DNA of 64,000 bases, from assembly GCF_900172325.1 (NCBI RefSeq), contig NZ_FWFR01000004.1, forward strand, positions 248,001 through 312,000, given 5' to 3'. Below, piece after piece: positions 1-64,000 of this stretch. The position numbers were made by a program, and so were the translations under genes. A model generated the notes under the pieces. It was not told the DNA's origin, did no database searches, and worked only from the letters and a program-made list of their open reading frames with translations. This stretch comes from Oceanibacterium hippocampi (GTDB taxonomy: Bacteria; Pseudomonadota; Alphaproteobacteria; Sneathiellales; Sneathiellaceae). Positions within the stretch are counted from its first letter, which is position 1. Each line of letters starts with the position of its first letter.

Positions 1-156
1 TTCCGCCGGTCGGGTTATGTCGCGGCGGACGAAGTGAAAGGCACCGTTCTCTCCCAGCCGGGCGCGGGCGCCGTCGATGATCGTGTCCTTGCCGGCGCCG
101 CTCGGCCCGACCACGAGGATCATCGTGCCCAGAGCCACGCCTGGAAGATCGGTCAT
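1..156 (-). CDS. phnN: PhnN, ribose 1,5-bisphosphate phosphokinase (5' part, cut by window edge)
   Basis: Only the first 52 residues are inside the window. They begin [10 protein letters not shown] and carry a clear P-loop, GPSGAGKDT, at residues 17-25, followed by a guanylate-kinase-like stretch ending [13 protein letters not shown]. PhnN phosphorylates ribose 1,5-bisphosphate to PRPP, the last step of phosphonate breakdown by C-P lyase. The start ATG at 156 overlaps the phnF stop (ATGA), so the two genes are translationally coupled and form a leftward unit divergent from phnG-M. The P-loop and the phn context make the call firm although the 3' part is missing. Confidence 0.88.
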
Positions 157-923
157 TCGTCGGTTGTCCCGCTTTCGACGACCAGCCGGACCCGGTCCGA
201 GACGAACCGGGCGATGCAGAATTCGACTGGCCGGCCCTCGAGGTCGACATTGACCGCCTCGGTGACGAGGAGCGGTCTTGTCGCCCGGATCCGGAGCAGG
301 CGGGCCTCCTCCGGTTCGGGCAGGCGGGCGACGACATGGCTGACCGCGCGGCGATAGTCGGTGAGGCCGAAACTCCGGAACGCCAGGGTGATCGAGTTCA
401 GTTCCCGGTAGCGTCCGGCGAAGCCGGGAAATCGCTTTGATGACAGGAAATGCGTGCCGAGTGTGATGCGTTGCCCGTCCGCGTAGCCGAGCATTTCCAC
501 GACCTCCACCGCCGCCCCGACCGGGATCCCGAGCCGGGTCGCGATCGTCCGGTCGGCGACACCGTGCGCTGCCCGCAGCAACTCGCTCGATGGCGCGAGT
601 TGCTGGTCGAAGAGGTTCCGACTGAACCGTGTGCGGACGCCGAGCCGGTAATCGACCATGAGCTCGCGGACGAAGCTGCCCCGGCCCTGCTCGACGTGGA
701 TCAGGCCGGCCTCGTCAAGGACCGCGAGAGCCCGGCGGACGGTATGGCGGTTGACGCCGAACTCGGCGGCCAGCGCCATCTCGGTCGGCAATTGCTCGCC
801 CGGCTCGTACTGCCGTTGACCGATCGCGCGCTCGAGCTGGTCGGCGATCTGGCGCCAGACCGCGACACCCCGGCCCCGCTCCGGAATCGTCAGCGCGGCG
901 TGGCTGCCGTTTTCCGCTGTCAT
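153..923 (-). CDS. phnF: PhnF, GntR/HutC-family repressor of phosphonate genes
   Basis: 256 aa. An N-terminal GntR winged helix-turn-helix (about residues 20-86, with [22 protein letters not shown]) is followed by a UTRA ligand-binding domain to the C terminus, the HutC-subfamily layout. The ATG at 923 is chosen because it places the HTH about 20 residues from the start; the frame stays open upstream but without family similarity. It is divergent from phnG and probably controls both directions. A TGTC-TA-GACA palindrome lies between the genes and a TGTC-AT-GACA palindrome covers its own start codon, suggesting autoregulation. Confidence 0.9.
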
Positions 924-927
924 GACA
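918..927. promoter_or_regulatory. TGTCATGACA palindrome over the phnF start codon
   Basis: A perfect 10-bp inverted repeat with the same TGTC/GACA arms as the site at 1007-1016 but an AT centre. The phnF ATG lies inside it. A repressor bound here would block its own gene; this is inference from arm identity and position. Confidence 0.35.
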
Positions 928-1006
928 AGTTCACCGATTTGTCGCCCCGAAACCGCGCTTGCCGCGTTGAACGCCCCACCCGCTTCTAGTAGCTTGCCGA
1001 TCCAGA

Positions 1007-1016
1007 TGTCTAGACA
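1007..1016. promoter_or_regulatory. Putative PhnF operator TGTCTAGACA
   Basis: A perfect palindrome containing GT-N-TA-N-AC, the half-site pattern typical of HutC-subfamily GntR regulators. It sits in the 162-bp divergent region between phnF and phnG, about 70 bp upstream of the phnG start and next to an AT-richer stretch (CAAATTAATCC) that may hold the promoter. Confidence 0.55.
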
Positions 1017-1085
1017 AATTAATCCATCCACTTCGTGCGGCCGAAACGCGCGGGCGTGGAACGGGACTGATGAGACGATGCGCTT

Positions 1086-1562
1086 ATGAGCGATAAAACG
1101 ACTATCGGCGACGCGGCGACCAGGGCGCGGAAGGACTGGCTCGCCGTTCTCGCCCGCGCCGACCGCGAAGATCTCGAGAATGCCTGGGAGGCACTCTCCC
1201 GGAAGCCGGACTACGAGATGCTGCGGAAGCCGGAGTCCGGCCTCGTCATGGTCCGCGGCCGGGCCGGCGGCAACGGCCGCCGTTTCAATCTTGGCGAGAT
1301 GAGCGTCACCCGCTGCGTCGTCGGGCTGGCGGATGGCACGATGGGTGTCGGCTACGTGCCGGGGCGGGATCACCGGAAGGCGGAACTGGTGGCGCTGTTC
1401 GACGGCCTGCTTGCCGAAGGCGACATGCAGGCGACACTGATGGCGGAACTCGTCGAGCCGTTGCGGGCAACGCAGGTCGAGCGGCGGGCCGTGGCCGGCC
1501 GCCGTGCTGCCGCGACGCGGGTCGATTTCTTCACCCTGGTTCGTGGGGACAATCCGGAATGA
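1086..1562 (+). CDS. phnG: PhnG, C-P lyase core complex subunit
   Basis: 158 aa, normal for PhnG. It opens the rightward phn operon and ends in an ATGA overlap with phnH. PhnG forms the cytoplasmic PhnGHIJ core, which attaches phosphonate to the ribose triphosphate of ATP and then cleaves the C-P bond. The segment with KPESGLVMVRGRAGGNGRRFNLGEM is characteristic, as is the later GVGYVPGRDHRKAEL. The identification rests on these stretches plus strict gene order G-H-I-J. Confidence 0.93.
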   Translation: MSDKTTIGDAATRARKDWLAVLARADREDLENAWEALSRKPDYEMLRKPESGLVMVRGRAGGNGRRFNLGEMSVTRCVVGLADGTMGVGYVPGRDHRKAELVALFDGLLAEGDMQATLMAELVEPLRATQVERRAVAGRRAAATRVDFFTLVRGDNPE

Positions 1563-2164
1563 CCAGTCACCTTGCCACGGCCCCACGGGCGCCCGCAGCC
1601 GGCTTTACCGACCCGGTACGCGACGCGCAGGAGGTTTTTCGCGCCGTACTGCAGGCGCAGTCCCATCCCGGCCGCCGGGTCCGCGTGCCTTCCGGTCCGG
1701 CGGCGCCGGCGCCGCTCGGCCGGGCGATGGCGGGGGTGCTGCTGGCGCTCGCCGATCTCGACACGCCGCTGTGGCTGCAACGGGGCGAGGAGGCGGCGCT
1801 TGCCTATCTCCGCTTCCATACGGGCGCGCCGGTTGCTGCCGACCCTGCGGCGGCCGCGTTCGCCATTGTCACCGAGGCGTCCACGATGCCGCCGCTCGAT
1901 TCCTTCCGGGCGGGCGACGCGGACTATCCGGAGGTTGCGGCGACCGTGCTGATCGCCGTCGCCGGCTTCGGCCAGGGGCAGCAGGTGTCGCTTGCCGGAC
2001 CCGGTATCGAGCGCCGGCAGGGCTTCGCCGCCGACGGGCTCGGGGCAGAATTCTGGGCGGCGTGGCGGGCCAATCGGGGGCGTTTCCCGCTCGGCGTCGA
2101 CGCCCTGCTGTTTACCGATGACGAGGTCGTGGCGCTGCCCCGCAGCGTCGGGCCGGAGGGCTGA
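1559..2164 (+). CDS. phnH: PhnH, C-P lyase core complex subunit
   Basis: 201 aa. PhnH is a PLP-transferase-fold protein without cofactor that packs with PhnG, I and J in the core complex. The N-terminal FTDPVRDAQEVFRAVLQAQSHPG and the C-terminal half, ending ALLFTDDEVVALPRS, fit the family. The start ATG overlaps the phnG stop (ATGA), and phnI follows 3 bp after the stop, so the genes are a single transcript. Confidence 0.93.
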   Translation: MTSHLATAPRAPAAGFTDPVRDAQEVFRAVLQAQSHPGRRVRVPSGPAAPAPLGRAMAGVLLALADLDTPLWLQRGEEAALAYLRFHTGAPVAADPAAAAFAIVTEASTMPPLDSFRAGDADYPEVAATVLIAVAGFGQGQQVSLAGPGIERRQGFAADGLGAEFWAAWRANRGRFPLGVDALLFTDDEVVALPRSVGPEG

Positions 2165-2167
2165 ACC

Positions 2168-3274
2168 ATGTATGTCGCGGTCAAGGGTGGCGAACAGGCC
2201 ATCGAGAATTCCCACCGGCTGATTGCCGCCGAACGGCGCGGCGATCCCGCCGTTCCGGAACTTGACGTCCGGCAGATCCGCGAGCAGATGCGCCATGCGG
2301 TCGCCCGGGTGATGGCTGAAGGCTCGCTCTACGATCCCGACCTTGCGGCGCTCGCGATCAAGCAGGCGCAGGGCGACCTGGTCGAGGCGATCTTCCTTGT
2401 CCGCGCCTACCGGACGACGCTCCGCCGGTTCGCCGTCTCGCGGCCGATCGACAGCGCGCGCATGGCGATCGGGCGGCGGATCTCGGCGACCTTCAAGGAC
2501 CTGCCGGGCGGGCAGGTGCTGGGCGGAACCTACGATTACACCCACCGGCTGCTCGACCACGAGCTCGCGGGGGACGGCGCCGGTGAGGCGGTTGCGGCGG
2601 AAGCAGCGGCGCCGCTCGACCCCGAGATGCCGCGTGTTTCCGACATCCTGGACGCCCAGGGACTTCTGGAAGCGGAGATGCCGGATGACGAGTCCGATCC
2701 GGTCGCCGACCTGACCCGCGATCCCCTGAGGCTGCCGGGCAGGCGCGATCAGCGCCTGCAGAATCTCGCCCGGGCGGACGAAGGTTTCCTGCTGGCGCTC
2801 GGCTACTCGACCCAGCGCGGCTACGGTCGGACCCACCCCTTCGCCGGGGAGATCCGGCAGGGCACGGTGGCGGTCGAGATCGAGGCGCCGGAACTGGGCT
2901 TCGCCATCGATATCGGCGATATCGAGGTCACCGAGTGCGAACTCGTCAACCAGTTCAAGGGCTCGACCGAGCAGCCGCCGCAATTCACCCGCGGCTACGG
3001 CCTGGCGTTCGGCAGGGCCGAGCGGAAGGCGATGGCGATGGCGCTCGTCGATCGTTCGCTCAGGGCTGCCGAGTTGGGCGAGGAGACCGGCCATCCGGCG
3101 CAGGACGAGGAATTCGTGCTCTCCCACTCCGACAATGTCGAGGCCTCGGGCTTCGTCCAGCATCTGAAGCTCCCGCATTACATCGATTTCCAGTCGGAGC
3201 TGCACCTGGTGCGCCGCCTGCGGGCCGATTTCGATGCCCGGCGGACCGGCACCGACCGGGAGGCCGCGGAATGA
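2168..3274 (+). CDS. phnI: PhnI, C-P lyase core complex subunit
   Basis: 368 aa, the usual PhnI length. It begins MYVAVKGGEQAIENSHRL, a near-invariant PhnI start. With PhnG, H and L it displaces adenine of ATP by methylphosphonate to give ribose 1-methylphosphonate 5-triphosphate; PhnI alone has nucleosidase activity. The stop overlaps the phnJ ATG (ATGA at 3271-3274). Confidence 0.95.
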   Translation: MYVAVKGGEQAIENSHRLIAAERRGDPAVPELDVRQIREQMRHAVARVMAEGSLYDPDLAALAIKQAQGDLVEAIFLVRAYRTTLRRFAVSRPIDSARMAIGRRISATFKDLPGGQVLGGTYDYTHRLLDHELAGDGAGEAVAAEAAAPLDPEMPRVSDILDAQGLLEAEMPDDESDPVADLTRDPLRLPGRRDQRLQNLARADEGFLLALGYSTQRGYGRTHPFAGEIRQGTVAVEIEAPELGFAIDIGDIEVTECELVNQFKGSTEQPPQFTRGYGLAFGRAERKAMAMALVDRSLRAAELGEETGHPAQDEEFVLSHSDNVEASGFVQHLKLPHYIDFQSELHLVRRLRADFDARRTGTDREAAE

Positions 3275-4191
3275 CCCTCGTGATGGAGACGGAACGGACG
3301 GCGCCGGACGAGACCTACAATTTCGCCTACCTGGACGAGGAGACGAAGCGCATGATCCGGCGCGCGATCCTCAAGGCGATGGCGGTGCCGGGCTACCAGG
3401 TGCCTTTCGGCGGTCGCGAGATGCCGCTGCCCTATGGCTGGGGCACGGGCGGAATCCAGGTGACAGCGGCGGTGATCGGCCCGGACGACGTCCTGAAGGT
3501 GATCGACCAGGGCGCGGACGATACCACCAACGCGGTTTCGATCCGGCGCTTCTTCCGGCGGGTGACCGGGGTTGCGACGACCGGCAGGACCGTCGAGGCG
3601 ACGATCGTGCAGACCCGCCACCGGATCCCGGAAAGCGCGCTCCGGGAGGGGCAGATCCTGGTCTACCAGGTGCCGATCCCCGAGCCGCTCCGCCGGATCG
3701 AGCCGCGCGAGGCGGAGACCCGGAAACTCCATGCCTATCGGGAATACGGCCTGATGCATGTCCGGCTCTACGAGGACATCGCCCGTTTCGGCCGCATCGC
3801 GACGTCCTACGACTACCCGGTGATGGTCAACGAGCGCTACCTGATGGCGCCGTCGCCGACGCCGAAATTCGACAATCCGAAGATGACGGCGGCGCCCTTC
3901 CTGCAGCTTTTCGGGGCCGGGCGCGAAAAGCGGATCTATGCCGTCCCGCCCTATACGACGGTGACCAGCCTCGATTTCGACGATCATCCCTTCGACGTAC
4001 AGAGCTGGGACGAGGTTTGCGCACTTTGCGGCGCCGCCGACAGCTTCCTCGACGAGGTCGTGCTGGACGATGCGGGGAAGCGGATGTTCGTCTGTTCCGA
4101 TACCGATTATTGCGAGGATCGTCGAGCCGCCGGGCATGTCGGTCCCGAGGGCGCCGACGAGGCGGACGCGCCGGCCGGGAAAAAGCCATGA
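3271..4191 (+). CDS. phnJ: PhnJ, radical-SAM C-P lyase
   Basis: 306 aa. This is the catalytic subunit that cleaves the carbon-phosphorus bond of 5-phosphoribosyl 1-methylphosphonate, releasing methane (or another hydrocarbon) and a 1,2-cyclic phosphate. The unusual C-terminal iron-sulfur motif is intact: C250-x2-C253-x21-C275-x5-C281, the same spacing as E. coli PhnJ. The start is the ATG at 3271 because the open frame upstream lies inside phnI. Both ends overlap neighbours by ATGA. Confidence 0.97.
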   Translation: MTLVMETERTAPDETYNFAYLDEETKRMIRRAILKAMAVPGYQVPFGGREMPLPYGWGTGGIQVTAAVIGPDDVLKVIDQGADDTTNAVSIRRFFRRVTGVATTGRTVEATIVQTRHRIPESALREGQILVYQVPIPEPLRRIEPREAETRKLHAYREYGLMHVRLYEDIARFGRIATSYDYPVMVNERYLMAPSPTPKFDNPKMTAAPFLQLFGAGREKRIYAVPPYTTVTSLDFDDHPFDVQSWDEVCALCGAADSFLDEVVLDDAGKRMFVCSDTDYCEDRRAAGHVGPEGADEADAPAGKKP

Positions 4192-4976
4192 CGAAGGACG
4201 ACATGACACCGATCCTTTCGGTCGATCGCGTTACCCGGCGGTTCGGTGACCTGGTTGCCTGCCGCGATGTGAGCTTCAGCCTGCAGGCCGGCGAGGTGCT
4301 CGGCATCGTCGGCGAATCCGGTTCCGGCAAGACGACGCTGCTCCGGGTTCTGTCGGGGACGCTGGCACCGCAGGCCGGTGAGGTCCGTTACGCCTTGCGC
4401 GATCGCGGTCCGTTCGATCTCTATCGCGGCCTCAGCGAGCCGGAGCGGCGCTGGCTGCAGCGCACCGAATGGGGCGTGGTGCACCAGAATCCGCGCGATG
4501 GCCTGCGCATGGGGATCAGCGCCGGCGGCAATATCGGGGAGCGGCTGATGGCGGTCGGCGCCCGCCATTACGGCGAGGTCCGGGGCGCGGCCGGCGACTG
4601 GATGGCGAAGGTCGAGCTCGATCTCGGGCGGATCGACGATTCCCCAGCGGAATTTTCCGGCGGCATGCAGCAGCGTCTCCAGTTCGCCCGCAACCTGGTG
4701 ATCCAGCCGCGCCTCGTCTTCATGGACGAGCCGACCGGCGGCCTCGACGTGTCGGTGCAGGCCCGGCTTCTCGACCTGATCCGCGGGTTGACCCGGGAAC
4801 TCGGCGTTTCGGCGATCCTCGTCACCCACGACCTCGCCGTTGCCCGGTTGCTCGCCGACAGGCTGATCGTGATGAAGGACGGCCGCGTGGTCGAGGAGGG
4901 ACTGACCGACCAGGTCCTCGACGACCCGACCCACCCCTATAGCCAGTTGCTGGTAAGTTCGGTGCTGCAGGCATGA
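4188..4976 (+). CDS. phnK: PhnK, ATP-binding protein of the C-P lyase complex
   Basis: 262 aa ABC-type ATPase with Walker A GESGSGKTT, signature FSGGMQQRLQFARN and Walker B LVFMDEPT. PhnK docks on the PhnGHIJ core through PhnJ; it is not a transporter ATPase here, as no permease accompanies it. The start MTKDDMTPIL at 4188 overlaps the phnJ stop (ATGA); its own stop overlaps phnL. Confidence 0.94.
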   Translation: MTKDDMTPILSVDRVTRRFGDLVACRDVSFSLQAGEVLGIVGESGSGKTTLLRVLSGTLAPQAGEVRYALRDRGPFDLYRGLSEPERRWLQRTEWGVVHQNPRDGLRMGISAGGNIGERLMAVGARHYGEVRGAAGDWMAKVELDLGRIDDSPAEFSGGMQQRLQFARNLVIQPRLVFMDEPTGGLDVSVQARLLDLIRGLTRELGVSAILVTHDLAVARLLADRLIVMKDGRVVEEGLTDQVLDDPTHPYSQLLVSSVLQA

Positions 4977-5701
4977 CCATGAAGGACGCGAGTGGTATCG
5001 ACGACGGCACCGTGCTCCGCGCCAGCGGGCTCGCCAAGACTTTCGTGCTGCATACCCAGGGCGGCGTCGAGATCCCGGTCTTCGCCGGCCTCGACTTTTC
5101 CGTCCGGGCCGGCGAATGCGTGGTGCTTTCCGGCCGTTCCGGCTGCGGAAAGTCGACGCTCATGCGATCGCTCTATGCCAACTACCGGGTTGACGCGGGT
5201 CGCATCGAGATCCGCCATGAGGATCGCATCGTGGATCTGGCGACCGCGCCGGCACACGAGATCCTGGCGGTCCGACGCCGTACCCTGGGTCACGTTAGCC
5301 AGTTTCTCCGGGTCATTCCCCGCGTTGCGACCATCGACATCGTTGCCCAGCCGCTCCGCGCGGCGGGTATCGACGCGGCGGCGGCCGAGCGCCGGGCAGC
5401 CGAGCTGCTGGCCCGGCTCAACCTGCCCTCGCGGCTGTGGAAACTGGCGCCGGCGACCTTTTCCGGCGGCGAGCAGCAACGGGTCAACATCGCGCACGGT
5501 TTCGCGCTGGCGCGGCCGGTGCTACTGCTCGACGAGCCGACGGCATCGCTCGACGAGGGTAACAGGAACGTCGTGATCGAGCTGATAGAAGAAGCGAAAC
5601 GGGATGGCGCGGCAATCGTCGCGATCTGCCATGATCACGAAGTTCGGAACGCAATCGCCGACCGGCTGTTCGAGATGCCGGGCGGGCGTCTCGCGGCCTG
5701 A
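4973..5701 (+). CDS. phnL: PhnL, ATP-binding protein of the C-P lyase complex
   Basis: 242 aa ABC-type ATPase with Walker A GRSGCGKST, signature FSGGEQQRVNIAHGF and Walker B VLLLDEPT. PhnL acts with PhnG, H and I in the first, nucleophilic-displacement step. It is distinguished from PhnK by its shorter length and its place before phnM. The start overlaps phnK by ATGA. Confidence 0.94.
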   Translation: MTMKDASGIDDGTVLRASGLAKTFVLHTQGGVEIPVFAGLDFSVRAGECVVLSGRSGCGKSTLMRSLYANYRVDAGRIEIRHEDRIVDLATAPAHEILAVRRRTLGHVSQFLRVIPRVATIDIVAQPLRAAGIDAAAAERRAAELLARLNLPSRLWKLAPATFSGGEQQRVNIAHGFALARPVLLLDEPTASLDEGNRNVVIELIEEAKRDGAAIVAICHDHEVRNAIADRLFEMPGGRLAA

Positions 5702-5737
5702 CGATCACCTGATGCGAAGTGGACGGAACGGAAGACG

Positions 5738-6877
5738 ATGCAGGAACTGAGTATCCGGAATGCCCGGATCGTGACCGCCGACGCCGTCGTGGACGGCACG
5801 GTCAAGCTCCGGGACGGGATCATCGCGGCGGTCGACAGCGGCCCGGCGGCGCCGGCCGACGCCATCGATTTCGGCGGCGACTACCTGCTGCCGGGCCTTG
5901 TCGAACTGCATACCGACAACCTGGAGAAGCACCTTCAGCCGCGTCCGGGCGTCTTCTGGCCGAACGCCGTTGCGTCGATCTGCGCCCATGACTTGCAGGT
6001 CGCAGGCGCCGGCATCACCACCGTCTACGACGCGATCTCGGTCGGCGAGTATCGCGAGGACAGCGGCCGCAAGGAACTGCTGCCCAAGGCAGTCGCAGCG
6101 ATCAAGCGGGCCCGGGACGAGGGCCTGCTGCGCGCGGAGCATCTCCTGCATCTCCGCTGCGAGGTCGGCGACAGCCAGGTGGTCGCGATGTTCGAACCGT
6201 TCGCCGACGATCCGCTGGTGCAGCTCGTTTCGCTGATGGATCACACCCCTGGCCAGCGGCAATGGCGCGACATGGCGAGTTTCAAGCGGTTTCACCAGGA
6301 ACGCGGTCTGACCGACGCGGAATTCCGGGCCGAGATCGAGACCCGGCGGATCAGCCAGGCACGCTATGCCGACCGCCACCGGCAGCAGATCATCGCGCTG
6401 GTCCGCGACCGCGACATCCCGCTCGCCAGCCATGACGACACGACGGAAGAACATGTCGAGGAGGCCCATGCCGCCGGCATGACGATCTCGGAGTTTCCCT
6501 GCTCGACCGTCGCCGCCCACAAGGCGCGTGCCCGCGACATGGGGATCATCATGGGCGCGCCGAACGTGGTTCGCGGCGGCTCGCACTCGGGCAATGTCTC
6601 GGCGCTGGAACTGGGCGGACTGGGCCTCCTGGACGGGCTGTCCTCCGACTATGTCCCGGCGAGCCTGATCCATGCCGCCTTCGTCCTGGTCGACCGGCTC
6701 GGCTTTTCCATGCCGGACGCGGTGGCGACGGTGACCCGCAATCCGGCACGCATGGCCCGGCTCGACGACCGGGGCGAGATCGCCGTCGGCAAGCGCGCGG
6801 ACCTCGTCCGGGTCGGCGTGATCGACGATCTGCCGGTCGTGCGCACGACCTGGCGGGAAGGGCGCCAGGTCGTCTGA
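5738..6877 (+). CDS. phnM: PhnM, ribose 1-methylphosphonate 5-triphosphate diphosphatase
   Basis: 379 aa amidohydrolase-superfamily enzyme. The metal-binding motif ELHTDNLEKHLQPRPGV follows the N-terminal beta-sandwich, and LASHDDTTEEHVEEAH carries further ligands. PhnM removes pyrophosphate from the triphosphate made by PhnGHIL, producing the PhnJ substrate. It follows phnL after 36 bp and precedes the DUF1045 gene by 5 bp, so it belongs to the same operon. Confidence 0.95.
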   Translation: MQELSIRNARIVTADAVVDGTVKLRDGIIAAVDSGPAAPADAIDFGGDYLLPGLVELHTDNLEKHLQPRPGVFWPNAVASICAHDLQVAGAGITTVYDAISVGEYREDSGRKELLPKAVAAIKRARDEGLLRAEHLLHLRCEVGDSQVVAMFEPFADDPLVQLVSLMDHTPGQRQWRDMASFKRFHQERGLTDAEFRAEIETRRISQARYADRHRQQIIALVRDRDIPLASHDDTTEEHVEEAHAAGMTISEFPCSTVAAHKARARDMGIIMGAPNVVRGGSHSGNVSALELGGLGLLDGLSSDYVPASLIHAAFVLVDRLGFSMPDAVATVTRNPARMARLDDRGEIAVGKRADLVRVGVIDDLPVVRTTWREGRQVV

Positions 6878-6882
6878 GCGGC

Positions 6883-7572
6883 ATGACCGTGCCCCGCTAC
6901 GCGATCTATTTCACGCCCGATCCCGCCTCCCCGCTCTGGCTGACAGGGTGCCGCTGGCTCGGCCGCGACCCGGTTAGCGGTGCGCTGTTCGAGGCCCCGT
7001 CGGGCATCGATCCCGATTGCTGGCGGCGGGTGACGGCTGCGGCAGCAGGCTACGGCTTCCACGCGACGCTGAAACCCCCCTTTCACCTTGCTGGTGGCCG
7101 GACGCTGCCGGATCTCGTGGACCGGATGCGTGTCTTTGCATCGCCCCGGCCGGCCTTCGAGGCGCCGCCGCTCGTGGTTGCCGATCTCGCGGCGTTCCTG
7201 GCGCTGGTGCCCACCGTGCTGTCGCGACCGCTCGGGCGTCTGGCCGGCGATTGTGTCGCCCACTTCGACGATTTCCGGGCACCGCCGTCGGACCGGGAAC
7301 TGGCGAAGCGTCGGGCGGCCGGGCTCAGCGCCCGCCAGGAGGCACTGCTCGGCCGCTGGGGCTATCCCTATGTCTTCGAGGAATTCCGTTTCCACATGAC
7401 GTTGACGTCGCGTCTCGATGCGGACCTGCGGGCGCGGCTTCTGGCGCATCTGGAAGCGCGTTTCGCCGACGTGACCGCCGAGCCCCTCGGGGTCGACGGG
7501 ATCGCGCTGTTCGAGCAGCCGGCGCCAGGCGCGCCGTTCCGGCAGATCGAACGTTTTCCGTTCACTGGCTGA
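6883..7572 (+). CDS. DUF1045 phosphonate-operon protein, 2H-phosphoesterase-like
   Basis: 229 aa. Two HxT motifs are visible, FHATLKPPF with H60/T62 and FRFHMTLTSRL with H171/T173; this paired pattern defines 2H phosphoesterases, many of which open cyclic phosphates. Proteins of this type are found next to C-P lyase genes in alphaproteobacteria and are named only 'phosphonate metabolism protein'. It ends the visible phn operon. No PhnP gene occurs in the window, so a role in opening the ribosyl 1,2-cyclic phosphate left by PhnJ is plausible but inferred. Confidence 0.8.
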   Translation: MTVPRYAIYFTPDPASPLWLTGCRWLGRDPVSGALFEAPSGIDPDCWRRVTAAAAGYGFHATLKPPFHLAGGRTLPDLVDRMRVFASPRPAFEAPPLVVADLAAFLALVPTVLSRPLGRLAGDCVAHFDDFRAPPSDRELAKRRAAGLSARQEALLGRWGYPYVFEEFRFHMTLTSRLDADLRARLLAHLEARFADVTAEPLGVDGIALFEQPAPGAPFRQIERFPFTG

Positions 7573-7650
7573 GGCCCGCCGGGGCTTCCCGGTTTGCAGC
7601 CGACGGCTGGCCGGTTAGGCTGTCCGCCGACCGGGCAGGAGAGTGCGAAG

Positions 7651-8736
7651 ATGGCGGGGAATCCGTTTCGTCAGGTGCTGGGTCAGCCGTGCGAGCCGGG
7701 CAGCGAGATTGCCGGCTGGCAGGCGGTCGCGACGCTCTACCACAACTTCTTCACCGGCCTGATCCTGACAGTGGCGAGCCGACGCGGCGCAAGGGATGTG
7801 GGCGACTGGATGTTCCGGGTCTTTCGCCGCCAGCACCGCGAGAAATTCCTGTCGAGTTTCGGGAAGCTTGGACTTGGCGGGCTCCCCGACGCAGTTGCGT
7901 CGGCGCAATATCACTACCTCTCGAACATGATCGGCGGGGTCGAGGTCGAGTATATGTACGAGGCCGACGACAAGGCTTGGCTGCGTTTCTGCCATCCGCG
8001 CTGGATCTACGACAGGGCGGCGATCTGCGCGGTCCCGGTCGAGGCCGGACAGGGCTATATCAGGGGCTGGTACGCGGAGAACGGTGTCTCGCTCGGCAAT
8101 CCGCGTCTCGGCTTCGTCTGCACCAGCCAGGACACGACGCTGCAATACGGCTTCGCCGGATATTTTCGGGAATACGACCGCGACCTCGCGCCGGAGGAGC
8201 GGTATTCCTTCGCCCCTGACGAAGTGCCGCCACCGTTCGATCCGTCGGCGACGCCCGTGCTCGACTCCGGCGACTGGCCGGCGGCGCGATTGCACAAGGC
8301 GAACCGCAACTACGCGATGGACTATCTTCGGAACGGTCTGCCGGAACTGGTCGCCGCCTTCGGGCCGGGCGACGCGGCCGCGCTCGGCCGCCATGCCGCC
8401 TATCTGATCGGCGCCCAGTTTCACGGACGTGTCGCCCGCCTGCTCGGGCTCGACCGGCCGGGTGCAGAGGGTTTCGCCGCCTTCATGGTAGCGATTGCAA
8501 GCGCCTCGGGCGATCGGGCGGAATGGTCGCGCGACGACGAGGCGGCGGTTGTCCGCCAGTCGGGCTGGCGTCTTGCTGGCGGTGTCGCGCATCCCAATCC
8601 GGCGCTGTTCGAGGCCTGGAACGGGCTCTGGCAGGGCGCGCTCGCCAGTCACGACCGCTTCCTGCTGCTGGACGTGCGGTCGCGTGCCGATCGTGGCGAC
8701 CCGGTCTTCGAATGGCGGATCCGGCCGCGGCCCTGA
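7651..8736 (+). CDS. Unrecognised protein, 361 aa
   Basis: I do not recognise the family. The ATG at 7651 is preceded by AGGAG at suitable spacing; the frame is open a little further left without an equal signal. There is no signal peptide or membrane segment. It is rich in aromatics, with notable stretches AQYHYLSNMIGG (about residue 70), WLRFCHPRWIYDRAA and GFVCTSQDTTLQYG, and an acidic Pro-rich linker (DEVPPPFDPSATP) near the middle. That suggests two soluble domains. It follows the phn operon by 78 bp and runs in the same direction as an FAD oxidoreductase. Confidence 0.6.
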   Translation: MAGNPFRQVLGQPCEPGSEIAGWQAVATLYHNFFTGLILTVASRRGARDVGDWMFRVFRRQHREKFLSSFGKLGLGGLPDAVASAQYHYLSNMIGGVEVEYMYEADDKAWLRFCHPRWIYDRAAICAVPVEAGQGYIRGWYAENGVSLGNPRLGFVCTSQDTTLQYGFAGYFREYDRDLAPEERYSFAPDEVPPPFDPSATPVLDSGDWPAARLHKANRNYAMDYLRNGLPELVAAFGPGDAAALGRHAAYLIGAQFHGRVARLLGLDRPGAEGFAAFMVAIASASGDRAEWSRDDEAAVVRQSGWRLAGGVAHPNPALFEAWNGLWQGALASHDRFLLLDVRSRADRGDPVFEWRIRPRP

Positions 8737-8809
8737 CACCGCCCCCGCGGCCACTGCCGACCGGATGCTCCGTCACGATCCCGCTGGAAGGGCAGCGGAT
8801 GGAGGTATT

Positions 8810-8869
8810 ATGATCGCGCGTACCAGCACGACGCTACCGCGCGTTCCCCTGTTCGCGTGGAGCGTGTAG
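8810..8869 (+). CDS. Possible 19-aa leader peptide
   Basis: MIARTSTTLPRVPLFAWSV is preceded by an excellent Shine-Dalgarno, GGAGGT, 4 bp before the ATG, stronger than most start signals in this window. The stop TAG lies 33 bp before the preferred ATG of the FAD oxidoreductase, and overlaps an alternative GTG start of that gene at 8857. It may be a leader peptide or a translational coupler. No homology is known to me. Confidence 0.35.
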   Translation: MIARTSTTLPRVPLFAWSV

Positions 8870-8901
8870 CCGCTGCCGTCCGTCGAGTCCGTGGTCCGAT
8901 C

Positions 8902-10230
8902 ATGTCTCCGCCCGTCGATCCCGTCGTTCCGAGCAAGGGCTTTCCCGAGAAGGCCGATGTCGTCGTTGTCGGCGGCGGTATCATTGGCGCCAGTGCCGCC
9001 TATGAACTCGCGAAACGCGGATTGCAGGTCGCGCTCTGCGAGAAGGGCCGGATCGGCGCCGAGCAGTCGAGCCGCAACTGGGGCTATTGCCGCCAGCAGG
9101 GTCGCGATCCGGCGGAATTGCCGCTGATCGTCGAGAGCCTGCGGATCTGGCGAAGTCTCGAGGCGGAGATCGGCGACAGTGTCGGCTTCCACCAGGGCGG
9201 CGTGCTCTACCTGGCCCGGGACGAGACGGAGGTCGCCCGCTGGGAAGACTGGCTTGAACATGCACGGACGCATCAGCTCGACACGCGGTTGCTGTCTTCC
9301 AGGGACGTCGACGGACTGGTGCCGGGCGGCAGCCGGTCCTGGCCGGGCGGGCTCTGGACGCCGAGCGACGGCCGCGCCGAACCCGCCATGGCGGCGCCGG
9401 CGATCGCCCGGGCGGCGATGCGCGCGGGCGCCAGCCTGCATGTCGAATGCGCGGTGCGCGGAATCGAAACCTCCGCCGGGCGGGTCTCGGGGGTTGTCAC
9501 CGAACGCGGCCGCATCGCGACCGATGCCGTGCTCTGCGCCGGCGGGGCCTGGTCGAGCCTGTTCTGCCGGCGGCACGGGATCAGCCTGCCGCAGTTGATG
9601 ATCCGCGCCTCGGTCATGCGCACCGGGCCGGGACCGGCGATCACCGAGGGCGGTGTCTCGACGCCGGACTTCTCGATCCGGCGGCGCCAGGACGGCGGCT
9701 ACACGATCGCCCACGGCGGTTCCGGCCGCTTCGACATCACACCGGACGCCTTCCGCTGGCTGTTCCGGTTCTGGCATTCCTATCGCGCCGAGTCGGAGAA
9801 CATGAAGATCCGCTTCGGCGCACGCTTTTTCCACGAGCTGTTCCGGTCGACCGACTGGTCGCTCGACGAGGTCTCCCCGTTCGAGCAATGCCGCGTCTGG
9901 GATCCGGCGCCCGATCCCGCAGTCCTGGAGCGCGCCCGTCAGAAGCTTGCCGATGCCTGGCCGATCCTCGCGGACCTGCGGGTTGCCGAGCAATGGGCCG
10001 GAATGATCGATGTAACGCCGGACGCGGTACCCGTGATATCGTCGGTCGATGCATTGCCGGGACTGTTCCTCGCGACTGGTTTCAGCGGCCACGGTTTCGG
10101 GATCGGCCCCGGGGCCGGGCGGCTCGCGGCCGAGCTCGTCAGCGGAGACAGGCCGTCGGTCGATCCGACGCCGTTCCGTTTTGCCCGCCTGGCCGACGGC
10201 AGTTCGCTCCGGCCGGGCGTGGAACTCTAG
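8902..10230 (+). CDS. FAD-dependent oxidoreductase, DadA/glycine-oxidase family
   Basis: 442 aa from ATG 8902 (an in-frame GTG at 8857 would add 15 residues). An N-terminal Rossmann motif DVVVVGGGIIGASAAYELAKRG binds FAD, and the C-terminal GFSGHGFGIGPGAGRLAAELV is the second flavin-contacting motif of D-amino-acid-oxidase-type enzymes. No membrane segment is seen. It probably oxidises an amine or amino acid; the substrate cannot be told. It lies downstream of the unrecognised 361-aa protein. Confidence 0.8.
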   Translation: MSPPVDPVVPSKGFPEKADVVVVGGGIIGASAAYELAKRGLQVALCEKGRIGAEQSSRNWGYCRQQGRDPAELPLIVESLRIWRSLEAEIGDSVGFHQGGVLYLARDETEVARWEDWLEHARTHQLDTRLLSSRDVDGLVPGGSRSWPGGLWTPSDGRAEPAMAAPAIARAAMRAGASLHVECAVRGIETSAGRVSGVVTERGRIATDAVLCAGGAWSSLFCRRHGISLPQLMIRASVMRTGPGPAITEGGVSTPDFSIRRRQDGGYTIAHGGSGRFDITPDAFRWLFRFWHSYRAESENMKIRFGARFFHELFRSTDWSLDEVSPFEQCRVWDPAPDPAVLERARQKLADAWPILADLRVAEQWAGMIDVTPDAVPVISSVDALPGLFLATGFSGHGFGIGPGAGRLAAELVSGDRPSVDPTPFRFARLADGSSLRPGVEL

Positions 10231-11020
10231 CGTCGCTGTCCGGCAGGGCCGGCTGGTTGCCTGCCTGCTGTCGCTCGTCCTGCTGGCGACGAGCTTCATG
10301 CCGGATGCCAGGGCCGAGGAAGCGGTCGACCTCGAACTCGTTCTCGCCGTCGATGCCTCGGGCAGCGTCGATCAGAACGAGTTGCGCCTGCAACTCGGCG
10401 GGATCGCCGCCGGCTTCCGGGATCCGGAGGTGCTGAAGGCGATCACCGATGGGCCGTTGGGGCGAATCGCGGTTTCGCTCCTGCTCTGGGCACAGCCGGA
10501 AATGCGCAAGGAAATGACCGGCTGGTATGTCATCGGTTCACGCTTCGATGCCGGCGGCTTCGCCGATGCCGTCGAAGGCTTTCAACGCCGGCTTTCGGGC
10601 GGCACCGGAATCGGCGCCGGCATTGCCCGGGCGATCCGCTCGATGAAAGAGAACGGGATCGAGGGACGGCGCCGGGTCGTCGATGTCTCGGGCGATGGAC
10701 GCGAAACGCCGCCGAGGGAATATGTCGTGCAGATTTCCCAGGCCCGCGAGATGGCGAACGCCCATGACGTGACGATCAACGGGCTCGCCATCCTTTCCGA
10801 CGATCCTGGGCTCGGGAAATACTACGAGCGGGAAATGATCACCGGCCCGAATGCCTTCGTGATGACTGTCGAGGGGTTCGAGGACTTTGCCGGCGCGATG
10901 CGGCGGAAGCTGCTCAGGGAAATCGAGTTCCGTCCGGCCGTCGCCACCCGACCGGGCGATGGCGACCGGACGGAATCGGATCAGGACTCGCTGGCGCTCT
11001 CGCTTTCCGAGATCAGGTGA
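10181..11020 (+). CDS. Exported DUF1194 (vWA-like) protein
   Basis: About 250 mature residues. A hydrophobic signal peptide, ACLLSLVLLATSFMPDARAEE, is followed by ELVLAVDASGSVDQNE, a MIDAS-type DxSGS metal site as in von Willebrand A domains, the hallmark of DUF1194. The start is unclear: no ATG or GTG fits just before the signal, so I use TTG 10181, which overlaps the oxidoreductase by 50 bp; CTG 10253 or ATG 10049 are alternatives. The function of DUF1194 is unknown. The 3' end overlaps the convergent MscS gene by 40 bp. Confidence 0.7.
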   Translation: MPAWPTAVRSGRAWNSSVAVRQGRLVACLLSLVLLATSFMPDARAEEAVDLELVLAVDASGSVDQNELRLQLGGIAAGFRDPEVLKAITDGPLGRIAVSLLLWAQPEMRKEMTGWYVIGSRFDAGGFADAVEGFQRRLSGGTGIGAGIARAIRSMKENGIEGRRRVVDVSGDGRETPPREYVVQISQAREMANAHDVTINGLAILSDDPGLGKYYEREMITGPNAFVMTVEGFEDFAGAMRRKLLREIEFRPAVATRPGDGDRTESDQDSLALSLSEIR

Positions 11021-11841
11021 ACCGTCCGCTGCGGGAACGGGATCTCGATGCCCTCGCGGTCGAGGCGCTGCTTGACCGTCTTGTTGAGGTCGAAGCGGAG
11101 CGGCCAGTAGTCGCCGGCATTGCACCAGACGCGGACGATCAGATCGACCGAGCTGGCGCCAAGCGCATTGACCGCCAGCATCGGCGCCGGGTCCTTGAGG
11201 ACGCGTGAATCGGCCTCGGCGAGTTCCTTCAGGGTCTTCATCGCGGCGTCGATATCGTCGCCGTAGCCGATCCCGACAGGGATGTCGATGCGGCGGGTCG
11301 CATGGTGCGAGTAATTCTTGACCGCCGTGCCCCACATCTCGCCATTCGGCACGATGATCTGGACATTGTCCGGAGTGGCAAGCTCGGTGGTGAACAGCGA
11401 GATCGACTTGACCGTGCCGGCCTGGCCGCCGCCCTCGATATAGTCGCCGACCTTGAAGGGGCGGAACAGCAGCAGCATGACACCGGCGGCGATGTGGCTG
11501 AGCGTTCCCTGGAGGGCGAGGCCGATGGCGAGGCCGGCGGCGCCGAGAAGGGCGATCAGGCTCGCCGTCTGCACGCCGAATTCCGAGAGAACGGCGATGA
11601 CGGTAAAGGCGATGACGAGATATTTCGTCAGGCTCGACAGGAAGACGCTCAGGGTTTCGTCGACCCGTTTGCTCCGGCGGCAGGCGCTGAGAACCGTGCG
11701 TTGCAGAACCCCGGCGATCCAGAGGCCGAGGATCAGGATCACGATCGCGCCCAGGACGCTCAGTCCGTAGGTGGTGATGGTCGCCAGGACCATCTCCCAG
11801 ATCGCCTGGGCCTTGTCGTTCAAGTCGTCCATGTTGTTCAT
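10981..11841 (-). CDS. mscS: MscS-family small-conductance mechanosensitive channel
   Basis: 286 aa, typical for a minimal MscS. Three N-terminal membrane segments (about residues 20-110) end with the pore-lining helix GAAGLAIGLALQGTLSHIAAGVMLLLFRPFKVGDYI, the family's most conserved part. The cytoplasmic vestibule follows, with IIVPNGEMWGTAVKNYSHHATRRIDIPVGIGYGDDI. It releases osmolytes on hypo-osmotic shock from the inner membrane. The C-terminal coding end overlaps the convergent DUF1194 gene. Confidence 0.93.
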   Translation of the reverse strand: MNNMDDLNDKAQAIWEMVLATITTYGLSVLGAIVILILGLWIAGVLQRTVLSACRRSKRVDETLSVFLSSLTKYLVIAFTVIAVLSEFGVQTASLIALLGAAGLAIGLALQGTLSHIAAGVMLLLFRPFKVGDYIEGGGQAGTVKSISLFTTELATPDNVQIIVPNGEMWGTAVKNYSHHATRRIDIPVGIGYGDDIDAAMKTLKELAEADSRVLKDPAPMLAVNALGASSVDLIVRVWCNAGDYWPLRFDLNKTVKQRLDREGIEIPFPQRTVHLISESESASES

Positions 11842-11943
11842 GCCTGAATTGCCTCTGCTCTTGTTGCTACGCGGCCAGATCTACCGGCGATCAGGGACGA
11901 CTGCAAAGCCGTTTAGGGAAAAAGTATAGAACTGGTGACATCG

Positions 11944-11963
11944 CGGCCGGTTCTCACCGGCCG
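11944..11963 (-). terminator. Stem-loop at the 3' end of the WYL regulator gene
   Basis: CGGCCGG and CCGGCCG arms (7 bp) flank a 6-nt loop that contains the regulator's stop codon. On the minus strand a T-rich run (CTTTTT) follows only about 24 nt later, so it is at best a weak intrinsic terminator. Confidence 0.3.
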
Positions 11964-12637
11964 GTCTGGCGGGCGACGAAGTCGGCAAGGGTCCGACCGG
12001 GCTGATCGGGATAGCGATCCTTCAGAAGGGCGAGGCGGTCGATCCGTTCGACCCGGAAGCTGCGGAAGTCGCCGCGCAGTTCGCACCAGCCCGCGAGCAT
12101 CCAGACATGGCTCCATCGGATCAGGGCAAGCGGCCAGACGGTCCGCTCGGTCTGCTGGCCAGCAATGCTCGCGTAATCGAGGCGGGCCTTGCGCTTTTCC
12201 CGGACGGCGAGGCGAAGCCGCGACAAATGATCCGGCGCGGCGGGCGTGTCGTCGGACCGGAAGGCGTAGAGAGGGGCGTCGCGCAGGCGGGAGGCATGGG
12301 CCTCGGGCAAGGCCGCCTCGATCTTGGCCAGAGCGGCACGGGCGGAATCGGCGAGGTCACGATCAGCAAGCGCCGCCGTCGCCCGGACGCCGAACGCGAG
12401 GGCCTCGAGCTGTTCGAAGGTGAACGTGACGGGCGCCAGTTCATAGGCATCCCGCAGCACATAGCCCACTCCGGCTTCGCCCTCGATCGGCACGCCGGAA
12501 CCGACGAGATGCGCGATATCGCGGTAGACGGTCCGCACGGAGACTTCCAGATGGCGGCCGATCGCGGCGGCGGTGACCGGTTGCCCGGCCCGCTTGAGAT
12601 ACTGGATCACACGAAAAAGCCGTTCCGCCCGGCGCAT
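11954..12637 (-). CDS. YafY-type HTH/WYL-domain transcriptional regulator
   Basis: 227 aa. The N-terminal DeoR-like HTH (MRRAERLFRVIQYL, then VSVRTVYRDIAHLVGSG) is followed by a WYL sensor domain ending in WCELRGDFRSFRVERIDRL. Such regulators commonly lie divergent from the gene they control. Here that is the glyoxalase-fold gene at 12769, across a 131-bp gap holding a 23-bp dyad. The effector is unknown. Confidence 0.88.
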   Translation of the reverse strand: MRRAERLFRVIQYLKRAGQPVTAAAIGRHLEVSVRTVYRDIAHLVGSGVPIEGEAGVGYVLRDAYELAPVTFTFEQLEALAFGVRATAALADRDLADSARAALAKIEAALPEAHASRLRDAPLYAFRSDDTPAAPDHLSRLRLAVREKRKARLDYASIAGQQTERTVWPLALIRWSHVWMLAGWCELRGDFRSFRVERIDRLALLKDRYPDQPGRTLADFVARQTGR

Positions 12638-12700
12638 CGGATCTTGCCTCCACCGTTATCGTGGCCCGCCACCGGGCACAGCGATGCAGTATCTCCGAAC

Positions 12701-12723
12701 ACTGCTGACAGCATGTTGGCAGT
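12701..12723. promoter_or_regulatory. 23-bp dyad, probable operator of the WYL regulator
   Basis: Between the divergent regulator and glyoxalase genes, ACTGCTGACA-GCA-TGTTGGCAGT forms an imperfect inverted repeat: 8 of 10 paired positions are Watson-Crick and the other two are G-T. A TATCAT hexamer 11 bp to its right may be the -10 element of the glyoxalase gene. Confidence 0.5.
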
Positions 12724-12768
12724 AGCGGTGGGGTATCATCAATCTGTCTTCAACGAAAGGATTGCGCC

Positions 12769-13176
12769 ATGAGCGAAGAAAACCCCTCGATCATCTCCCA
12801 CGTTTCGGTCGGCACGAATGATTTCACGAAAGCCGCGGCGTTCTATGACGCGGTGCTGTCCGCGATCGGCGTGAAACGCGTTCTCGAGTTCGAGGATGCC
12901 GTGGCTTACGGGAAGGTCTTTCCGGAATTCTGGGTCCAGGCGCCGATCGACGGCAAGAAGGCAAGTATCGGCAACGGCACTCATTTCGCCTTCATGGTTG
13001 GCAGCAGGGACCTGGTACACGCCTTTTACGACGCGGCACTGAAGGCCGGCGCGAAGGATGACGGCAAGCCCGGGCCGCGCCCGCACTACGGCGCACCCTA
13101 CTATGGCTGTTTCGCCCGCGACCCCGACGGCCACAAGATCGAGGCGGTCTTCTGGGACGAGACGCAGGCTGGCTGA
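12769..13176 (+). CDS. VOC-family (glyoxalase/bleomycin-resistance fold) protein
   Basis: 135 aa, a single VOC domain. ISHVSVGTNDFTKAAAFYDAVLSAIG is the typical first beta-alpha-beta motif, and YGCFARDPDGHKIEAVFW is the typical last strand with the DPDGH metal-site pattern. These are small metal-dependent isomerases, dioxygenases or drug-binding proteins; the substrate is not predictable. Pairing with a YafY-type regulator is a common arrangement. The RBS is AAAGGA. Confidence 0.88.
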   Translation: MSEENPSIISHVSVGTNDFTKAAAFYDAVLSAIGVKRVLEFEDAVAYGKVFPEFWVQAPIDGKKASIGNGTHFAFMVGSRDLVHAFYDAALKAGAKDDGKPGPRPHYGAPYYGCFARDPDGHKIEAVFWDETQAG

Positions 13177-13204
13177 TCACGCCGCTTCCGGCGCTTTCCG
13201 TGCT

Positions 13205-13232
13205 CCGGCCGCCTGTGCTAAATGGCGGCCGG
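13205..13232 (+). terminator. Strong stem-loop after the VOC gene
   Basis: CCGGCCGCC and GGCGGCCGG pair perfectly over 9 bp around a 10-nt loop, 29 bp after the VOC stop. No T-run follows, so it may be a Rho-assisted terminator or an RNA-stabilising hairpin. Confidence 0.4.
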
Positions 13233-13260
13233 CTGCGGACGGCGAAAAGGAACGAAGCGG

Positions 13261-13701
13261 ATGGCGATCACGACGAGACCGTTGCAGGCGGAAGATCACG
13301 CGGCGTGGCTGCCGCTCTGGTCCGGTTACCTGTCGTTCTACGAGACCGAGCTCGCGCCCGGGATCAGCGAACGGACCTGGGCGCGGCTGCTCGATCCGGT
13401 GGTGCCGCTGGACGGGCTCGCCGCGCTCGACACGGACGGCCGCATGATCGGCTTCGTCCACTTTGTCTTCCACCTGAGCACCTGGGCGCCGGCCGAACGC
13501 TGCTATCTTGAGGATCTTTTCGTCGCGCCCGGGATCCGCGGCAGCGGCGCCGGCCGGGCCCTGATCGAGGCAGTCTTTGCCGCATCCGCCCGGCGCGGCT
13601 GCGACCAGGTCTACTGGCACACGGCCGAGGACAACGTGACCGCCCGCCGGCTCTATGACCGGATCGGCCGGCTGTCGCCGTTCGTCCGCTATACCGACTG
13701 A
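13261..13701 (+). CDS. GNAT-family N-acetyltransferase
   Basis: 146 aa from ATG 13261. The acetyl-CoA-binding motif A is clear: CYLEDLFVAPGIRGSGAGRALIEAVF, followed by DQVYWHTAEDNVTARRLYDRIG, motif B of small GNAT enzymes. The substrate is unknown. An in-frame start at 13222 lies inside the preceding hairpin and is less likely. Confidence 0.88.
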   Translation: MAITTRPLQAEDHAAWLPLWSGYLSFYETELAPGISERTWARLLDPVVPLDGLAALDTDGRMIGFVHFVFHLSTWAPAERCYLEDLFVAPGIRGSGAGRALIEAVFAASARRGCDQVYWHTAEDNVTARRLYDRIGRLSPFVRYTD

Positions 13702-13735
13702 GCGCGGGAACGGGAAGCGCCGAGGCGCGTGCGAA

Positions 13736-14035
13736 TCAGGGCTTGAGCAGGCTCGGCGCGAGTTCTCCCGCGAGGGCCCGCCATTCCGCTTCGAGCGGCT
13801 CCCGGCAGACCGGCTGGCCGGCGCGGCGATACCAGTAGGCGGCGTTCGCCTCGTCCCCTTCCTGACGGTGCAGATGCGCGTGAATCCACGCCGCTGCCGG
13901 GCCGGGGTCGTCCTGCACGATCTCGTGGGCCTTCCGCCAGTTGCCGGCGCGGAGATGCCAGAGGGCCCGGCCGACCGCCGGCAGCCCGGTGGGCGGATTC
14001 GCTTCTGGTCCCTGCGGGGAGTCGTTCCTGTCCAT
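13736..14035 (-). CDS. Small conserved-looking hypothetical protein, TPR-like
   Basis: 99 aa, no signal peptide. Two helix-rich stretches, ALWHLRAGNWRKAHEIVQDD and AAAWIHAHLHRQEGDEANAAYWYRRAG, look like consecutive tetratricopeptide-type hairpins. I have seen similar short proteins as hypotheticals in alphaproteobacteria, with no function known. Start MDRNDSPQ at 14035; an in-frame ATG at 14059 is also possible. It is convergent with the GNAT gene. Confidence 0.6.
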   Translation of the reverse strand: MDRNDSPQGPEANPPTGLPAVGRALWHLRAGNWRKAHEIVQDDPGPAAAWIHAHLHRQEGDEANAAYWYRRAGQPVCREPLEAEWRALAGELAPSLLKP

Positions 14036-14191
14036 GAGATCGCAGTCTAGTGATCGCACCGGCTCCGGCCAAGGCCGAGGCCTCCTTGCCCGCTGGGCCG
14101 ATTTGTGACCAGAATCCCCTTAATGCAGTTCCGATGGTTCGAGTGCTTTCAGTTCGACAAGTCCATGGGACACCAAAAACTGGGGAGCTTC

Positions 14192-15784
14192 ATGATGAGA
14201 CGTATATTCACCGTCCTCGCCCTATCGGTGGCGATGGCGCTCGGCCTCCTTCAGGCCGTGCCGAACGATGCCAACGCGCAGGGACGCAACGACGTGCTGG
14301 TCATCGGTATGGCGACCAGCGACCTGATCTCGCTCGACCCGGCAAAGGCGTTCGAGTTCGCCGGCGTCGGCCTCGTCACGCAGATCTACGATCGCCTTCT
14401 CGATTTTCCGCCGGGCAGCTACGAAGCGCCCGAAGCCTCGCTGGCAACGTCCTGGTCGGTCGCCGACGACGGCCGGACCTGGACGTTCAAGCTGCGCGAC
14501 GATGCCGTGTTCCACAGCGGCAATCCCGTGACCGCCGCTGACGTCGTCTATTCCTTCAAGCGCGTCGTCGTGCTTCAGGACCAGCCCTCCTTCATCCTGA
14601 CCCAGTTCGGCATCACGCCGGATTCGCTGAAGGCGATCGACGACCACACGGTCCAGATCACCCTCGACAAGCCCTATGCGGGCGGCATCTTCCTGGCCTG
14701 TCTCGCGGCCGGGGTGTCGAGCATCGTCGATTCCAAGGTCGTGATGGAGCACGCCCAGAAGACCGACAAGTATCCGGACGGCGACATGGGCCTGACCTGG
14801 CTGGCGACCAATTCCGCCGGCTCCGGCTCGTTCATCCTGCGCCAGTGGGCGAAGAACGAGCGGGTGGCGCTGGACGCCAACGAGAAGCACTGGGGCAACG
14901 TGCCGAAGGTCAAGCGGGTCATCCTGAAGGAGATCAACGAGGCGACCAGCCGTCGCCTGCAGCTCGAGAAGGGCGATATCGACATCGCCTGGGAGCTGTT
15001 CCCGGATCAGGTCAAGGCACTCGAAGGCGCCGCCGGCCTGCATATCGACAAGTTCCCGAGCACGACGATCTACTATGTCGGCATCAACACGCGGGAAGGC
15101 CCGCTCGCCAATGCCAAGGTCCGCCAGGCGTTGCGCTATGCGGTCGACTATGACGGCATCATCAACAACATCATGGGCGGCGCGGCTAAGCAGATTAATA
15201 CCTTCATTCCCGAAGGCTTCGCCGGCTACAGCGACAAGATCGTCTACCGGCAGGACATCGAGAAGGCCAAGGCGCTGATGGCCGAGGCCGGCTTCAAGGA
15301 TGGCTTCGAGATTTCGATCGATACCGGCGACCAGACGCCGAACCCTGAACTCTCGCAGGTCCTGCAGGCGTCGTTTGCCAAGATCGGTATCACGGTGAAG
15401 ATCAACCAGCTTGTCTCCGCCCAGCTCTGGCCGCGCTACCGGGCGCAGGAACATGAACTGATCATGGCGCGCTGGGGGCCGGATTACGTCGATCCGCATA
15501 CCAATGCCCAACCCTTCGCCGACTATACCGCCAAGCAGCTTTCCTGGCGGAACGTCTACGAGAACGACCAGACTGCCGAGCTGATCAAGATGGCCGGCGC
15601 GGAGATGGACCAGGCCAAACGGATCGATTTCTACAAGCAGGCCAACGAGATCATCCAGGAGGATGGCCCCTACATCTTCCTGTTCCAGCCGCTCTACCAG
15701 TATGGCGTGCGCGACAACATCGAGGGCTTCGTGCCGCCGCCGTCATTCGATCTCTGGAAACTCTACACGATCAGCAAGGGCTGA
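14192..15784 (+). CDS. ABC transporter substrate-binding protein, oligopeptide type (SBP family 5)
   Basis: 530 aa. A signal peptide (MMRRIFTVLALSVAMALGLLQA, cleavage near NANA-Q) exports it to the periplasm. The mature part shows the family-5 fold: YDRLLDFPPGSYEAPEASLATSWSVADDGRTWTFKLRDDAVFHSGNPVTAADVVYSFKR is typical. The ATG at 14192 has GGGGAG 5-6 nt upstream. It heads a complete five-gene transporter (two permeases, two ATPases). The ligand, a peptide, nickel chelate, sugar or opine, cannot be read from sequence. Confidence 0.92.
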   Translation: MMRRIFTVLALSVAMALGLLQAVPNDANAQGRNDVLVIGMATSDLISLDPAKAFEFAGVGLVTQIYDRLLDFPPGSYEAPEASLATSWSVADDGRTWTFKLRDDAVFHSGNPVTAADVVYSFKRVVVLQDQPSFILTQFGITPDSLKAIDDHTVQITLDKPYAGGIFLACLAAGVSSIVDSKVVMEHAQKTDKYPDGDMGLTWLATNSAGSGSFILRQWAKNERVALDANEKHWGNVPKVKRVILKEINEATSRRLQLEKGDIDIAWELFPDQVKALEGAAGLHIDKFPSTTIYYVGINTREGPLANAKVRQALRYAVDYDGIINNIMGGAAKQINTFIPEGFAGYSDKIVYRQDIEKAKALMAEAGFKDGFEISIDTGDQTPNPELSQVLQASFAKIGITVKINQLVSAQLWPRYRAQEHELIMARWGPDYVDPHTNAQPFADYTAKQLSWRNVYENDQTAELIKMAGAEMDQAKRIDFYKQANEIIQEDGPYIFLFQPLYQYGVRDNIEGFVPPPSFDLWKLYTISKG

Positions 15785-15802
15785 TCCGCATGGGCGAAAT
15801 CC

Positions 15803-15830
15803 GGCCCGACGCCGCTCCCGGCGCCGGGCC
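15803..15830 (+). other. Intercistronic stem-loop between SBP and permease genes
   Basis: GGCCCG-A-CGCCG pairs with CGGCG-C-CGGGCC around a CTCC loop: 11 pairs with one mismatch, and no T-run. Hairpins in this place commonly protect the upstream mRNA, so that binding protein is made in excess over membrane subunits. The second transporter in this window has one in the same position. Confidence 0.5.
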
Positions 15831-15850
15831 GGCGCCCGCCGGATCGACAT

Positions 15851-16870
15851 ATGGCAGCATATCTGATCAAGCGTCTGGGCAGTCTGTTCTTCACCATTGC
15901 CGGTATCGCGGTGGTGACTTTCTTCCTGTCGATGGTGATCCCGCTCGATCCGCTGGCTGCGATCGCCGGGCCCCAGGCGCCGGAAGAAACGGTCGAACGG
16001 CTCCGCGTGGTCTACGGCTTTGACCAGCCGATCCATGTCCAGTTCTACCGCTATGTCGAACGCCTGATGCACGGCGATCTCGGCATGTCGTTCCAGACCA
16101 ACCGGCCGGTCCTCGAAGACATTCTCAATTTCTTCCCGGCGACGTTGGAACTGGCGACCATCGCGATGGTCATTTCGGTCGTCTTCGGCCTGCTTCTCGG
16201 GGTTCTGTCGGCGGTCTACAAGAACAGCTGGATCGACCACCTGTCCCGCGTCATCAGCCTGGTCGGCGTCTCGATGCCGGTCTTCTGGCTCGGCCTTCTG
16301 CTGCTCCTGGTCTTCTATTTCAAGCTCGGCTGGCTGCCCGAGCCCGGCCGCCTCGACATTATGCTGTTCGAACCGCCGCGGGTCACGGGCATGCTGCTGG
16401 TTGACAGCGTGATCGCCGGCGACTGGGAAGTCTTCTGGGACGCCCTGAAGCATGCCTTCCTGCCGGCGGTGGTGCTCGGGCTCTACGGCCTCGCCGGGAT
16501 CGCCCGGATCGCGCGTTCCTCGATGCTCGACGTGCTGACGCAGGAATATATCAAGACCGCGCGGGTCAAGGGGCTGGCCGAATGGCTGGTGATCCTGCGT
16601 CACGGGCTGCGCAACGCCATGGTGCCCACCGTGACGATGATCGGCCTCACCTACGGCAGCCTTCTCGAAGGCGCGGTGCTGACCGAGACGATCTTCTCCT
16701 GGCCCGGGCTCGGCCGCTACCTGACGACCGCGTTCCTGACCCTCGATCTCAATGCGATCGTCGGCGGAACGATGCTGGTGGCGCTGCTCTACCTGATCGT
16801 CAACCTGCTGGTCGATCTGCTCTATGCCTACCTCAACCCCCGGATCACGCTGGCGAGCGGCAATGACTGA
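15851..16870 (+). CDS. ABC transporter permease, DppB/OppB type
   Basis: 339 aa inner-membrane protein. The N-terminal MAAYLIKRLGSLFFTIAGIAVVTFFLSMVIP is a membrane segment typical of DppB-type permeases. The EAA loop is at about 225-260 (YIKTARVKGLAEWLVILRHGLRNAMVPTVTMIGL). The 3' end overlaps the next permease by 8 bp. It forms the channel with the product of 16863-17777. Confidence 0.93.
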   Translation: MAAYLIKRLGSLFFTIAGIAVVTFFLSMVIPLDPLAAIAGPQAPEETVERLRVVYGFDQPIHVQFYRYVERLMHGDLGMSFQTNRPVLEDILNFFPATLELATIAMVISVVFGLLLGVLSAVYKNSWIDHLSRVISLVGVSMPVFWLGLLLLLVFYFKLGWLPEPGRLDIMLFEPPRVTGMLLVDSVIAGDWEVFWDALKHAFLPAVVLGLYGLAGIARIARSSMLDVLTQEYIKTARVKGLAEWLVILRHGLRNAMVPTVTMIGLTYGSLLEGAVLTETIFSWPGLGRYLTTAFLTLDLNAIVGGTMLVALLYLIVNLLVDLLYAYLNPRITLASGND

Positions 16871-17777
16871 CCTGCCCGGCACACCGGCCGTCCTTGACCG
16901 GGCGGAGATCCGCCGGCTCCGGCGCGCCGCGCGATACCGTTCCTGGGGTGACAGCTACACGCTCTGGCGGCGCAATCCGATCACCGTCGCGGGCACCTTG
17001 ATCATCGTCTTCCTGGTGCTCGTCGCGGCCGCCGCGCCGCTGCTCGCGACCCACGATCCCTACAACCAGATCCTGTCCGACCGACTGCTGCCGCCGTCGG
17101 CGGAATACTGGTTCGGAACCGACAATCTCGGCCGCGACATCTATTCGCGGATCGTCTACGGATCGCGCCTGACCATCCTGATCGCCGTCCTCGTCGCGCT
17201 GATCAGCGGCCCGATCGGGCTGCTTGTCGGGGTGCTGGCCGGCTATGTCGGGGGCGCAACGGACGAGGTCCTGATGCGGCTCTCCGACATCTTCCTGGCC
17301 TTTCCGAAGCTGATCCTCGCGATCGCCTTCGCGGCGGCGCTCGGCACCGGGCTCGAGAACATGATCATCGCCATCTCGGTGGCCAACTGGCCCGGCTATG
17401 CGCGTCTCGTCCGGGCCGAGACGCTGGCGATCCGCAACAGCGACTATATCCAGGCGATCCGCGTGCTCGGCGCCAGCCATGCGCGGATCATGCTCCGCCA
17501 CGTCACGCCGATGTGCTTCTCGACCCTGATCGTCCGCGTCAGCCTCGACATGGGCGCGATCATCCTGATCGCCGCCGGGCTCGGCTTCCTCGGGCTCGGC
17601 GCCCAGCCGCCGGCACCGGAATGGGGGCTGATGGTCAGCGACGGCCGGAATTACCTCGTCGACCAGTGGTGGGTCTCGACCTTGCCCGGCATGGCGATCC
17701 TGATCGTCGTGCTCGGCTTCAACCTGCTCGGCGATGGGATCCGCGACATCCTAGATCCGCGGCAGAGGCAGGGCTGA
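16863..17777 (+). CDS. ABC transporter permease, DppC/OppC type
   Basis: 304 aa. A cytoplasmic N-terminal tail and first membrane helix (PITVAGTLIIVFLVLVAAAAPLLA) precede the WFGTDNLGRDIYSRIVYGSR motif diagnostic of DppC-type permeases. The EAA loop is YIQAIRVLGASHARIMLRHVTP. The start ATG lies within the end of the preceding permease gene. Confidence 0.93.
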   Translation: MTDLPGTPAVLDRAEIRRLRRAARYRSWGDSYTLWRRNPITVAGTLIIVFLVLVAAAAPLLATHDPYNQILSDRLLPPSAEYWFGTDNLGRDIYSRIVYGSRLTILIAVLVALISGPIGLLVGVLAGYVGGATDEVLMRLSDIFLAFPKLILAIAFAAALGTGLENMIIAISVANWPGYARLVRAETLAIRNSDYIQAIRVLGASHARIMLRHVTPMCFSTLIVRVSLDMGAIILIAAGLGFLGLGAQPPAPEWGLMVSDGRNYLVDQWWVSTLPGMAILIVVLGFNLLGDGIRDILDPRQRQG

Positions 17778-17779
17778 TC

Positions 17780-18772
17780 GTGGCCACCGCCAGCCCGCCG
17801 CTGCTCGCCGTCGAGGATCTGCAGATCCGATTCCATACCCTGCGCGGCGTGGTCCATGCGCTGGACGGCGTGTCGTTCGAGATCGCCCGGGGTGAATCCA
17901 TCGGCCTGGTCGGCGAGACCGGTTGCGGCAAGTCGATCACCGCGCGGGCGATCCTTCGCCTCGTCGATCCGCCGGGGCGGATCACCGCCGGCAGCATACG
18001 CTTCGAGGGCACCGAACTGCTGACGCTCGACCGCCGCGCGATGCGGACGATCCGCGGCCAGAAAATCTCGATGATCATGCAGGAGCCCAAGGTCTCGCTC
18101 AATCCGGTCATGCGGATCGGTCGCCAGGTCGCCGAGACGCTGTTGATCCATGACCGTTCGCTCAGCCATCGCCAGGCCGAGGCCAAGGCGCGCGACATGC
18201 TGGGCTCGGTCAGCATTCCGGACCCGGCGCGCATGGCGCAGCGTTACCCGCACGAGCTGTCCGGCGGCATGGCGCAGCGGGTGATGATCGCGATGATGCT
18301 GGTGACCCGGCCGCGCCTGCTGATCGCGGACGAGCCGACCTCGGCGCTGGACGTGACCATCCAGGCGCAGATCCTCGACCTGATGACCGACCTGATCGCC
18401 GAGATCGGTTCGTCGGTGCTGATGATTTCCCACGATCTCGCGGTCGTCGCGGAGACCTGCGACCGGGTGATCGTGATGTACGCCGGCACGGTCGTTGAAA
18501 GCGGCACCGTGGACGCGGTGCTGGACGAACCGTCGCATCCCTATACCCGGGGGCTGCTCAACACCCTGCCGGACCAGGTCGACCCGGATCGACCATTGCA
18601 ATCCATCCCCGGCAATGTGCCGAGCCTGCTGGCGCCGCCGGTCGGCTGCCGCTTCGCGCCCCGCTGTCCGGAGGCCGGGCCGCGCTGCCGGCGCGAGACG
18701 CCGGCGGCCTACGATGTCGGCGCCGGCCACGTCGCCGCCTGCTTCCTGCATGCCGACGGCGGCGTCGCATGA
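17780..18772 (+). CDS. ABC transporter ATP-binding protein, DppD/OppD type
   Basis: 330 aa. Walker A GETGCGKSI, signature ELSGGMAQRVMIAMM and Walker B LLIADEPTSALD, then the oligopeptide-transporter C-terminal extension with cysteines (CRFAPRCPEAGPRC) that binds an iron-sulfur cluster in some homologues. The start is GTG 17780, 2 bp after the permease stop. The stop overlaps the next gene (ATGA). Confidence 0.92.
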   Translation: MATASPPLLAVEDLQIRFHTLRGVVHALDGVSFEIARGESIGLVGETGCGKSITARAILRLVDPPGRITAGSIRFEGTELLTLDRRAMRTIRGQKISMIMQEPKVSLNPVMRIGRQVAETLLIHDRSLSHRQAEAKARDMLGSVSIPDPARMAQRYPHELSGGMAQRVMIAMMLVTRPRLLIADEPTSALDVTIQAQILDLMTDLIAEIGSSVLMISHDLAVVAETCDRVIVMYAGTVVESGTVDAVLDEPSHPYTRGLLNTLPDQVDPDRPLQSIPGNVPSLLAPPVGCRFAPRCPEAGPRCRRETPAAYDVGAGHVAACFLHADGGVA

Positions 18773-19779
18773 CCCGGCCGGCCGACGACCTGCTGCTCGA
18801 GGTGCGGGACCTGCATGTCGACTACCCGCTGCGCGGCGGCCTGCTGCAGCGCCGGCGCGGGACGATCAAGGCGCTGAACGGCGTCAGCCTGTCGCTCAGG
18901 CGGGGCGAGATCTACGGCCTGGTCGGAGAGTCCGGTTGCGGCAAGACGACGCTCGGCCGGGCGCTGGTCGGCCTTGCACCGCAGGCCGGCGGCGAGATCA
19001 CCTTCGACGGCGTGCGATTGCCGGCGGACGGCCGCCGCGACCGCTTCGCCCGCAAGATCCAGCTCATCTTCCAGGATCCCTATGCCTCGCTGCATCCACG
19101 CAAGCCGGTTCGCGAACTGGTCGGGGAGGGCCTGCTGATCAACGGCCTCGCCAGCGCCGACGAGGTCGACGGGCGGAGCCTCGCCATGCTGGAGCGCGTC
19201 GGCCTCAATGCCGAGCATCTCTATCGCTACGCGCATGAATTCTCCGGCGGCCAGCGCCAGCGGATCGCCCTTGCCCGGGCGCTCGTGCTGCACCCGCAGC
19301 TCATCGTGCTCGACGAGCCGACCTCGGCGCTCGACGTCTCGGTCCAGGCGCAGACGCTTAACCTGCTGAAGGAACTCCGCCGCGAGCTTGGCCTGACCTA
19401 TCTCTTCATCAGCCACGATCTCGGCGTGGTGCGTTACATGAGCCAGCGCATGGCCGTGATGTACCTGGGCCATATCGTCGAGGAGGGCGAAACCGAGACG
19501 ATCTTCGAACGCCCGCAGCATCCCTACACGCGCTCGTTGCTGGCCTCGCTGCCGTCGATCCGGCATCGCAAGCAGCGCCACAAGGCGGCCTTGCAGGGCG
19601 ATCCGCCGACGCCGATCGATCCGCCGCCGGGCTGTCCCTTCGCCGGACGCTGCCCGAAGACCCAGCCGATCTGCCGCGAGCAGAATCCCGCGCTCGCGCC
19701 GGCCGTCGGGGATCCGGCCGGGGGCGGTCGCGACCATCGTGTCGCCTGTTATTTCCCGGACCTCCCGGGCGAGGGCTAA
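18769..19779 (+). CDS. ABC transporter ATP-binding protein, DppF/OppF type
   Basis: 336 aa. Walker A GESGCGKTT, signature [16 protein letters not shown], Walker B LIVLDEPTSALD, and a C-terminal CPFAGRCPKTQPIC cysteine segment. It pairs with the preceding ATPase to power the transporter and is the last gene of the operon. A GGTTACG/CGTAACC hairpin follows 16 bp after the stop. Confidence 0.92.
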   Translation: MTRPADDLLLEVRDLHVDYPLRGGLLQRRRGTIKALNGVSLSLRRGEIYGLVGESGCGKTTLGRALVGLAPQAGGEITFDGVRLPADGRRDRFARKIQLIFQDPYASLHPRKPVRELVGEGLLINGLASADEVDGRSLAMLERVGLNAEHLYRYAHEFSGGQRQRIALARALVLHPQLIVLDEPTSALDVSVQAQTLNLLKELRRELGLTYLFISHDLGVVRYMSQRMAVMYLGHIVEEGETETIFERPQHPYTRSLLASLPSIRHRKQRHKAALQGDPPTPIDPPPGCPFAGRCPKTQPICREQNPALAPAVGDPAGGGRDHRVACYFPDLPGEG

Positions 19780-19795
19780 GTCCCTGTTTCGGCTT

Positions 19796-19812
19796 GGTTA
19801 CGAGGCGTAACC
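19796..19812. terminator. Inverted repeat after the first ABC operon
   Basis: GGTTACG-AGG-CGTAACC is perfect over 7 bp with a 3-nt loop and is followed by TTTCG. It could be a short terminator for the transporter operon or a protein-binding site; the additional CGTAAC beside it favours the latter slightly. Confidence 0.35.
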
Positions 19813-20062
19813 TTTCGTAACGCGAATTGATTTCCGAAGCCTGTCAATTGACGAACCGATTCCCTATTATCCAGCCGTCTCAGTTCGGGTGAATTTCATC
19901 CGCAACCGCCGGAAGGTCATTTTGCCGCGCTTGTCGGCGACCGGCCTGGAAGATGCGGATGGGCCGGGTTGCTGCCGGCGGAAAGTGTTTCCGTCGGAGG
20001 TGCGGGACCAGTTCGGGTTCGAGTGGTGCGCGGTGCAGTATCGGTACCGATTGAATTCCGAA

Positions 20063-20091
20063 TTGTCAGTTAGTTAGATCAGTTTGTTAAT
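20063..20091 (+). promoter_or_regulatory. Possible sigma-70-type promoter of the ceramide operon
   Basis: TTGTCA (5 of 6 with TTGACA) and GTTAAT (4 of 6 with TATAAT) are separated by 17 bp, 12 bp downstream of the palindrome ATCGGTACCGAT (20040-20051). The predicted leader to the first small open frame would be about 150 nt. Confidence 0.35.
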
Positions 20092-20246
20092 GTACTTGGC
20101 GAAGTCGGCAAAAGAACGTATTGTCGCAACGGCTGAGTGGTTTGCGGAATACTTGTTCTTACGTTGCGGGGCGAAGCGGAACGATTTGCGGCGGACGGGA
20201 GTCCGGCGTTCCGGTTGGCAGCGGGGCCGGGGGCGAGGGGAACTTC

Positions 20247-20330
20247 ATGCAGGTGGTCGCGGTTGATCGCTCGGGCACGGAAGCATACGTGCCGACGGAC
20301 TTCGCAGTATTGCCCGAGGGCAACCGGTAG
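20247..20330 (+). CDS. Possible 27-aa small protein coupled to the acyl-AMP ligase gene
   Basis: MQVVAVDRSGTEAYVPTDFA... (27 aa) has GAGGGG 7 bp upstream of its ATG. Its TAG stop shares a base with the GTG start of the next gene (TAGTG), the arrangement expected for re-initiation. It may be a genuine small protein or a device that controls translation of the sphingolipid operon. Confidence 0.4.
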   Translation: MQVVAVDRSGTEAYVPTDFAVLPEGNR

Positions 20331-22159
20331 TGATTGTGAACAACACGTATCCTGAAGCGGTGAAAATGAAGCCGACGCCGACGAAGAACAGCAGCCTTGC
20401 CTATCGGACCGTGGGATGTGCCTCGGTTGCCGAGGGGCTCGACTATGCTGCGCAAGGCGAGACCGGCTGCAATTTCTACGGCAATCGCGGCGTGCTTGCC
20501 CATGTGGTGCCCTATGCGGAGATCCGCCGCCGGGCGCTGGCCGTCGCCGCGCACCTTGCCGGCCTCGGGTTGCCGCGCGGCAGCCGGATCGCCATCGTGG
20601 CCGAGACCGACCCCTATTTCCTGGTCTTCTTCTACGCCTGCCAGTATGCCGGCCTGGTGCCGGTGCCAATGCCGATCAGCATCAATTTCGGCGGGCGTGA
20701 CTCCTATGTCGGCCGGCTGCGCGGCATGCTCCGGGTCTCCGAGGCCCGGCTCGCGATCGGCTCGGAAGACCTGATCGCCTCGTTGCGCGAAGCGGCATTC
20801 GGTGTCGAGCATTGCATCGTCGGCACGCCGGACGAGATCATGGCGCTGCCGGAGGCGGGCGCACCACTGCAGCCCCTCGGTGCCGACGAGGAATGCTACA
20901 TCCAGTTCTCTTCAGGCTCGACGCGCGACCCGAAGGGCGTCGTCGTGACGCAGCGGGCACTGATCGCCAATGCCACCGGCATCGTTCGCGACGGCGTCGA
21001 ACTGACGGCCGACGACCGCTGCGTCTCGTGGCTGCCGCTCTATCACGACATGGGCCTGGTCGGCTGCTGCCTGTCGCCGATGCTGTGCCAGACCACGGTC
21101 GATTTCATCCCGACCACCGTGTTCGCGCGCCGGCCCTTCCTGTGGCTGCAGATCCTTTCGGACAATCGCGGGACGATCTCGTTCAGCCCGACCTTCGGCT
21201 ACGAGCTTTGCCTGCGCCGCGCGAACAACCGGGGCATGAATGGCTTTGACCTGTCATCCTGGCGGGTTGCCGGGATCGGCGCGGAAATGATCCGGCCCGA
21301 GGTGTTGCGCCAGTTCGCGACCCATTTCGGCGGGTTCGGCTTCGACGGCCGCGCGTTCCTGCCGTCCTACGGGCTTGCGGAATCGACGCTCGCGGTTAGT
21401 TTCGCGCCGCTCGGCGAAGGCGTCCGCGTCGACAGGGTCGACCGCCAGCATCAGGCCCGCCACGGCGTTGCCCTGCCGCCGAAAATGAACGGCCATTCGC
21501 GGCCGGAGGATGTCCGGTCCTTCGCGATCTGCGGCCGCGTGCTGCCGGGTCACCAGCTTGAGGTGCGCGACGACCAGGACCGCCGCGTCGGCGACCGGGT
21601 GATCGGCCGCATCTGCATTGCCGGGCCGAGCCTGATGGCGGGCTACCTGCGCAATACCGAGGCCTCCGGCGCGACGCTGCAGGCTGATGGCTGGCTCGAT
21701 ACCGGCGATCTCGGCTACCTGATCGACGGCGAACTTGTCGTGACCGGCCGCCGCAAGGACCTGATCGTTCACAACGGCCGCAATATCTGGCCGCAGGACC
21801 TGGAGTGGGCGGTCGAATCCCTCGACGTCGTGCGGGCCGGCGATGTCGCGGCCTTCTCTGTCGATGATGGCGAGCAGGAATCGGTGATCGTCGTCGTCGA
21901 ATGCGGCCTGATGGACACTGCGGCGCGGGATTGCCTGCGCCGCGAGGTCGCGGGCCTGGTTCAGAGCGCCGCCGGCATCGAATGCGAGGTCATTCTGGTG
22001 CCGCGCTCGACGCTGACCTTTACCTCTTCCGGCAAGCTCAGCCGCGCGGCGGTCAAGGCCGACTATCTGGCCGGCGCCTTCGATGCCGGCCCGAGCACGC
22101 CGCCGCGTCGCCTGACGCCGGTCGAAACCGGGGCGGAAGTCAGCGTCGGCAGCGACTGA
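20330..22159 (+). CDS. Fatty acyl-AMP ligase of the ceramide pathway
   Basis: 609 aa (GTG start; ATG 20366 would remove 12 residues). ATP-grasp-type adenylation signature YIQFSSGSTRDPKGVVVTQ, the FAAL-typical LPLYHDMGLVG, GWLDTGDLGYL and the catalytic lysine in TFTSSGKLSR are all present. FAAL enzymes activate fatty acids as acyl-AMP and load acyl carrier proteins rather than CoA. An acyl carrier protein and serine palmitoyltransferase follow in the same operon. In Caulobacter an equivalent ligase is needed for ceramide, so it probably supplies acyl-ACP for sphingoid-base synthesis. Confidence 0.85.
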   Translation: MIVNNTYPEAVKMKPTPTKNSSLAYRTVGCASVAEGLDYAAQGETGCNFYGNRGVLAHVVPYAEIRRRALAVAAHLAGLGLPRGSRIAIVAETDPYFLVFFYACQYAGLVPVPMPISINFGGRDSYVGRLRGMLRVSEARLAIGSEDLIASLREAAFGVEHCIVGTPDEIMALPEAGAPLQPLGADEECYIQFSSGSTRDPKGVVVTQRALIANATGIVRDGVELTADDRCVSWLPLYHDMGLVGCCLSPMLCQTTVDFIPTTVFARRPFLWLQILSDNRGTISFSPTFGYELCLRRANNRGMNGFDLSSWRVAGIGAEMIRPEVLRQFATHFGGFGFDGRAFLPSYGLAESTLAVSFAPLGEGVRVDRVDRQHQARHGVALPPKMNGHSRPEDVRSFAICGRVLPGHQLEVRDDQDRRVGDRVIGRICIAGPSLMAGYLRNTEASGATLQADGWLDTGDLGYLIDGELVVTGRRKDLIVHNGRNIWPQDLEWAVESLDVVRAGDVAAFSVDDGEQESVIVVVECGLMDTAARDCLRREVAGLVQSAAGIECEVILVPRSTLTFTSSGKLSRAAVKADYLAGAFDAGPSTPPRRLTPVETGAEVSVGSD

Positions 22160-22201
22160 TCGCGGCGAATTCCCGACTTACGAAATCCAGCAGGAGGGCC
22201 G

Positions 22202-23143
22202 GTGCGCGGAACCGTGGCACTGACCGGTGCGACCGGCTTCGTCGGCCATGCGATCGCCCAACGGCTGATCGGCGACGGCTGGCGGGTTCGTGCCATGACA
22301 CGGCGTCCGTCGGAGGCGCTTGCCGGGCTTGGCGCCGCGACCTGGGCGGGCGATCTCGGCAGCGTCGAGCGACTCCGGGAGTTCGTCACCGATGCGGATG
22401 CGGTCGTGCATTGCGCCGGGCTGGTCCGGGCGCGCCGGGCGGACGACTTCGCCGCCGTGAATGCCGGCGGCACCGCGCGGCTGCTCTCGGCGGTTCGTGA
22501 GCAGGGCAATCCGGCCCGATTTCTCTACATCTCATCGCTCGCGGCCCGCCATGCCGAGATTTCCCACTATGCGGCAAGCAAACGGGCGGCCGAGGAAGCG
22601 GTGCGCGCCGCGGCCGTCGATATCGACGCCGCGGTCGTCAGGCCGCCGGCCATCTACGGACCGCGCGACCGGGCGACGCTTCCGCTGTTCCAGTTGCTTG
22701 CCCGAGGCTGGCTGCTGATGCCGTCGCCGGCGACGGCGCGCTTCTCGCTGCTGCATGTCGACGACCTTGCCGGCGCGGTCGCCCATCTCCTCGAGCAACC
22801 GCGCCTTGGCGGCGTGACTGTCGAGCCGGACGATGGCCGCGACGGCGGCTACGACTGGCCGGCCCTGGCGGCGATCGCGGCAGCCCGCCTCGGTCGCCCG
22901 GTTCGCCCCGTCCGGCTGCCGCATGCCCTGCTTCTGGCGATCGCCGCCGGCAACCAGACGATTGCCCGCCTGGTCGGGCAGGCGCCGATGCTCTCCCTCG
23001 ACAAGCTCCGCGAGATGCGATTTCCCGACTGGGTCTCCGAACCGCCCCAGTCGGCGATCCTCGACGACTGGGCGCCGCGCCTGCGGTTTGAAGAGGGCTT
23101 CGCTCAGACCCTCGCCTGGTATAGAACAGCGGGATGGGTATGA
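22202..23143 (+). CDS. cerR: CerR-type NAD(P)-dependent reductase (epimerase/dehydratase fold)
   Basis: 313 aa from GTG 22202, which has AGGAGG 5 bp upstream. The N-terminal VALTGATGFVGHAIAQRL is the extended-SDR nucleotide motif and YAASKRAAEEAV gives the YxxxK catalytic pair. In Caulobacter an SDR gene beside spt (cerR) reduces the 3-keto group of the ceramide intermediate. Position between the acyl-AMP ligase and the ACP supports the same role. Confidence 0.8.
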   Translation: MRGTVALTGATGFVGHAIAQRLIGDGWRVRAMTRRPSEALAGLGAATWAGDLGSVERLREFVTDADAVVHCAGLVRARRADDFAAVNAGGTARLLSAVREQGNPARFLYISSLAARHAEISHYAASKRAAEEAVRAAAVDIDAAVVRPPAIYGPRDRATLPLFQLLARGWLLMPSPATARFSLLHVDDLAGAVAHLLEQPRLGGVTVEPDDGRDGGYDWPALAAIAAARLGRPVRPVRLPHALLLAIAAGNQTIARLVGQAPMLSLDKLREMRFPDWVSEPPQSAILDDWAPRLRFEEGFAQTLAWYRTAGWV

Positions 23144-23144
23144 C

Positions 23145-23237
23145 ATGACCGTGGTCGACGGAACGCGAAGCGCGCGGCCGATACCGCCGGCCATGCCGTT
23201 CAGGCCCGGCAACATTCAGACGTGCAGGACGCCATGA
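23145..23237 (+). CDS. Possible 30-aa linking open frame between cerR and the ACP gene
   Basis: MTVVDGTRSARPIPPAMPFR... starts 1 bp after the cerR stop and ends in an ATGA overlap with the ACP start. There is only a weak purine-rich stretch (GGGATGGG) before it. It could be a translated coupler that carries ribosomes across the 90-bp gap; equally it may be chance. Confidence 0.25.
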   Translation: MTVVDGTRSARPIPPAMPFRPGNIQTCRTP

Positions 23238-23494
23238 CAAGCTCCCCGGAAAACCATCGCGATGCGCTGACGGGCAAGGTCGCCGAATTGCTCGAGCGCT
23301 ACAACAAGACCGGCATCGCGGTGACCGCCGACACCGACCTCAGTGCCGATCTCGACATCGACTCGGTCTCGGCCATGGATCTGATCATGGAGATCGAGGA
23401 TCACTTCGACATCGATATTCCCGTCAACATGGCCGCCGACATCCGCAAGGTCGGCGACCTGGTGGCGGTGGTCGAACAGCAGCTCGGCGGTTAG
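23234..23494 (+). CDS. Acyl carrier protein dedicated to sphingolipid synthesis
   Basis: 86 aa from ATG 23234 (AGGA 4 bp upstream). Helix II starts at DLDIDSVSAMDLIMEIEDHFDIDIP, with S44 the phosphopantetheine attachment serine; the motif is DSV rather than the DSL of fatty-acid-synthase ACP. It lies between cerR and spt, so it should carry the acyl chain activated by the FAAL to serine palmitoyltransferase. A dedicated ACP in the spt operon is also known from Caulobacter. Confidence 0.9.
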   Translation: MTSSPENHRDALTGKVAELLERYNKTGIAVTADTDLSADLDIDSVSAMDLIMEIEDHFDIDIPVNMAADIRKVGDLVAVVEQQLGG

Positions 23495-23501
23495 GACGAA
23501 C

Positions 23502-24704
23502 ATGGACATTTTCGAGAAGTATCGCGGCCTGATCGCGCGCCATGACCGGATGCTCGAAGCCGCCGGCGACCCGTTCAATGTCTGCATGGAGCGCCTGATC
23601 TCGCCGACCGAGGCGATCATCGACGGCAAGCGGACGATCCTGTTCGGCACCAACAACTATCTCGGGCTGACCTTCGATCCGCATTGCATCGAGCAGTCGG
23701 CGGCCGCGGTGCGGGAGCAGGGGACCGGCACCACCGGCTCGCGGATCGCCAACGGCACCTACAAGTCGCACCGCGATCTCGAGACCGAGATCGCCGGCTA
23801 CCTGGGCAAGCGGACGGCGCTGGTCTTCTCGACCGGCTACCAGGCGAACCTGGGAACACTGGTCGGGCTCGCCGGGCCGGACGACATCATCCTGATCGAT
23901 GCCGATTCCCACGCCAGCATCTATGACGGCTGCAAGCTGACTGGCGCGACGGTGATCCGCTTCCGCCACAACAATCCGGCCGATCTCGACAAGCGGCTTG
24001 CCCGCATCGAGAACAAGGAACAGGTCAAGCTGGTCGTCGTCGAGGGCATTTACTCGATGTTCGGCGACATGGCCCCGATCGCCGAGTTCGTCGACGTGAA
24101 GAAGCGCCACGGCGCCTTTCTGATGGTCGACGAGGCCCATTCCTTCGGCGTTTCCGGCGATCATGGCCGAGGCGTCGCGGAGGCGGAAGGGGTCGAGGCG
24201 GACGTCGATTTCGTCGTCGGGACATTCAGCAAGAGCCTCGGCGCAATTGGCGGCTATGCGGCGTCCGACCATCCGGATTTCGATACGCTCCGCTTCGTCA
24301 GCAGGCCCTACATGTTCACCGCCTCGCCGTCGCCGGCGACCGCGGCCTCGGTCCGCGCGGCGCTGGAATGCATGCGCGACCGGCCGGAACTGCGCACCCG
24401 GCTGTGGGAGAATGCCCGCCGCATCCATCAGGGCCTCGAGGCGCTCGGCTTCGAGACCTGTTCGCCGGCGAGTCCGATCATCGCGCTCAGGATGTCCGAC
24501 GAGGTCGCGGCGCTGACCGCCTGGCGTCGGCTTCTCGATCACGGAATCTATGTCAACCTGGCGGTCCCGCCGGGCACGCCGAACGGCGTCTGCCTGTTGC
24601 GCTGCAGTGTTTCGGCGGCGCACAGCAATGCCCAGATCGACGAGATCCTCAGGCGGTTCGGCGAGGTCGCGAGCGAGATCCTGACCGTCGCGGACGCCGG
24701 CTGA
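23502..24704 (+). CDS. spt: Serine palmitoyltransferase
   Basis: 400 aa, soluble bacterial type with no membrane helix. It is an alpha-oxoamine synthase: DSHAS (H138 stacks on PLP), MVDEAHSFGV (D210, H213) and GTFSKSLGAIGG with K244 as the PLP lysine. It condenses serine with an acyl thioester to 3-ketosphinganine. The family also contains KBL, BioF and HemA. The ACP 7 bp upstream, the FAAL and the ceramide synthase across the locus settle the call as Spt rather than BioF. Confidence 0.92.
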   Translation: MDIFEKYRGLIARHDRMLEAAGDPFNVCMERLISPTEAIIDGKRTILFGTNNYLGLTFDPHCIEQSAAAVREQGTGTTGSRIANGTYKSHRDLETEIAGYLGKRTALVFSTGYQANLGTLVGLAGPDDIILIDADSHASIYDGCKLTGATVIRFRHNNPADLDKRLARIENKEQVKLVVVEGIYSMFGDMAPIAEFVDVKKRHGAFLMVDEAHSFGVSGDHGRGVAEAEGVEADVDFVVGTFSKSLGAIGGYAASDHPDFDTLRFVSRPYMFTASPSPATAASVRAALECMRDRPELRTRLWENARRIHQGLEALGFETCSPASPIIALRMSDEVAALTAWRRLLDHGIYVNLAVPPGTPNGVCLLRCSVSAAHSNAQIDEILRRFGEVASEILTVADAG

Positions 24705-24711
24705 AACCGGC

Positions 24712-24738
24712 CGTCGGGCCTCAGCGGAAGGCCCGGCG
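24712..24738. terminator. Stem-loop between convergent spt and nucleotidyltransferase genes
   Basis: CGTCGGGCC and GGCCCGGCG pair over 9 positions (one G-T) around a 9-nt loop that includes the stop codon of the leftward gene. It could act on both transcripts, but there is no T-run. Confidence 0.4.
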
Positions 24739-25626
24739 TCGCCGGAGCCTCGCGAACAGCGTCACCGAGGCGAGCACCGGGTGCCGGCGCTGCCAGGGGG
24801 TCAGTTCGATCGGCACGCCGGAATGGCGTTCGATCTTCCAGGCGAGATAATCGGCGCCGCCCTCGAAGGTGGTCGATGCCTTGAGCAGCCGGACCACGCT
24901 CATGAGCTTGCCGAGGAGGCGGCGCAGGCGCCAGCGCCGGGCCGCCGCCCGGGGCGAGCGCAAGGCACCACCCGTCCCCTCGTTCTCGGCGTCGAGCGCG
25001 GCGGCGACCGCCCGGTAGCGCCCGGCGTCGGCCTCGAACAGTTCGCGCGCCCGATCCGGGCTTTCCGCGCGCAGTTCCGTCGCATAGCTCTCGCCCAGCG
25101 CCCGGGTCCAGAGCGCGTCCGGATCGCCGGCAGGGACCAGCGGGCGGGTTTCGTCCAGCAGCGTGCGGGCGGCTCGCGCCAGGCTGGCCAGCAGGCGTTC
25201 CCGGGTCGCCTCGTCGCGCGCCCGGAGGATCGCCGTCGGCTGCGCGAAGCGGCCCCAGAAATAGGGCAGTAGCGCCCCCGGTCCGTTGCGCCGCTCGAAC
25301 TGGTCGAGGCTGACAAGGGCATATTTCGCGCGCACCCTGATGCCGTCGAAATCGCCTTCGATATAGTAGACGTTCGGCGGTACCAGCCAGTTGGCCAGGC
25401 GCATCAGCGGATTGCGGTGCACGGACCGGTAACCGTCGCAGATCAGGTAGAAGTCGAGCATCCGGCCTTCGACGATGCGGTCGCGCAGGCAGCTTCCGTA
25501 GAGCAGCACGGCGACGATCGCGCTGCCGTGGCGGGCCACGGCGGCATCGGCGAGACCGTCGACCCCTGGCAGTGGCGGCGCATTGGCCCCGGCGGCCAGC
25601 AATTGATGCAGGGTGCCGCCGCCCAC
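24721..25626 (-). CDS. Nucleotidyltransferase-fold protein, Tam41-like, probable sphingolipid head-group enzyme
   Basis: 301 aa, GTG start 2 bp after the kinase gene's stop. An NTase pattern YGSCLRD at 43-49 is followed by MLDFYLI at 56-62, as in Tam41-type phosphatidate cytidylyltransferases; the C-terminal half is basic and helical. No signal peptide. Last gene of the lptF-lptG-kinase unit. A cytidylyl or similar transfer onto ceramide phosphate en route to a phosphoglycerate head group would fit, and Caulobacter makes ceramide phosphoglycerate with genes near its spt. The exact step is inferred. Confidence 0.6.
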   Translation of the reverse strand: MGGGTLHQLLAAGANAPPLPGVDGLADAAVARHGSAIVAVLLYGSCLRDRIVEGRMLDFYLICDGYRSVHRNPLMRLANWLVPPNVYYIEGDFDGIRVRAKYALVSLDQFERRNGPGALLPYFWGRFAQPTAILRARDEATRERLLASLARAARTLLDETRPLVPAGDPDALWTRALGESYATELRAESPDRARELFEADAGRYRAVAAALDAENEGTGGALRSPRAAARRWRLRRLLGKLMSVVRLLKASTTFEGGADYLAWKIERHSGVPIELTPWQRRHPVLASVTLFARLRRRRAFR

Positions 25627-25628
25627 GG

Positions 25629-26609
25629 TCAGATCCTCAGGAAGTCGAGCCGATCGGCCGCCGACAGGATGACCGGCTTGCCGGGCTCGGGATCGTAAAG
25701 CTGTCCGTCGAGGGTGAAGCGGCAGGTCATGTCGAGTTCGACGCGGCCTGCGCCACAGCTCCGGTAGCCGGCCGGCAGGGCGCGCTCGGGCCCGCCGTAG
25801 AGCAGCTTGCCCGCGCGGCGGAACAGGTGGTCGGGCGGATAGTCGATGGCCGTGAAGCGGAGCGGCTCGCGGTCATCGTTCCAGAACGGGCGGGAGCCCA
25901 GCACAAGCCGGTCGAGTGTCGTCGCCAGCACGAGCAGGCGCTCGGCTTCGGGCCTGACCTCCCCGTCGATCCGGATCGATACATTCTCGCCACGCAGCAC
26001 CGAGCCCTCGGCGCCCCGGAATAGCCAGTTCGCGAGCAGTCCAAGAAGGGTGACGCCGTTCGCGAGCGCTGCTTCCAGGCCCAGTGAATGGACCCGGTCC
26101 CGGCAGAGCTCGATCGCCTGCACGATTGCCGCGGCGCCGAAGAACATGCCCCGCTGGGGCGGAAAGCCGGCCGCGTTCTCCAGACGCAGGACGTGACGGT
26201 TGCGGATCGCCGGTTCCGGCCCGTCGCCGGCAAGCCCGCGATGGAGCTTGCGGAGCGCCGATCCGGGTCGACCGGTCAGGCCGACATCGGCGGCCGTCAT
26301 GTTCGTCATGCCGCGCGGCAGGATGGCGATGGCCGGCGGCGACTCGAAGGGGCGGTCCTCGAGAATGTGGGTGAGCCCGGCCTGGACCGTCCCGTCGCCG
26401 CCGTTCAGGGCGACCACGCGGGTCCCGTCGGCGGCCAGGTGGCGCAGGATATCGGGCATTTCAGCGACGTCGCCGAGCTTGTAGTGGTCGATGCCCGGCA
26501 GGTCGTCGAGCACCGCCTCGATCGCCTCCATGCCACGCCGGTTGCGCTGGCTGAGCGGGTTGCTGATGAGCGCGAAATGGCCGCGCCGGCTTCTGTCGGT
26601 CATGGTCAT
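25629..26609 (-). CDS. Ceramide-kinase-like lipid kinase (DAGK catalytic fold)
   Basis: 326 aa. The diacylglycerol-kinase nucleotide motif VVALNGGDGTVQAGLTHIL (GGDGT at 70-74) and the later AIAILPRGMTNMTAADV match lipid and sphingosine kinases. Soluble, probably at the inner face of the membrane. Within a ceramide locus, phosphorylation of ceramide is the likeliest role; Caulobacter has such a kinase encoded near spt. Start ATG 26609 (an in-frame ATG follows two codons on), 7 bp after lptG. Confidence 0.78.
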   Translation of the reverse strand: MTMTDRSRRGHFALISNPLSQRNRRGMEAIEAVLDDLPGIDHYKLGDVAEMPDILRHLAADGTRVVALNGGDGTVQAGLTHILEDRPFESPPAIAILPRGMTNMTAADVGLTGRPGSALRKLHRGLAGDGPEPAIRNRHVLRLENAAGFPPQRGMFFGAAAIVQAIELCRDRVHSLGLEAALANGVTLLGLLANWLFRGAEGSVLRGENVSIRIDGEVRPEAERLLVLATTLDRLVLGSRPFWNDDREPLRFTAIDYPPDHLFRRAGKLLYGGPERALPAGYRSCGAGRVELDMTCRFTLDGQLYDPEPGKPVILSAADRLDFLRI

Positions 26610-26616
26610 CGCGTGC

Positions 26617-27729
26617 TCAGAGGGGATGGCGGCGCTGGCGTTCGGCGCCGACCCCGGTAGCCGCCGGCTCGCGCCGGAAAAGCAGCGTCGCGGCGAGACT
26701 GAACAGCGCGATCGGCGGTCCCCACGCGCTGAGCCATGGCGGCAGGAAGCCGACGGCGCCGGTCGCGAGCGCCCAGCGTTCCAGCATCATGTAACCGAAA
26801 CCGAAGGCGATCGTCGCAATCAGAAGGCGCGTGAACGACGCGGCGAGACGGCCGTCATGAGCCAGCGCGACGACCAGCAGGATGATCAGGATCGGCTTGA
26901 CGATCCCGGCGAGGCGATGGTGGAACCACGACGCCAGCCGCTGTCGGGCCAGGGTGCCCTGGGTGTCGTCGTTCTTCAGCTTGTAGAGCAGCGGCAGCGA
27001 CAGTTCGCGCGGTTCGCGGGCGAGCAGGCCGATATTCTCGAGCGGAAGCTCGGCGTTCCATTCCTCCCTGTCATGTCGTATCGCGCGCGAGGATTCGACG
27101 GGGTAGCGGGTCACGTCCTCGAACTGCCATCCGGTCCGGGTCGGATGGGCCCGCTGCACGTCGATCCGCTCGACCAGGATTCCGTCCGCGGCCCGCCGGA
27201 AGATGCTGAAGGGATTGGCGATGCCCTCGGCGCTCGCGGTCGCCGGGAAGCGGAAGATCAGGTCACCGTGATGCACCCAGACGACATCGTTGGGGTTGTT
27301 GCTGGAGATGTCGCGATAGGGTCCGAGACCACGGTCGCGCAGCCCGTCGGCGGCATAGGGCACCGCGACATTGTCGAGCGTCACGCTGAACAGGACGAGC
27401 AGCGCGGCCGCGGGCCAGAGGCTCCGGACGACGCCGAAATTGGACAGGCCGGTATTCCAGAGCGCGACCAGTTCCCGGTGCCGCATCAGTTCGCCGAAGG
27501 CCAGTGCCGTGGCCAGCAGGCTCGCGATCGGCATCAGGTCGGCGGCGATGTCCGGCAGGCGGAGAAGGGCGTAGCCGGCAAGCGCCGGGATCCCGCCGCC
27601 TTCGCGCGCGAGAACGTTGTCGGCGCGCTCCATCAGGTCGAAACTGAGCGCGAGCATGACCCCGCCCGCCATCAGGAAGGCAAAGCGGACCAGCATGACG
27701 ATGCTGAGATAGCGGGCGAAGGTCGTCAT
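26617..27729 (-). CDS. LptG-like permease (YjgP/YjgQ family)
   Basis: 370 aa. Three N-terminal membrane helices (residues about 8-120), a periplasmic beta-jellyroll-type middle and three C-terminal helices are visible, as in LptG. ASLLATALAFGELMRHRELVALWNTGLS is the cytoplasmic coupling-helix region. It overlaps lptF-like by ATGA and leads directly into the lipid kinase. Placement inside a sphingolipid operon, not with lptA/B/C, suggests a paralogue that extracts an anionic sphingolipid from the inner membrane. The housekeeping LPS pair could instead simply reside here. Confidence 0.85.
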   Translation of the reverse strand: MTTFARYLSIVMLVRFAFLMAGGVMLALSFDLMERADNVLAREGGGIPALAGYALLRLPDIAADLMPIASLLATALAFGELMRHRELVALWNTGLSNFGVVRSLWPAAALLVLFSVTLDNVAVPYAADGLRDRGLGPYRDISSNNPNDVVWVHHGDLIFRFPATASAEGIANPFSIFRRAADGILVERIDVQRAHPTRTGWQFEDVTRYPVESSRAIRHDREEWNAELPLENIGLLAREPRELSLPLLYKLKNDDTQGTLARQRLASWFHHRLAGIVKPILIILLVVALAHDGRLAASFTRLLIATIAFGFGYMMLERWALATGAVGFLPPWLSAWGPPIALFSLAATLLFRREPAATGVGAERQRRHPL

Positions 27730-28946
27730 GGGCTGACCGGGCCGTCGGTCGCTGTCCGCTTGCTGTGGGAGGACGCGAATATCGATGCCCAGGCGAGGAT
27801 CCCGTTGCCGCGGGTTACCTTCGTCGCGGCATAGCGGAACAGCAGCAGGCTGCCGACGGTGAAGAGCAGGAAGGGCAGCCAGAGGCCGAGCAGCACGCCG
27901 GCATCGCCGGACTCGACCAGGTTCTTCCCGAAATCGAGGGCCTCGTTGTAGAGCACGAGGATGAGGACGCCGACCGGCAGACCCGGGGCGTACTTGCTGC
28001 GGCGCGGCGAACGGGCCAGCGGGATGGCGAGGAACGGCAGGGGCAGGATCGACAGGATACGGACCAGGCGGTTGTGCATTTCGGCCGTCATGTCGTCGAC
28101 ATCGATACCGTTCGGCGGCGATTCATGCTTGTCCCAGAGCTCGGGGAGGGTGAATTCCCGTTCATCCTTGCCGCGTGGCGTCAGGGTCTCGCCGTCGCGG
28201 CCGGCGATCGGTGTGCGGAGCTCGCGGAAGGCGACTGCGCTCTCGGGCAGACCGTCGGGATCTGCCCGCTGCGTCGCGGTGTCCGGCTCGAGACTCGGAT
28301 AGCCATTGGCGCTGACGCCGTTGAACATGCGGAGGACCGGCGCGCCGGTCCCGACGGTGAGCGCGATCTCCGCCTGTTCGGCGGTGATGACCGTGCTGGT
28401 CCCGTCGTCCTCGGTCCGATAGAGAAAGATCCGCTCGAACTTCTGCTTGTTGGCGGAAACCTTCTCGATCAGGAAGGTCGTGCCGTCGACGGTCAGGAAC
28501 TCGCCCTCGTTCAGCAGTGCGTGGATCGCCGCGTTGGTGATGTCGAAGACCATGACCCGATAGGCGAAGCGGCCGTAGGGTTGCATGTAGCTCAGCATGA
28601 TCGCAGCGACCAGGCCGGCCGCAAGCGTGACCCCGGCGATCGGCAGGGCGAGACGAGGCAGGCTGATCCCGGCGGAATGCAGCACATCGAGCTCGCTGTC
28701 GCGCTGCAGGCGCCGGAAGCCGAGCAGGACGCCGAGGAAGAGGCCGAGCGGAAGCGCGATCCCCAGATAGTGGGGCAGCAGGAAGGCGAGCAGCTCGAAG
28801 ACGATGTTGATCGGACCGTTGGCGCCGAGCACGGTCTCGAGAATGCGCAGGGTCCGTTCGGTGAGCAGCGCCAGCAATGCAATCCCGATCGTCGCTGCAA
28901 GCGGGCGCAGCACGACGTGCAGCAAATAGCGATCGAGAACGGTCAT
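27726..28946 (-). CDS. LptF-like permease (YjgP/YjgQ family)
   Basis: 406 aa. LptF layout: N-terminal helices, coupling region FRRLQRDSELDVLHSAGISLPRLALP, a large periplasmic domain (about residues 130-300) and three C-terminal helices. It forms a heterodimer with the LptG-like product in LptB2FG-type exporters. No LptB ATPase gene is seen in this window, so the pair would have to borrow one. It is the first gene of a four-gene unit ending in the nucleotidyltransferase. Confidence 0.85.
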   Translation of the reverse strand: MTVLDRYLLHVVLRPLAATIGIALLALLTERTLRILETVLGANGPINIVFELLAFLLPHYLGIALPLGLFLGVLLGFRRLQRDSELDVLHSAGISLPRLALPIAGVTLAAGLVAAIMLSYMQPYGRFAYRVMVFDITNAAIHALLNEGEFLTVDGTTFLIEKVSANKQKFERIFLYRTEDDGTSTVITAEQAEIALTVGTGAPVLRMFNGVSANGYPSLEPDTATQRADPDGLPESAVAFRELRTPIAGRDGETLTPRGKDEREFTLPELWDKHESPPNGIDVDDMTAEMHNRLVRILSILPLPFLAIPLARSPRRSKYAPGLPVGVLILVLYNEALDFGKNLVESGDAGVLLGLWLPFLLFTVGSLLLFRYAATKVTRGNGILAWASIFASSHSKRTATDGPVSP

Positions 28947-29011
28947 CGGGTCGGGCGCATTCCGGCTTCGGCAGGCGACGGCCGCGTGTCGCCGGCGTTT
29001 TCAGGCACGCG

Positions 29012-29029
29012 CCGGTCGGATCGGACCGG
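29012..29029. other. Small stem-loop in the gap before the lptF-like gene
   Basis: CCGGTC-GGATCG-GACCGG, 6-bp arms, in the 130-bp gap between the metallophosphoesterase stop and the lptF-like start. It may end the upstream transcript; no T-run is present. Confidence 0.3.
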
Positions 29030-29076
29030 AACGCGGAAGCGGCAAGATATGCCAGCGGCAAACAGGCTCTGCAAGC

Positions 29077-29982
29077 TCATAGCACAGACTCGCGCGCAGT
29101 CGTGAAGTTGCCTGTCCTGCCGTCGAGACGGCGAACCGTCATCTCGATCCGCCAGCGGTCGCCCTGCTCGACGAACCGGTAGAGGTGATAACTCGCGGCA
29201 TAGCCGTCCCGGTCGATGCCCGAGGCGGAGGCGGCGCCGATCACCGGGATTGGTCCGGCCGGCCCGTCGATCGCCGCCTGCACGAAGTGATGGACATGGC
29301 CGTGCAGCACGAGATCGGCGCCGTGGCGGGCAAGCAGGGCACGAAAGGCCGGCGCGTCGGTCAGCCGCTTGCGGGACGATGTCACCCCCTCCGCGGGGGG
29401 ATGGTGGATCAGGATGCAGCGGCAACGGCCGTTATCGGCGAGGCGCGAAAGCAGCCCGTCAAGCCGTTCGAGCTGGGCCCGGCCGAGCGTACCGGTTGCC
29501 CGGGTCGGCGCTGTCGGCAGCGCGCTCGACAGGCCGATCAAGTCGAGCGGACCGCGCCGGCGCAGCCAGGGGAAGCCGTCCCGCGGGCCTTCCGGTGCAA
29601 CGCCGGGATCGCTGTCGTCGCCCCGCATGTAGGCGCGCCACCCGGCCAGCGAAACGGCTTCGGGGAGCGCGACATAGGCGTCGTGATTGCCGGGAATGAC
29701 GGAGACTTCGGATGCGCTCCCAAGCGTTTCGAGCCATGCGCTGGCAGCCCGGAACTCCGCCGGCAGCGCGATATTGGTAAGATCGCCGGTGAGCGCGACA
29801 TGATCGTGCGGCTGTCGCCCGAGGTCGTCGAGCAGGCGGGCGAGGATTTCGGGGCGATGCAGATGCTTGCGCCGACGATGCCATGACAGGAAGCCGAGCA
29901 AACGCTTGCCGGCGAGTGCCACCGGGCCGGCCGGGGGCAACGGACCGATATGCGGGTCGGTGAGATGTGCCAGGACAAACAT
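29077..29982 (-). CDS. Calcineurin-like metallophosphoesterase
   Basis: 301 aa from ATG 29982. All five metal-site motifs are present: FVLAHLTDPHIG, ALTGDLTN, VIPGNHDAY, ILIHHPP and LVLHGHVHH. There is no signal peptide. It lies between the head-group transferase and lptF-like genes, running with them, so it probably acts on a phosphorylated sphingolipid or head-group precursor. The family also includes cAMP phosphodiesterases and LpxH-like enzymes, so the substrate is open. Confidence 0.82.
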   Translation of the reverse strand: MFVLAHLTDPHIGPLPPAGPVALAGKRLLGFLSWHRRRKHLHRPEILARLLDDLGRQPHDHVALTGDLTNIALPAEFRAASAWLETLGSASEVSVIPGNHDAYVALPEAVSLAGWRAYMRGDDSDPGVAPEGPRDGFPWLRRRGPLDLIGLSSALPTAPTRATGTLGRAQLERLDGLLSRLADNGRCRCILIHHPPAEGVTSSRKRLTDAPAFRALLARHGADLVLHGHVHHFVQAAIDGPAGPIPVIGAASASGIDRDGYAASYHLYRFVEQGDRWRIEMTVRRLDGRTGNFTTARESVL

Positions 29983-30018
29983 GTCTTGCCTTCCGCCGTC
30001 GTCGCTATCCGGCACCGG

Positions 30019-30858
30019 TCAGGCCACGCCGGCGCGAGCCAGATCCCGCGCCGCGATGATCCGCTCGACCAGGGCGAGGTCGTCCGGCTTGTCGACGTCG
30101 ACCGCGGCCTCCGCGTCATCGAGGAAAACCAGGCCGGCGCGAAGTTCGAGCCTCGCCGAAAGATAGGCCATCGCGGCGCCGCTCGACAGCCGCCCGAGCA
30201 GATAGCGGAACAGCAGGCCTAGGCCGACCTTGCGCGCCATCCGCCAGGGCTTCTTCCGCTCCTGCTCGACGCGGCGCCAGAAGGCAATCGCCTCGAGGCC
30301 CCGCTCGGTGCGGACCACGAACAGGTTGCAGCCGCTTGCCGGCCCGTCGGAGAACTTGAGGTAGGTGCGCCGCGACTCCGGGAAACGGCTCCGGATCGTC
30401 GTCTCGCGGGCCAGGGCGGCGGCAACGTCGTAATTGCCCTGCTCGGCCTCGGCCACGACCCGGGTGAGCCATTCCGGTTTCAGCAGGGGATGATCTCCGG
30501 TGGTGATCAGGAGTGGCGGCGAGAGATATTCGCTCGCGGCGGCGCGGACGCTTTCCGCGGGCGTCGCCCGGGCGGGAATCGTTACCAGTCTGCCGGCGGC
30601 GATCAGCGGGGCCAGTTCGTCGAGACTGTCGATGGTGCTTGGATCGTCGAGTACCAGTCCGATGCGTCCGGTGCCGGGCCAGGCGAGCAGGGCGTCGACG
30701 ACGCGGAGCAGCATGGTGCGGCCGGCGACCGGGGCGAGGCACTTGTAGGCGACGCCCGCCGCCGCCGCGACCGGATCGTTCGCGGCCCGGCTGCCGGCAA
30801 GGACCAGAATGTCGATCTTGTTCCCGGTCGTCTCCCCCGCAGCCGCCGGTGCGGTCAC
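30019..30858 (-). CDS. NTP-transferase-domain protein (MobA/GlmU-like fold)
   Basis: 279 aa from GTG 30858, which overlaps the ceramide synthase stop (GTGA). The N-terminal IDILVLAGSRAANDP and YKCLAPVAGRTMLLRVVDALL form a modified nucleotidyltransferase signature (LAGxR... K..P..GR.ML); ITTGDHPLL and DVDKPDDLALVE are typical later segments. No membrane helix. It probably activates or transfers the phospho-head group of the sphingolipid; comparable genes occur near spt in Caulobacter. The true substrate is unknown. Confidence 0.7.
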   Translation of the reverse strand: MTAPAAAGETTGNKIDILVLAGSRAANDPVAAAAGVAYKCLAPVAGRTMLLRVVDALLAWPGTGRIGLVLDDPSTIDSLDELAPLIAAGRLVTIPARATPAESVRAAASEYLSPPLLITTGDHPLLKPEWLTRVVAEAEQGNYDVAAALARETTIRSRFPESRRTYLKFSDGPASGCNLFVVRTERGLEAIAFWRRVEQERKKPWRMARKVGLGLLFRYLLGRLSSGAAMAYLSARLELRAGLVFLDDAEAAVDVDKPDDLALVERIIAARDLARAGVA

Positions 30859-32057
30859 GCCAGGGCCTTTTCGTAGACCCGGTAACGCTTGTGGACGTGG
30901 GTGCCCAGCAGCTCGATCATGGCCCGCATCGGCCCGTTGCTTTCGAGGATCCAGGACAGCTCCGCGTGCCGGGTGCCTATCGCCGTGTGGTGCTTGCGAA
31001 TTCGCTCGATCACGCCATAGGCGAGGGCGCCGCCGGTCGCGGTATTGTGGTACTCCCGCTTCACGCCCATCAGCGGCAGCCGGACGGTGTCGGTCCCCCG
31101 GACCTTGAGGCGCCAGAGCAGCCTGGCCCAGCCGAACGGCAACAGGCGGCCGCCGAGATCGCGGATCGCCTCGTTGAGATTGGGCAGGGTCACCGCCATC
31201 GAGGCCGGCTTGCCGTTCACCTCGCCTATGGCGACGAAATCGGCCGACACGATGGGTCTCAGCGACTTCCCGAGATAGGCGAGTTCCGCGTCGTTGAACG
31301 GCACGAAGCCCCAGTTGTCCTGCCAGGCATCGTTGAAGATCTCGACGATCGTGGCGATTTCCTCGTCGAAGCGCTTCATGTTCATCGGCCGGAAGGACAG
31401 CGACGAGCGTTTCGCGGGATTGTCGAGAAGCTTCTGGACCCGGGGCGGAATCTCGGCCTGGAAATCGTACAGATAGGCGAGCAGGTCGACCGCCTTGTGA
31501 TAGCCGCATTCCTCCAGCCGTTCCGCGTAGTAGGGAAAGGCATGGCCCATCATCATGTAGGGCGGGCTGTCGAAGCCATCGACCAGTAGGCCGCTCTCGT
31601 CGTTGATCGAGAGCGTGAACGGCCCGGTGACGCGCTTGATGTCGCGGGCCCGGAGCCAGGTCTCGGCGGTTTCGATCAGGGCCCCGAAGACCGCCGCATC
31701 GTCGATCGCGTCAAGGAAGCCGAACTGGCCGGTCGCATCGCGATGGCGTTCCAGGTGGGCCCGGTTGACCTGGGCGCTGATCCGGCCAACCGGCCTGCCG
31801 TCCCGCCGCGCGATCCAGTATGCGACCTCGGCATTGGCGAAGAACGGATTGCGTATCGGGTTCAGATGGTCGAAACGCTCGAACAGCAGCGGGGCGACCC
31901 AGTTCGGATCGTTCGCGAAGATCCGCCCGACGAAGGTCAGGAATTCCTTCATCGCCGCCTTGCCCTCGACCCGCTCGACGGTGATCGGTCCCGTGGCGAG
32001 GGCAGCCGACAGCGCCGGACCGCCCGCCGCGGCGGGATCGACCGCCCGCGCGTTCAT
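30855..32057 (-). CDS. bcerS: Bacterial ceramide synthase (bCerS-type, GNAT-like acyltransferase)
   Basis: 400 aa. The segment VGRIFANDPNWVAPLLFERFDHLNPIRNPFF..AEVAYWIARRDGRPVGRISAQVNRAH is the characteristic start of a large GNAT-like family. That family includes the Caulobacter enzyme bCerS, which N-acylates the sphingoid base and is unrelated to eukaryotic ceramide synthases. A second motif, GPFTLSINDESGLLVDGFDSPPYMMMGH, is also typical. Both ends overlap neighbours (ATGA, GTGA), so hydroxylase, bCerS and NTP-transferase are one operon. Confidence 0.82.
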   Translation of the reverse strand: MNARAVDPAAAGGPALSAALATGPITVERVEGKAAMKEFLTFVGRIFANDPNWVAPLLFERFDHLNPIRNPFFANAEVAYWIARRDGRPVGRISAQVNRAHLERHRDATGQFGFLDAIDDAAVFGALIETAETWLRARDIKRVTGPFTLSINDESGLLVDGFDSPPYMMMGHAFPYYAERLEECGYHKAVDLLAYLYDFQAEIPPRVQKLLDNPAKRSSLSFRPMNMKRFDEEIATIVEIFNDAWQDNWGFVPFNDAELAYLGKSLRPIVSADFVAIGEVNGKPASMAVTLPNLNEAIRDLGGRLLPFGWARLLWRLKVRGTDTVRLPLMGVKREYHNTATGGALAYGVIERIRKHHTAIGTRHAELSWILESNGPMRAMIELLGTHVHKRYRVYEKALA

Positions 32058-32815
32058 CGTGCGCCGGCCCTCCGCTCTTCCGCTCCTTCGGCCCGCGCCG
32101 GGGTCAGCGCGGCGACCCAGGGGAAGCGCCGGGCCTCCTCCTCATCATAGCCGAGATTGAACACGGTCGCGCTTCTCGGGAAGCGCTTCGGCTCGTTGTA
32201 GAGGGTGCCGAGAACACGGTCCCAGAAATAGTTGGTGATCCCGTAATTGCCCTTCTCGCTGTGGAAATGGTGCGCGAGATGGAGCTTCTTGATGCGCATC
32301 AGCCACTGCCATTTCGGCACGAAGCGCAGATGCTGCACGCAATGGCAGAACTCGTAGAAGCAGGTCGTGAAGACACCCGAGGCGAAGGCCGCGGCGGCGG
32401 CGCCCGGGCCGCCGATCAGCCAACCGATCGGGATTGTCACCATCGCGATCGTCGGCAGGGTCGTGTAGAGCGCGCCGAACAGCACGCTGAGGTCGTTCGG
32501 ATCCTGGTGATGGTCGAAATGGATCCGCTTCCAGAGGCTCGCGGTCAGCGGCGAGCGGTAGAGCCAGCGCCCGTGCAGCACGTAGCGGTGCAGGAGGTAC
32601 CAGACCAGCGGATAGATCGGCAGCACGATCGCCGCGGCGACGAGGCTGGCCGGCACATTCTCGGTCCAGCGTACGGCGAGCACGGTCAGCACCGCGCCGA
32701 GCGCGATATAGGTCATCACCGCGTAATGCGTGAAATAGGCGCCGACGAGATCGCGGAACGACATCTTGTCGAGGAAATACTTCTTGCCGGACCAGGGTCC
32801 GATACTCGGTTTCAC
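32054..32815 (-). CDS. Fatty acid hydroxylase/sterol desaturase-family membrane enzyme
   Basis: 253 aa with about four membrane helices. Di-iron histidine boxes are visible: H76-x4-H81, H99-x2-HH102/103, H158-x3-H162 and H179-x2-HH182/183. This clan includes ceramide fatty-acyl 2-hydroxylases and C4 sphinganine hydroxylases. Being the first gene of the bCerS operon, it most likely hydroxylates the ceramide acyl chain or base. Confidence 0.82.
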   Translation of the reverse strand: MKPSIGPWSGKKYFLDKMSFRDLVGAYFTHYAVMTYIALGAVLTVLAVRWTENVPASLVAAAIVLPIYPLVWYLLHRYVLHGRWLYRSPLTASLWKRIHFDHHQDPNDLSVLFGALYTTLPTIAMVTIPIGWLIGGPGAAAAAFASGVFTTCFYEFCHCVQHLRFVPKWQWLMRIKKLHLAHHFHSEKGNYGITNYFWDRVLGTLYNEPKRFPRSATVFNLGYDEEEARRFPWVAALTPARAEGAEERRAGAR

Positions 32816-32836
32816 GCCGTTGCTCCCGTCATTCGC

Positions 32837-33739
32837 TCAGGCCGCGAGCTTCGGCGCCCTGTCGAGCAGCTCGAAGGCGTCGTGGCGGACATGGTTGCGT
32901 TCCATCTCGTCGCGGATCATCTGCTCGGTCACGATCCCGCGCTCGATGCATTCGCGCAGCAGGCCGAAGAAAAAGCGCTCCTGGTTGCCGTCCGGATGAC
33001 GACGGTATTTGCCGAGGAAGGCGTGTTCGCCAAACATCCGGCGGCGCCAGCGCATGACCCATCCGAGCGGCGGGAAATGCGGATAGGTGTCGGACGGGGT
33101 CCAGTCGATGGGCAGGCCTGTCTTCCACGGCTGGGTCAGCCGGCGGGTATTGTGCAACAGCTTCGTCGCCGGCGTCAGGCGGTCGAAATCGTTCCATTCC
33201 GGTTCGATCAGGCCGATCGATCCGGCCGGCTCGAGCTTGAGCGAGATCCACGGCATGTAGTCCCGCTGGCCGGTGAACATCTCGTTGAACTGCTGCTCGG
33301 TCTTCCAGTGTGTGAGCCTGGCGCAGTCGAGCAGCATCACCGAGGAGGCGTAGAAGCCGCGCCAGCCTTTCGGCCCGCTTCGTGCCCGGCACAGGATGGC
33401 CTTGCCTTCCATGTCGCGGTCGAGCAGCTCGCGGATGTCGCCGACGGCGAAGATGTCCGGGTCCATGACCACGGCCCGGCCCTCGTAGCCCATCAGTTCC
33501 GGCGGCATGAAGCGAAGCGGCGTGAAGGACTGCAGGTCGTCGTTCCGCCAGGGCCGGGTCACGCCGTCACGGAGATATTCCTGGCCTTCACGTGCCGCCA
33601 TGAAGGGATGGTCGGCGGTGTCGATGATGCGCACGTCGAAGCTGTCGGCGCTGGCCGAGTTCCGTTTCAGCGAATACTGGGCGACAAGGGCGCCGAGCAT
33701 CTGCCGATGATTGGTATGAATGAAAACGCATGGCCTCAT
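32837..33739 (-). CDS. Glycosyltransferase-like protein, GT8-like, copy 1
   Basis: 300 aa, soluble. It starts MRPCVFIHTNHRQMLGALVAQYSLKRN; AVVMDPDIFAVGDI carries a DxD metal and nucleotide-sugar motif, preceded by GYEGRA, as in GT-A-fold glycosyltransferases. It lies 22 bp upstream of the hydroxylase gene. A gap-free paralogue is at 37076-37978, clearly more than half identical by eye. Transfer of sugar to ceramide is the favoured role. Confidence 0.65.
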   Translation of the reverse strand: MRPCVFIHTNHRQMLGALVAQYSLKRNSASADSFDVRIIDTADHPFMAAREGQEYLRDGVTRPWRNDDLQSFTPLRFMPPELMGYEGRAVVMDPDIFAVGDIRELLDRDMEGKAILCRARSGPKGWRGFYASSVMLLDCARLTHWKTEQQFNEMFTGQRDYMPWISLKLEPAGSIGLIEPEWNDFDRLTPATKLLHNTRRLTQPWKTGLPIDWTPSDTYPHFPPLGWVMRWRRRMFGEHAFLGKYRRHPDGNQERFFFGLLRECIERGIVTEQMIRDEMERNHVRHDAFELLDRAPKLAA

Positions 33740-33817
33740 GCGGCCGACTCCTCACTCTTCCACATCCGTTCGCAGGGCGTCATCCTACAACAAACTGGTG
33801 GAATCGTCGCGTTCAGA

Positions 33818-34747
33818 TCAGGTAACAGCTTGTTTCAGCTTCGCATCCTGGTAGCCGAAGGCCGGGTCCAGCCGGTCGTGCACCATCGCCTCGATCGCGG
33901 CGATCTGTTCGTCGCTGAAATAGTCGCGGAAGCCGCCGACCTTGGCGCGACGCACCTTGTAGGAATTGGGGTTGCTTTTGTCCTTTGCAACCATCCGGCT
34001 GCCGCTCAGCCAGAAAGTCCGCTTCTCTTCCATCTTGCGCATGTTGTCGACCGAGGAGAAGGCGACCGCCTCCTTCACTTCCTCGGCGCTGCCCGGCGTG
34101 CCGAGGAATTCGACGAGCCTGGCCAGCTCGCGCTCGGCGTCAGTGCGCATGTCCTCGTAGCGCATGATGTAGAGGCCATTGATGCGCGGCGCCTCGCGGG
34201 CCCAGAGATTCATCCAGTCGATGATCTTCGGCAGGCCGGCATTCTCGTCCATGACGAAGTCGAAGGGCTCGATCTCGGCGTTGTGGGCCGGATAGTCGTT
34301 GAGCGCCTTCTTCGCCGGGCGCATGCGGAACTTCCACTGGAAATACTGGGAAACCGCGACATCCGCCGGGTTGCGGACGAGCAGCACGACCTTGCTGTCG
34401 TAATAGTCGGCCTTGCTGGCGGCGTTGCCGGTATAATCCTTCAGGTAATTGTCGTGCGTGAAGAACAGCTTCGGGATCGCGGCGTTCTTCCGGTGCAGAT
34501 TGTCGAAGCCGATCAGATGGCGCTCGGCAAGTCCGTGCTTGACCTGATAGAAGCGGGAGATCATGACCCGCAGCCAGGTGCGCCCGCTCTTGCCGAACGA
34601 CACGACGACGCCGTCCGCGAGCCTCAGCTTGCGCGCCTCCTCGCGGCCGCGCAGCCAACGCTCGATGCGTATCTTGCGCGCCTTCGGCAAAAAGAAGAGG
34701 AGCAGGAGCGTGAGCTCCCGGGTCAGTTTTTTCAGAAGTACATGCAT
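33818..34747 (-). CDS. PAPS-type sulfotransferase
   Basis: 309 aa from ATG 34747. The 5'-phosphosulfate loop is VSFGKSGRTWLRVM (residues 49-62) and the 3'-phosphate motif VLLVRNPADVAVSQYF (121-136). RAKVGGFRDYFSDEQ near the C terminus matches the cytosolic-sulfotransferase GxxGxWK-type segment. A hydrophobic patch, LTLLLLFFL, at about 12-20 may hold it at the membrane. Placed among glycosyltransferases of a ceramide locus, it predicts sulfation of a glycosphingolipid. Confidence 0.82.
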   Translation of the reverse strand: MHVLLKKLTRELTLLLLFFLPKARKIRIERWLRGREEARKLRLADGVVVSFGKSGRTWLRVMISRFYQVKHGLAERHLIGFDNLHRKNAAIPKLFFTHDNYLKDYTGNAASKADYYDSKVVLLVRNPADVAVSQYFQWKFRMRPAKKALNDYPAHNAEIEPFDFVMDENAGLPKIIDWMNLWAREAPRINGLYIMRYEDMRTDAERELARLVEFLGTPGSAEEVKEAVAFSSVDNMRKMEEKRTFWLSGSRMVAKDKSNPNSYKVRRAKVGGFRDYFSDEQIAAIEAMVHDRLDPAFGYQDAKLKQAVT

Positions 34748-34894
34748 GGTCGTAGGGCCCGTTGCGCGCGCGGGCGCGCTGTTAGCGCCCTCAGATAGCA
34801 AGGGACGGCCGGTGACGCAACGAAGGATGCGGATCGGCATGCGACCGATCGCCGCGTCCGGCGCGCGGATCTTCAACCGGGACGGGCGGAACGG

Positions 34895-35818
34895 ATGGCG
34901 CGTCACCTAGTCGGCGCGCGGTTGCAGCGTCTCGCGGCGACGCGGCCGCGCCTCCAGGCGCTGCTCTGGCGCGTGGATTCGGCGGCTCTGTCCCTGTTCT
35001 GGCTGATTGCCCGGGCCCTGCCCCGCAAGGCCGCCTGCCGCTTCGGCGCGGCCCTGTTCGGTCTGTTCGGACCGTTGACCCGGAAATCCGGGCATGTCCG
35101 GCGGAATCTTTCGATCGCGCTGCCCGGCCGCTCGCCCCGAGACATCGCCGCGACGACCCGCGCGGTCTGGGCCAATCTCGGCGCGGTGCTTGCGGAAATG
35201 CCGCATCTGACCGAGCTCGGCCCGGGGCAGATCGAGATCGTCAATGGCGAACTGGCGCAGGCACTGGCCGAGGCGGGAAAGCCGGCTGTCTTTGTCCTGC
35301 CGCATCTGGGCAACTGGGAAGTGGCGGCGCTGGCCGCGGCCATGACCGGCGCGCCCGTCAATATCGCCTACACGCCGCAGGCCAATCCCTATCTCGACCG
35401 GCTCGCGCAACGCTGGCGCAACGCGGCGGGCGGCAACTGGATCGGCACCCGGGGCGGAGCCCGGGCGATCGCGCGGGCGCTTTCGAAGGGCGAGATCGTC
35501 GGCATGCTGACCGATCTCCGCATCGACGATGGCGAGCCGGTGCCGTTCTTCGGCCGGGAGGCGATGACAACCACCGTGCCGGCCCGCCTCGCGCTCCGCT
35601 TCGACGCGCCCCTGGTCCCGCTCCGGATCGAGCGTCAGCCGGACTGGCGCTATCGCGTCGTGCTGTCGTCGCCGATCGAACCCGATCGCTCGCTCGGAAG
35701 CGACGCCGCGATCGCCCTCGACATGACGCGCCGGGTCAACCTGCTGTTCGAGGAATGGATCGCCGCCGCGCCGGGACACTGGCTCTGTGCCAAGCGGCGC
35801 TGGCCGCGAAGGCGCTAG
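34895..35818 (+). CDS. LpxL/HtrB-like lipid acyltransferase
   Basis: 307 aa. An N-terminal membrane-associated helix (AALSLFWLIARALP) is followed by the acyltransferase motif PHLGNWE, giving H137-x4-E142, and later by MLTDLRIDDGEPVPFFG. The family adds secondary acyl chains to lipid A. Here it lies inside a sphingolipid/glycolipid gene group, divergent from the sulfotransferase, so the acceptor may be a glycolipid other than lipid A. Confidence 0.82.
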   Translation: MARHLVGARLQRLAATRPRLQALLWRVDSAALSLFWLIARALPRKAACRFGAALFGLFGPLTRKSGHVRRNLSIALPGRSPRDIAATTRAVWANLGAVLAEMPHLTELGPGQIEIVNGELAQALAEAGKPAVFVLPHLGNWEVAALAAAMTGAPVNIAYTPQANPYLDRLAQRWRNAAGGNWIGTRGGARAIARALSKGEIVGMLTDLRIDDGEPVPFFGREAMTTTVPARLALRFDAPLVPLRIERQPDWRYRVVLSSPIEPDRSLGSDAAIALDMTRRVNLLFEEWIAAAPGHWLCAKRRWPRRR

Positions 35819-35838
35819 CCGCTCCGGTTCCGGGCTTG

Positions 35839-35851
35839 CCATTGTCAATGG
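35839..35851. promoter_or_regulatory. CCATTG-T-CAATGG dyad upstream of the first ELM1-like gene
   Basis: A perfect 6-bp inverted repeat with one central base, 23 bp before the larger palindrome at 35874. Its location between the acyltransferase stop and the ELM1-like start suits an operator; nothing identifies the binding protein. Confidence 0.25.
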
Positions 35852-35873
35852 GTTTCGCCACTTTCTCTCCCGC

Positions 35874-35897
35874 CCATGGCCTCGAGGCCATGGTTTT
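35874..35897 (+). terminator. Probable intrinsic terminator (perfect 20-bp palindrome plus TTTT)
   Basis: CCATGGCC-TCGA-GGCCATGG is perfectly symmetrical and is followed at once by TTTT. It lies 55 bp after the acyltransferase stop and 24 bp before the next start. It is the best terminator-like structure I found in the window. Confidence 0.55.
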
Positions 35898-35921
35898 CCG
35901 CAGTTCCAGGACCCGGACAGG

Positions 35922-37055
35922 ATGACATCGCCGACCGACCCCCGCGAGACCCCGATCGTCTGGCTGATGATGGGCCACAAGGCCGGCGACAATTCGCAGG
36001 TGCTGGCGATGGCCGAGGCGCTCGAGTGGCCGTTCGAGATCAAGCGCTTCGTCTACCAGAAATACGAGATCATCCCCAATTTCACCTTCGGCCCGACCCT
36101 GAAGGGCATCGTTCCCGAGAAATCGAGCCGGCTCGAGCCGCCCTGGCCGGACCTGATCCTCTCCGCCGGGCGCCGGAACGAGCCGATCTGCCGCTGGATC
36201 CAGAATCGCGCGAAACCGGAAAAGCATGTCCGGATGGTCCATATCGGCCGGCCCTGGGCGAGGATCGAGCGCTTCGACCTGATCGTGACGACGCCGCAAT
36301 ACCGGCTGCCGGACAAACCGAACGTGCTGCACAACAAGACGCCGCTGCACCGGATCACCGACGAACGGCTGGCCGAGGCGGCGGCGGAATGGGCGCCGCG
36401 CTTTGCCGAACTGGCCCGGCCCTATGTCGCGGTGGTGATCGGCGGCTCGAGCGGGCCCTATGGTTACGACCAGGAAGCGGCCGCCAGGCTCGGCCGGATG
36501 GCCGGCGAAAGGGCGCGGGCGCTCGGCGGCTCGGTACTGGCGACGACCAGTGCCCGGACCCCGGCGGCGACGCACGATACCTTCCAGCGCGCTCTCGAGG
36601 TGCCGAACCATCTCTTTCGCTGGCGTGCCGACGCGCCTGAGAATCCGTATTTCGGAATGCTCGGCCTGGCCGACGAGATCATCGTCACGGGTGACAGCAT
36701 GTCCATGCTGACCGAAGCCTGCGCCACCGGCAAACCGGTCCATATCTTCGATATCGGCGTCGGCAAGAAGGCGATGCGCCCGGAAACGGCGGCTGCGGCG
36801 CGCGCCAGCGAAGGCCCGGATCGCCCCGAATGGGCCCATATCCAGGCCTTCTTCTACCGGCTCATGATGAACCACGGACCGCAAAGGCTGTCGCGCGACA
36901 TCCGCCTGGTCCACAAGCTGCTGGTCGAGAACGGGCACGCGGTCTGGCTCGGCGACCCTTTCCCCGACGACCGGCCGCCGCCGCCTATCGACAGCGTTCC
37001 GCTCGCGGTCGCGCGCATCAAGGCGCTGTTCGAGCAGCCGGCGCCGCGCTGCTAG
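35922..37055 (+). CDS. ELM1/DUF1022-family GT-B-like protein, copy 1
   Basis: 377 aa from ATG 35922. VWLMMGHKAGDNSQVLAMAEAL at the N terminus is the family hallmark, as are LEPPWPDLILSAGRRN, VHIGRP and DEIIVTGDSMSMLTEA. The fold is that of GT-B glycosyltransferases; bacterial members are annotated as mitochondrial-fission ELM1-like and have no firm function. It lies between an LpxL-like and a glycosyltransferase gene, pointing to surface or sphingo-glycolipid synthesis. It is paralogous to 38100-39218. Confidence 0.78.
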   Translation: MTSPTDPRETPIVWLMMGHKAGDNSQVLAMAEALEWPFEIKRFVYQKYEIIPNFTFGPTLKGIVPEKSSRLEPPWPDLILSAGRRNEPICRWIQNRAKPEKHVRMVHIGRPWARIERFDLIVTTPQYRLPDKPNVLHNKTPLHRITDERLAEAAAEWAPRFAELARPYVAVVIGGSSGPYGYDQEAAARLGRMAGERARALGGSVLATTSARTPAATHDTFQRALEVPNHLFRWRADAPENPYFGMLGLADEIIVTGDSMSMLTEACATGKPVHIFDIGVGKKAMRPETAAAARASEGPDRPEWAHIQAFFYRLMMNHGPQRLSRDIRLVHKLLVENGHAVWLGDPFPDDRPPPPIDSVPLAVARIKALFEQPAPRC

Positions 37056-37075
37056 TTTGGTGCCCCGCGCTCGAT

Positions 37076-37978
37076 TCAGGCGGCGAGCCGCGGCGTCCGG
37101 TCGAGTACCTCGAAGGCGTCGTGGCGGACGTGATTCTGGCGCATTTCCTCGCGCAGCATCGCTTCGGTGACGATCCCCTGGTCGATGCATTCCCGGAGCA
37201 GCCCGAAGAAGAACCGTTCCTGGTTGGGGTCCGGATGCGCCTTATAATGGCCGAGCAGGGCGTAGTCGCCGAGCAACCGCCGGCGGACCCGGTTGAACAG
37301 GCCGAGCGAGAGCACGCCCGACGGCTTCTCCGGCGGCATGAAATCGACCGGCAGGCCGGTCTTCCAGGGCTGGGTCTTGCGCTTGGTATTGTGCAGGAGG
37401 CGGGTTTCCGGCGTCAGCCTATCGAAATCGTTCCAGTGATTCTCGAACAGACCGATGCTCTCCCGGTCCTCGTACTGCAGCGAGATCCAGGTCATGTAAT
37501 CGCGCTCGTCGGTGAACAGGGCCTCGAAATCGCGCTGGCAATTCCAGTGCGTCAGCTTCGCGCAATCGAGGAGCATGACGCTCGACGCGAAATGTCCGCG
37601 TTTCTCCTTCGAACCGGACCGCGGCCGGCACATCAGGGCCTTGCCCTGCATGTCGCGTGCGAGCAGTTCGCCGACATCGCGGACCGAGAAGATATCCGGG
37701 TCGATGACCAGCGCCCGGCCCTCGTAGCCCATCAGTTCGGGCGGCATGAAGCGGAGCGGGGTGAACGACTGCAGGTCGTCGTTCCGCCAGACCCGGTGCA
37801 CGCCGTCACGCAGGTAGGCCTCGCCCTCTTTCGCCTGCAGAAAGGCCTGGTCCTGGTGATTGATGACGCGGACGTCGAAACTGTCCGGATTCGCGGCATT
37901 TCGCTTGAGCGAGTATTCGCTGACGATGGCGCCGACGATCTGCTTGCGATTGGTATGGATAAAAACGGTGGGCCGCAT
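37076..37978 (-). CDS. Glycosyltransferase-like protein, GT8-like, copy 2
   Basis: 300 aa, aligned without gaps to copy 1 (32837-33739): the same MRP.VFIHTN start, GYEGRALVIDPDIFSVRDV DxD motif and QERFFFGLLRECI near the C terminus. The two differ most around residues 40-55 and 220-245, so they may use different sugars or acceptors. It is convergent with ELM1-like copy 1. Confidence 0.65.
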   Translation of the reverse strand: MRPTVFIHTNRKQIVGAIVSEYSLKRNAANPDSFDVRVINHQDQAFLQAKEGEAYLRDGVHRVWRNDDLQSFTPLRFMPPELMGYEGRALVIDPDIFSVRDVGELLARDMQGKALMCRPRSGSKEKRGHFASSVMLLDCAKLTHWNCQRDFEALFTDERDYMTWISLQYEDRESIGLFENHWNDFDRLTPETRLLHNTKRKTQPWKTGLPVDFMPPEKPSGVLSLGLFNRVRRRLLGDYALLGHYKAHPDPNQERFFFGLLRECIDQGIVTEAMLREEMRQNHVRHDAFEVLDRTPRLAA

Positions 37979-38099
37979 TCCTGGCTTCCTCCTGCCCGTG
38001 CACAGCAGTCCGATTCGTACCAGTTAATCGAAGCAAGCCTGCTCCGCAAGCCGGACGCATGCGATATCGGGCGCCGTGCGGGCTTCCCCGGGCGCGCGG

Positions 38100-39218
38100 T
38101 CAGGGTTCGTGAAAGAGCCCGCGAATCCGCTCCGCGACCATCGCCGCCTCGTCCGGGAACCGGTCGCTCGGCACGGCGAACGGTGCGGGCAGGATCGTCG
38201 CGACACCGCTCTCGGCGAGTTTGCGGTGGAAGCGGTCGAAGTCCCGGGAGAAGCCGACCAGTCCGATCCGGTAGAGCGCCTGCCCAAGCGGCGCAACCAG
38301 ACGCCCGAGGGCGCCGGCGTCGGGTGCCGGATGGAGCAGGCGGCCGAACGCGAGGCGCGCCCGGGTCGCGATACCGCCGGCGATCGGCAGCGGGTAGATG
38401 GCCAGCGGCCGGCCCAACCGGACGACTTCGACCATCATCGAGACGCTGTCGCCGGTCACGATGAACCGGTCGGCCAGGGCGAGCAGCGCGCGATAGGGAT
38501 TCTCGGCCGCGCCGGCTCCCCAGCTGAAGAGCCGTGCGTTTGCCGGAAGCAGCCGGCGAAGGGCATCAACTGCTTCCGGCCGGGTGCGCCGGCTGGTCGT
38601 GAGATAGAGCGTCCCGCCCTCGCCATGGGCGGCGAAGGCGGCGTCGAGCAGGTCATTCGCGGCCGCCTCGTCGAAGCGGAACGGCTTGGTCGCGCCGCCA
38701 ACCAGCACGGCCGTGATCGGCCGGGGCAGGGCCGCGAAACGCTCGGCCCATTCGGCGGCGGCGGCGGCGATCGCCGCCTCGTCGACCCGCATCAGCGGCA
38801 ATTCCAGATGAACGACATTGTCGGCCGACGGCAGCCGGTACTGCGGCGTCGCGATGACCAGCGCGATGTCCGACATGTACTTCTTCGGGCGGCCCAGCAT
38901 GACGATCTTCGTCCGGTTGCCCGATTGCCTGCGTACCCAGAGCGCCGCCATCGACGGGCGCCGGCCGACGGTCAGGATCAGTTCGGGCCAGGGCGGCTCG
39001 AGCGGCGCGGAGCGTTCCGGGTCGATATGGTAGAGCGAAGCCTCGAAAGCCGGCTTGCCAAGCTGGTACTCCGGCTTGAAGACGAGATCCTTGCGCTCGC
39101 AGGGCCAGCCGAGCGCGTCGGCGATCACGCTTACCTGGGCGTTGTCGCCAAGCTTGTCGCCGAGCAGGAGCCAGGTTCCGGGCGTCGCTTCGGGTCGACC
39201 TGAAGGGAATTCGGACAT
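38100..39218 (-). CDS. ELM1/DUF1022-family GT-B-like protein, copy 2
   Basis: 372 aa. WLLLGDKLGDNAQVSVIADALGWP, LEPPWPELILTVGRRPS, VMLGRPKKY and DRFIVTGDSVSMMVEV repeat the copy 1 hallmarks, but overall divergence is much greater than between the two GT8-like copies. Probably a glycosyltransferase of the same lipid pathway; the substrate is unknown. Confidence 0.75.
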   Translation of the reverse strand: MSEFPSGRPEATPGTWLLLGDKLGDNAQVSVIADALGWPCERKDLVFKPEYQLGKPAFEASLYHIDPERSAPLEPPWPELILTVGRRPSMAALWVRRQSGNRTKIVMLGRPKKYMSDIALVIATPQYRLPSADNVVHLELPLMRVDEAAIAAAAAEWAERFAALPRPITAVLVGGATKPFRFDEAAANDLLDAAFAAHGEGGTLYLTTSRRTRPEAVDALRRLLPANARLFSWGAGAAENPYRALLALADRFIVTGDSVSMMVEVVRLGRPLAIYPLPIAGGIATRARLAFGRLLHPAPDAGALGRLVAPLGQALYRIGLVGFSRDFDRFHRKLAESGVATILPAPFAVPSDRFPDEAAMVAERIRGLFHEP

Positions 39219-39240
39219 CCCCGTCTAATGCGTCAGAGCG

Positions 39241-39259
39241 CGGCGGATTGCAATCGCCG
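39241..39259 (-). other. Small imperfect hairpin downstream of the PAS gene
   Basis: CGGCG and CGCCG arms surround the self-complementary ATTGCAAT, just after the leftward PAS gene ends. A weak terminator is possible; no T-run is present. Confidence 0.25.
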
Positions 39260-39279
39260 GCGCGGCGGGACACGACCGG

Positions 39280-39813
39280 TCAGCGCCGCGGCGCCTGCCA
39301 GTGCGAGCGTCCCTCGTCGCAATGCGCGTCCCAATGCATTCTGTCGCCCTCGAACTCGAAGAGGACCAGCAGCATGTCGACGGTCATGCCGTCGCGTGCC
39401 AGCGGCATGATGATGCGGCTGTAGCGCAACAGGTAATTGTTCGCGGTCATCGTGCTGCAGCGGAAGAGGCGCGCTTCGCGTGCCTCGATGATGCCGTTGT
39501 AGGTCGCGTTGAGCTGCTCGAGATATTCCGGCGTGTAGAGTTCATCGCCGAACTTTCCGGTGATGTTCCGCCCGAACCGGTGGACCAGTTCGGTGCCGAT
39601 CAGGCGGCTGCGGAATCGCCGCCCGGCAGGTCCGGGGACGACGTCGACGAGCGAAATCCGTGGCAGCAGGTCGGGAATGTCTTCGGGCCTGATATGCTGC
39701 CGTCCGGGCAACCGGTCGCCGTCCTTTCGCTCGCTCCAGTATTTCCGGATGGCGAGCTGGTCGGGCGACGCTGTCTCGATATCGGCGGCGAGCAGAGACG
39801 TGGGCCGTGACAT
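39280..39813 (-). CDS. PAS-domain protein (PAS_5/DUF1429-type)
   Basis: 177 aa from ATG 39813. It is a single PAS-like domain without any output module: LAIRKYWSERKDGDRLPGRQHIRPEDIPDLLPRISLVDVV then RFRSRLIGTELVHRFGRNITG, the pattern of small alphaproteobacterial PAS_5 proteins. These are widespread in the class and of unknown function, perhaps regulatory partners. An upstream in-frame ATG at 39876 would add 21 residues but lies in a GTTAACA repeat and lacks a good RBS. Confidence 0.75.
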   Translation of the reverse strand: MSRPTSLLAADIETASPDQLAIRKYWSERKDGDRLPGRQHIRPEDIPDLLPRISLVDVVPGPAGRRFRSRLIGTELVHRFGRNITGKFGDELYTPEYLEQLNATYNGIIEAREARLFRCSTMTANNYLLRYSRIIMPLARDGMTVDMLLVLFEFEGDRMHWDAHCDEGRSHWQAPRR

Positions 39814-39868
39814 ATTCTGACCTAACTCGGTACGCGGTGTGTCTCTTCGGAAAGTTGTCAGTAAAAAT

Positions 39869-39895
39869 GTTAACATGTTTATAGGGCGTTAACAA
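39869..39895. repeat. Direct repeat of GTTAACA spaced 19 bp
   Basis: GTTAACA occurs at 39870-39876 (within the palindrome TGTTAACA) and at 39889-39895, about two DNA turns apart. It is 57-82 bp upstream of the PAS start, in a locally AT-rich segment. It is probably a regulator-binding and promoter region. Confidence 0.35.
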
Positions 39896-39991
39896 GCCGA
39901 CCGCTTTTCGGGCGATCGACTGACCGCCCGTATCGGCCGCGGACAGGTGGCGGCCCGGGTTGGTTCCCGCGGCGTCGGGGGAGGGGGGACG

Positions 39992-41452
39992 ATGACGGAT
40001 CTGGCGTTGCTACCGGCAACCGAGCTCGTGGCCATGCTCGGGGCGCGAAAGATTTCGGCGACCGAGTTGCTGGAACATTATCTGGAACGGATCGCGCGGC
40101 TCGATCCGGGTATCAACGCGGTCGTCGCGCTCGACGCGGACGCGGCGCGGGCGCGCGCGCAGGCGGCGGATGCGGCGCTTGCCCGGGGTGAGAACACGGG
40201 CCGCCTGCAAGGCCTGCCGATGACGATCAAGGACAGTTTCGAGGTCGCCGGGATGCCGACGACGTCCGGCGCGCCGATGCTGGCCGGGCATCGCCCGGGA
40301 CGTCACGCCGATGCCGTCGAGCGGCTGGTCGCGGCCGGCGCCAATGTCTTCGGCAAGACCAACCTGCCGCTCTTTGCCGGCGACCTGCAATCCTTCAACG
40401 AGGTTTTCGGAACCACAAACAATCCGTGGAACCGGGCGCGCACGCCGGGCGGATCGTCCGGTGGCGCGGCGGCGGCCGTCGCCGCCGGTCTCACCGCCTT
40501 CGAACTCGGCAGCGACATCGGCGGTTCGATCCGAACCCCGGCCCATTTCTGCGGCATCTTCGGGCACAAGCCGAGTTACGGCATCGTGCCCATGCGGGGC
40601 CATATTCCCGGGCCTCCCGGGACCCTGCTCGACGTCGATTTCGGCGTTGCAGGGCCGCTCGCGCGCAGCGCCGCCGATCTCGACCTGGGTCTCGATGTCC
40701 TTGCCGGGGCAGCGCCCCGCGAGGCGCCCGCATGGACGCTCGCGCTCCCGGCCGCGCGCCACAAGCGGTTGAAGGATTATCGCGTCGCGATGTGGATCGA
40801 CGATGCGGATTTTCCGACGGATGACGGCGTGCGGGCCCGTCTGGAGGCGCTTGCCGATGCGCTGCGGAGGGCGGGGGTTGCGGTCGACATGGCGGCCCGC
40901 CCGGTGGCGTCGCTGAAGGCCGGCCACGATCTTTTCTACAAGATGCTGTCGGCGATCGTCGGCGCCGGGTTGCCGGAACCGTTGCGGGCCAGCATGCGCG
41001 ACCGCGCCGCGGCGGCCGCGCCGGACGACCCGAGTTACCGGGCCCGATTTGCCAGGGGCGCAACGCTTTCCTTTGCCGATTATCTGGCGCTCGATGCCCA
41101 GCGCCAGCAGCTTCGCAGCCGCTGGGCCCGCTTCTTCGAATCCTTCGACGTGCTGCTCTGTCCGGCCACCTCGGTCGTGGCGATACCGCACGACCACGAT
41201 GGTGCACCGGAATCCCGCACCGTGACGATCAATGGCCAGGCCCGCCCCTACATGGACCTCGTCGTCTGGGCCGGGCTCGCGGGCGTGGCGAACCTGCCGG
41301 GCAGCGTCGCGCCGGTCGGGCGGGACGACGAAGGGCTTCCGGTCGGCGTGCAGATTGTCGGGCCCTATCTCGGCGACCGAACGACAATCGCCTTCGCCGG
41401 CGAGGTGGAACGACTGATGGGCGGATTCCAGGCGCCCCCGGGCTGCGAATAG
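39992..41452 (+). CDS. Amidase (amidase-signature family)
   Basis: 486 aa from ATG 39992, with a strong GAGGGGGG upstream. The Ser-Ser-Lys triad is in place: K80 in MTIKDSFEVAG, S155 in TPGGSSGGAAAAVA and S179 in ELGSDIGGSIRTPA. No signal peptide is seen. Such enzymes hydrolyse assorted amides. It stands alone between the sphingolipid and sulfite loci, so the substrate is not suggested by context. It is not GatA, since no gatC or gatB is near. Confidence 0.88.
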   Translation: MTDLALLPATELVAMLGARKISATELLEHYLERIARLDPGINAVVALDADAARARAQAADAALARGENTGRLQGLPMTIKDSFEVAGMPTTSGAPMLAGHRPGRHADAVERLVAAGANVFGKTNLPLFAGDLQSFNEVFGTTNNPWNRARTPGGSSGGAAAAVAAGLTAFELGSDIGGSIRTPAHFCGIFGHKPSYGIVPMRGHIPGPPGTLLDVDFGVAGPLARSAADLDLGLDVLAGAAPREAPAWTLALPAARHKRLKDYRVAMWIDDADFPTDDGVRARLEALADALRRAGVAVDMAARPVASLKAGHDLFYKMLSAIVGAGLPEPLRASMRDRAAAAAPDDPSYRARFARGATLSFADYLALDAQRQQLRSRWARFFESFDVLLCPATSVVAIPHDHDGAPESRTVTINGQARPYMDLVVWAGLAGVANLPGSVAPVGRDDEGLPVGVQIVGPYLGDRTTIAFAGEVERLMGGFQAPPGCE

Positions 41453-41460
41453 GGCCCGAC

Positions 41461-41486
41461 GGCCGGCGAGATCGCACGGGCCGGCC
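41461..41486 (+). terminator. Stem-loop after the amidase gene
   Basis: GGCCGGC and GCCGGCC pair over 7 bp around a 12-nt loop, 8 bp past the amidase stop. No T-run follows. The rest of the 263-bp gap to soeA holds a T-rich patch at about 41560-41600 (GTAGTATTCTACTTGTGTTGTG) that may carry the soe promoter; no other structure was seen. Confidence 0.35.
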
Positions 41487-41715
41487 CCCGTTAGGGCCAG
41501 CGAGAACAAACCGCCTGACCCAGAGGCGTCCCGGGCTCGGCCCCTGCTACCGCTATGGCGTAGTATTCTACTTGTGTTGTGTGTAGAGACTTTAGCCTTG
41601 AACAGTCGGAGTCGGCCTTGCCGGTCGGCCGTGAAGGCTGCGTGGTTTGCGAGGAAACAATGGTAATGAGTACAATTTCCGGCGCATCCGGAGGCGTGCC
41701 CTGCGGACGGACGGC

Positions 41716-44586
41716 ATGAGCGGCACCAGCCGTGCGGCGCGGACGGCGACCGCCGCGCTCTCCGAGCCCCCCGCCGACGAGGTCAAGACCAGTACCTGCT
41801 ACATGTGCGCCTGCCGCTGCGGCATCAAGGTGCATCTGAAGCAGGGCCGGATCCGCTACATCGAGGGCAACCGGGACCATCCGGTCAATCGCGGCGTGCT
41901 CTGCGGCAAGGGCGCGGCCGGGATCATGAAACAATATTCCCCGGCCCGGCTGAGCTCCCCGCTTCGTCGTGTCGGCGAGCGCGGCAGCGGCGAATTCGAG
42001 GCGATCGGCTGGGACGAGGCGCTCGAGATCGTTGCCTCTCGCCTCGCCCGGATCCGGGCGGAGGATCCGAGGAAGCTCGCCTTCTTCACCGGACGCGACC
42101 AGAGCCAGGCCCTCACCAGTTGGTGGGCACGCCAGTTCGGCACGCCGAACTATGCGGCCCATGGCGGCTTCTGTTCGGTCAACATGGCGGCGGCCGGGCT
42201 CTACACCCTCGGCGGTTCGTTCTGGGAATTCGGCGAGCCCGACTGGGAACACAGCCGCTATTTCATGATGTTCGGGGTCGCCGAGGACCATGCCTCGAAC
42301 CCGATCAAGATCGGTCTCGGCAAGCTGAAGGGTCACGGCGCGAAGTTCGTGTCGGTCAACCCGGTGCGGACCGGTTACTCGGCGATCGCCGATGAATGGC
42401 TCGGTATCCGGCCGGGCAGCGACGGCCTGTTCGTGTTCGCGATCATTCACGAACTGCTGCGCTCCGACCGCGTCGATTTTGCCTTCCTCAGCCGCTACAC
42501 CAACGCCCCGTGGCTGGTGATCGACGACCCCGGCGCCGCCGACCACGGCCTGTTCGCGCGCGGCGCCGACGGCGAACCGCTGGCCCGCGACGGCGAGAGC
42601 GGCGCACTGGTCGATGCGACGACGACGAATTTCAGCCCCTCGCTGGTCGGCGCCGCGACGCTCGCCGACGGCCGTCGCGCGGTTCCGGCGTTCGAACTGT
42701 TCGCCCGCCGTTATCTCGATCCGGCAAACGCGCCCGAGGCGGTCGCGGCGGAAACCGGGCTTCCCGCCGAGACGATCCGCCGCGTTGCCGGCGAAATCGC
42801 CGAGGCCGCCTTCGAGAGCGAAGTGGTGGTCGATGTGCCCTGGACCGACTGGACCGGGCGCCGCCACGAGACGATGATCGGCCGCCCGGTCAGCTTCCAT
42901 GCCATGCGCGGGATCTCGGCCCATTCGAATGGCTTCCATACCTGCCGGGCGATCCACCTGCTGCAGATGCTGCTGGGCGCCGTCGACGCCCCGGGCAGCT
43001 TCCGCTACCGGCCGCCGTATCCGCAGTCTATTCCGCCGGCCCCGCCGCCCGCGGGGCACCGCGCCGACGTCCGGCCCGGCCAGCCGCTTCCCGGCATGCC
43101 GCTCGGCTTCATACGCGGCCCGGAGGACCTGCTGATCGACGAGACGGGCAAGCCCGAGCGCATCGACAAGGCATTCTCCTGGGACGCGCCGCTGGCCGCC
43201 CACGGCATGATGCACATGGTGATCGCCAATGCCCATGCGGGCGATCCCTATCCGATCGACACCTTGCTCATGTTCATGGCGAACATGAGCTGGAACTCGG
43301 CGATGAACGCCGCCGCGACAATGGAGAAGCTGACCGATCGCGACCCGGAGACCGGCGAATACCGGATCCCGTTCGTCGTCTACAGCGACGCCTTCAATTC
43401 CGAGATGGTCGCCTACGCCGACATCGTGCTGCCCGATACCACCTATCTGGAACGCCACGACTGCATCTCGCTGCTCGACCGGCCGATCTCGGATGCCGAC
43501 GGGGCCGCGGATGGCATCCGCCAGCCGATCGTCACGCCAGACCGGGATGTCCGGCCGTTCCAGGACGTGCTGCTCGATCTTGGTGCGAGGCTCGGTCTGC
43601 CCGGGCTGGTCGACGAGGCCGGCGCGCCGCTCTATCCAGGGGGGTTGCCCGACTACATGACGCGCCACGAACGCCGGCCAGGCGTCGGCATGCTGTCCGG
43701 CTGGCGCGGCGCCGATGGCAAGGCCGAAGGACGCGGCGCGGTCAATCCGGACCAGCTCGACCGCTACAAGGAGAATGGCTGCTTCTGGCGCCAGGAACTG
43801 ACGCCGGAGAAGCGCTACTTCCGCTTCGCCAACCGCGACTACCTCGACCATGCGGAGGGCATGGGCTGGCGCGATGTCGCAACCCCGATCACGCTTGAGC
43901 TCTATTCCGAAACCCTGCAGAAATTCCGCCTTGCCGCGGAAGGCCATGGTCCGCACCAGCCGCCGGACGACATGCGGGAACGGATCGCGGCCCATTTCGA
44001 CCCGCTGCCGATCTGGCATCAGCAACTTTCCGACGCCCGGCTCGGCAAGGGCGACTACCCCTTCCATGCGATCACCCAGCGGCCGATGGTCATGTATCAT
44101 GCCTGGGACTCACAGAATGCCTGGCAGCGCCAGATTCTCGGCCGCAACCGGATCTATCTCCATCGCGGCCTGGGCGAGCGTCTCGGCATCGCCGACGACG
44201 ACTGGATCTGGCTGACCAGCGCCCATGGGCGAGTCCGGGCCCAGGCGCGGCTGATGGACGGCGTCAACCCGGACACGGTCTGGACGTGGAACGCGATCGG
44301 CAAGCGTCGCGGGACCTGGGGCCTGTCTCCCGATGCGCCGGAGTCGCGTGAGGGCTTCCTGCTGAACCACCTGATCAGTGAATTCCTGCCCGGCACGCCG
44401 GACGCGAAAGACGCCAATATCGATCCGGTCACCGGGCAGGCCGCCTGGTACGACCTCAAGGTCCGGATCGAGAAAGCGACGCCGGAAGAGGCGGGCACGA
44501 GCTGGCCGCAATTCGAAATCCTGCCGGGGCCGCGCGGCGAGCATCGTGCCGTGCACCCGTCCGCGGGCCGGAGGGGCCGGGCATGA
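41716..44586 (+). CDS. soeA: SoeA, molybdopterin subunit of cytoplasmic sulfite dehydrogenase
   Basis: 956 aa. The N-terminal [4Fe-4S] ligands are C28-x2-C31-x3-C35-x27-C63, followed by molybdopterin-guanine-dinucleotide domains through to the C-terminal DVWIWLTS-like barrel (GIADDDWIWLTSAHGRVRAQARLMDGVNPDTV). There is no twin-arginine signal, so it works in the cytoplasm as SoeA of Allochromatium does. SoeABC oxidises sulfite to sulfate and passes electrons to quinone. The soeB/soeC order and the nearby xsc gene (a sulfite producer) separate it from polysulfide or DMSO reductases. Confidence 0.87.
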   Translation: MSGTSRAARTATAALSEPPADEVKTSTCYMCACRCGIKVHLKQGRIRYIEGNRDHPVNRGVLCGKGAAGIMKQYSPARLSSPLRRVGERGSGEFEAIGWDEALEIVASRLARIRAEDPRKLAFFTGRDQSQALTSWWARQFGTPNYAAHGGFCSVNMAAAGLYTLGGSFWEFGEPDWEHSRYFMMFGVAEDHASNPIKIGLGKLKGHGAKFVSVNPVRTGYSAIADEWLGIRPGSDGLFVFAIIHELLRSDRVDFAFLSRYTNAPWLVIDDPGAADHGLFARGADGEPLARDGESGALVDATTTNFSPSLVGAATLADGRRAVPAFELFARRYLDPANAPEAVAAETGLPAETIRRVAGEIAEAAFESEVVVDVPWTDWTGRRHETMIGRPVSFHAMRGISAHSNGFHTCRAIHLLQMLLGAVDAPGSFRYRPPYPQSIPPAPPPAGHRADVRPGQPLPGMPLGFIRGPEDLLIDETGKPERIDKAFSWDAPLAAHGMMHMVIANAHAGDPYPIDTLLMFMANMSWNSAMNAAATMEKLTDRDPETGEYRIPFVVYSDAFNSEMVAYADIVLPDTTYLERHDCISLLDRPISDADGAADGIRQPIVTPDRDVRPFQDVLLDLGARLGLPGLVDEAGAPLYPGGLPDYMTRHERRPGVGMLSGWRGADGKAEGRGAVNPDQLDRYKENGCFWRQELTPEKRYFRFANRDYLDHAEGMGWRDVATPITLELYSETLQKFRLAAEGHGPHQPPDDMRERIAAHFDPLPIWHQQLSDARLGKGDYPFHAITQRPMVMYHAWDSQNAWQRQILGRNRIYLHRGLGERLGIADDDWIWLTSAHGRVRAQARLMDGVNPDTVWTWNAIGKRRGTWGLSPDAPESREGFLLNHLISEFLPGTPDAKDANIDPVTGQAAWYDLKVRIEKATPEEAGTSWPQFEILPGPRGEHRAVHPSAGRRGRA

Positions 44587-45353
44587 CCACGCTGCCGAAA
44601 AGCACCGGGCGCAAGCTCGGGCTCGTCATCGATCTCGATATCTGCGTCGGCTGCCATGCCTGCGCGGTCGCCTGCAAGGAGTGGAACGACGGCGGCTCGG
44701 GCGGCCCGCTCAGCGATCTCGCCGCCTATGGCGCCGATCCGACCGGCGTCTGGTTCAACCGCATCCATTCCTACGAGGTGGATGGCGCAGGCAGTGGTGG
44801 CTGCGGTGGCGGGAGCAGCGGACAGACGGTCTATTTCCCGAAGTCCTGCATGCATTGCGAAACCGCCGAATGCGTCACCGTGTGCCCGACCGGCGCCTCC
44901 TACAAGCGGGAGGAGGACGGCATCGTGCTTGTCGACGCGGAAACCTGCATCGGCTGCAAGCTCTGTTCCTGGGCCTGTCCCTACGGTGCCCGGGAATACG
45001 ACCAGGTCGACCGGGTGATGAAGAAATGCACGCTCTGCGTCGACCGGATCTACAACGATGCGCTGCCGGAGATCGAACGGGTGCCGGCATGCGTCTCCAC
45101 CTGTCCGGTCGGTGCACGCCATTTCGGCGACCTCGGCGATCCGGATTCCGCCGTTTCCGCCCTGGTCGAGGACCGCAAGGGCTATGGCCTGATGCCGGAA
45201 GCCGGCTACGGCCCGGTCAACCGCTACCTGCCGCCTCGCGCACGCCGCGACCGGGAGCAGGCGGCCGCCGTCACCTTGCCGGCCGACCTCTGCGACGATC
45301 TTTCCCCTGACAATCGACTGCTGAAATGGGTCGATCGTCTGTTCTCCCGCTAA
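44583..45353 (+). CDS. soeB: SoeB, four-cluster ferredoxin subunit
   Basis: 256 aa. Cysteine clusters suited to four [4Fe-4S] centres: CVGCHACAVACKEW, CMHCETAECVTVCPTG, CIGCKLCSWACPYG and the pair CTLCVDRI ... ACVSTCPVG. It transfers electrons from SoeA to the membrane subunit. A Gly/Ser-rich insert (GAGSGGCGGGSSG, about residues 66-79) follows the first cluster, as in related DmsB-type proteins. It overlaps soeA by ATGA. Confidence 0.9.
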   Translation: MTTLPKSTGRKLGLVIDLDICVGCHACAVACKEWNDGGSGGPLSDLAAYGADPTGVWFNRIHSYEVDGAGSGGCGGGSSGQTVYFPKSCMHCETAECVTVCPTGASYKREEDGIVLVDAETCIGCKLCSWACPYGAREYDQVDRVMKKCTLCVDRIYNDALPEIERVPACVSTCPVGARHFGDLGDPDSAVSALVEDRKGYGLMPEAGYGPVNRYLPPRARRDREQAAAVTLPADLCDDLSPDNRLLKWVDRLFSR

Positions 45354-45366
45354 CTTCCGGTTCGCC

Positions 45367-46296
45367 GTGCATCCCGCATATTCCGTCATCTTCTTCACTG
45401 TCGCGTCCGGCGCCGGGCTCGGCCTTCAGGTATTGCTCGCCGCGCTCCTGCTCGCCGGGCATGTCTCGCCCGTCTCGCCGGTCATCCTGACCGGATTGGG
45501 GCTTGCCTTCGTCTTGATCAGCGGCGGTCTGCTTTCCTCGACCTTCCATCTCGGTCATCCGGAACGCGCCTGGCGCGCGCTCAGCCAGTGGCGGAGCTCG
45601 TGGCTGTCGCGCGAAGGCGTGCTGGCGATCGTCGCGGTCGGGTCGCTCGCCCTGCTGATCGGTTCGGCCTTCATCGCCCCGCTGGAGGCACTTCGGCCGC
45701 TCGGTATCTGGGGCTCGCTGCTGCTGCCGTTGCCGACGATCGCCGCGACGGCGATGATCTATGCCAGCCTGAAGCCGATCCCGGCCTGGCGGAACGGCTG
45801 GGTCGTGCCGTCCTACCTGGTGCTGGCGCTGATGAGCGGGGCGCTCTGGCTCGGCGCGATCACCGCGCCGTTCTCCGGCATCCTGCCGGGCCAGGTCGTC
45901 TTTGCGCTGGTCTCGCTGGTCGCAGGCGCGGTGGTCAAGCTCGGTTACTGGCGACGTGTCGACCGGCCGGAAGCGGCGATGCGCGCGACCGGGCTGGGGC
46001 CTGCCGGGACGGTGCGGCCGTTCGACCCGCCGCATACCCAACCGAACTACCTGCAGCGGGAAATGGGTTACCGGATCGCCCGGAAGCATGCGGGCAAGTT
46101 GCGCCGCGTCGCCTTCGTCGCGGCCTTCGTCGTGCCGCTCGCCCTGACGCTCCTGTCGATCGTGCTGCCGCACTGGCCGGCGGCCGGGGCGGCGATGCTT
46201 GCCGCGGCGATCGCCACATTCGGCCTGATCGTCGAACGCTGGCTGTTTTTCGCCGAGGCGAGGCATGTCGTCATGCAGTATTACGAGGGCGAATAG
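45367..46296 (+). CDS. soeC: SoeC, DmsC-type membrane anchor
   Basis: 309 aa from GTG 45367. Eight or so membrane helices. It begins VHPAYSVIFFTVASGAGLGLQVLLAALLL, the typical DmsC/SoeC start, and has HLGHPERAWRALSQWRSSWLSREGV after the second helix. It passes electrons to the quinone pool and anchors SoeAB at the cytoplasmic face. It follows soeB by 13 bp. Confidence 0.88.
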   Translation: MHPAYSVIFFTVASGAGLGLQVLLAALLLAGHVSPVSPVILTGLGLAFVLISGGLLSSTFHLGHPERAWRALSQWRSSWLSREGVLAIVAVGSLALLIGSAFIAPLEALRPLGIWGSLLLPLPTIAATAMIYASLKPIPAWRNGWVVPSYLVLALMSGALWLGAITAPFSGILPGQVVFALVSLVAGAVVKLGYWRRVDRPEAAMRATGLGPAGTVRPFDPPHTQPNYLQREMGYRIARKHAGKLRRVAFVAAFVVPLALTLLSIVLPHWPAAGAAMLAAAIATFGLIVERWLFFAEARHVVMQYYEGE

Positions 46297-46406
46297 CGGC
46301 GTGATATCTGCGCTGCCCGGCAAGGCGCTTTGCGGTCCGGGAGGAGTCGACCCGGCCGGTGAAACGACTATGCTGTGTCGCTCGATTCCCGACGCGGAGA
46401 CCGCTC

Positions 46407-46703
46407 ATGCCCTATATCATCATCACCCGGGACAAGGCCGACAGCCTGGCGCTGCGGACCAAGGTCCGGGACGTCCATCTCGCCTATCTCGACAAGCACA
46501 AGGCGAAGCTGCTCGCGGCCGGCGCGCTGACCGCCGATAACGGCACCGGCGGCGAGGGCGGCGTCATCATCTATGACACCGAGGACCGGGCCGAGGCAGA
46601 GGCCTTCATCGCCGGCGACCCGTTCACCGAGGCCGAATTGTTCGAGTCGGTGACGGTCAAGCGCTGGCGCAAGGCGTTCTTCAACGGCGAACGTCTGGTC
46701 TAG
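46407..46703 (+). CDS. YciI-like (YCII-domain) protein
   Basis: 98 aa, one YCII domain. MPYIIITRDKADSLALRTKVRDVHLAYLDKHKAKLLAAGAL has the conserved H24, and GEGGVIIYDTEDRAEAEAFIAGDPFTEAELFESVTVKRW is the family's C-terminal half. A small cytoplasmic protein of unclear function, perhaps a hydrolase or chlorohydrolase-like accessory. It lies between soeC and the nucleoside hydrolase, all in the same direction. Confidence 0.85.
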   Translation: MPYIIITRDKADSLALRTKVRDVHLAYLDKHKAKLLAAGALTADNGTGGEGGVIIYDTEDRAEAEAFIAGDPFTEAELFESVTVKRWRKAFFNGERLV

Positions 46704-46712
46704 GAGGCTCGC

Positions 46713-47654
46713 ATGGCGCCCCGCCCGATCATCATCGACTGCGATCCCGGCCAGGACGACGCGGTCGCCCTCGCCCTTGCCATGGCGAGCCCGGACGAGC
46801 TCGAGATACTCGGGGTGACCGCGGTCGCCGGCAACGTGCCGCTTCGGCTGACCGAGCGGAATGCCCGGATCATGTGCGAACTGTGCGGCCGCACCGACGT
46901 CGCGGTCTATGCCGGTGCCGACCGGCCAATGGTGCGCGATCTCGTGACGGCGGAGGAAGTCCACGGCGAGACCGGGCTGAACGGCATCGAGATCTACGAG
47001 CCCGTCCATCCGTTGCAGCCCAAGCATGCGGTCGATTTCATCATCGAGACGCTGGCCGCCGCCGCCGACGACGGCGTCACCCTGGTCCCGACCGGGCCGC
47101 TCACCAATATCGCACTGGCGATCCGGCGGGCGCCCTCGATTCTGCCGAAGATCCGCGAGATCGTGCTGATGGGCGGGGCCATGCGGGAGGGCGGCAATTC
47201 GACGCCGTCGGCCGAATTCAACATCCTCGTCGATCCCCACGCCGCCCACATCGTGTTCCGTTGCGGCCGGCCGATCGTCGCCATGGGCCTCGACGTCACC
47301 CACCAGGTGATGACCACGGCTGTCCGCGTCGCGGCGATCGAGGAGGCCGGCGGCAAGGCGGCCAGGGCAATCGTCGACCTCCTGCGCTATTACGAGCGTC
47401 ACGACGAGGCGAAGTACGGATCCGACGGCGGCCCGCTGCACGACCCGTGCACGATCGCCTATCTGCTCCGGCCGGAATTGTTCAGCCTCAAGCATGTCCA
47501 TGTCGCGGTCGAGACGGCCAGCGAACTGACGATGGGCCATACGGCGGTCGATTTCTGGCGGGTGACCGGAAAGCCGCTGAACGCGCACTGGGCCCATCAT
47601 GTCGATGCCGACGGCTTCTTCGCCCTGCTGACCGAGCGGCTGGCGAGGCTCTGA
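46713..47654 (+). CDS. Inosine-uridine preferring nucleoside hydrolase
   Basis: 313 aa. The calcium site D9-x-D11-P-G-x-D15-D16 (IIIDCDPGQDDAVALALAM) and the later LVPTGPLTNIALAIRR and PSAEFNILVDPHAAHIVF are standard for the family. It splits ribonucleosides to base and ribose. It starts 9 bp after the YciI-like stop. There is no obvious link to sulfite oxidation beyond co-orientation. Confidence 0.92.
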   Translation: MAPRPIIIDCDPGQDDAVALALAMASPDELEILGVTAVAGNVPLRLTERNARIMCELCGRTDVAVYAGADRPMVRDLVTAEEVHGETGLNGIEIYEPVHPLQPKHAVDFIIETLAAAADDGVTLVPTGPLTNIALAIRRAPSILPKIREIVLMGGAMREGGNSTPSAEFNILVDPHAAHIVFRCGRPIVAMGLDVTHQVMTTAVRVAAIEEAGGKAARAIVDLLRYYERHDEAKYGSDGGPLHDPCTIAYLLRPELFSLKHVHVAVETASELTMGHTAVDFWRVTGKPLNAHWAHHVDADGFFALLTERLARL

Positions 47655-47745
47655 CGCGGAAGCGGCCGGTCGCCGTGCCGGGACGCCGTTCCGGCCTGCG
47701 CAGCCGGTGGCATTTTGCGCGCAACTGTACGAAACTCCCGATGAC

Positions 47746-49230
47746 ATGCGGGACATCATATTCCACTTGAAGCACGCAACCCGGGGCACCCTGCAGGCAC
47801 AACTCCGCGAGCAGCTTCTCGATGCGATCCTGAACCGGCAACTGATGCCCGGGCAGCCGCTGCCGTCATCGCGACGGCTGGCCCGGCAGCTCGGTGTCGC
47901 CCGCAATACCGTCATGCTGACCTACCAGTCGCTGGTCGAACAGGGCTTCGTTGTCAGCCGCGAGCGGAGCGGTTTCTTCGTCAACGAGGCGCTGAAGCTC
48001 GACCATGCTTCGCCGCCGATAGGCATGGGGCAGGGCGGGACGCCGTCCGGTCCGCCGGTCGACTGGGAAGGCCGCTATACCCGCCATCCGTCGGCGCAGG
48101 TCAACATCAGCAAGCCGGTGGACTGGCAGAACTGCCCCTATCCGTTCATCTATGGCCAGATCGACCCGCAATTCTTCCCGCTGTCCGCCTGGCGGGACTG
48201 TTCGCGACGGGCACTCGCCAAGCTCGCCGTCAACCAATGGTCGACCGACCAGTTCCAGACCGACGACCCGCTGCTGATCGAGCAGATCCGCACCCGTGTC
48301 CTGCTGCGCCGCGGCGTGCGCGCCCGTGATGACGAGATCCTGATCACCATGGGGGCCCAGAATGCCCTCTGGCTCGTCTCCAGCCTGCTGTTTTCCGAGG
48401 CCAGCACAATCGGCCTGGAAGAGCCGGGCTATGTCGACGCCCGGAACATCTTCGCGCTGCGGACAGGTCGTCTCCGGCCGCTGCCGATCGACAGCGCCGG
48501 GTTGATCGTCGATGACGGTCTGAAGGGCTGCGACTATGTCTATGTCACGCCGAGCCACCAGTCGCCGAGCACGGTGACGATGCCGTTCGAGCGCCGCCTG
48601 GCGCTTCTCGAGCGGGCCTCGGCCGACGATTTCATCCTGATCGAGGACGATTACGAGGGCGAGATCAACTTCGTCGGCGAGCCGACACCGGCGCTGAAGT
48701 CGCTCGATTCCTCCGGGCGGGTTCTCTATGTCGGCAGCTTCTCGAAGAATCTCGCGCCGGGCCTCCGGCTCGGCTTCCTGGTCGCGCCGCCGGCGCTGAT
48801 CCGGGAACTGCGCTATCTCCGCCGCCTGATGTTCCGTCATCCGCCGGCCAACAACCAGCGCTGCGCCGGGCTGTTCCTGGCCGACGGTCATTACGACAGC
48901 CTGATCCACCGGCTGCGGCGGGTCTACCGGGAACGCTGGGAGGTAATGGGCGCGGCGCTCGAACGCCACATGCCCGACACGGTGCGGGCGAAGAGCGTCG
49001 GAGGCAGCAGCTTCTGGGTGCGCGGGCCGGAGGGGCTGGATGGCGAGAGCCTGGCCCGGCTGGCGCTCGAACGCGGCATCGTCATCGAGCCCGGAAGGAT
49101 CTTCTTCCAGGTGCCGAACCCGCCGAGAAACTATTTCCGGCTTGGTTTCTCGTCGATTCCGACCGACCGGATCGAGCCCGGGATCCGCCTGCTCGCCGAA
49201 CTCGTGCATGCGCACAGCGCGGCCGCCTAG
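47746..49230 (+). CDS. tauR: TauR-like MocR-family regulator (GntR HTH plus aminotransferase domain)
   Basis: 494 aa from ATG 47746 (ATG 47707 would add 13). The N-terminal winged helix (PLPSSRRLARQLGVARNTVMLTYQSLVEQGFV) is fused to a fold-type-I PLP domain with FSKNLAPGLRLGF holding the PLP lysine. In Rhodobacter, TauR of this class activates the tpa-xsc taurine genes. Here it converges on ackA-xsc-tpa, and TauR-like motifs lie upstream of tpa. Its stop codon interlocks with that of ackA in a shared CTAG. Confidence 0.82.
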   Translation: MRDIIFHLKHATRGTLQAQLREQLLDAILNRQLMPGQPLPSSRRLARQLGVARNTVMLTYQSLVEQGFVVSRERSGFFVNEALKLDHASPPIGMGQGGTPSGPPVDWEGRYTRHPSAQVNISKPVDWQNCPYPFIYGQIDPQFFPLSAWRDCSRRALAKLAVNQWSTDQFQTDDPLLIEQIRTRVLLRRGVRARDDEILITMGAQNALWLVSSLLFSEASTIGLEEPGYVDARNIFALRTGRLRPLPIDSAGLIVDDGLKGCDYVYVTPSHQSPSTVTMPFERRLALLERASADDFILIEDDYEGEINFVGEPTPALKSLDSSGRVLYVGSFSKNLAPGLRLGFLVAPPALIRELRYLRRLMFRHPPANNQRCAGLFLADGHYDSLIHRLRRVYRERWEVMGAALERHMPDTVRAKSVGGSSFWVRGPEGLDGESLARLALERGIVIEPGRIFFQVPNPPRNYFRLGFSSIPTDRIEPGIRLLAELVHAHSAAA

Positions 49231-50405
49231 AGGTTCAGCAGGGTCCTTGCATGGCCGACGATCACGCCTTCCTCGTCGGTCGGGACTACCCAGGCGGATA
49301 TCGCGCTCGCCGGGCGGCTGATCCGGGGCCCATGGCGGTCGTTCGCGGCGCGATCGAGGTCGAGCCCGAGCCACCCCAGATGCGCGGCGATCGCCGCCCG
49401 GGCCGGGACGGCGTGCTCACCGATCCCGCCGGTGAAGACGAGCGCGTCGAGGCCGCCAAGAGCGACGGCGAGCGAGCCCGCGGCGCGGGCAACATGGCAG
49501 GCGTGGTACGCGACCGCGAAGGCGGCGCGCGGATCGTCGCTGGCGAGCAGCGCACGCATGTCCGAGCTGATCCCGCTCAGGCCCAGCAGGCCCGATCGGC
49601 GGTAGAGCAATTCGGTGAGCCCGGCGGCGTCCATCTCCTCGCGCTGCAACAAATGCAGCAGCACGCCCGGATCGATTGCGCCCGGGCGTGTCCCCATCGG
49701 GATCCCGTCGAGGGTGGAGAAGCCCATCGTGGTCGCCACCGATCTGCCGGCGCGGATCGCGCAGAGGCTGGCACCATTCCCGAGATGGGCAACGATCAGC
49801 CTTTCGGGCAACGTGGCGCCGTCGCCGGTGCTTGCCATCACGCCGGGCAGGTCGCGGACGATCGCCTCGAAGCTCAGGCCGTGGAAGCCGTAGCGCCGGA
49901 TGCCACGCTCGGCGAACTCGGCCGGCAGTGCGAAGCGGCTCGCGACATCCGGTTGACCGGCGTGGAAGGCGGTGTCGAAGCAGGCAACCTGCGGCAGCGC
50001 CGGGTGGGCGGCCGCGAGTGCCCGGATCGCCGCGACGTTGTGCGGCAGGTGCAGGGGGGCAAGGGGGATCAGTGCCTCCAGCGCCGACAGGATGCCGGGG
50101 TCGACCCGGACCGGCGCCCAGAAGTCCGGGCCGCCATGAACGACCCGGTGGCCGGCGGCAACCGGCCGGATCCCGGGAAAGCGGCTGCCGATCCAGTCGA
50201 GCACATGGGCGATGGCGCCGACGTGATCGCGCGCCGCCGGCGCGGGCTGTTTCTCGCCTTCGTGAATGAAGAGCGCCGAAGGGCCGATTTCCTCGACCAT
50301 GGCGCGGACGAGAGAACGCCGGGGCGTGGCGGGCGCCGCCACCTCGTAAAGCGAGAACTTGAGGCTCGACGACCCGGCGTTGACGACCAGGATGCCGTCA
50401 GGCAA
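49227..50405 (-). CDS. ackA: Acetate kinase in the sulfonate operon
   Basis: 392 aa. ILVVNAGSSSLKFSLYEV, GHRVVHGG, FDTAFHAG, GFHGLSFEAIV, VAHLGNGASLCAI, PGAIDPGVLL and FTGGIGEHA are the acetate-kinase signatures in order. It would convert the acetyl phosphate made by Xsc to acetate with ATP formation. The start is TTG 50405, overlapping the xsc stop by 8 bp; ATG 50456 would place 17 unmatched residues in front. In most taurine operons pta occupies this place. Confidence 0.9.
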   Translation of the reverse strand: MPDGILVVNAGSSSLKFSLYEVAAPATPRRSLVRAMVEEIGPSALFIHEGEKQPAPAARDHVGAIAHVLDWIGSRFPGIRPVAAGHRVVHGGPDFWAPVRVDPGILSALEALIPLAPLHLPHNVAAIRALAAAHPALPQVACFDTAFHAGQPDVASRFALPAEFAERGIRRYGFHGLSFEAIVRDLPGVMASTGDGATLPERLIVAHLGNGASLCAIRAGRSVATTMGFSTLDGIPMGTRPGAIDPGVLLHLLQREEMDAAGLTELLYRRSGLLGLSGISSDMRALLASDDPRAAFAVAYHACHVARAAGSLAVALGGLDALVFTGGIGEHAVPARAAIAAHLGWLGLDLDRAANDRHGPRISRPASAISAWVVPTDEEGVIVGHARTLLNL

Positions 50406-52116
50406 CCGTGAAGGCCTTGTACTTGTCGAGCATCCGGACCGGCTTCTTGAGGGCATCGCGGCGGAACGGATCGCCGAGTTCCTGGGTTGCCATGATCTCC
50501 AGCACCGTCGGCCGGCCGCTTGCCACCGCCTCGCGCAGTGCGTCGCCGATCTGGTCGGGTCGGTCGACCCGCAGGCCGTTGCCGCCCATCGCCTCGGCGA
50601 TCCCGGCGAAACTCGGGTTGGCGAGATTCGTGCCGACGAAGCGGTCGGCGTAGAAGTCGATCTGGTTCTTCTTCTCCGCGCCCCACTGGCCGTTGTTGAA
50701 GACGACCGCGACGGCCGGGATGTCCTCGCGGACGCAGGTCAGGATCTCCGCGAGACTCATGCCCCAGGCGCCGTCGCCGACATAGGCGATCGCGGGCCGG
50801 TCCGGCGCGGCGACCTTGGCGCCCATCGCCGTCGGGAAAGCATAGCCGCAATTGCCGAAGCTCATCGCCGCGAAGAAGCTGTTCGGCTGCTCGAAGCGGA
50901 GATAGGAATTCGAGACCGAACAGATATTGCCGATATCGGTCGTCACCATGGCGTTGGCCGGCATCGCGCGTTCGAGTTCGCGGAGGATCCGGCGCGGCGG
51001 GACCGGGCTGCCGTCGCCCTGGCCCCAGCTGTCGAGTTCGGCCTCCCAGTCGCGCTTTTCCTTCTCGACGATGTCGAGGCGCGCCTCGCGGTTGTCATGG
51101 GCGGCGATCCTGCGGTTGCCAGTCTGCAGACGCTCGCGGATCGCGGCTGCGGCGAGGCGGGCGTCGCCGTTGACGGCGACGCTCACATCCTTGACCAGTC
51201 CGAGCACGCGATGATCGGCATCGACCTGCACGACCCTGGCATTCTTCGGCCAGTAGTCCAGGCCGTGCTGCGGCAGGGTGCCGAACGGGCCAAGGCGGGT
51301 GCCGAGTGCGAGCACCACGTCGGCCTGCGCGATCACCTTCATCGCCGCCTTCGAGCCCTGGTAGCCGAGTGGCCCGCACATCAGCGGGTGGCTCGCCGGA
51401 AAGGCGTCGTTGTGCAGATAGCTGGTGACCACGGGTGCGCCGAGATGTTCGGCCAGTGCTATCGCCTCCCGCTGGCCGTCGGCCATGACCACCCCGCCGC
51501 CGGCGACGATGACCGGGAAGCGCGCCGTCGCCAGCATGTCCGCCGCGGCGTCGAGGCTCCGCGGGCCGCCGGCGCCGCGTTCGACCTCCAGCGGCGGTTT
51601 CACCTCCCAGTCGACCTCGCCGTAGAAATGGTCGCGCGGGATGTTGATCTGCGTCGGGCCGCGCTCGGCCTTGGCCATGTAGAAGGCGCGGTGGGTCAGT
51701 TCGGCCAGGCGCTGCGGGCCGGTGACATGGGCCTGGTACCTGGTGATCTTGGAAAAGATCGGGATCTGGTCGGTTTCCTGGAAGCCGCCGAGGCCCATGC
51801 CCGTGCTGCCGGTTTCAGGGGTGATCGCGACGACCGGGGAATGGGCCCAGTAGGCGGCGGCGATCGCCGTCACGAAGTTGGTGATCCCCGGTCCGTTCTG
51901 GGCGATGCAGACACCATGCCGGCCCGAGGCGCGGCTGTAGCCGTCGGCCATGTGGGCGGCATTCTGTTCGTGGGCGACCGAAATGAAGCGGATGCCGGCC
52001 GGCTCGAAGATGTCGAGCGCGTCCATGTAGGCGGAGCCGACGATGCCGAACATGTCCGTCACGCCTTCCGCGACAAGCTGTTCCACGAAGGCTTCGGAAG
52101 CAGTCATTCGGGTCAT
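50398..52116 (-). CDS. xsc: Sulfoacetaldehyde acetyltransferase
   Basis: 572 aa ThDP enzyme. The catalytic glutamate is in ISVAHEQNAAHMADGYSRASG, and YVGDGAWGMSLAEILTCVREDIPAVAVVFNNGQW is the GDG-(about 24-27)-NN ThDP motif. The GSTGMGLGGFQETDQIPIF stretch is typical of Xsc rather than acetolactate synthase. It cleaves sulfoacetaldehyde with phosphate to acetyl phosphate and sulfite. Good RBS (GAGGAGA). It follows tpa by about 50 bp, and its sulfite would feed the SoeABC encoded upstream. Confidence 0.93.
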   Translation of the reverse strand: MTRMTASEAFVEQLVAEGVTDMFGIVGSAYMDALDIFEPAGIRFISVAHEQNAAHMADGYSRASGRHGVCIAQNGPGITNFVTAIAAAYWAHSPVVAITPETGSTGMGLGGFQETDQIPIFSKITRYQAHVTGPQRLAELTHRAFYMAKAERGPTQINIPRDHFYGEVDWEVKPPLEVERGAGGPRSLDAAADMLATARFPVIVAGGGVVMADGQREAIALAEHLGAPVVTSYLHNDAFPASHPLMCGPLGYQGSKAAMKVIAQADVVLALGTRLGPFGTLPQHGLDYWPKNARVVQVDADHRVLGLVKDVSVAVNGDARLAAAAIRERLQTGNRRIAAHDNREARLDIVEKEKRDWEAELDSWGQGDGSPVPPRRILRELERAMPANAMVTTDIGNICSVSNSYLRFEQPNSFFAAMSFGNCGYAFPTAMGAKVAAPDRPAIAYVGDGAWGMSLAEILTCVREDIPAVAVVFNNGQWGAEKKNQIDFYADRFVGTNLANPSFAGIAEAMGGNGLRVDRPDQIGDALREAVASGRPTVLEIMATQELGDPFRRDALKKPVRMLDKYKAFTVA

Positions 52117-52165
52117 GGTAACTCTCCTCGATTGGAAACAGGCGGTCGCAGCCGGGCGCGCGGCG

Positions 52166-53482
52166 TCAGATCGTTCCGAGGACGTCGCGCAGGGTTTCGA
52201 ACAGCCGGTCTACATCGTCGCGCGCCATCACGAAGGCGGGTGCCAGGATCAGCGTGTCGGCGGTGACCCGGGTCACGAGGCCGGCCGCGAAGAGCCGCTT
52301 CAGGGTCTCGTAGCCGCGCGTGCCCGGGCCCTCGCCCTGCGCGAGATCGATGCCGCCGAGCAGGCCGAGGCCGCGGATGTCCCTGACCACGGGCAAGTCG
52401 GCCAGCGCGAACAGCTGTTCCTGGAAATAGGGGGCAAGCGCCGCGCCCTGGGCGAACGTGCCCTCGCTTTCGTAAAGTGCGAGCGTGGCGTTGCCGGCCG
52501 CGCAGGCGGCGGGATGGGCGGAATAGGTATAGCCGTGGAAAAGCTCGATCGTGCCGGCCGGCGCGCTGTTCACGATGGTGTCGTGGATCTCGTTCCGGAA
52601 GACCGCGGCGCCCATCGGGATCGCGCCGTTGGTGAGCGCCTTGGCCATCGTCATGATGTCCGGCGTCACACCGAAGGCCTGGGCGCCGAAGGCCGGGCCG
52701 AGCCGCCCGAATCCGGTGATAACCTCGTCGAAGATCAGGAGGATGCCGTGACGGTCGCAGATCGCGCGCAGCCGCTCCAGATAGCCCTTCGGCGGCACCA
52801 GCACGCCGGTCGAACCGGCGACCGGCTCGACGATGCAGGCGGCGATGGAGGTCGCGCCATGGAGGTCGACGAAGCGCTGCAGGTCGTCGGCCAGATCGGC
52901 GCCGTGGGCGCCCTGGCCCGGGGTCATGCGATTGGCGTCGAGATGGGTATGGCGGAGGTGGCTGACGACGGGCAGGGCGCTGCCGAACGCTTCCCGGTTC
53001 TTGACCATGCCGCCGACCGAGATGCCGCCGAAGTTGACCCCGTGGTAGCCGCGTTCCCGCCCGATGAAGCGCTGACGTTGCGGCTCGCCGTTGGCGCGGT
53101 GATAGGCGAGCGCGATCTTCATCGCGGTCTCGACCGATTCCGAGCCGGAGTTGGTGAAGAAGACATGGTCGAGCCCGTTTGGCGTGAGCGCGGCGACGCG
53201 GCGGGCGAGCTCGAAGGCGCCGGGCGTGCCATACTGGAAGGGCGGCGCGAAATCGAGCGTCGCGAGCTGGGTCGCGACCGCCTCGGTGATTTCCCTGCGG
53301 CCATGCCCGAGCGGAACGCAGAACAGGCCGGAGCAGGCGTCCAGCAGGCGGTCGCCGCGGTGATTCCAGAAGCTGACGCCCTCGGCCCGGACCAGCAGTC
53401 GCGGGTCCTGCCTGAAGTCGCGATTGGCCGTAAACGGCATCCAGTAGTTATCCAGCGAATTCGGGCTGACTTGTACGGTCAT
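52166..53482 (-). CDS. tpa: Taurine:pyruvate aminotransferase
   Basis: 438 aa class-III aminotransferase. YWMPFTANRDFRQDPRLL opens it; VFFTNSGSESVETAMKIA binds PLP phosphate; LLIFDEVITGFGRLG and MAKALTNGAIPMGA supply the Asp and the PLP lysine. The family also contains beta-alanine:pyruvate aminotransferases. Co-transcription with xsc, and the TauR-like motifs in its promoter, make taurine (giving sulfoacetaldehyde and alanine) the likely substrate. Confidence 0.87.
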   Translation of the reverse strand: MTVQVSPNSLDNYWMPFTANRDFRQDPRLLVRAEGVSFWNHRGDRLLDACSGLFCVPLGHGRREITEAVATQLATLDFAPPFQYGTPGAFELARRVAALTPNGLDHVFFTNSGSESVETAMKIALAYHRANGEPQRQRFIGRERGYHGVNFGGISVGGMVKNREAFGSALPVVSHLRHTHLDANRMTPGQGAHGADLADDLQRFVDLHGATSIAACIVEPVAGSTGVLVPPKGYLERLRAICDRHGILLIFDEVITGFGRLGPAFGAQAFGVTPDIMTMAKALTNGAIPMGAAVFRNEIHDTIVNSAPAGTIELFHGYTYSAHPAACAAGNATLALYESEGTFAQGAALAPYFQEQLFALADLPVVRDIRGLGLLGGIDLAQGEGPGTRGYETLKRLFAAGLVTRVTADTLILAPAFVMARDDVDRLFETLRDVLGTI

Positions 53483-53571
53483 GTCGAAGGTCCGATCGTT
53501 GCCATGCGAACGGCCGTGCGCCCGGGGGCCTCGGCTTGTATAAGAGACTAGTGGGGTGGCGCGGCCGGTCA

Positions 53572-53652
53572 GTAGGACCAGAGCGCGGTGATTGCCTGCG
53601 CCAGAGGTGCGCGGATGGGACCAGAGGGCCGGTTCCGGGCCACTGGACCAAC
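53572..53652. promoter_or_regulatory. Three TauR-like binding motifs
   Basis: Read leftward, CTGGTCCTAC (53581-53572) and CTGGTCCCAT (53624-53615); read rightward, CTGGACCAAC (53643-53652). The first two share GGACCAGAG on the + strand, 43 bp apart. They resemble the CTGGACYTAA repeat I recall for Rhodobacter TauR. The leftward pair lies just upstream of a possible tpa -10 element that lacks a good -35, as expected for an activated promoter. Confidence 0.45.
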
Positions 53653-53672
53653 CCGAACATGCAATCTGGCCC

Positions 53673-53678
53673 TATAAT
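53673..53678 (+). promoter_or_regulatory. TATAAT, possible -10 element of the second ABC operon
   Basis: A consensus -10 hexamer without a recognisable -35; the third TauR-like motif ends 20 bp upstream of it, about where a -35 would be. It would drive the binding-protein gene at 53865. Confidence 0.35.
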
Positions 53679-53864
53679 GCGCCCGAGCGGGACCGCTAAC
53701 CTTCGGGTAAGGGAGCACTTGAAGCGTGCTGTGGAGAGACGGCGATACCCGGCATCGGACTGTCGGGGAAATCGCCGCGGAAGGCCCGCACGCTGGACGT
53801 TCGACCAACCGTCGGTGGAATACGTGCCGGCGCAGCGTGAACAAGCATCAGGGAGACGACGGAT

Positions 53865-55460
53865 ATGACATTCGGCAGAAAATTGCTATCCGCGACGGCA
53901 CTCGCCATGGTCTTCGCCGGCGCAACGGCGATCGGCGGCCCGGCGCCCGCACAGGCCGAGGCGAAGGCGGGAGGGACGCTCGTGATCGGCTCGACGCAGA
54001 AACCACGGCATCTCAATCCGGCGGTTCAGTCAGGCATCGCGACCGCCGTGCCCGGAACGCAGCTCTTCGCGACCCCTCTGCGGTTCGACGCGAACTGGAA
54101 ACCGCAGCCCTATCTGGCCGAAAAATGGGAGGTCTCGGACAACGGCCTCGACATCACCCTGCACCTGCGCAAGAACGCCACGTTCCATGACGGCAAGCCG
54201 GTGACGTCGGAGGACCTTGCCTTCTCGCTGGAGACTGTGAAGGCGAACCATCCGTTCAAGACGATGTTTGCCCCGGTCACCAGCGTCGAGACGCCGGACG
54301 CGCATACCGCGATCATTCACCTGGCCCATCCGCACCCGGCGATCCTGCTGGCGATGTCGTCGGCCCTGCTTCCGGTCATTCCCAAGCATGTTTACGGCGA
54401 CGGGCAGGACCTGAAGACCCACCCGGCCAATTCCGCACCGGTCGGCTCGGGCCCGTTCAGGTTCGTCGAGTTCAATCCCGGCGAGAACGTGATCCTCGAG
54501 AAGAATCCGGACTATTTCATCGAGGGGCGGCCCTACCTCGATAAGATCATCATCAAGAACTACAAGGACACCACCAGCCTGACGCTCGCCATGGACAAGG
54601 GCGAGATCGACATGTACCCGTTCCTGGAGGGCGCCCGGAACATCAACCGGCTGAAGGAAAACAAGGATCTCACGGTAACCTCGGACGGCTACGCCGCGGT
54701 CGGGCCGATCAACTGGCTCGCCTTCAACACGAAACGTGAGATCCTTGCCAAGAAGGAAGTCCGTCAGGCGATCGCCTACGCGGTCGACCGCAACTTCATC
54801 ACCAAGGCCTTGCATGCCGGCGCCTCGACGATCGCCACCGGCCCCATCACGCCGGCGAGCCCGTTCTATACGGTCGACGTCGCGAAATACGATCTGGACC
54901 TCGACAAGTCGAAGGCGATGCTCGACGCGGCCGGATATCCCGAGAAGGATGGCGCGCGCTTCTCGCTGACCATCGACTACATTCCCGGCGGTGACGAACA
55001 GCAGAAGAATGTCGCCGAATATATCGCGTCGCAGCTCAAGAAAATCGGCATCGACCTGCAGGTCCGCGCCGCGCCCGACTTCCCGACCTGGGCCAAGCGG
55101 GTCAGCAGCCATGATTTCGACCTGACCATGGACATCGTGTTCAACTGGGGCGATCCGGTAATCGGCGTTCACCGTACCTACCTGAGCACCAACATCATCG
55201 AGGGCGTGATCTGGTCGAACACCCAGAGCTACGCCAATTCGGAAGTCGACAAGCTGCTCGACGCGGCCGCCAAGGAGCCGGACGAGGCCAAGCGCAAGGC
55301 CGACTACGTAGCGTTCCAGAAGATCGTCGCCGACGACCTGCCGATCTACTGGCTCAACCTGCTGCCCTATCACACCGCCTACAGCAATCGCGTCGGCAAT
55401 CCGCCGCTGACGATCTGGGGCACCATGGCGCCCATGGACGAGGTCTATCTGAATAACTGA
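53865..55460 (+). CDS. ABC transporter substrate-binding protein, peptide type (SBP family 5), second system
   Basis: 531 aa. Signal peptide MTFGRKLLSATALAMVFAGATAIGG, with cleavage near PAQA-E. The mature protein has PYLAEKWEVSDNGLDITLHLRKNATFHDGKPVTSEDLAFSLE and later WLAFNTKREILAKKEVRQAIAYAVDR, both family-5 hallmarks. It heads a five-gene transporter separate from that at 14192. The divergent taurine genes share its control region, but this family usually binds peptides, opines or amines, so the ligand is open. Confidence 0.92.
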   Translation: MTFGRKLLSATALAMVFAGATAIGGPAPAQAEAKAGGTLVIGSTQKPRHLNPAVQSGIATAVPGTQLFATPLRFDANWKPQPYLAEKWEVSDNGLDITLHLRKNATFHDGKPVTSEDLAFSLETVKANHPFKTMFAPVTSVETPDAHTAIIHLAHPHPAILLAMSSALLPVIPKHVYGDGQDLKTHPANSAPVGSGPFRFVEFNPGENVILEKNPDYFIEGRPYLDKIIIKNYKDTTSLTLAMDKGEIDMYPFLEGARNINRLKENKDLTVTSDGYAAVGPINWLAFNTKREILAKKEVRQAIAYAVDRNFITKALHAGASTIATGPITPASPFYTVDVAKYDLDLDKSKAMLDAAGYPEKDGARFSLTIDYIPGGDEQQKNVAEYIASQLKKIGIDLQVRAAPDFPTWAKRVSSHDFDLTMDIVFNWGDPVIGVHRTYLSTNIIEGVIWSNTQSYANSEVDKLLDAAAKEPDEAKRKADYVAFQKIVADDLPIYWLNLLPYHTAYSNRVGNPPLTIWGTMAPMDEVYLNN

Positions 55461-55495
55461 CGGTGACGACGGTTTCGTGCGTTACAAAGGGCCGA

Positions 55496-55515
55496 GGGGA
55501 GCCCCGTTGCTCCCC
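55496..55515 (+). other. Intercistronic stem-loop, second ABC operon
   Basis: GGGGAGC-CCCGTT-GCTCCCC, a perfect 7-bp stem 35 bp after the binding-protein stop and 33 bp before the permease start. It has no T-run. Same position as the hairpin at 15803-15830; probably a differential-expression or RNA-stability element. Confidence 0.5.
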
Positions 55516-55548
55516 CCGCGTCCTGCCTCGGACGCCTGAGGGTCGGTC

Positions 55549-56532
55549 ATGAAGATTGCCGCCATCATTGCCCAGCGCCTGTTCTACGCGGCGATCCTGA
55601 TCCTTGCCGTCCTGGTGCTGAATTTCCTGCTGCTGCACCTGGCGCCCGGCGACCCGGCCGAGGTCATCGCCGGCGAGATGGGCGGCGCGACGCAGGAAAT
55701 GATGGCCGAGATCCGCGCCGCCTACGGCCTTGACCAGCCGCTGCATGTGCAACTCGGGATCTATCTCGGCCGGGCGCTGCAGGGCGATCTCGGACAATCC
55801 TTCTTCTACAATGCCCCGGTCGTGGGGCTCATTCTCGGCCGGCTCGGCGCGACGATCCTGCTGGTCGTGACCTCGCTTACCTTTGCCGTGGTCATCGGCA
55901 CGCTGCTCGGCGTGCTCGCGGCGCGAAAGCCGACCGGGCTGTTCTCGAATGTGATTACCGTGCTGTCGCTTGTCGGATATTCGGCACCGGTCTTCTGGAC
56001 CGGGATCATCCTGGTGATCGTCTTCGCCTGGGTCTTTCCGATCTTTCCGATTTCCGGGATGAGCGACATCCGGCTCGCCGGCGGCGGGATCGAGCATGTG
56101 CTGGATGTTGCCCATCACCTGGTGCTGCCGGCCTTCACGCTCGGCGTCATCTACCTGGCACAATACAGCCGGCTGTCGCGCGCCAGCATGCTGGAAGTGC
56201 TCGGCGCCGACTATATCCGCACCGCCCGCGCCAAGGGCCTTTCCGAGTCCGTCGTCGTCGGCAAGCACGCGCTGCGGAACGCCATCCTGCCGATCGTCAC
56301 GATCGCTGGACTGCAGTTCGGCGGCCTGATCTCGGGCGCGGTGCTGGTCGAGACCGTGTTCAGCTGGCCGGGCCTCGGCACGCTGGCGCTCGATGCCATT
56401 CTTGGCCGCGATTATCCGACCATTCTCGGGATCCTGTTCTTTTCGGCGGTCATCGTGATCGTCGCCAATCTGCTGACCGATCTCTGTTACCGCCTGGTCG
56501 ACCCGCGCATCCGCTCCGGAGGGCACAAATGA
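55549..56532 (+). CDS. ABC transporter permease, DppB type, second system
   Basis: 327 aa. MKIAAIIAQRLFYAAILILAVLVLNFLLLHLAPGDPAEVIAGEMGG is the DppB-type start with its first helix and P-loop-like PGDP. The EAA loop is YIRTARAKGLSESVVVGKHALRNAILPIVTIAGL. Its 3' end overlaps the next permease by ATGA. Confidence 0.93.
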   Translation: MKIAAIIAQRLFYAAILILAVLVLNFLLLHLAPGDPAEVIAGEMGGATQEMMAEIRAAYGLDQPLHVQLGIYLGRALQGDLGQSFFYNAPVVGLILGRLGATILLVVTSLTFAVVIGTLLGVLAARKPTGLFSNVITVLSLVGYSAPVFWTGIILVIVFAWVFPIFPISGMSDIRLAGGGIEHVLDVAHHLVLPAFTLGVIYLAQYSRLSRASMLEVLGADYIRTARAKGLSESVVVGKHALRNAILPIVTIAGLQFGGLISGAVLVETVFSWPGLGTLALDAILGRDYPTILGILFFSAVIVIVANLLTDLCYRLVDPRIRSGGHK

Positions 56533-57431
56533 CCGGTACCGAACAGGTCGCGGCCCCGGAAGAGCCGGGCGCCGCGCCGCTCAAGGTCGAGAGCCCGATC
56601 CGCGAAGCCTGGCGGATGTTCCTCCGCAACGGCTCGGCGATCGCCGGGCTGGTGCTGCTGATCGGCGTCATCCTGGTGACCTTCATCGGGCCGCAGGTCT
56701 ACCCGGTCGATCCCTTCGAGATCGTCTGGGCGCCGCTGACGCCGCCGGGCGTCGACGCGTCGATCCCCTTCGGCACCGACTATCTCGGCCGCGACGTGCT
56801 GGCCGGGATCATCCATGGCGGTCGGGCAACGCTCGCGGTCGGGGCTTCGGCGGCGATCCTGACGGTCCTGATCGGCATCGTCGTCGGCGCGCTCGCCGGC
56901 TTCTATGGCGGCTTTGTCGACGAGATCCTGATGCGGCTCACCGAATTCTTCCAGGTCCTGCCGCCGCTGCTCTTCGCGATGGTGCTGGTGGCGCTGTTCA
57001 CGCCGACGCTGACGACGGTGGCGGTTGCCATCGGCGTGGTCAGCTGGACGCAGACGGCGCGGCTTACCCGGGCCGAGTTCCTGAAGCTCAAGCAGCTTGA
57101 ATATGTGACTGCGGCGCGCGCCATCGGTTCGCGCAATGGCCGCATCATCTGGCGCGTCATCCTGCCGAACGCGCTGCCGCCGCTGATCGTGTCGGCGACC
57201 CTGATCATCGGTGTCGCGATCCTCTTCGAGGCGGGCCTGAGCTTCCTCGGGCTGAGCGATCCGAATGTCATGAGCTGGGGCCTGATGATCGGCTCGAGCC
57301 GGTCTTACATCATCGATTCATGGTGGGCGGTGACGCTGCCCGGCGCGGCGATCTTCATCACCGTCCTTTCGGTCAGCCTGATCGGCGACGGGCTGAACGA
57401 CGCGCTCAATCCGAAACTGCGCGAACGGTGA
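56529..57431 (+). CDS. ABC transporter permease, DppC type, second system
   Basis: 300 aa. The first helix [27 protein letters not shown] leads to [23 protein letters not shown], the DppC hallmark. The EAA loop is [27 protein letters not shown]. It partners the preceding permease in the inner membrane. Confidence 0.93.
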
Positions 57432-57441
57432 GGTGAGGGCG

Positions 57442-58437
57442 ATGAGCGAACCGGTCCTCGAGGTCGACAACCTGTCGGTGACCTTCCGAACGCGGAACGG
57501 GCTGGCTCAGGTCCTGGACCATGTCAGCTTCTCGCTCGGGCAGGGCGAGACGCTCGGTATCGTTGGCGAATCCGGCTGCGGCAAGTCGATGACCGCGCTT
57601 TCGATCATGGGCCTCGTGCCGACCCCGCCCGGCCGGATCGCCGGCGGTGCGGTCCGCCTGCGCGGCGAGGACCTGCTGTCGGCCGGCGAGAGGCGCATGC
57701 GCTCGATCCGCGGCAACGAGATCTCGATGATCTTCCAGGAGCCGATGACCTCGCTGAACCCGGTCTTCACCGTGGGTGAACAGATCGCCGAAACCGTTCG
57801 CCTGCACGAGGGCCTGTCCCAGCGCGATGCGCTGGCCCGGGCGGTCGAGACGCTGAAGGCGGTCGGCATCCCGGCGCCGGAGAAGCGGGTCTCGGAATAT
57901 CCGCATCAGCTTTCCGGCGGCATGCGCCAGCGGGTCATGATCGCGATGGCGCTGGCCTGCAATCCGTCGGTGCTGATCGCCGACGAGCCGACCACGGCGC
58001 TCGATGTCACCGTGCAGGCGCAGATCTTCGATCTCCTGCGGGAACTGCAGGACCGCACCAACGCCGCGATCGTGCTGATCACCCACGATATGGGGGCGAT
58101 CGCGGAGACCGCCGACAAGGTCGTCGTGATGTATGCCGGCCGGATCATCGAAAGCGGGACGGTTGGCGAGATCCTCGCTGACCCGCGCCACCCCTATACC
58201 CAGGGGCTGATCGCCTGCGTCCCGCATTTTCTCGCCAACCCGCCGGTCGAGCGTCCGCCGCTGGTTGAGATTCCGGGCCTGGTGCCGCCGCTCAGCGATC
58301 TCGGCACTGGCTGCGCCTTCGCGCCGCGCTGCCGCCACGTGATGCCGCGCTGCCGGGGCGAGCGACCGCCGCTGATGGCGGCCGAACCGGGCCATGAGGC
58401 GGCCTGCTGGCTGCTCGACGAGGCGGTGCCGGCATGA
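57442..58437 (+). CDS. ABC transporter ATP-binding protein, DppD type, second system
   Basis: 331 aa from ATG 57442 (GTG 57433 would add three residues). Walker [10 protein letters not shown], signature [16 protein letters not shown], Walker [13 protein letters not shown], and the C-terminal cysteine segment [14 protein letters not shown]. It ends in an ATGA overlap with the partner ATPase. Confidence 0.92.
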
Positions 58438-59462
58438 GTGCGGCGCCTGAGACGGGGTCGAAGCAGGATTTCCTTCGGGTCGAGGATCTGAAGGTGCATT
58501 TCCGCCTGAACCGCAGGCTGTTTGCCGAGCAGCGGCTGGTCCATGCCGTCGACGGGGTCAGCTTCTCGATCCGGCGCGGCACGACCTTCGGGCTGGTCGG
58601 CGAATCCGGTTCCGGCAAATCGACGACTGCCTTCGCCATCATGCGCCTGGTCAAGCTGACCGGCGGACGGATCGACCTCGACGGCATCGACCTCGGCGGC
58701 CTGGAAGGCAAGGCGCTCCGCGAGATGCGCCGGCGCTTCCAGATCATCTTCCAGGATCCCTATTCCTCGCTCAATCCGCGCATGCGGGCCGGCGCGATCG
58801 TGCGCGAGCCAATGGACCTGATGGCGATCGGGAATCCGGAGGAACGCGACGGCAAGGTGGCCGAGATATTCCGCCGGGTCGGCCTTCGGCCGGAACAGCA
58901 GGCCTTGTTCCCGCACCAGTTTTCCGGCGGCCAGCGCCAGCGCATCGGCGTCGCCCGGGCGCTCTCGACCGAACCGGACCTGATCGTCTGCGACGAGCCG
59001 GTCTCGGCCCTCGACGTCGCCATCCAGGCGCAGATCCTGAACCTGTTGCGCAACCTGCAGCGCGAGCTCGGCCTCACCTATCTGTTCATCAGCCACGATC
59101 TCGGTGTCGTGCAATATGTCTGCGACGAGGTCGCGGTGATGTATCTCGGGCGTATCGTCGAGCAGGGCGACCGCATCTCGCTGTTCGGCAAGCCGCTGCA
59201 TCCCTATACGTGGGCGCTGCTGTCGGCCGTGCCCTCGACCGATCCGGCGCTGCATTCCAAGGGGCGGCGGATCCGTCTCGTGGGCGATCCGCCGAGCCCG
59301 ATCGACCCGCCGGCCGGCTGCCGGTTCGTCGCCCGCTGTCCCTTCGCGGTCGAACGCTGTCACGCCGAGAGCCCGCGATTGCGGACGATACATCCCGGAC
59401 ACAGCGTTGCCTGCCATCTGGTCGATGACGACGGCAACGCACCCCATCATCGCCTCGATTGA
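58434..59462 (+). CDS. ABC transporter ATP-binding protein, DppF type, second system
   Basis: 342 aa. Walker [10 protein letters not shown], signature [16 protein letters not shown], Walker [13 protein letters not shown] (with Val replacing the usual Thr after DEP) and the C-terminal [14 protein letters not shown]. Last gene of the second transporter operon. Confidence 0.92.
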
Positions 59463-59571
59463 GCGCCACGCGCCGCCAGCCGAATATTAAGATTTCGGAA
59501 AGTATTTGGTCGCAAGCTCGAAGGGCCACAAATGGCCGCTTCCGGCATCGCCTGCCGGACCCGGCCGGACG

Positions 59572-59829
59572 ATGGAGCGGCCGATGTACGAACATCTCTA
59601 CGAGGCGCTGCATTTCATCGTTGCCCTGTTCGTTGGTTCGGCGGATCAGGATGCTGCCCTCGATATCGAACGCAGTGTCGCACAGCACTGCACCCTCACG
59701 GCCCATTGCAGCGGCAAGATCGGGCGCTTCGAGGGCGAGGTGCTGGTGTTCAGCGAATGGAGCGATTCCGGCGCCGGGCTGCCACCGGAATCGGACCCCT
59801 GCTTCTGCGTGATCCGCTCCGGTCAGTGA
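59572..59829 (+). CDS. Small hypothetical protein
   Basis: 85 aa from ATG 59572 (ATG 59584 also possible; the frame is open from 59506). It is acidic, with four cysteines: HCTLTAHCSGKIGRFEGEVLVFSEW and DPCFCVIRSG. The paired Cys stretches could bind metal. I recognise no family. It lies between the ABC operon and the convergent MFS gene. The 109-bp gap upstream has short GC-rich inverted repeats but no clear promoter. Confidence 0.45.
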   Translation: MERPMYEHLYEALHFIVALFVGSADQDAALDIERSVAQHCTLTAHCSGKIGRFEGEVLVFSEWSDSGAGLPPESDPCFCVIRSGQ

Positions 59830-59839
59830 CGCCGGTGGC

Positions 59840-61096
59840 CTAGGCCGTCACCGCGCGCCGGCCGAGACTGCGCCACAGCAGGGTGCCGATGATGCCGATA
59901 TTCAGCAGATTCCAGGCGATCCCGTTCAGGAACGCCGCCTCGTACGATCCTGTCAGGTCGTAGATCCAGCCGGACATCCAGCCGCCAAGGGCCATGCCGA
60001 AGACCGTCGCCATGATGACCAGGCCGACACGCTGCCCGGCTTCGCGGGCCGGCAGATACTCCCGCACGATGATCGCATAGCCCGGCACGATGCCGCCCTG
60101 GCTGAGCCCGAAGATCAGCGAGACGACATAGAGCGAGGTCAGGCCGTCGAACGGCAGATAGAGGAAAAGCGCGATGCACTGGAGTGCCGAGCCGAGCAGG
60201 ATGGTCCGGATACCGCCGATATAGTCGGCGAGAAAGCCAGACGCGAGACGGCTGACGATGCCGCCGGCAAGCATCAGCGACAGCATCTCGGCGCCCCGGG
60301 TGACCCCGTAGCCGAGATCGGCGCAATAGGCGACCGTATGGACCTGGGGCATTGCCATCGCCGTGCAGCAGGCGACGCCGGCAACGGCCAGCAGCAGCTG
60401 CAGGGTGCGCGGCGAGAGGCCGAGCGAGCCGTAACGCGGCACGATCGGTGGCGGCAGGCCGTCGGTCGACGGCATCGGTGCGTCGTCCTGCGGGCGCTGG
60501 CGTCGCAGCAGGAGGGTGAGCGGCAGGATCACGGCGAAGCAGACGATGCCGACGGTGATATAGGCGGAACGCCAGCCCTCGGACTCGGCGAGGCCGCGTA
60601 TGATCGTCGGCCAGATCGCACCGGCGATGTAATTGCCGCTCGCCGCGGCGCCAACCGCGATGCCGCGGCGAATTTCGAACCAGTGCGAGACATCGGCGAT
60701 CAGCGGCCCGAAGCTCGCGGCGGACCCGATCCCGATCAGCAGGCACTGAATCAACGCGAACTGCCAGATCCCTGTCGTCTGCGAGGCGAGAATGAAGCCG
60801 AGGCCAAGCGAGGTCCCCGAAGCAAGCATCGGCAGCAACATGCCGAGCCGGTCGACATAGCGGCCGACGATGACGCCGCCGAACGCGAAGCCGATCATGG
60901 TCATCGTGTAGGGCAGCGAGGCGCCGGCGCGGTCGACGCCGAATTCGGCCTGGATGTCGGGCAGGATGACGATGACCGCCCACATGCCGACGCTGCCCAC
61001 GGTCGCGATCACCATCGAGACGGCCAGCCGCCACCAGGCATAGGCGCTGTCGATGTCGGCGCGGGTCCCGACGACACGCTGGCTCATGAAATTCAC
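59840..61096 (-). CDS. MFS transporter
   Basis: 418 aa with 12 predicted membrane helices. The loop 2-3 signature appears as GFAFGGVIVGRYVDRLGMLLPMLA, and the mirrored one as LAGGIVSRLASGFLADYIGGIRTILLGS. The general organisation resembles monocarboxylate or organic-anion symporters (YQGE/OFA-like groups). Location near sulfonate and acetate metabolism makes organic-acid export or uptake reasonable, but the ligand is unproven. Confidence 0.88.
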   Translation of the reverse strand: MNFMSQRVVGTRADIDSAYAWWRLAVSMVIATVGSVGMWAVIVILPDIQAEFGVDRAGASLPYTMTMIGFAFGGVIVGRYVDRLGMLLPMLASGTSLGLGFILASQTTGIWQFALIQCLLIGIGSAASFGPLIADVSHWFEIRRGIAVGAAASGNYIAGAIWPTIIRGLAESEGWRSAYITVGIVCFAVILPLTLLLRRQRPQDDAPMPSTDGLPPPIVPRYGSLGLSPRTLQLLLAVAGVACCTAMAMPQVHTVAYCADLGYGVTRGAEMLSLMLAGGIVSRLASGFLADYIGGIRTILLGSALQCIALFLYLPFDGLTSLYVVSLIFGLSQGGIVPGYAIIVREYLPAREAGQRVGLVIMATVFGMALGGWMSGWIYDLTGSYEAAFLNGIAWNLLNIGIIGTLLWRSLGRRAVTA

Positions 61097-61172
61097 GGCA
61101 ATGGCCTTCCAGGCTGACGATGCCCGCAGAGACTAGGCGAGCCTCTTCGTCAGAGCTATCGCCTGCGTTGTA

Positions 61173-61961
61173 TCAGAGCTTTGCCCGGCGCGCAGGGGCG
61201 ATCTGCGGTTCCTCGTCCGCGATCGACCGGACGAGGTCGGCAAGAGCCTCCACATTGCCGAGCATCGTCTGCATGGCCACGATGCGTGACGACAGGACTT
61301 CCCGATGGCGGGCGAGGACTTCCGGCAGGTCGACCGACGCATGCTGGCCGGCGCCCAGGAACAGCCCGAAGACCACGATCGGCGGGCCGTCGGGCCGGCA
61401 GGCGGCGAGCCACTCACCCAACCGGGGCGCTTCCTCCAGATAGGCCGTTTCGACGGTGCCGAAGCGTTGGAGCCGGCGCAGCCCCGAAGCGATCGCCTCG
61501 GCGCCGTCGCGGGACGCCGAGGGGCGGCTCGATCCGTGCCCGACGATCAGGATCGTAGCAGAGCCCGGGTCGAGGTCGCGTGATCGGCAAAGCGCGCCGA
61601 TCTCGGCGGCGACCAGACCCGGCATGGCGGCATGGCAGCCGACCGGCCGGTGATAACGGATGCGGGGGTCGCTGGGGTCGGTGCCCATGAGGGACGGAAT
61701 GCGCGTGCGGGTGAGAAATCCGTCGCTCATGAAAAGCGGAAAGATATCGACGGGCCCGTCGCCGAGCGACTCGAGAGACACCCTGATGCCAGGCTCGCCA
61801 TGCAGCGCGGCGATGGCGACGCGGTCGTAGTCGCCGACCCCGCGCAAACGGTCGGCGATCGCCTCGGTCAATGCGATTGCCTCGGGCCGGTGGCTCGAAC
61901 CATGCGCGATCAGCAGGGCGCGCCGCGGCTTCTCTCGGATCTCTTTTCGGGCTGGAGTCAT
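61173..61961 (-). CDS. CbiX-like sirohydrochlorin cobalto/ferrochelatase (two-domain)
   Basis: 262 aa from ATG 61961. Two CbiX-type halves: RALLIAHGSSHRPEA with the metal/tetrapyrrole His near residue 20, and ATILIVGHGSSRPSAS at the start of the second half. Chelatases of this length insert Co or Fe into sirohydrochlorin for cobalamin or siroheme. No other tetrapyrrole gene is in view. It is divergent from the TrpD2-like gene, and upstream extension of the frame is antisense to that gene's leader. Confidence 0.75.
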   Translation of the reverse strand: MTPARKEIREKPRRALLIAHGSSHRPEAIALTEAIADRLRGVGDYDRVAIAALHGEPGIRVSLESLGDGPVDIFPLFMSDGFLTRTRIPSLMGTDPSDPRIRYHRPVGCHAAMPGLVAAEIGALCRSRDLDPGSATILIVGHGSSRPSASRDGAEAIASGLRRLQRFGTVETAYLEEAPRLGEWLAACRPDGPPIVVFGLFLGAGQHASVDLPEVLARHREVLSSRIVAMQTMLGNVEALADLVRSIADEEPQIAPARRAKL

Positions 61962-62055
61962 GTCAGGAAGCGAGATAGGCGACAATGCCGCCAGGTCCAG
62001 AGCCTGTCGCAAAGAGCCGTCGTCTTCCGGCGATGCTGCTGCTACATCTTCGGGC

Positions 62056-63045
62056 ATGAGCGATCATCCTTTTGCCGCCTATGTCCGTGCCCTCGGCCGC
62101 GGCCCGAAACTTTACCGGAATCTCGACCAGGAAGAGGCGTGCGAGGCGATGACGCTGCTGCTGGCGGGCGAGGCGACCCCGGAACAGGTCGGCGCCTTCC
62201 TGTTGCTGCTGCGACGGAACGGGGAGACGGCTGCGGAACTCGCCGGCATGGTCGAGGCGGCGCGAAGCCGCATGGCGCAGCCCGAGGGCCGCGTGAACGG
62301 GTTGCTCGACTGGCCGTCCTACGCCGACCGCCATCGCCAGCAGCCCTGGTTCCTGCTCGCCGCGAGGCTCGTCGCCGGAACCGGGCAGAAGGTCCTGGTA
62401 CACGGCATCGCCGGGCACGAGGAAGGCCTTGCGCCGACACGGCCCGGTCTCGACATTCTGGGTATTCCGCGCGCCGTATCGCTGGCGGACGCGGCCGCCC
62501 GGCTTGCGGTCGAGGATATCGTCTATCTGGCACTCGAGGATTTCGCGCCCGAGATCGACCGGCTGTTCGACTATCGCCGACTGTTCGGCGTCCGGACGGC
62601 GGTGAATACCTTTGCCCGCGACCTCAACCCGCTGCGCGCGACGTACCAGGTTCAGGGAGTCTTCCATCCGCCGTATGTCTCGCTGCATCTGGGTATCGCG
62701 GAGCGGCTGGAGCAGCCGGTCGCGGCGATCTTCAAGGGTGTCGGCGGGGAGGTCCAGTGGAACGTTCCGAAGCCCTGCCGGGTAACGTTGCGCCGCGACG
62801 GCGCGGCTGAGGAAGTCACCTTCCCCGCGCTGGCGCCGGGCCGCGACCATGTCTGGCGCGAGGAGGATCTCGCGCCGTCACACCTGGCTGAACTCTGGCA
62901 GGGCACTCGGCGCATGCCGGTGCCGGAGGCTGCGGTGATCGGAACCGCGGCGATCGCGCTGCTGGCTTGTGGCAGGGCATCGACGGCGGAGGCCGCGATC
63001 GACGCGGCGAGTGCGCTCTGGGAAGGGCGCGACCGGCAGCCTTGA
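62056..63045 (+). CDS. TrpD2/YbiB-like protein (anthranilate phosphoribosyltransferase fold)
   Basis: 329 aa from ATG 62056. FAAYVRALGRGPKLYRNLDQEEACEAMTLLLAGEATPEQVGAFLLLLRRNGET is the helical N-terminal domain of nucleoside-phosphorylase class III/TrpD enzymes. The C-terminal alpha/beta domain follows, with VHGIAGHEEG where TrpD has its glycine loop (GTGGD-type), so true TrpD activity is unlikely. YbiB relatives bind nucleic acid. It is divergent from the CbiX-like gene. Confidence 0.7.
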   Translation: MSDHPFAAYVRALGRGPKLYRNLDQEEACEAMTLLLAGEATPEQVGAFLLLLRRNGETAAELAGMVEAARSRMAQPEGRVNGLLDWPSYADRHRQQPWFLLAARLVAGTGQKVLVHGIAGHEEGLAPTRPGLDILGIPRAVSLADAAARLAVEDIVYLALEDFAPEIDRLFDYRRLFGVRTAVNTFARDLNPLRATYQVQGVFHPPYVSLHLGIAERLEQPVAAIFKGVGGEVQWNVPKPCRVTLRRDGAAEEVTFPALAPGRDHVWREEDLAPSHLAELWQGTRRMPVPEAAVIGTAAIALLACGRASTAEAAIDAASALWEGRDRQP

Positions 63046-63058
63046 CGCGGACCCGGTC

Positions 63059-64000
63059 TCAGCGCGCGAGCCTGGCCATGCGACCGAACAGCTCGACGAT
63101 GTTCGGCGGTGCGGTGCTGCCGGAAAATTCCCGGTAGAGCGTATCGACATTGACCGCGATCCGTTCGCCGTCGCCCCAGGACGAGTAATCGTCGAGCGCG
63201 ATGTCCTGCGCCGCCTCGAACGACGACATCCCGGCGTCAAAGCGCTTGCGGGCCTCGGCGCTGACATACTCCAGGTAGCCCTGGACCGCCGCGACACCGG
63301 CCTTGTCGGTGATCGGCCCGTGGCCCGGCACGATGGTCTCCACATCCATGGCGAGGATGCGCTCGCAGGCGCGAATCCAGTTGGCGACCGGGCCGGCCCA
63401 CATGATCGGGTGTCCTTCGATGAACAGGATGTCGCCGGTGAAGACGGTCCGGTCGGACGGCACATGGACCAGCACGTCGCCCTTGGTGTGTGCCGGGCCG
63501 ACCTCGATCAGTTCGACCGTCCGGTCGCCGACGCTCACCGTCAGTTCCCGGTCGAAGGTGCGGGTCGGCAGCGTCGTCTTGATGCCCTCGAAGTCGAAGG
63601 CGCCGAAGATCCGCTTCATGTAGTCGCCAAGTTCGCCCATCTGCGGCGCTGCCTTCATCATCTGGGCGAGCATCGCGGCGGGGACTTCCTCCATCTCTTC
63701 CGCGCTGGCCCGGCTGGCGATGATTTCGGCGCCCTCGACAAGCTCGTTGCCCCAGCAGTGATCGCCGTTGGCATGGGTGTTGACGAGGCATTCGATATTG
63801 GCCGCCGCCCTGGTCGCGCCGCGCATCGCGGCCAGCATCTCGCGCGTCAGGTCGAGATCGAAGAGGGTATCGACCAGCATCGATTCATCGCCGTCGACGA
63901 TCAGCCCGGCATTGCTCCAGCCCCACGAACCGTCGGGCTGCATGTAGGCATAGACGCCATTGCCGAGATCCTTCAGCCCCTTGTCGTAGCGGCTTCGCGC
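63059..64000 (-). CDS. Metallo-beta-lactamase-fold hydrolase (N terminus beyond window)
   Basis: The visible 313 residues run to the stop at 63059; the start is right of the edge. NTHANGDHCWGNE is the HxxxDH-type zinc motif (the first His is replaced: T-H-A-N-G-D-H), followed by IEVGPAHTKGDVLVHV, TGDILFIEGHP and IVPGHGPITD, as in alkyl-sulfatase-, quinoprotein-associated- and lactonase-like MBL proteins. The substrate is unknown. It is convergent with the TrpD2-like gene. Confidence 0.85.
   Translation of the reverse strand, partial: ARSRYDKGLKDLGNGVYAYMQPDGSWGWSNAGLIVDGDESMLVDTLFDLDLTREMLAAMRGATRAAANIECLVNTHANGDHCWGNELVEGAEIIASRASAEEMEEVPAAMLAQMMKAAPQMGELGDYMKRIFGAFDFEGIKTTLPTRTFDRELTVSVGDRTVELIEVGPAHTKGDVLVHVPSDRTVFTGDILFIEGHPIMWAGPVANWIRACERILAMDVETIVPGHGPITDKAGVAAVQGYLEYVSAEARKRFDAGMSSFEAAQDIALDDYSSWGDGERIAVNVDTLYREFSGSTAPPNIVELFGRMARLAR

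What the first reader, a model, noticed from the sequence alone, without database searches (positions are those of the whole stretch)
20330..39218. A broad sphingolipid locus: synthesis, kinase, hydroxylase, decoration and export in about 19 kb
Seen: genes for FAAL, CerR-like SDR, ACP, Spt, bCerS-type acyltransferase, di-iron hydroxylase, DAGK-fold kinase, two nucleotidyltransferase-like proteins and a metallophosphoesterase. Alongside them are an LptF/G-like pair, two GT8-like proteins, a sulfotransferase, an LpxL-like enzyme and two ELM1-like proteins, with ATGA couplings within sub-operons. Known: Caulobacter makes ceramide with Spt, a dedicated ACP and ligase, CerR and bCerS, and phosphorylated or glycosylated forms from nearby genes. 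Inference: this organism makes a hydroxylated, phosphorylated and possibly glycosylated and sulfated sphingolipid, with more tailoring genes than the Caulobacter set I recall.
Basis: partly seen in the sequence, partly recalled or inferred. Interest (0 to 1): 0.82.

Follow-up and report, generated by a model that had tools for sequence, protein, structure and literature searches.

The report
Sphingolipid locus with sugar-sulfate decoration genes
This bacterial DNA stretch holds a complete gene set for making and exporting a hydroxylated phospho-sphingolipid of the Caulobacter type, and joined to it is a cassette of sugar-transferring and sulfate-transferring genes that recurs beside such clusters in other bacteria and probably adds a negatively charged sugar group to the lipid, a step not described before.

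Summary
The core is the known proteobacterial phosphosphingolipid cluster: aasR-cerR-acpR-spt plus cpgC, cpgB, lptG2/lptF2, a metallophosphoesterase, a CofC-like nucleotidyltransferase, cerS and an Scs7-like hydroxylase. Spt passes the curated serine palmitoyltransferase cut-off. The hydroxylase is common (adjoins cerS in 31 of 75 CerS loci). The locus is not simply 'Caulobacter plus more': no CpgA was found in the genome and no clear CpgD, so CPG2 is not expected. LpxL is the ordinary lipid A enzyme of the class and does not belong. What is new is a cassette of two GT8-fold transferases, two divergent ELM1 paralogs and a PAPS-type sulfotransferase. GT8a lies 21 nt upstream of the hydroxylase-cerS operon. 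GT8 occurs in 18 of 385 class genomes, 15 of them CerS+, and on 12 plasmids, all CerS+, inside clusters of Roseomonas mucosa and a conjugative Diaphorobacter plasmid. In one family GT8 and ELM1 are fused just upstream of hydroxylase-cerS. The characterised ELM1 protein, KdoT, transfers Kdo; its key arginine is kept here. Best reading: a hydroxylated ceramide-phosphate lipid carrying an acidic, probably sulfated, glycan. Acceptor, sugar and sulfate site are inferred.

The parts
20330..22159 (+). aasR: fatty acyl-AMP ligase, loads the dedicated ACP
   Evidence: PF00501; NCBIfam NF006624 fatty acyl-AMP ligase 764 bits over cut-off 600
22202..23143 (+). cerR: SDR, ceramide reductase
   Evidence: PF01370; adjacent to aasR/acpR/spt in many genomes
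23222..23494 (+). acpR: dedicated acyl carrier protein
   Evidence: PF00550; between cerR and spt in relatives
23502..24704 (+). spt: serine palmitoyltransferase
   Evidence: NF047599 equivalog 636 bits, cut-off 500; BioF/Kbl models below their cut-offs; best PDB hit Spt 2x8u E 6e-131
24721..25626 (-). cpgC-like: TAM41-fold cytidylyltransferase, probably ceramide-1-phosphate to CDP-ceramide
   Evidence: family members hit PF09139 Tam41 (best 1e-6); AlphaFold model pLDDT 92, top PDB hits Tam41 with CTP; same position as CC_1161; 41% to the Roseomonas copy
25629..26609 (-). cpgB-like ceramide kinase
   Evidence: PF00781; NGGDGT motif, no CxxxCxxC; position next to cpgC
26617..27729 (-). lptG2: LptG-type permease
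   Evidence: PF03739; nearest LptG model but below its cut-off
27726..28946 (-). lptF2: LptF-type permease
   Evidence: PF03739; nearest LptF model, just below its cut-off
29077..30015 (-). metallophosphoesterase, CC_1158 position
   Evidence: PF00149; recurrent in clusters, 45% to Roseomonas
30019..30858 (-). CofC-like nucleotidyltransferase, CC_1153 position; probably activates phosphoglycerate
   Evidence: PF12804; profile hits TTHA0179 and weakly 3-phosphoglycerate guanylyltransferase 7p97; 47% to Roseomonas copy
30855..32057 (-). cerS: bacterial ceramide synthase
   Evidence: 50 of 385 class genomes carry it, mostly in sphingolipid clusters
32054..32815 (-). Scs7/FA2H-like di-iron hydroxylase, probably hydroxylates the amide-linked acyl chain
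   Evidence: PF04116; histidine motifs invariant; only PDB hits Scs7, E 2e-14; adjacent to cerS in 31 of 75 loci
32837..33739 (-). GT8a: GT8-fold glycosyltransferase, in the hydroxylase-cerS operon
   Evidence: 21 nt upstream of hydroxylase; 67% to GT8b; family has GT8 fold
33818..34906 (-). PAPS-type sulfotransferase
   Evidence: PF00685; conserved PAPS-loop residues; PDB sulfotransferases E 7e-20; relatives beside ELM1 and GT8
35922..37055 (+). ELM1a: KdoT-like GT-B glycosyltransferase paralog
   Evidence: PF06258; SART with the key second Arg; outside the canonical ELM1 clade
37076..37978 (-). GT8b: second GT8-fold glycosyltransferase
   Evidence: AlphaFold model pLDDT 78, top PDB hits GT8 proteins GlyE, LgtC, LARGE1
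38100..39218 (-). ELM1b: second KdoT-like paralog
   Evidence: PF06258; SRRT motif; clade 100/100 with ELM1s next to sulfotransferase/GT8
34895..35818 (+). lpxL: lipid A acyltransferase; inside the interval but probably not part of the pathway
   Evidence: PF03279; single copy in nearly all of 103 of 143 relatives with a match, 22 of 25 same-family genomes, none of which have CerS

Best explanation
The locus makes, decorates and exports an outer-membrane sphingolipid. AasR loads a fatty acid on AcpR; Spt condenses it with serine; CerS and CerR complete dihydroceramide; the Scs7-like enzyme hydroxylates the amide-linked acyl chain; CpgB phosphorylates ceramide; the TAM41-fold CpgC activates ceramide-1-phosphate as CDP-ceramide on the way to a phospho-headgroup, with the CofC-like enzyme activating the glycerate-type partner; LptF2/LptG2 lift the lipid towards the outer membrane. 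Those steps match a cluster studied genetically in Caulobacter (the CDP-ceramide and CofC steps are inferred). On top of this, the GT8/ELM1 pairs add one or more sugars to the headgroup: ELM1 would transfer an acidic keto-sugar (Kdo or a relative) from its CMP form and GT8 another sugar; the sulfotransferase puts a sulfate on that glycan. The product would be a strongly anionic glyco-phosphosphingolipid, in which sugar acid and sulfate could do the job that the second phosphoglycerate does in Caulobacter CPG2. Shown here: gene identities, order, co-occurrence, fusion and folds. Inferred: acceptor, sugar identity, order of steps and site of sulfation.
For: Core: families; same cluster in many proteobacteria, named in Roseomonas and Diaphorobacter; Caulobacter genetics, PMC11324152, PMC12275187. 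CpgC fold: 82, 109, 113. Hydroxylase: 38, 39, 90; a cluster lacking it carries a desaturase-type gene instead, as Caulobacter uses CC_0202. Decoration: sulfoT-78 nt-GT8a-21 nt-hydroxylase in one direction; GT8-ELM1 fusion directly upstream of hydroxylase-cerS in three genomes of another family, with a sulfotransferase upstream in one; GT8 in 18 of 385 class genomes at E<1e-20, 15 with CerS (55, 22; Fisher p 4e-12, or about 3e-6 counted by family, 62, 63); 12 of 12 GT8-bearing plasmids carry CerS, with GT8 and ELM1 inside the cluster; ELM1-sulfoT-GT8 cassettes in G183 and G256 and sulfoT-ELM1b in a Mangrovimicrobium sphingolipid locus; ELM1a and ELM1b lie apart from the universal ELM1 copy; [quoted passage not shown] NeuB, epimerase and CMP-sugar synthetase genes beside GT8 in family f95; APS kinase in the genome for PAPS.
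Against: No lipid data; no enzyme here has been assayed. The organism also makes LPS (LpxC), so GT8, ELM1 and sulfotransferase could act on LPS core. G095 carries two GT8/ELM1 cassettes without detectable CerS (82% complete). In G183 and f131 further GT8 copies lie far from the ceramide genes. No CpgA-type CDP-alcohol transferase was found in the genome, so how CDP-ceramide would be used is open. ELM1a is on the opposite strand from the operon.
Confidence: 0.55

Rival explanations
1. Ceramide core and export as above, but GT8a/b, ELM1a/b and the sulfotransferase decorate LPS core oligosaccharide; they sit here because the locus is an envelope-lipid island that also holds lpxL.
For: The characterised ELM1, KdoT, works on Kdo2-lipid A. 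LpxC is present and lpxL lies between the GT genes. Some GT8/ELM1 cassettes lie away from ceramide genes, and one genome without detectable CerS has two. In Caulobacter glycosphingolipids are made by other transferases.
Against: The 25 same-family genomes have an ELM1 and mostly an LpxL (and LpxC in those tested), but no CerS, and no GT8 in those searched. GT8 tracks CerS. The fusion and operon position point to the ceramide genes. The third, canonical ELM1 of this genome is available for LPS.
Confidence: 0.3
2. The product is plain ceramide phosphoglycerate (CPG) with an alpha-hydroxylated acyl chain; the sugar and sulfate genes serve an unrelated exopolysaccharide or capsule.
For: cpgB, cpgC, CofC-like and phosphoesterase genes are present while CpgA was not found and no clear CpgD was found. 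GT8 in family f95 sits with nonulosonate genes of a kind often found in surface glycan loci.
Against: GT8a is 21 nt from the hydroxylase in the same direction; GT8 and ELM1 are embedded between cerR and acpR-spt in Roseomonas and lie between an SDR gene and spt in Diaphorobacter. R. haemaphysalidis has the cluster without GT8, ELM1 or hydroxylase, showing they are an add-on to it.
Confidence: 0.12
3. The hydroxylase acts on C4 of the sphingoid base (phytoceramide type) instead of the amide-linked acyl chain (a sub-question, compatible with any of the readings above).
For: PF04116 also contains the C4 hydroxylase Sur2 (own knowledge).
Against: The family profile finds only Scs7, an acyl 2-hydroxylase, in the PDB, although Sur2 may have no solved structure. 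The Diaphorobacter cluster without it carries a desaturase-family gene (96), the kind that hydroxylates the acyl chain in Caulobacter.
Confidence: 0.2

Closest known systems
Caulobacter crescentus CC_1168-CC_1152 phosphosphingolipid cluster (PMC11324152, PMC12275187, PMC10331486)
   Same: aasR-cerR-acpR-spt in the same order, then convergent cpgC-cpgB, and cerS-CofC-like, LptF2/LptG2 and phosphoesterase genes
   Different: CpgA not found in the genome and no clear CpgD; LptC2 and flippase not seen at the locus; an Scs7-like hydroxylase is next to cerS (Caulobacter uses a distant DesA-type gene); GT8, ELM1 and sulfotransferase genes added
Roseomonas mucosa p1-AD2 and Diaphorobacter sp. JS3051 pDCB2 plasmid clusters
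   Same: complete ceramide/CPG clusters that also contain GT8 and ELM1; Roseomonas has the hydroxylase before cerS too
   Different: both have cpgA- and cpgD-type genes, one GT8 and one ELM1, and no sulfotransferase annotated in the stretch read; Diaphorobacter has a desaturase-family gene and an NRPS/P450 pair
KdoT (ELM1-like) of Acinetobacter baumannii, CMP-Kdo transferase of LOS core (PMC12856342)
   Same: ELM1 family, GT-B; conserved second Arg of SRRT kept in both paralogs here
   Different: KdoT acts on Kdo2-lipid A; these paralogs form clades apart from the canonical alphaproteobacterial ELM1 and sit in sphingolipid clusters; KdoT itself was not in the tree
Sulfate-bearing 1-deoxyceramides in the Black Sea metalipidome (PMC11334938)
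   Same: bacterial sphingolipids reported with sulfate
   Different: sulfate is placed on the acyl chain of 1-deoxyceramides from anaerobes; no sulfotransferase gene is named in the passages read
Yeast Scs7 / FA2H ceramide acyl 2-hydroxylase
   Same: histidine motifs and sequence profile (E 2e-14)
   Different: no fused cytochrome b5 domain; 253 aa

Membership tests
Proteobacterial sphingolipid (ceramide) biosynthesis cluster | bona fide Spt, not BioF/KBL | tested here: met
   NF047599 636 bits over cut-off 500; BioF and Kbl models below cut-offs; PDB Spt best
Proteobacterial sphingolipid (ceramide) biosynthesis cluster | bCerS, CerR, AcpR and acyl-ACP synthetase present together | tested here: met
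   same set in named clusters
Proteobacterial sphingolipid (ceramide) biosynthesis cluster | ceramide produced by the host | not testable with these tools
   no lipid data
CPG/CPG2 pathway | CpgB and CpgC (first phosphoglycerate) | tested here: met
   DAGK_cat with GGDG; TAM41 fold; position as in Caulobacter. Direct comparison with Caulobacter sequences was not possible
CPG/CPG2 pathway | CpgA, CDP-alcohol transferase (second phosphoglycerate) | tested here: not met
   four PF01066 genes in the genome, all in short frames (188-274 aa) and none at the locus; only about 31% over 90-115 aa to Diaphorobacter CpgA
CPG/CPG2 pathway | CpgD, phosphoglycerate cytidylyltransferase | tested here: inconclusive
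   best hit of Roseomonas CpgD among the fetched NTP-transferase loci is 29% identical, elsewhere in the genome
Lpt-type export | LptF/LptG-type permease pair at the locus | tested here: met
   PF03739 twice
Lpt-type export | own LptC/A/D partners | not tested
   no genome search left for them
Scs7/FA2H hydroxylase | histidine motifs HxxxxH, HxxHH, HxxxH, HxxHH | tested here: met
   invariant in 25 sequences
ELM1/KdoT glycosyltransferase | PF06258 domain and positively charged second residue of SRRT | tested here: met
ELM1/KdoT glycosyltransferase | CMP-Kdo transfer to lipid A | not testable with these tools
   acceptor and donor unknown for these paralogs
GT8 | GT8 fold with DxD | tested here: met
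   PF01501 0.0014 at best, a weak sequence match; Foldseek GT8 proteins at about 1e-9 to 1e-7; invariant DxD (D93, D95)
PAPS sulfotransferase | 5'-PSB and 3'-PB motifs | tested here: met
   KSGxTW, R...S, KVRRxxVGG; PAPS supply: APS kinase
Sphingolipid-specific LpxL | distribution following CerS | tested here: not met
   match in 103 of 143 genomes, 22 of 25 same-family genomes without CerS

The most novel reading that the evidence does not exclude
ELM1a and ELM1b transfer an ulosonic acid (Kdo or a sialic-acid-like sugar) from its CMP form to a ceramide-phosphate headgroup, GT8a/b extend it and the sulfotransferase sulfates it. The host would then make a bacterial counterpart of gangliosides and sulfatides, by enzymes unrelated to the animal glycosyltransferases, and the same GT8-ELM1 module would make related lipids in Roseomonas mucosa (human skin) and on a conjugative plasmid.
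Probability: 0.25. Interest if true: 0.85.

Novelty: new variant of a known kind. Interest (0 to 1): 0.6.

Why it matters
Proteobacterial sphingolipids can stand in for LPS and set polymyxin sensitivity in Caulobacter, but few headgroups have known genes. This locus points to an unrecognised, recurrent glycosylation-sulfation module tied to ceramide clusters in alpha-, beta- and gammaproteobacteria, gives a likely role to divergent ELM1 paralogs, and makes the question testable in culturable strains such as Roseomonas mucosa and Diaphorobacter sp. JS3051. It also shows that complete ceramide clusters travel on plasmids, one of them conjugative.

Tried and rejected
LpxL as part of the pathway: rejected, it is the ordinary enzyme of the class. 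Hydroxylase as a special feature of this genome: rejected, it adjoins cerS in 31 of 75 loci. GT8-like label as a misread: rejected after the fold search. ELM1 as mitochondrial-fission-like: rejected, the bacterial family is GT-B. 'A superset of Caulobacter': rejected, no CpgA found. The host's name could not be established: it lies in a small order with 26 held genomes, of which only this one has CerS. Caulobacter sequences themselves could not be fetched, so orthology with CC_ genes rests on order and on the published descriptions. The Fisher tests treat genomes or families as independent and the family total is approximate.
Full report
The window is part of a 4.83 Mb genome (G000, 18 contigs, 99.4% complete). 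Two starts need correcting: the CofC-like gene begins at the GTG at 30858, which overlaps the cerS stop as GTGA, and ELM1a most likely begins at 35922.

Core pathway. Spt passes the curated NCBIfam equivalog NF047599 (636 bits, cut-off 500), and BioF and Kbl models stay below their cut-offs. The acyl-AMP ligase passes NF006624. The CerS family occurs in 50 of 385 genomes of the class. In 75 CerS loci from both collections I find spt in 38, LptF2 in 38, CofC-like in 31, cpgC in 29, cpgB in 23 and the phosphoesterase in 24. In L092 the order spt / cpgC-cpgB-cpgA / phosphoesterase-LptF2-LptG2-(second CDP-alcohol transferase)-hydroxylase-cerS-CofC matches the published Caulobacter order CC_1162 to CC_1153, which fixes the assignments by position. 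The 301-aa frame with no Pfam hit (24721-25626) belongs to a family whose members hit Tam41; its AlphaFold model (pLDDT 92) has Tam41 with CTP as top PDB hit. That agrees with the CDP-DAG-synthase-like domain reported for CC_1161, so CDP-ceramide formation is the likely step.

Differences from Caulobacter. Genome-wide there are four CDP-alcohol transferases, all in short frames, and none resembles CpgA. No clear CpgD was found: Roseomonas CpgD finds at best a 29% relative among the fetched loci. The second phosphoglycerate of CPG2 is therefore not expected here. The hydroxylase is Scs7-like (histidine motifs invariant) and adjoins cerS in 31 of 75 loci, so it is a common part of such clusters. 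Caulobacter uses a distant DesA-type gene, CC_0202, for the acyl hydroxyl, and the Diaphorobacter cluster, which has no Scs7-like gene annotated, has a desaturase-family gene. This suggests two unrelated enzymes for one step.

The decoration cassette. On the minus strand sulfotransferase, GT8a, hydroxylase, cerS, CofC-like, phosphoesterase, lptF2, lptG2, cpgB and cpgC follow with gaps of 78, 21, -4, -4, 3, 130, -4, 7 and 2 nt. GT8a is therefore very probably co-transcribed with the hydroxylase and cerS. GT8 is rare: 4 of 143 relatives by single sequence, 18 of 385 class genomes by profile at E<1e-20. Of those 18, 15 carry CerS, against 35 of the other 367 (Fisher p 4e-12 by genome; about 3e-6 by family; genomes are related, so these are guides). 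In plasmids, all 12 records with GT8 also carry CerS. In Roseomonas mucosa p1-AD2, GT8 and ELM1 sit between cerR and acpR-spt. In the conjugative IncP plasmid pDCB2 of Diaphorobacter they sit between an SDR gene and spt. Roseomonas haemaphysalidis has the cluster without them, so they are an optional add-on.

Fusion and partners. In three genomes of family f131, GT8 and ELM1 are one open frame directly upstream of hydroxylase-cerS, and in one of them a sulfotransferase precedes it. ELM1-sulfotransferase-GT8 cassettes recur in G183 and G256, and G095 has ELM1, GT8, sulfotransferase and ELM1 together. In the gammaproteobacterium Mangrovimicrobium sediminis a sulfotransferase and an ELM1b relative (52%) follow LptF2/LptG2 in a ceramide cluster. 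In family f95 GT8 stands with NeuB, a UDP-GlcNAc 2-epimerase relative and, in one genome, a CMP-sugar synthetase relative.

What the cassette enzymes are. GT8b folds as GT8 (model pLDDT 78; GlyE, LgtC, LARGE1 as hits, E about 1e-9 to 1e-7). The ELM1 family has one characterised bacterial member in the papers read, KdoT, a CMP-Kdo transferase in which the second Arg of SRRT is critical and Lys is tolerated. ELM1b keeps SRRT, and ELM1a and most relatives keep S-x-R-T. A tree puts the canonical single-copy ELM1, including this genome's third copy, on one side (98/92), and the window's two paralogs with the cassette ELM1s on the other (100/98); ELM1b groups with the G183, G095, f131 and Mangrovimicrobium copies at 100/100. 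The cassette rows were picked from these neighbourhoods, so the tree shows separation, not frequency. The sulfotransferase keeps its PAPS motifs, and APS kinase genes are present.

LPS as a rival acceptor. LpxC is present. The lpxL gene at 34895 is the ordinary one of the class: found in 103 of 143 genomes, among them 22 of 25 same-family genomes, none of which has CerS. Those relatives have LpxC where tested and one ELM1, yet show no GT8 match. That favours the sphingolipid as acceptor but does not prove it.

Judgement. The core is a new member of a known cluster type. The hydroxylated phospho-ceramide prediction is strong on gene evidence (about 0.85). Glycosylation of the sphingolipid by GT8/ELM1 is likely (about 0.55-0.6) and sulfation somewhat less so (about 0.45). 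An ulosonate headgroup is the boldest reading (0.25). No literature searched here describes the cassette, though only open-access papers were covered.

Noticed in passing
L182 (NZ_CP025188 52-86 kb), L183 (NZ_CP065408 34-66 kb), L184 (NZ_CP106839 110-133 kb): Ceramide clusters lie on plasmids: complete ones in Roseomonas mucosa and on a conjugative IncP plasmid of Diaphorobacter, and spt/acp/SDR/ligase/CerS genes on a conjugative Klebsiella michiganensis plasmid.
   Followed up: partly
L136 7578-10752; L165 13114-18906: In two genomes of family f95 GT8 sits with NeuB and a UDP-GlcNAc 2-epimerase relative; in one also a CMP-sugar synthetase relative, a methyltransferase and a GT8-ELM1 fusion, which looks like a nonulosonate glycan operon.
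   Followed up: partly
L092 7127-8335, L138 5695-6987, L183 21752-22960: A second CDP-alcohol phosphatidyltransferase-type protein often sits between LptG2 and the hydroxylase or cerS, or beside ELM1; it could be the missing enzyme that condenses CDP-ceramide with its partner. Absent here.
   Followed up: no
L182 20711-21178, L183 25231-25674: A HIT-family protein lies between the phosphoesterase and LptF2, at the position of Caulobacter CC_1157, which was called unrelated.
   Followed up: no
L183 14921-18210: An NRPS and a cytochrome P450 are embedded in the Diaphorobacter ceramide cluster.
   Followed up: no
G000:C16:1664967-1673783: Two NTP-transferase genes and a stand-alone APS kinase lie within 9 kb elsewhere in the genome; possibly a sulfated surface glycan locus.
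   Followed up: no
L134, L135 (G095): A genome without detectable CerS (82% complete) has two GT8/ELM1 cassettes, one with a sulfotransferase.
   Followed up: partly
window 14105-19779 and 41647-46296: The locus is flanked by an oligopeptide/dipeptide ABC transporter operon and by a molybdopterin oxidoreductase/Fe-S/DmsC-like operon.
   Followed up: no
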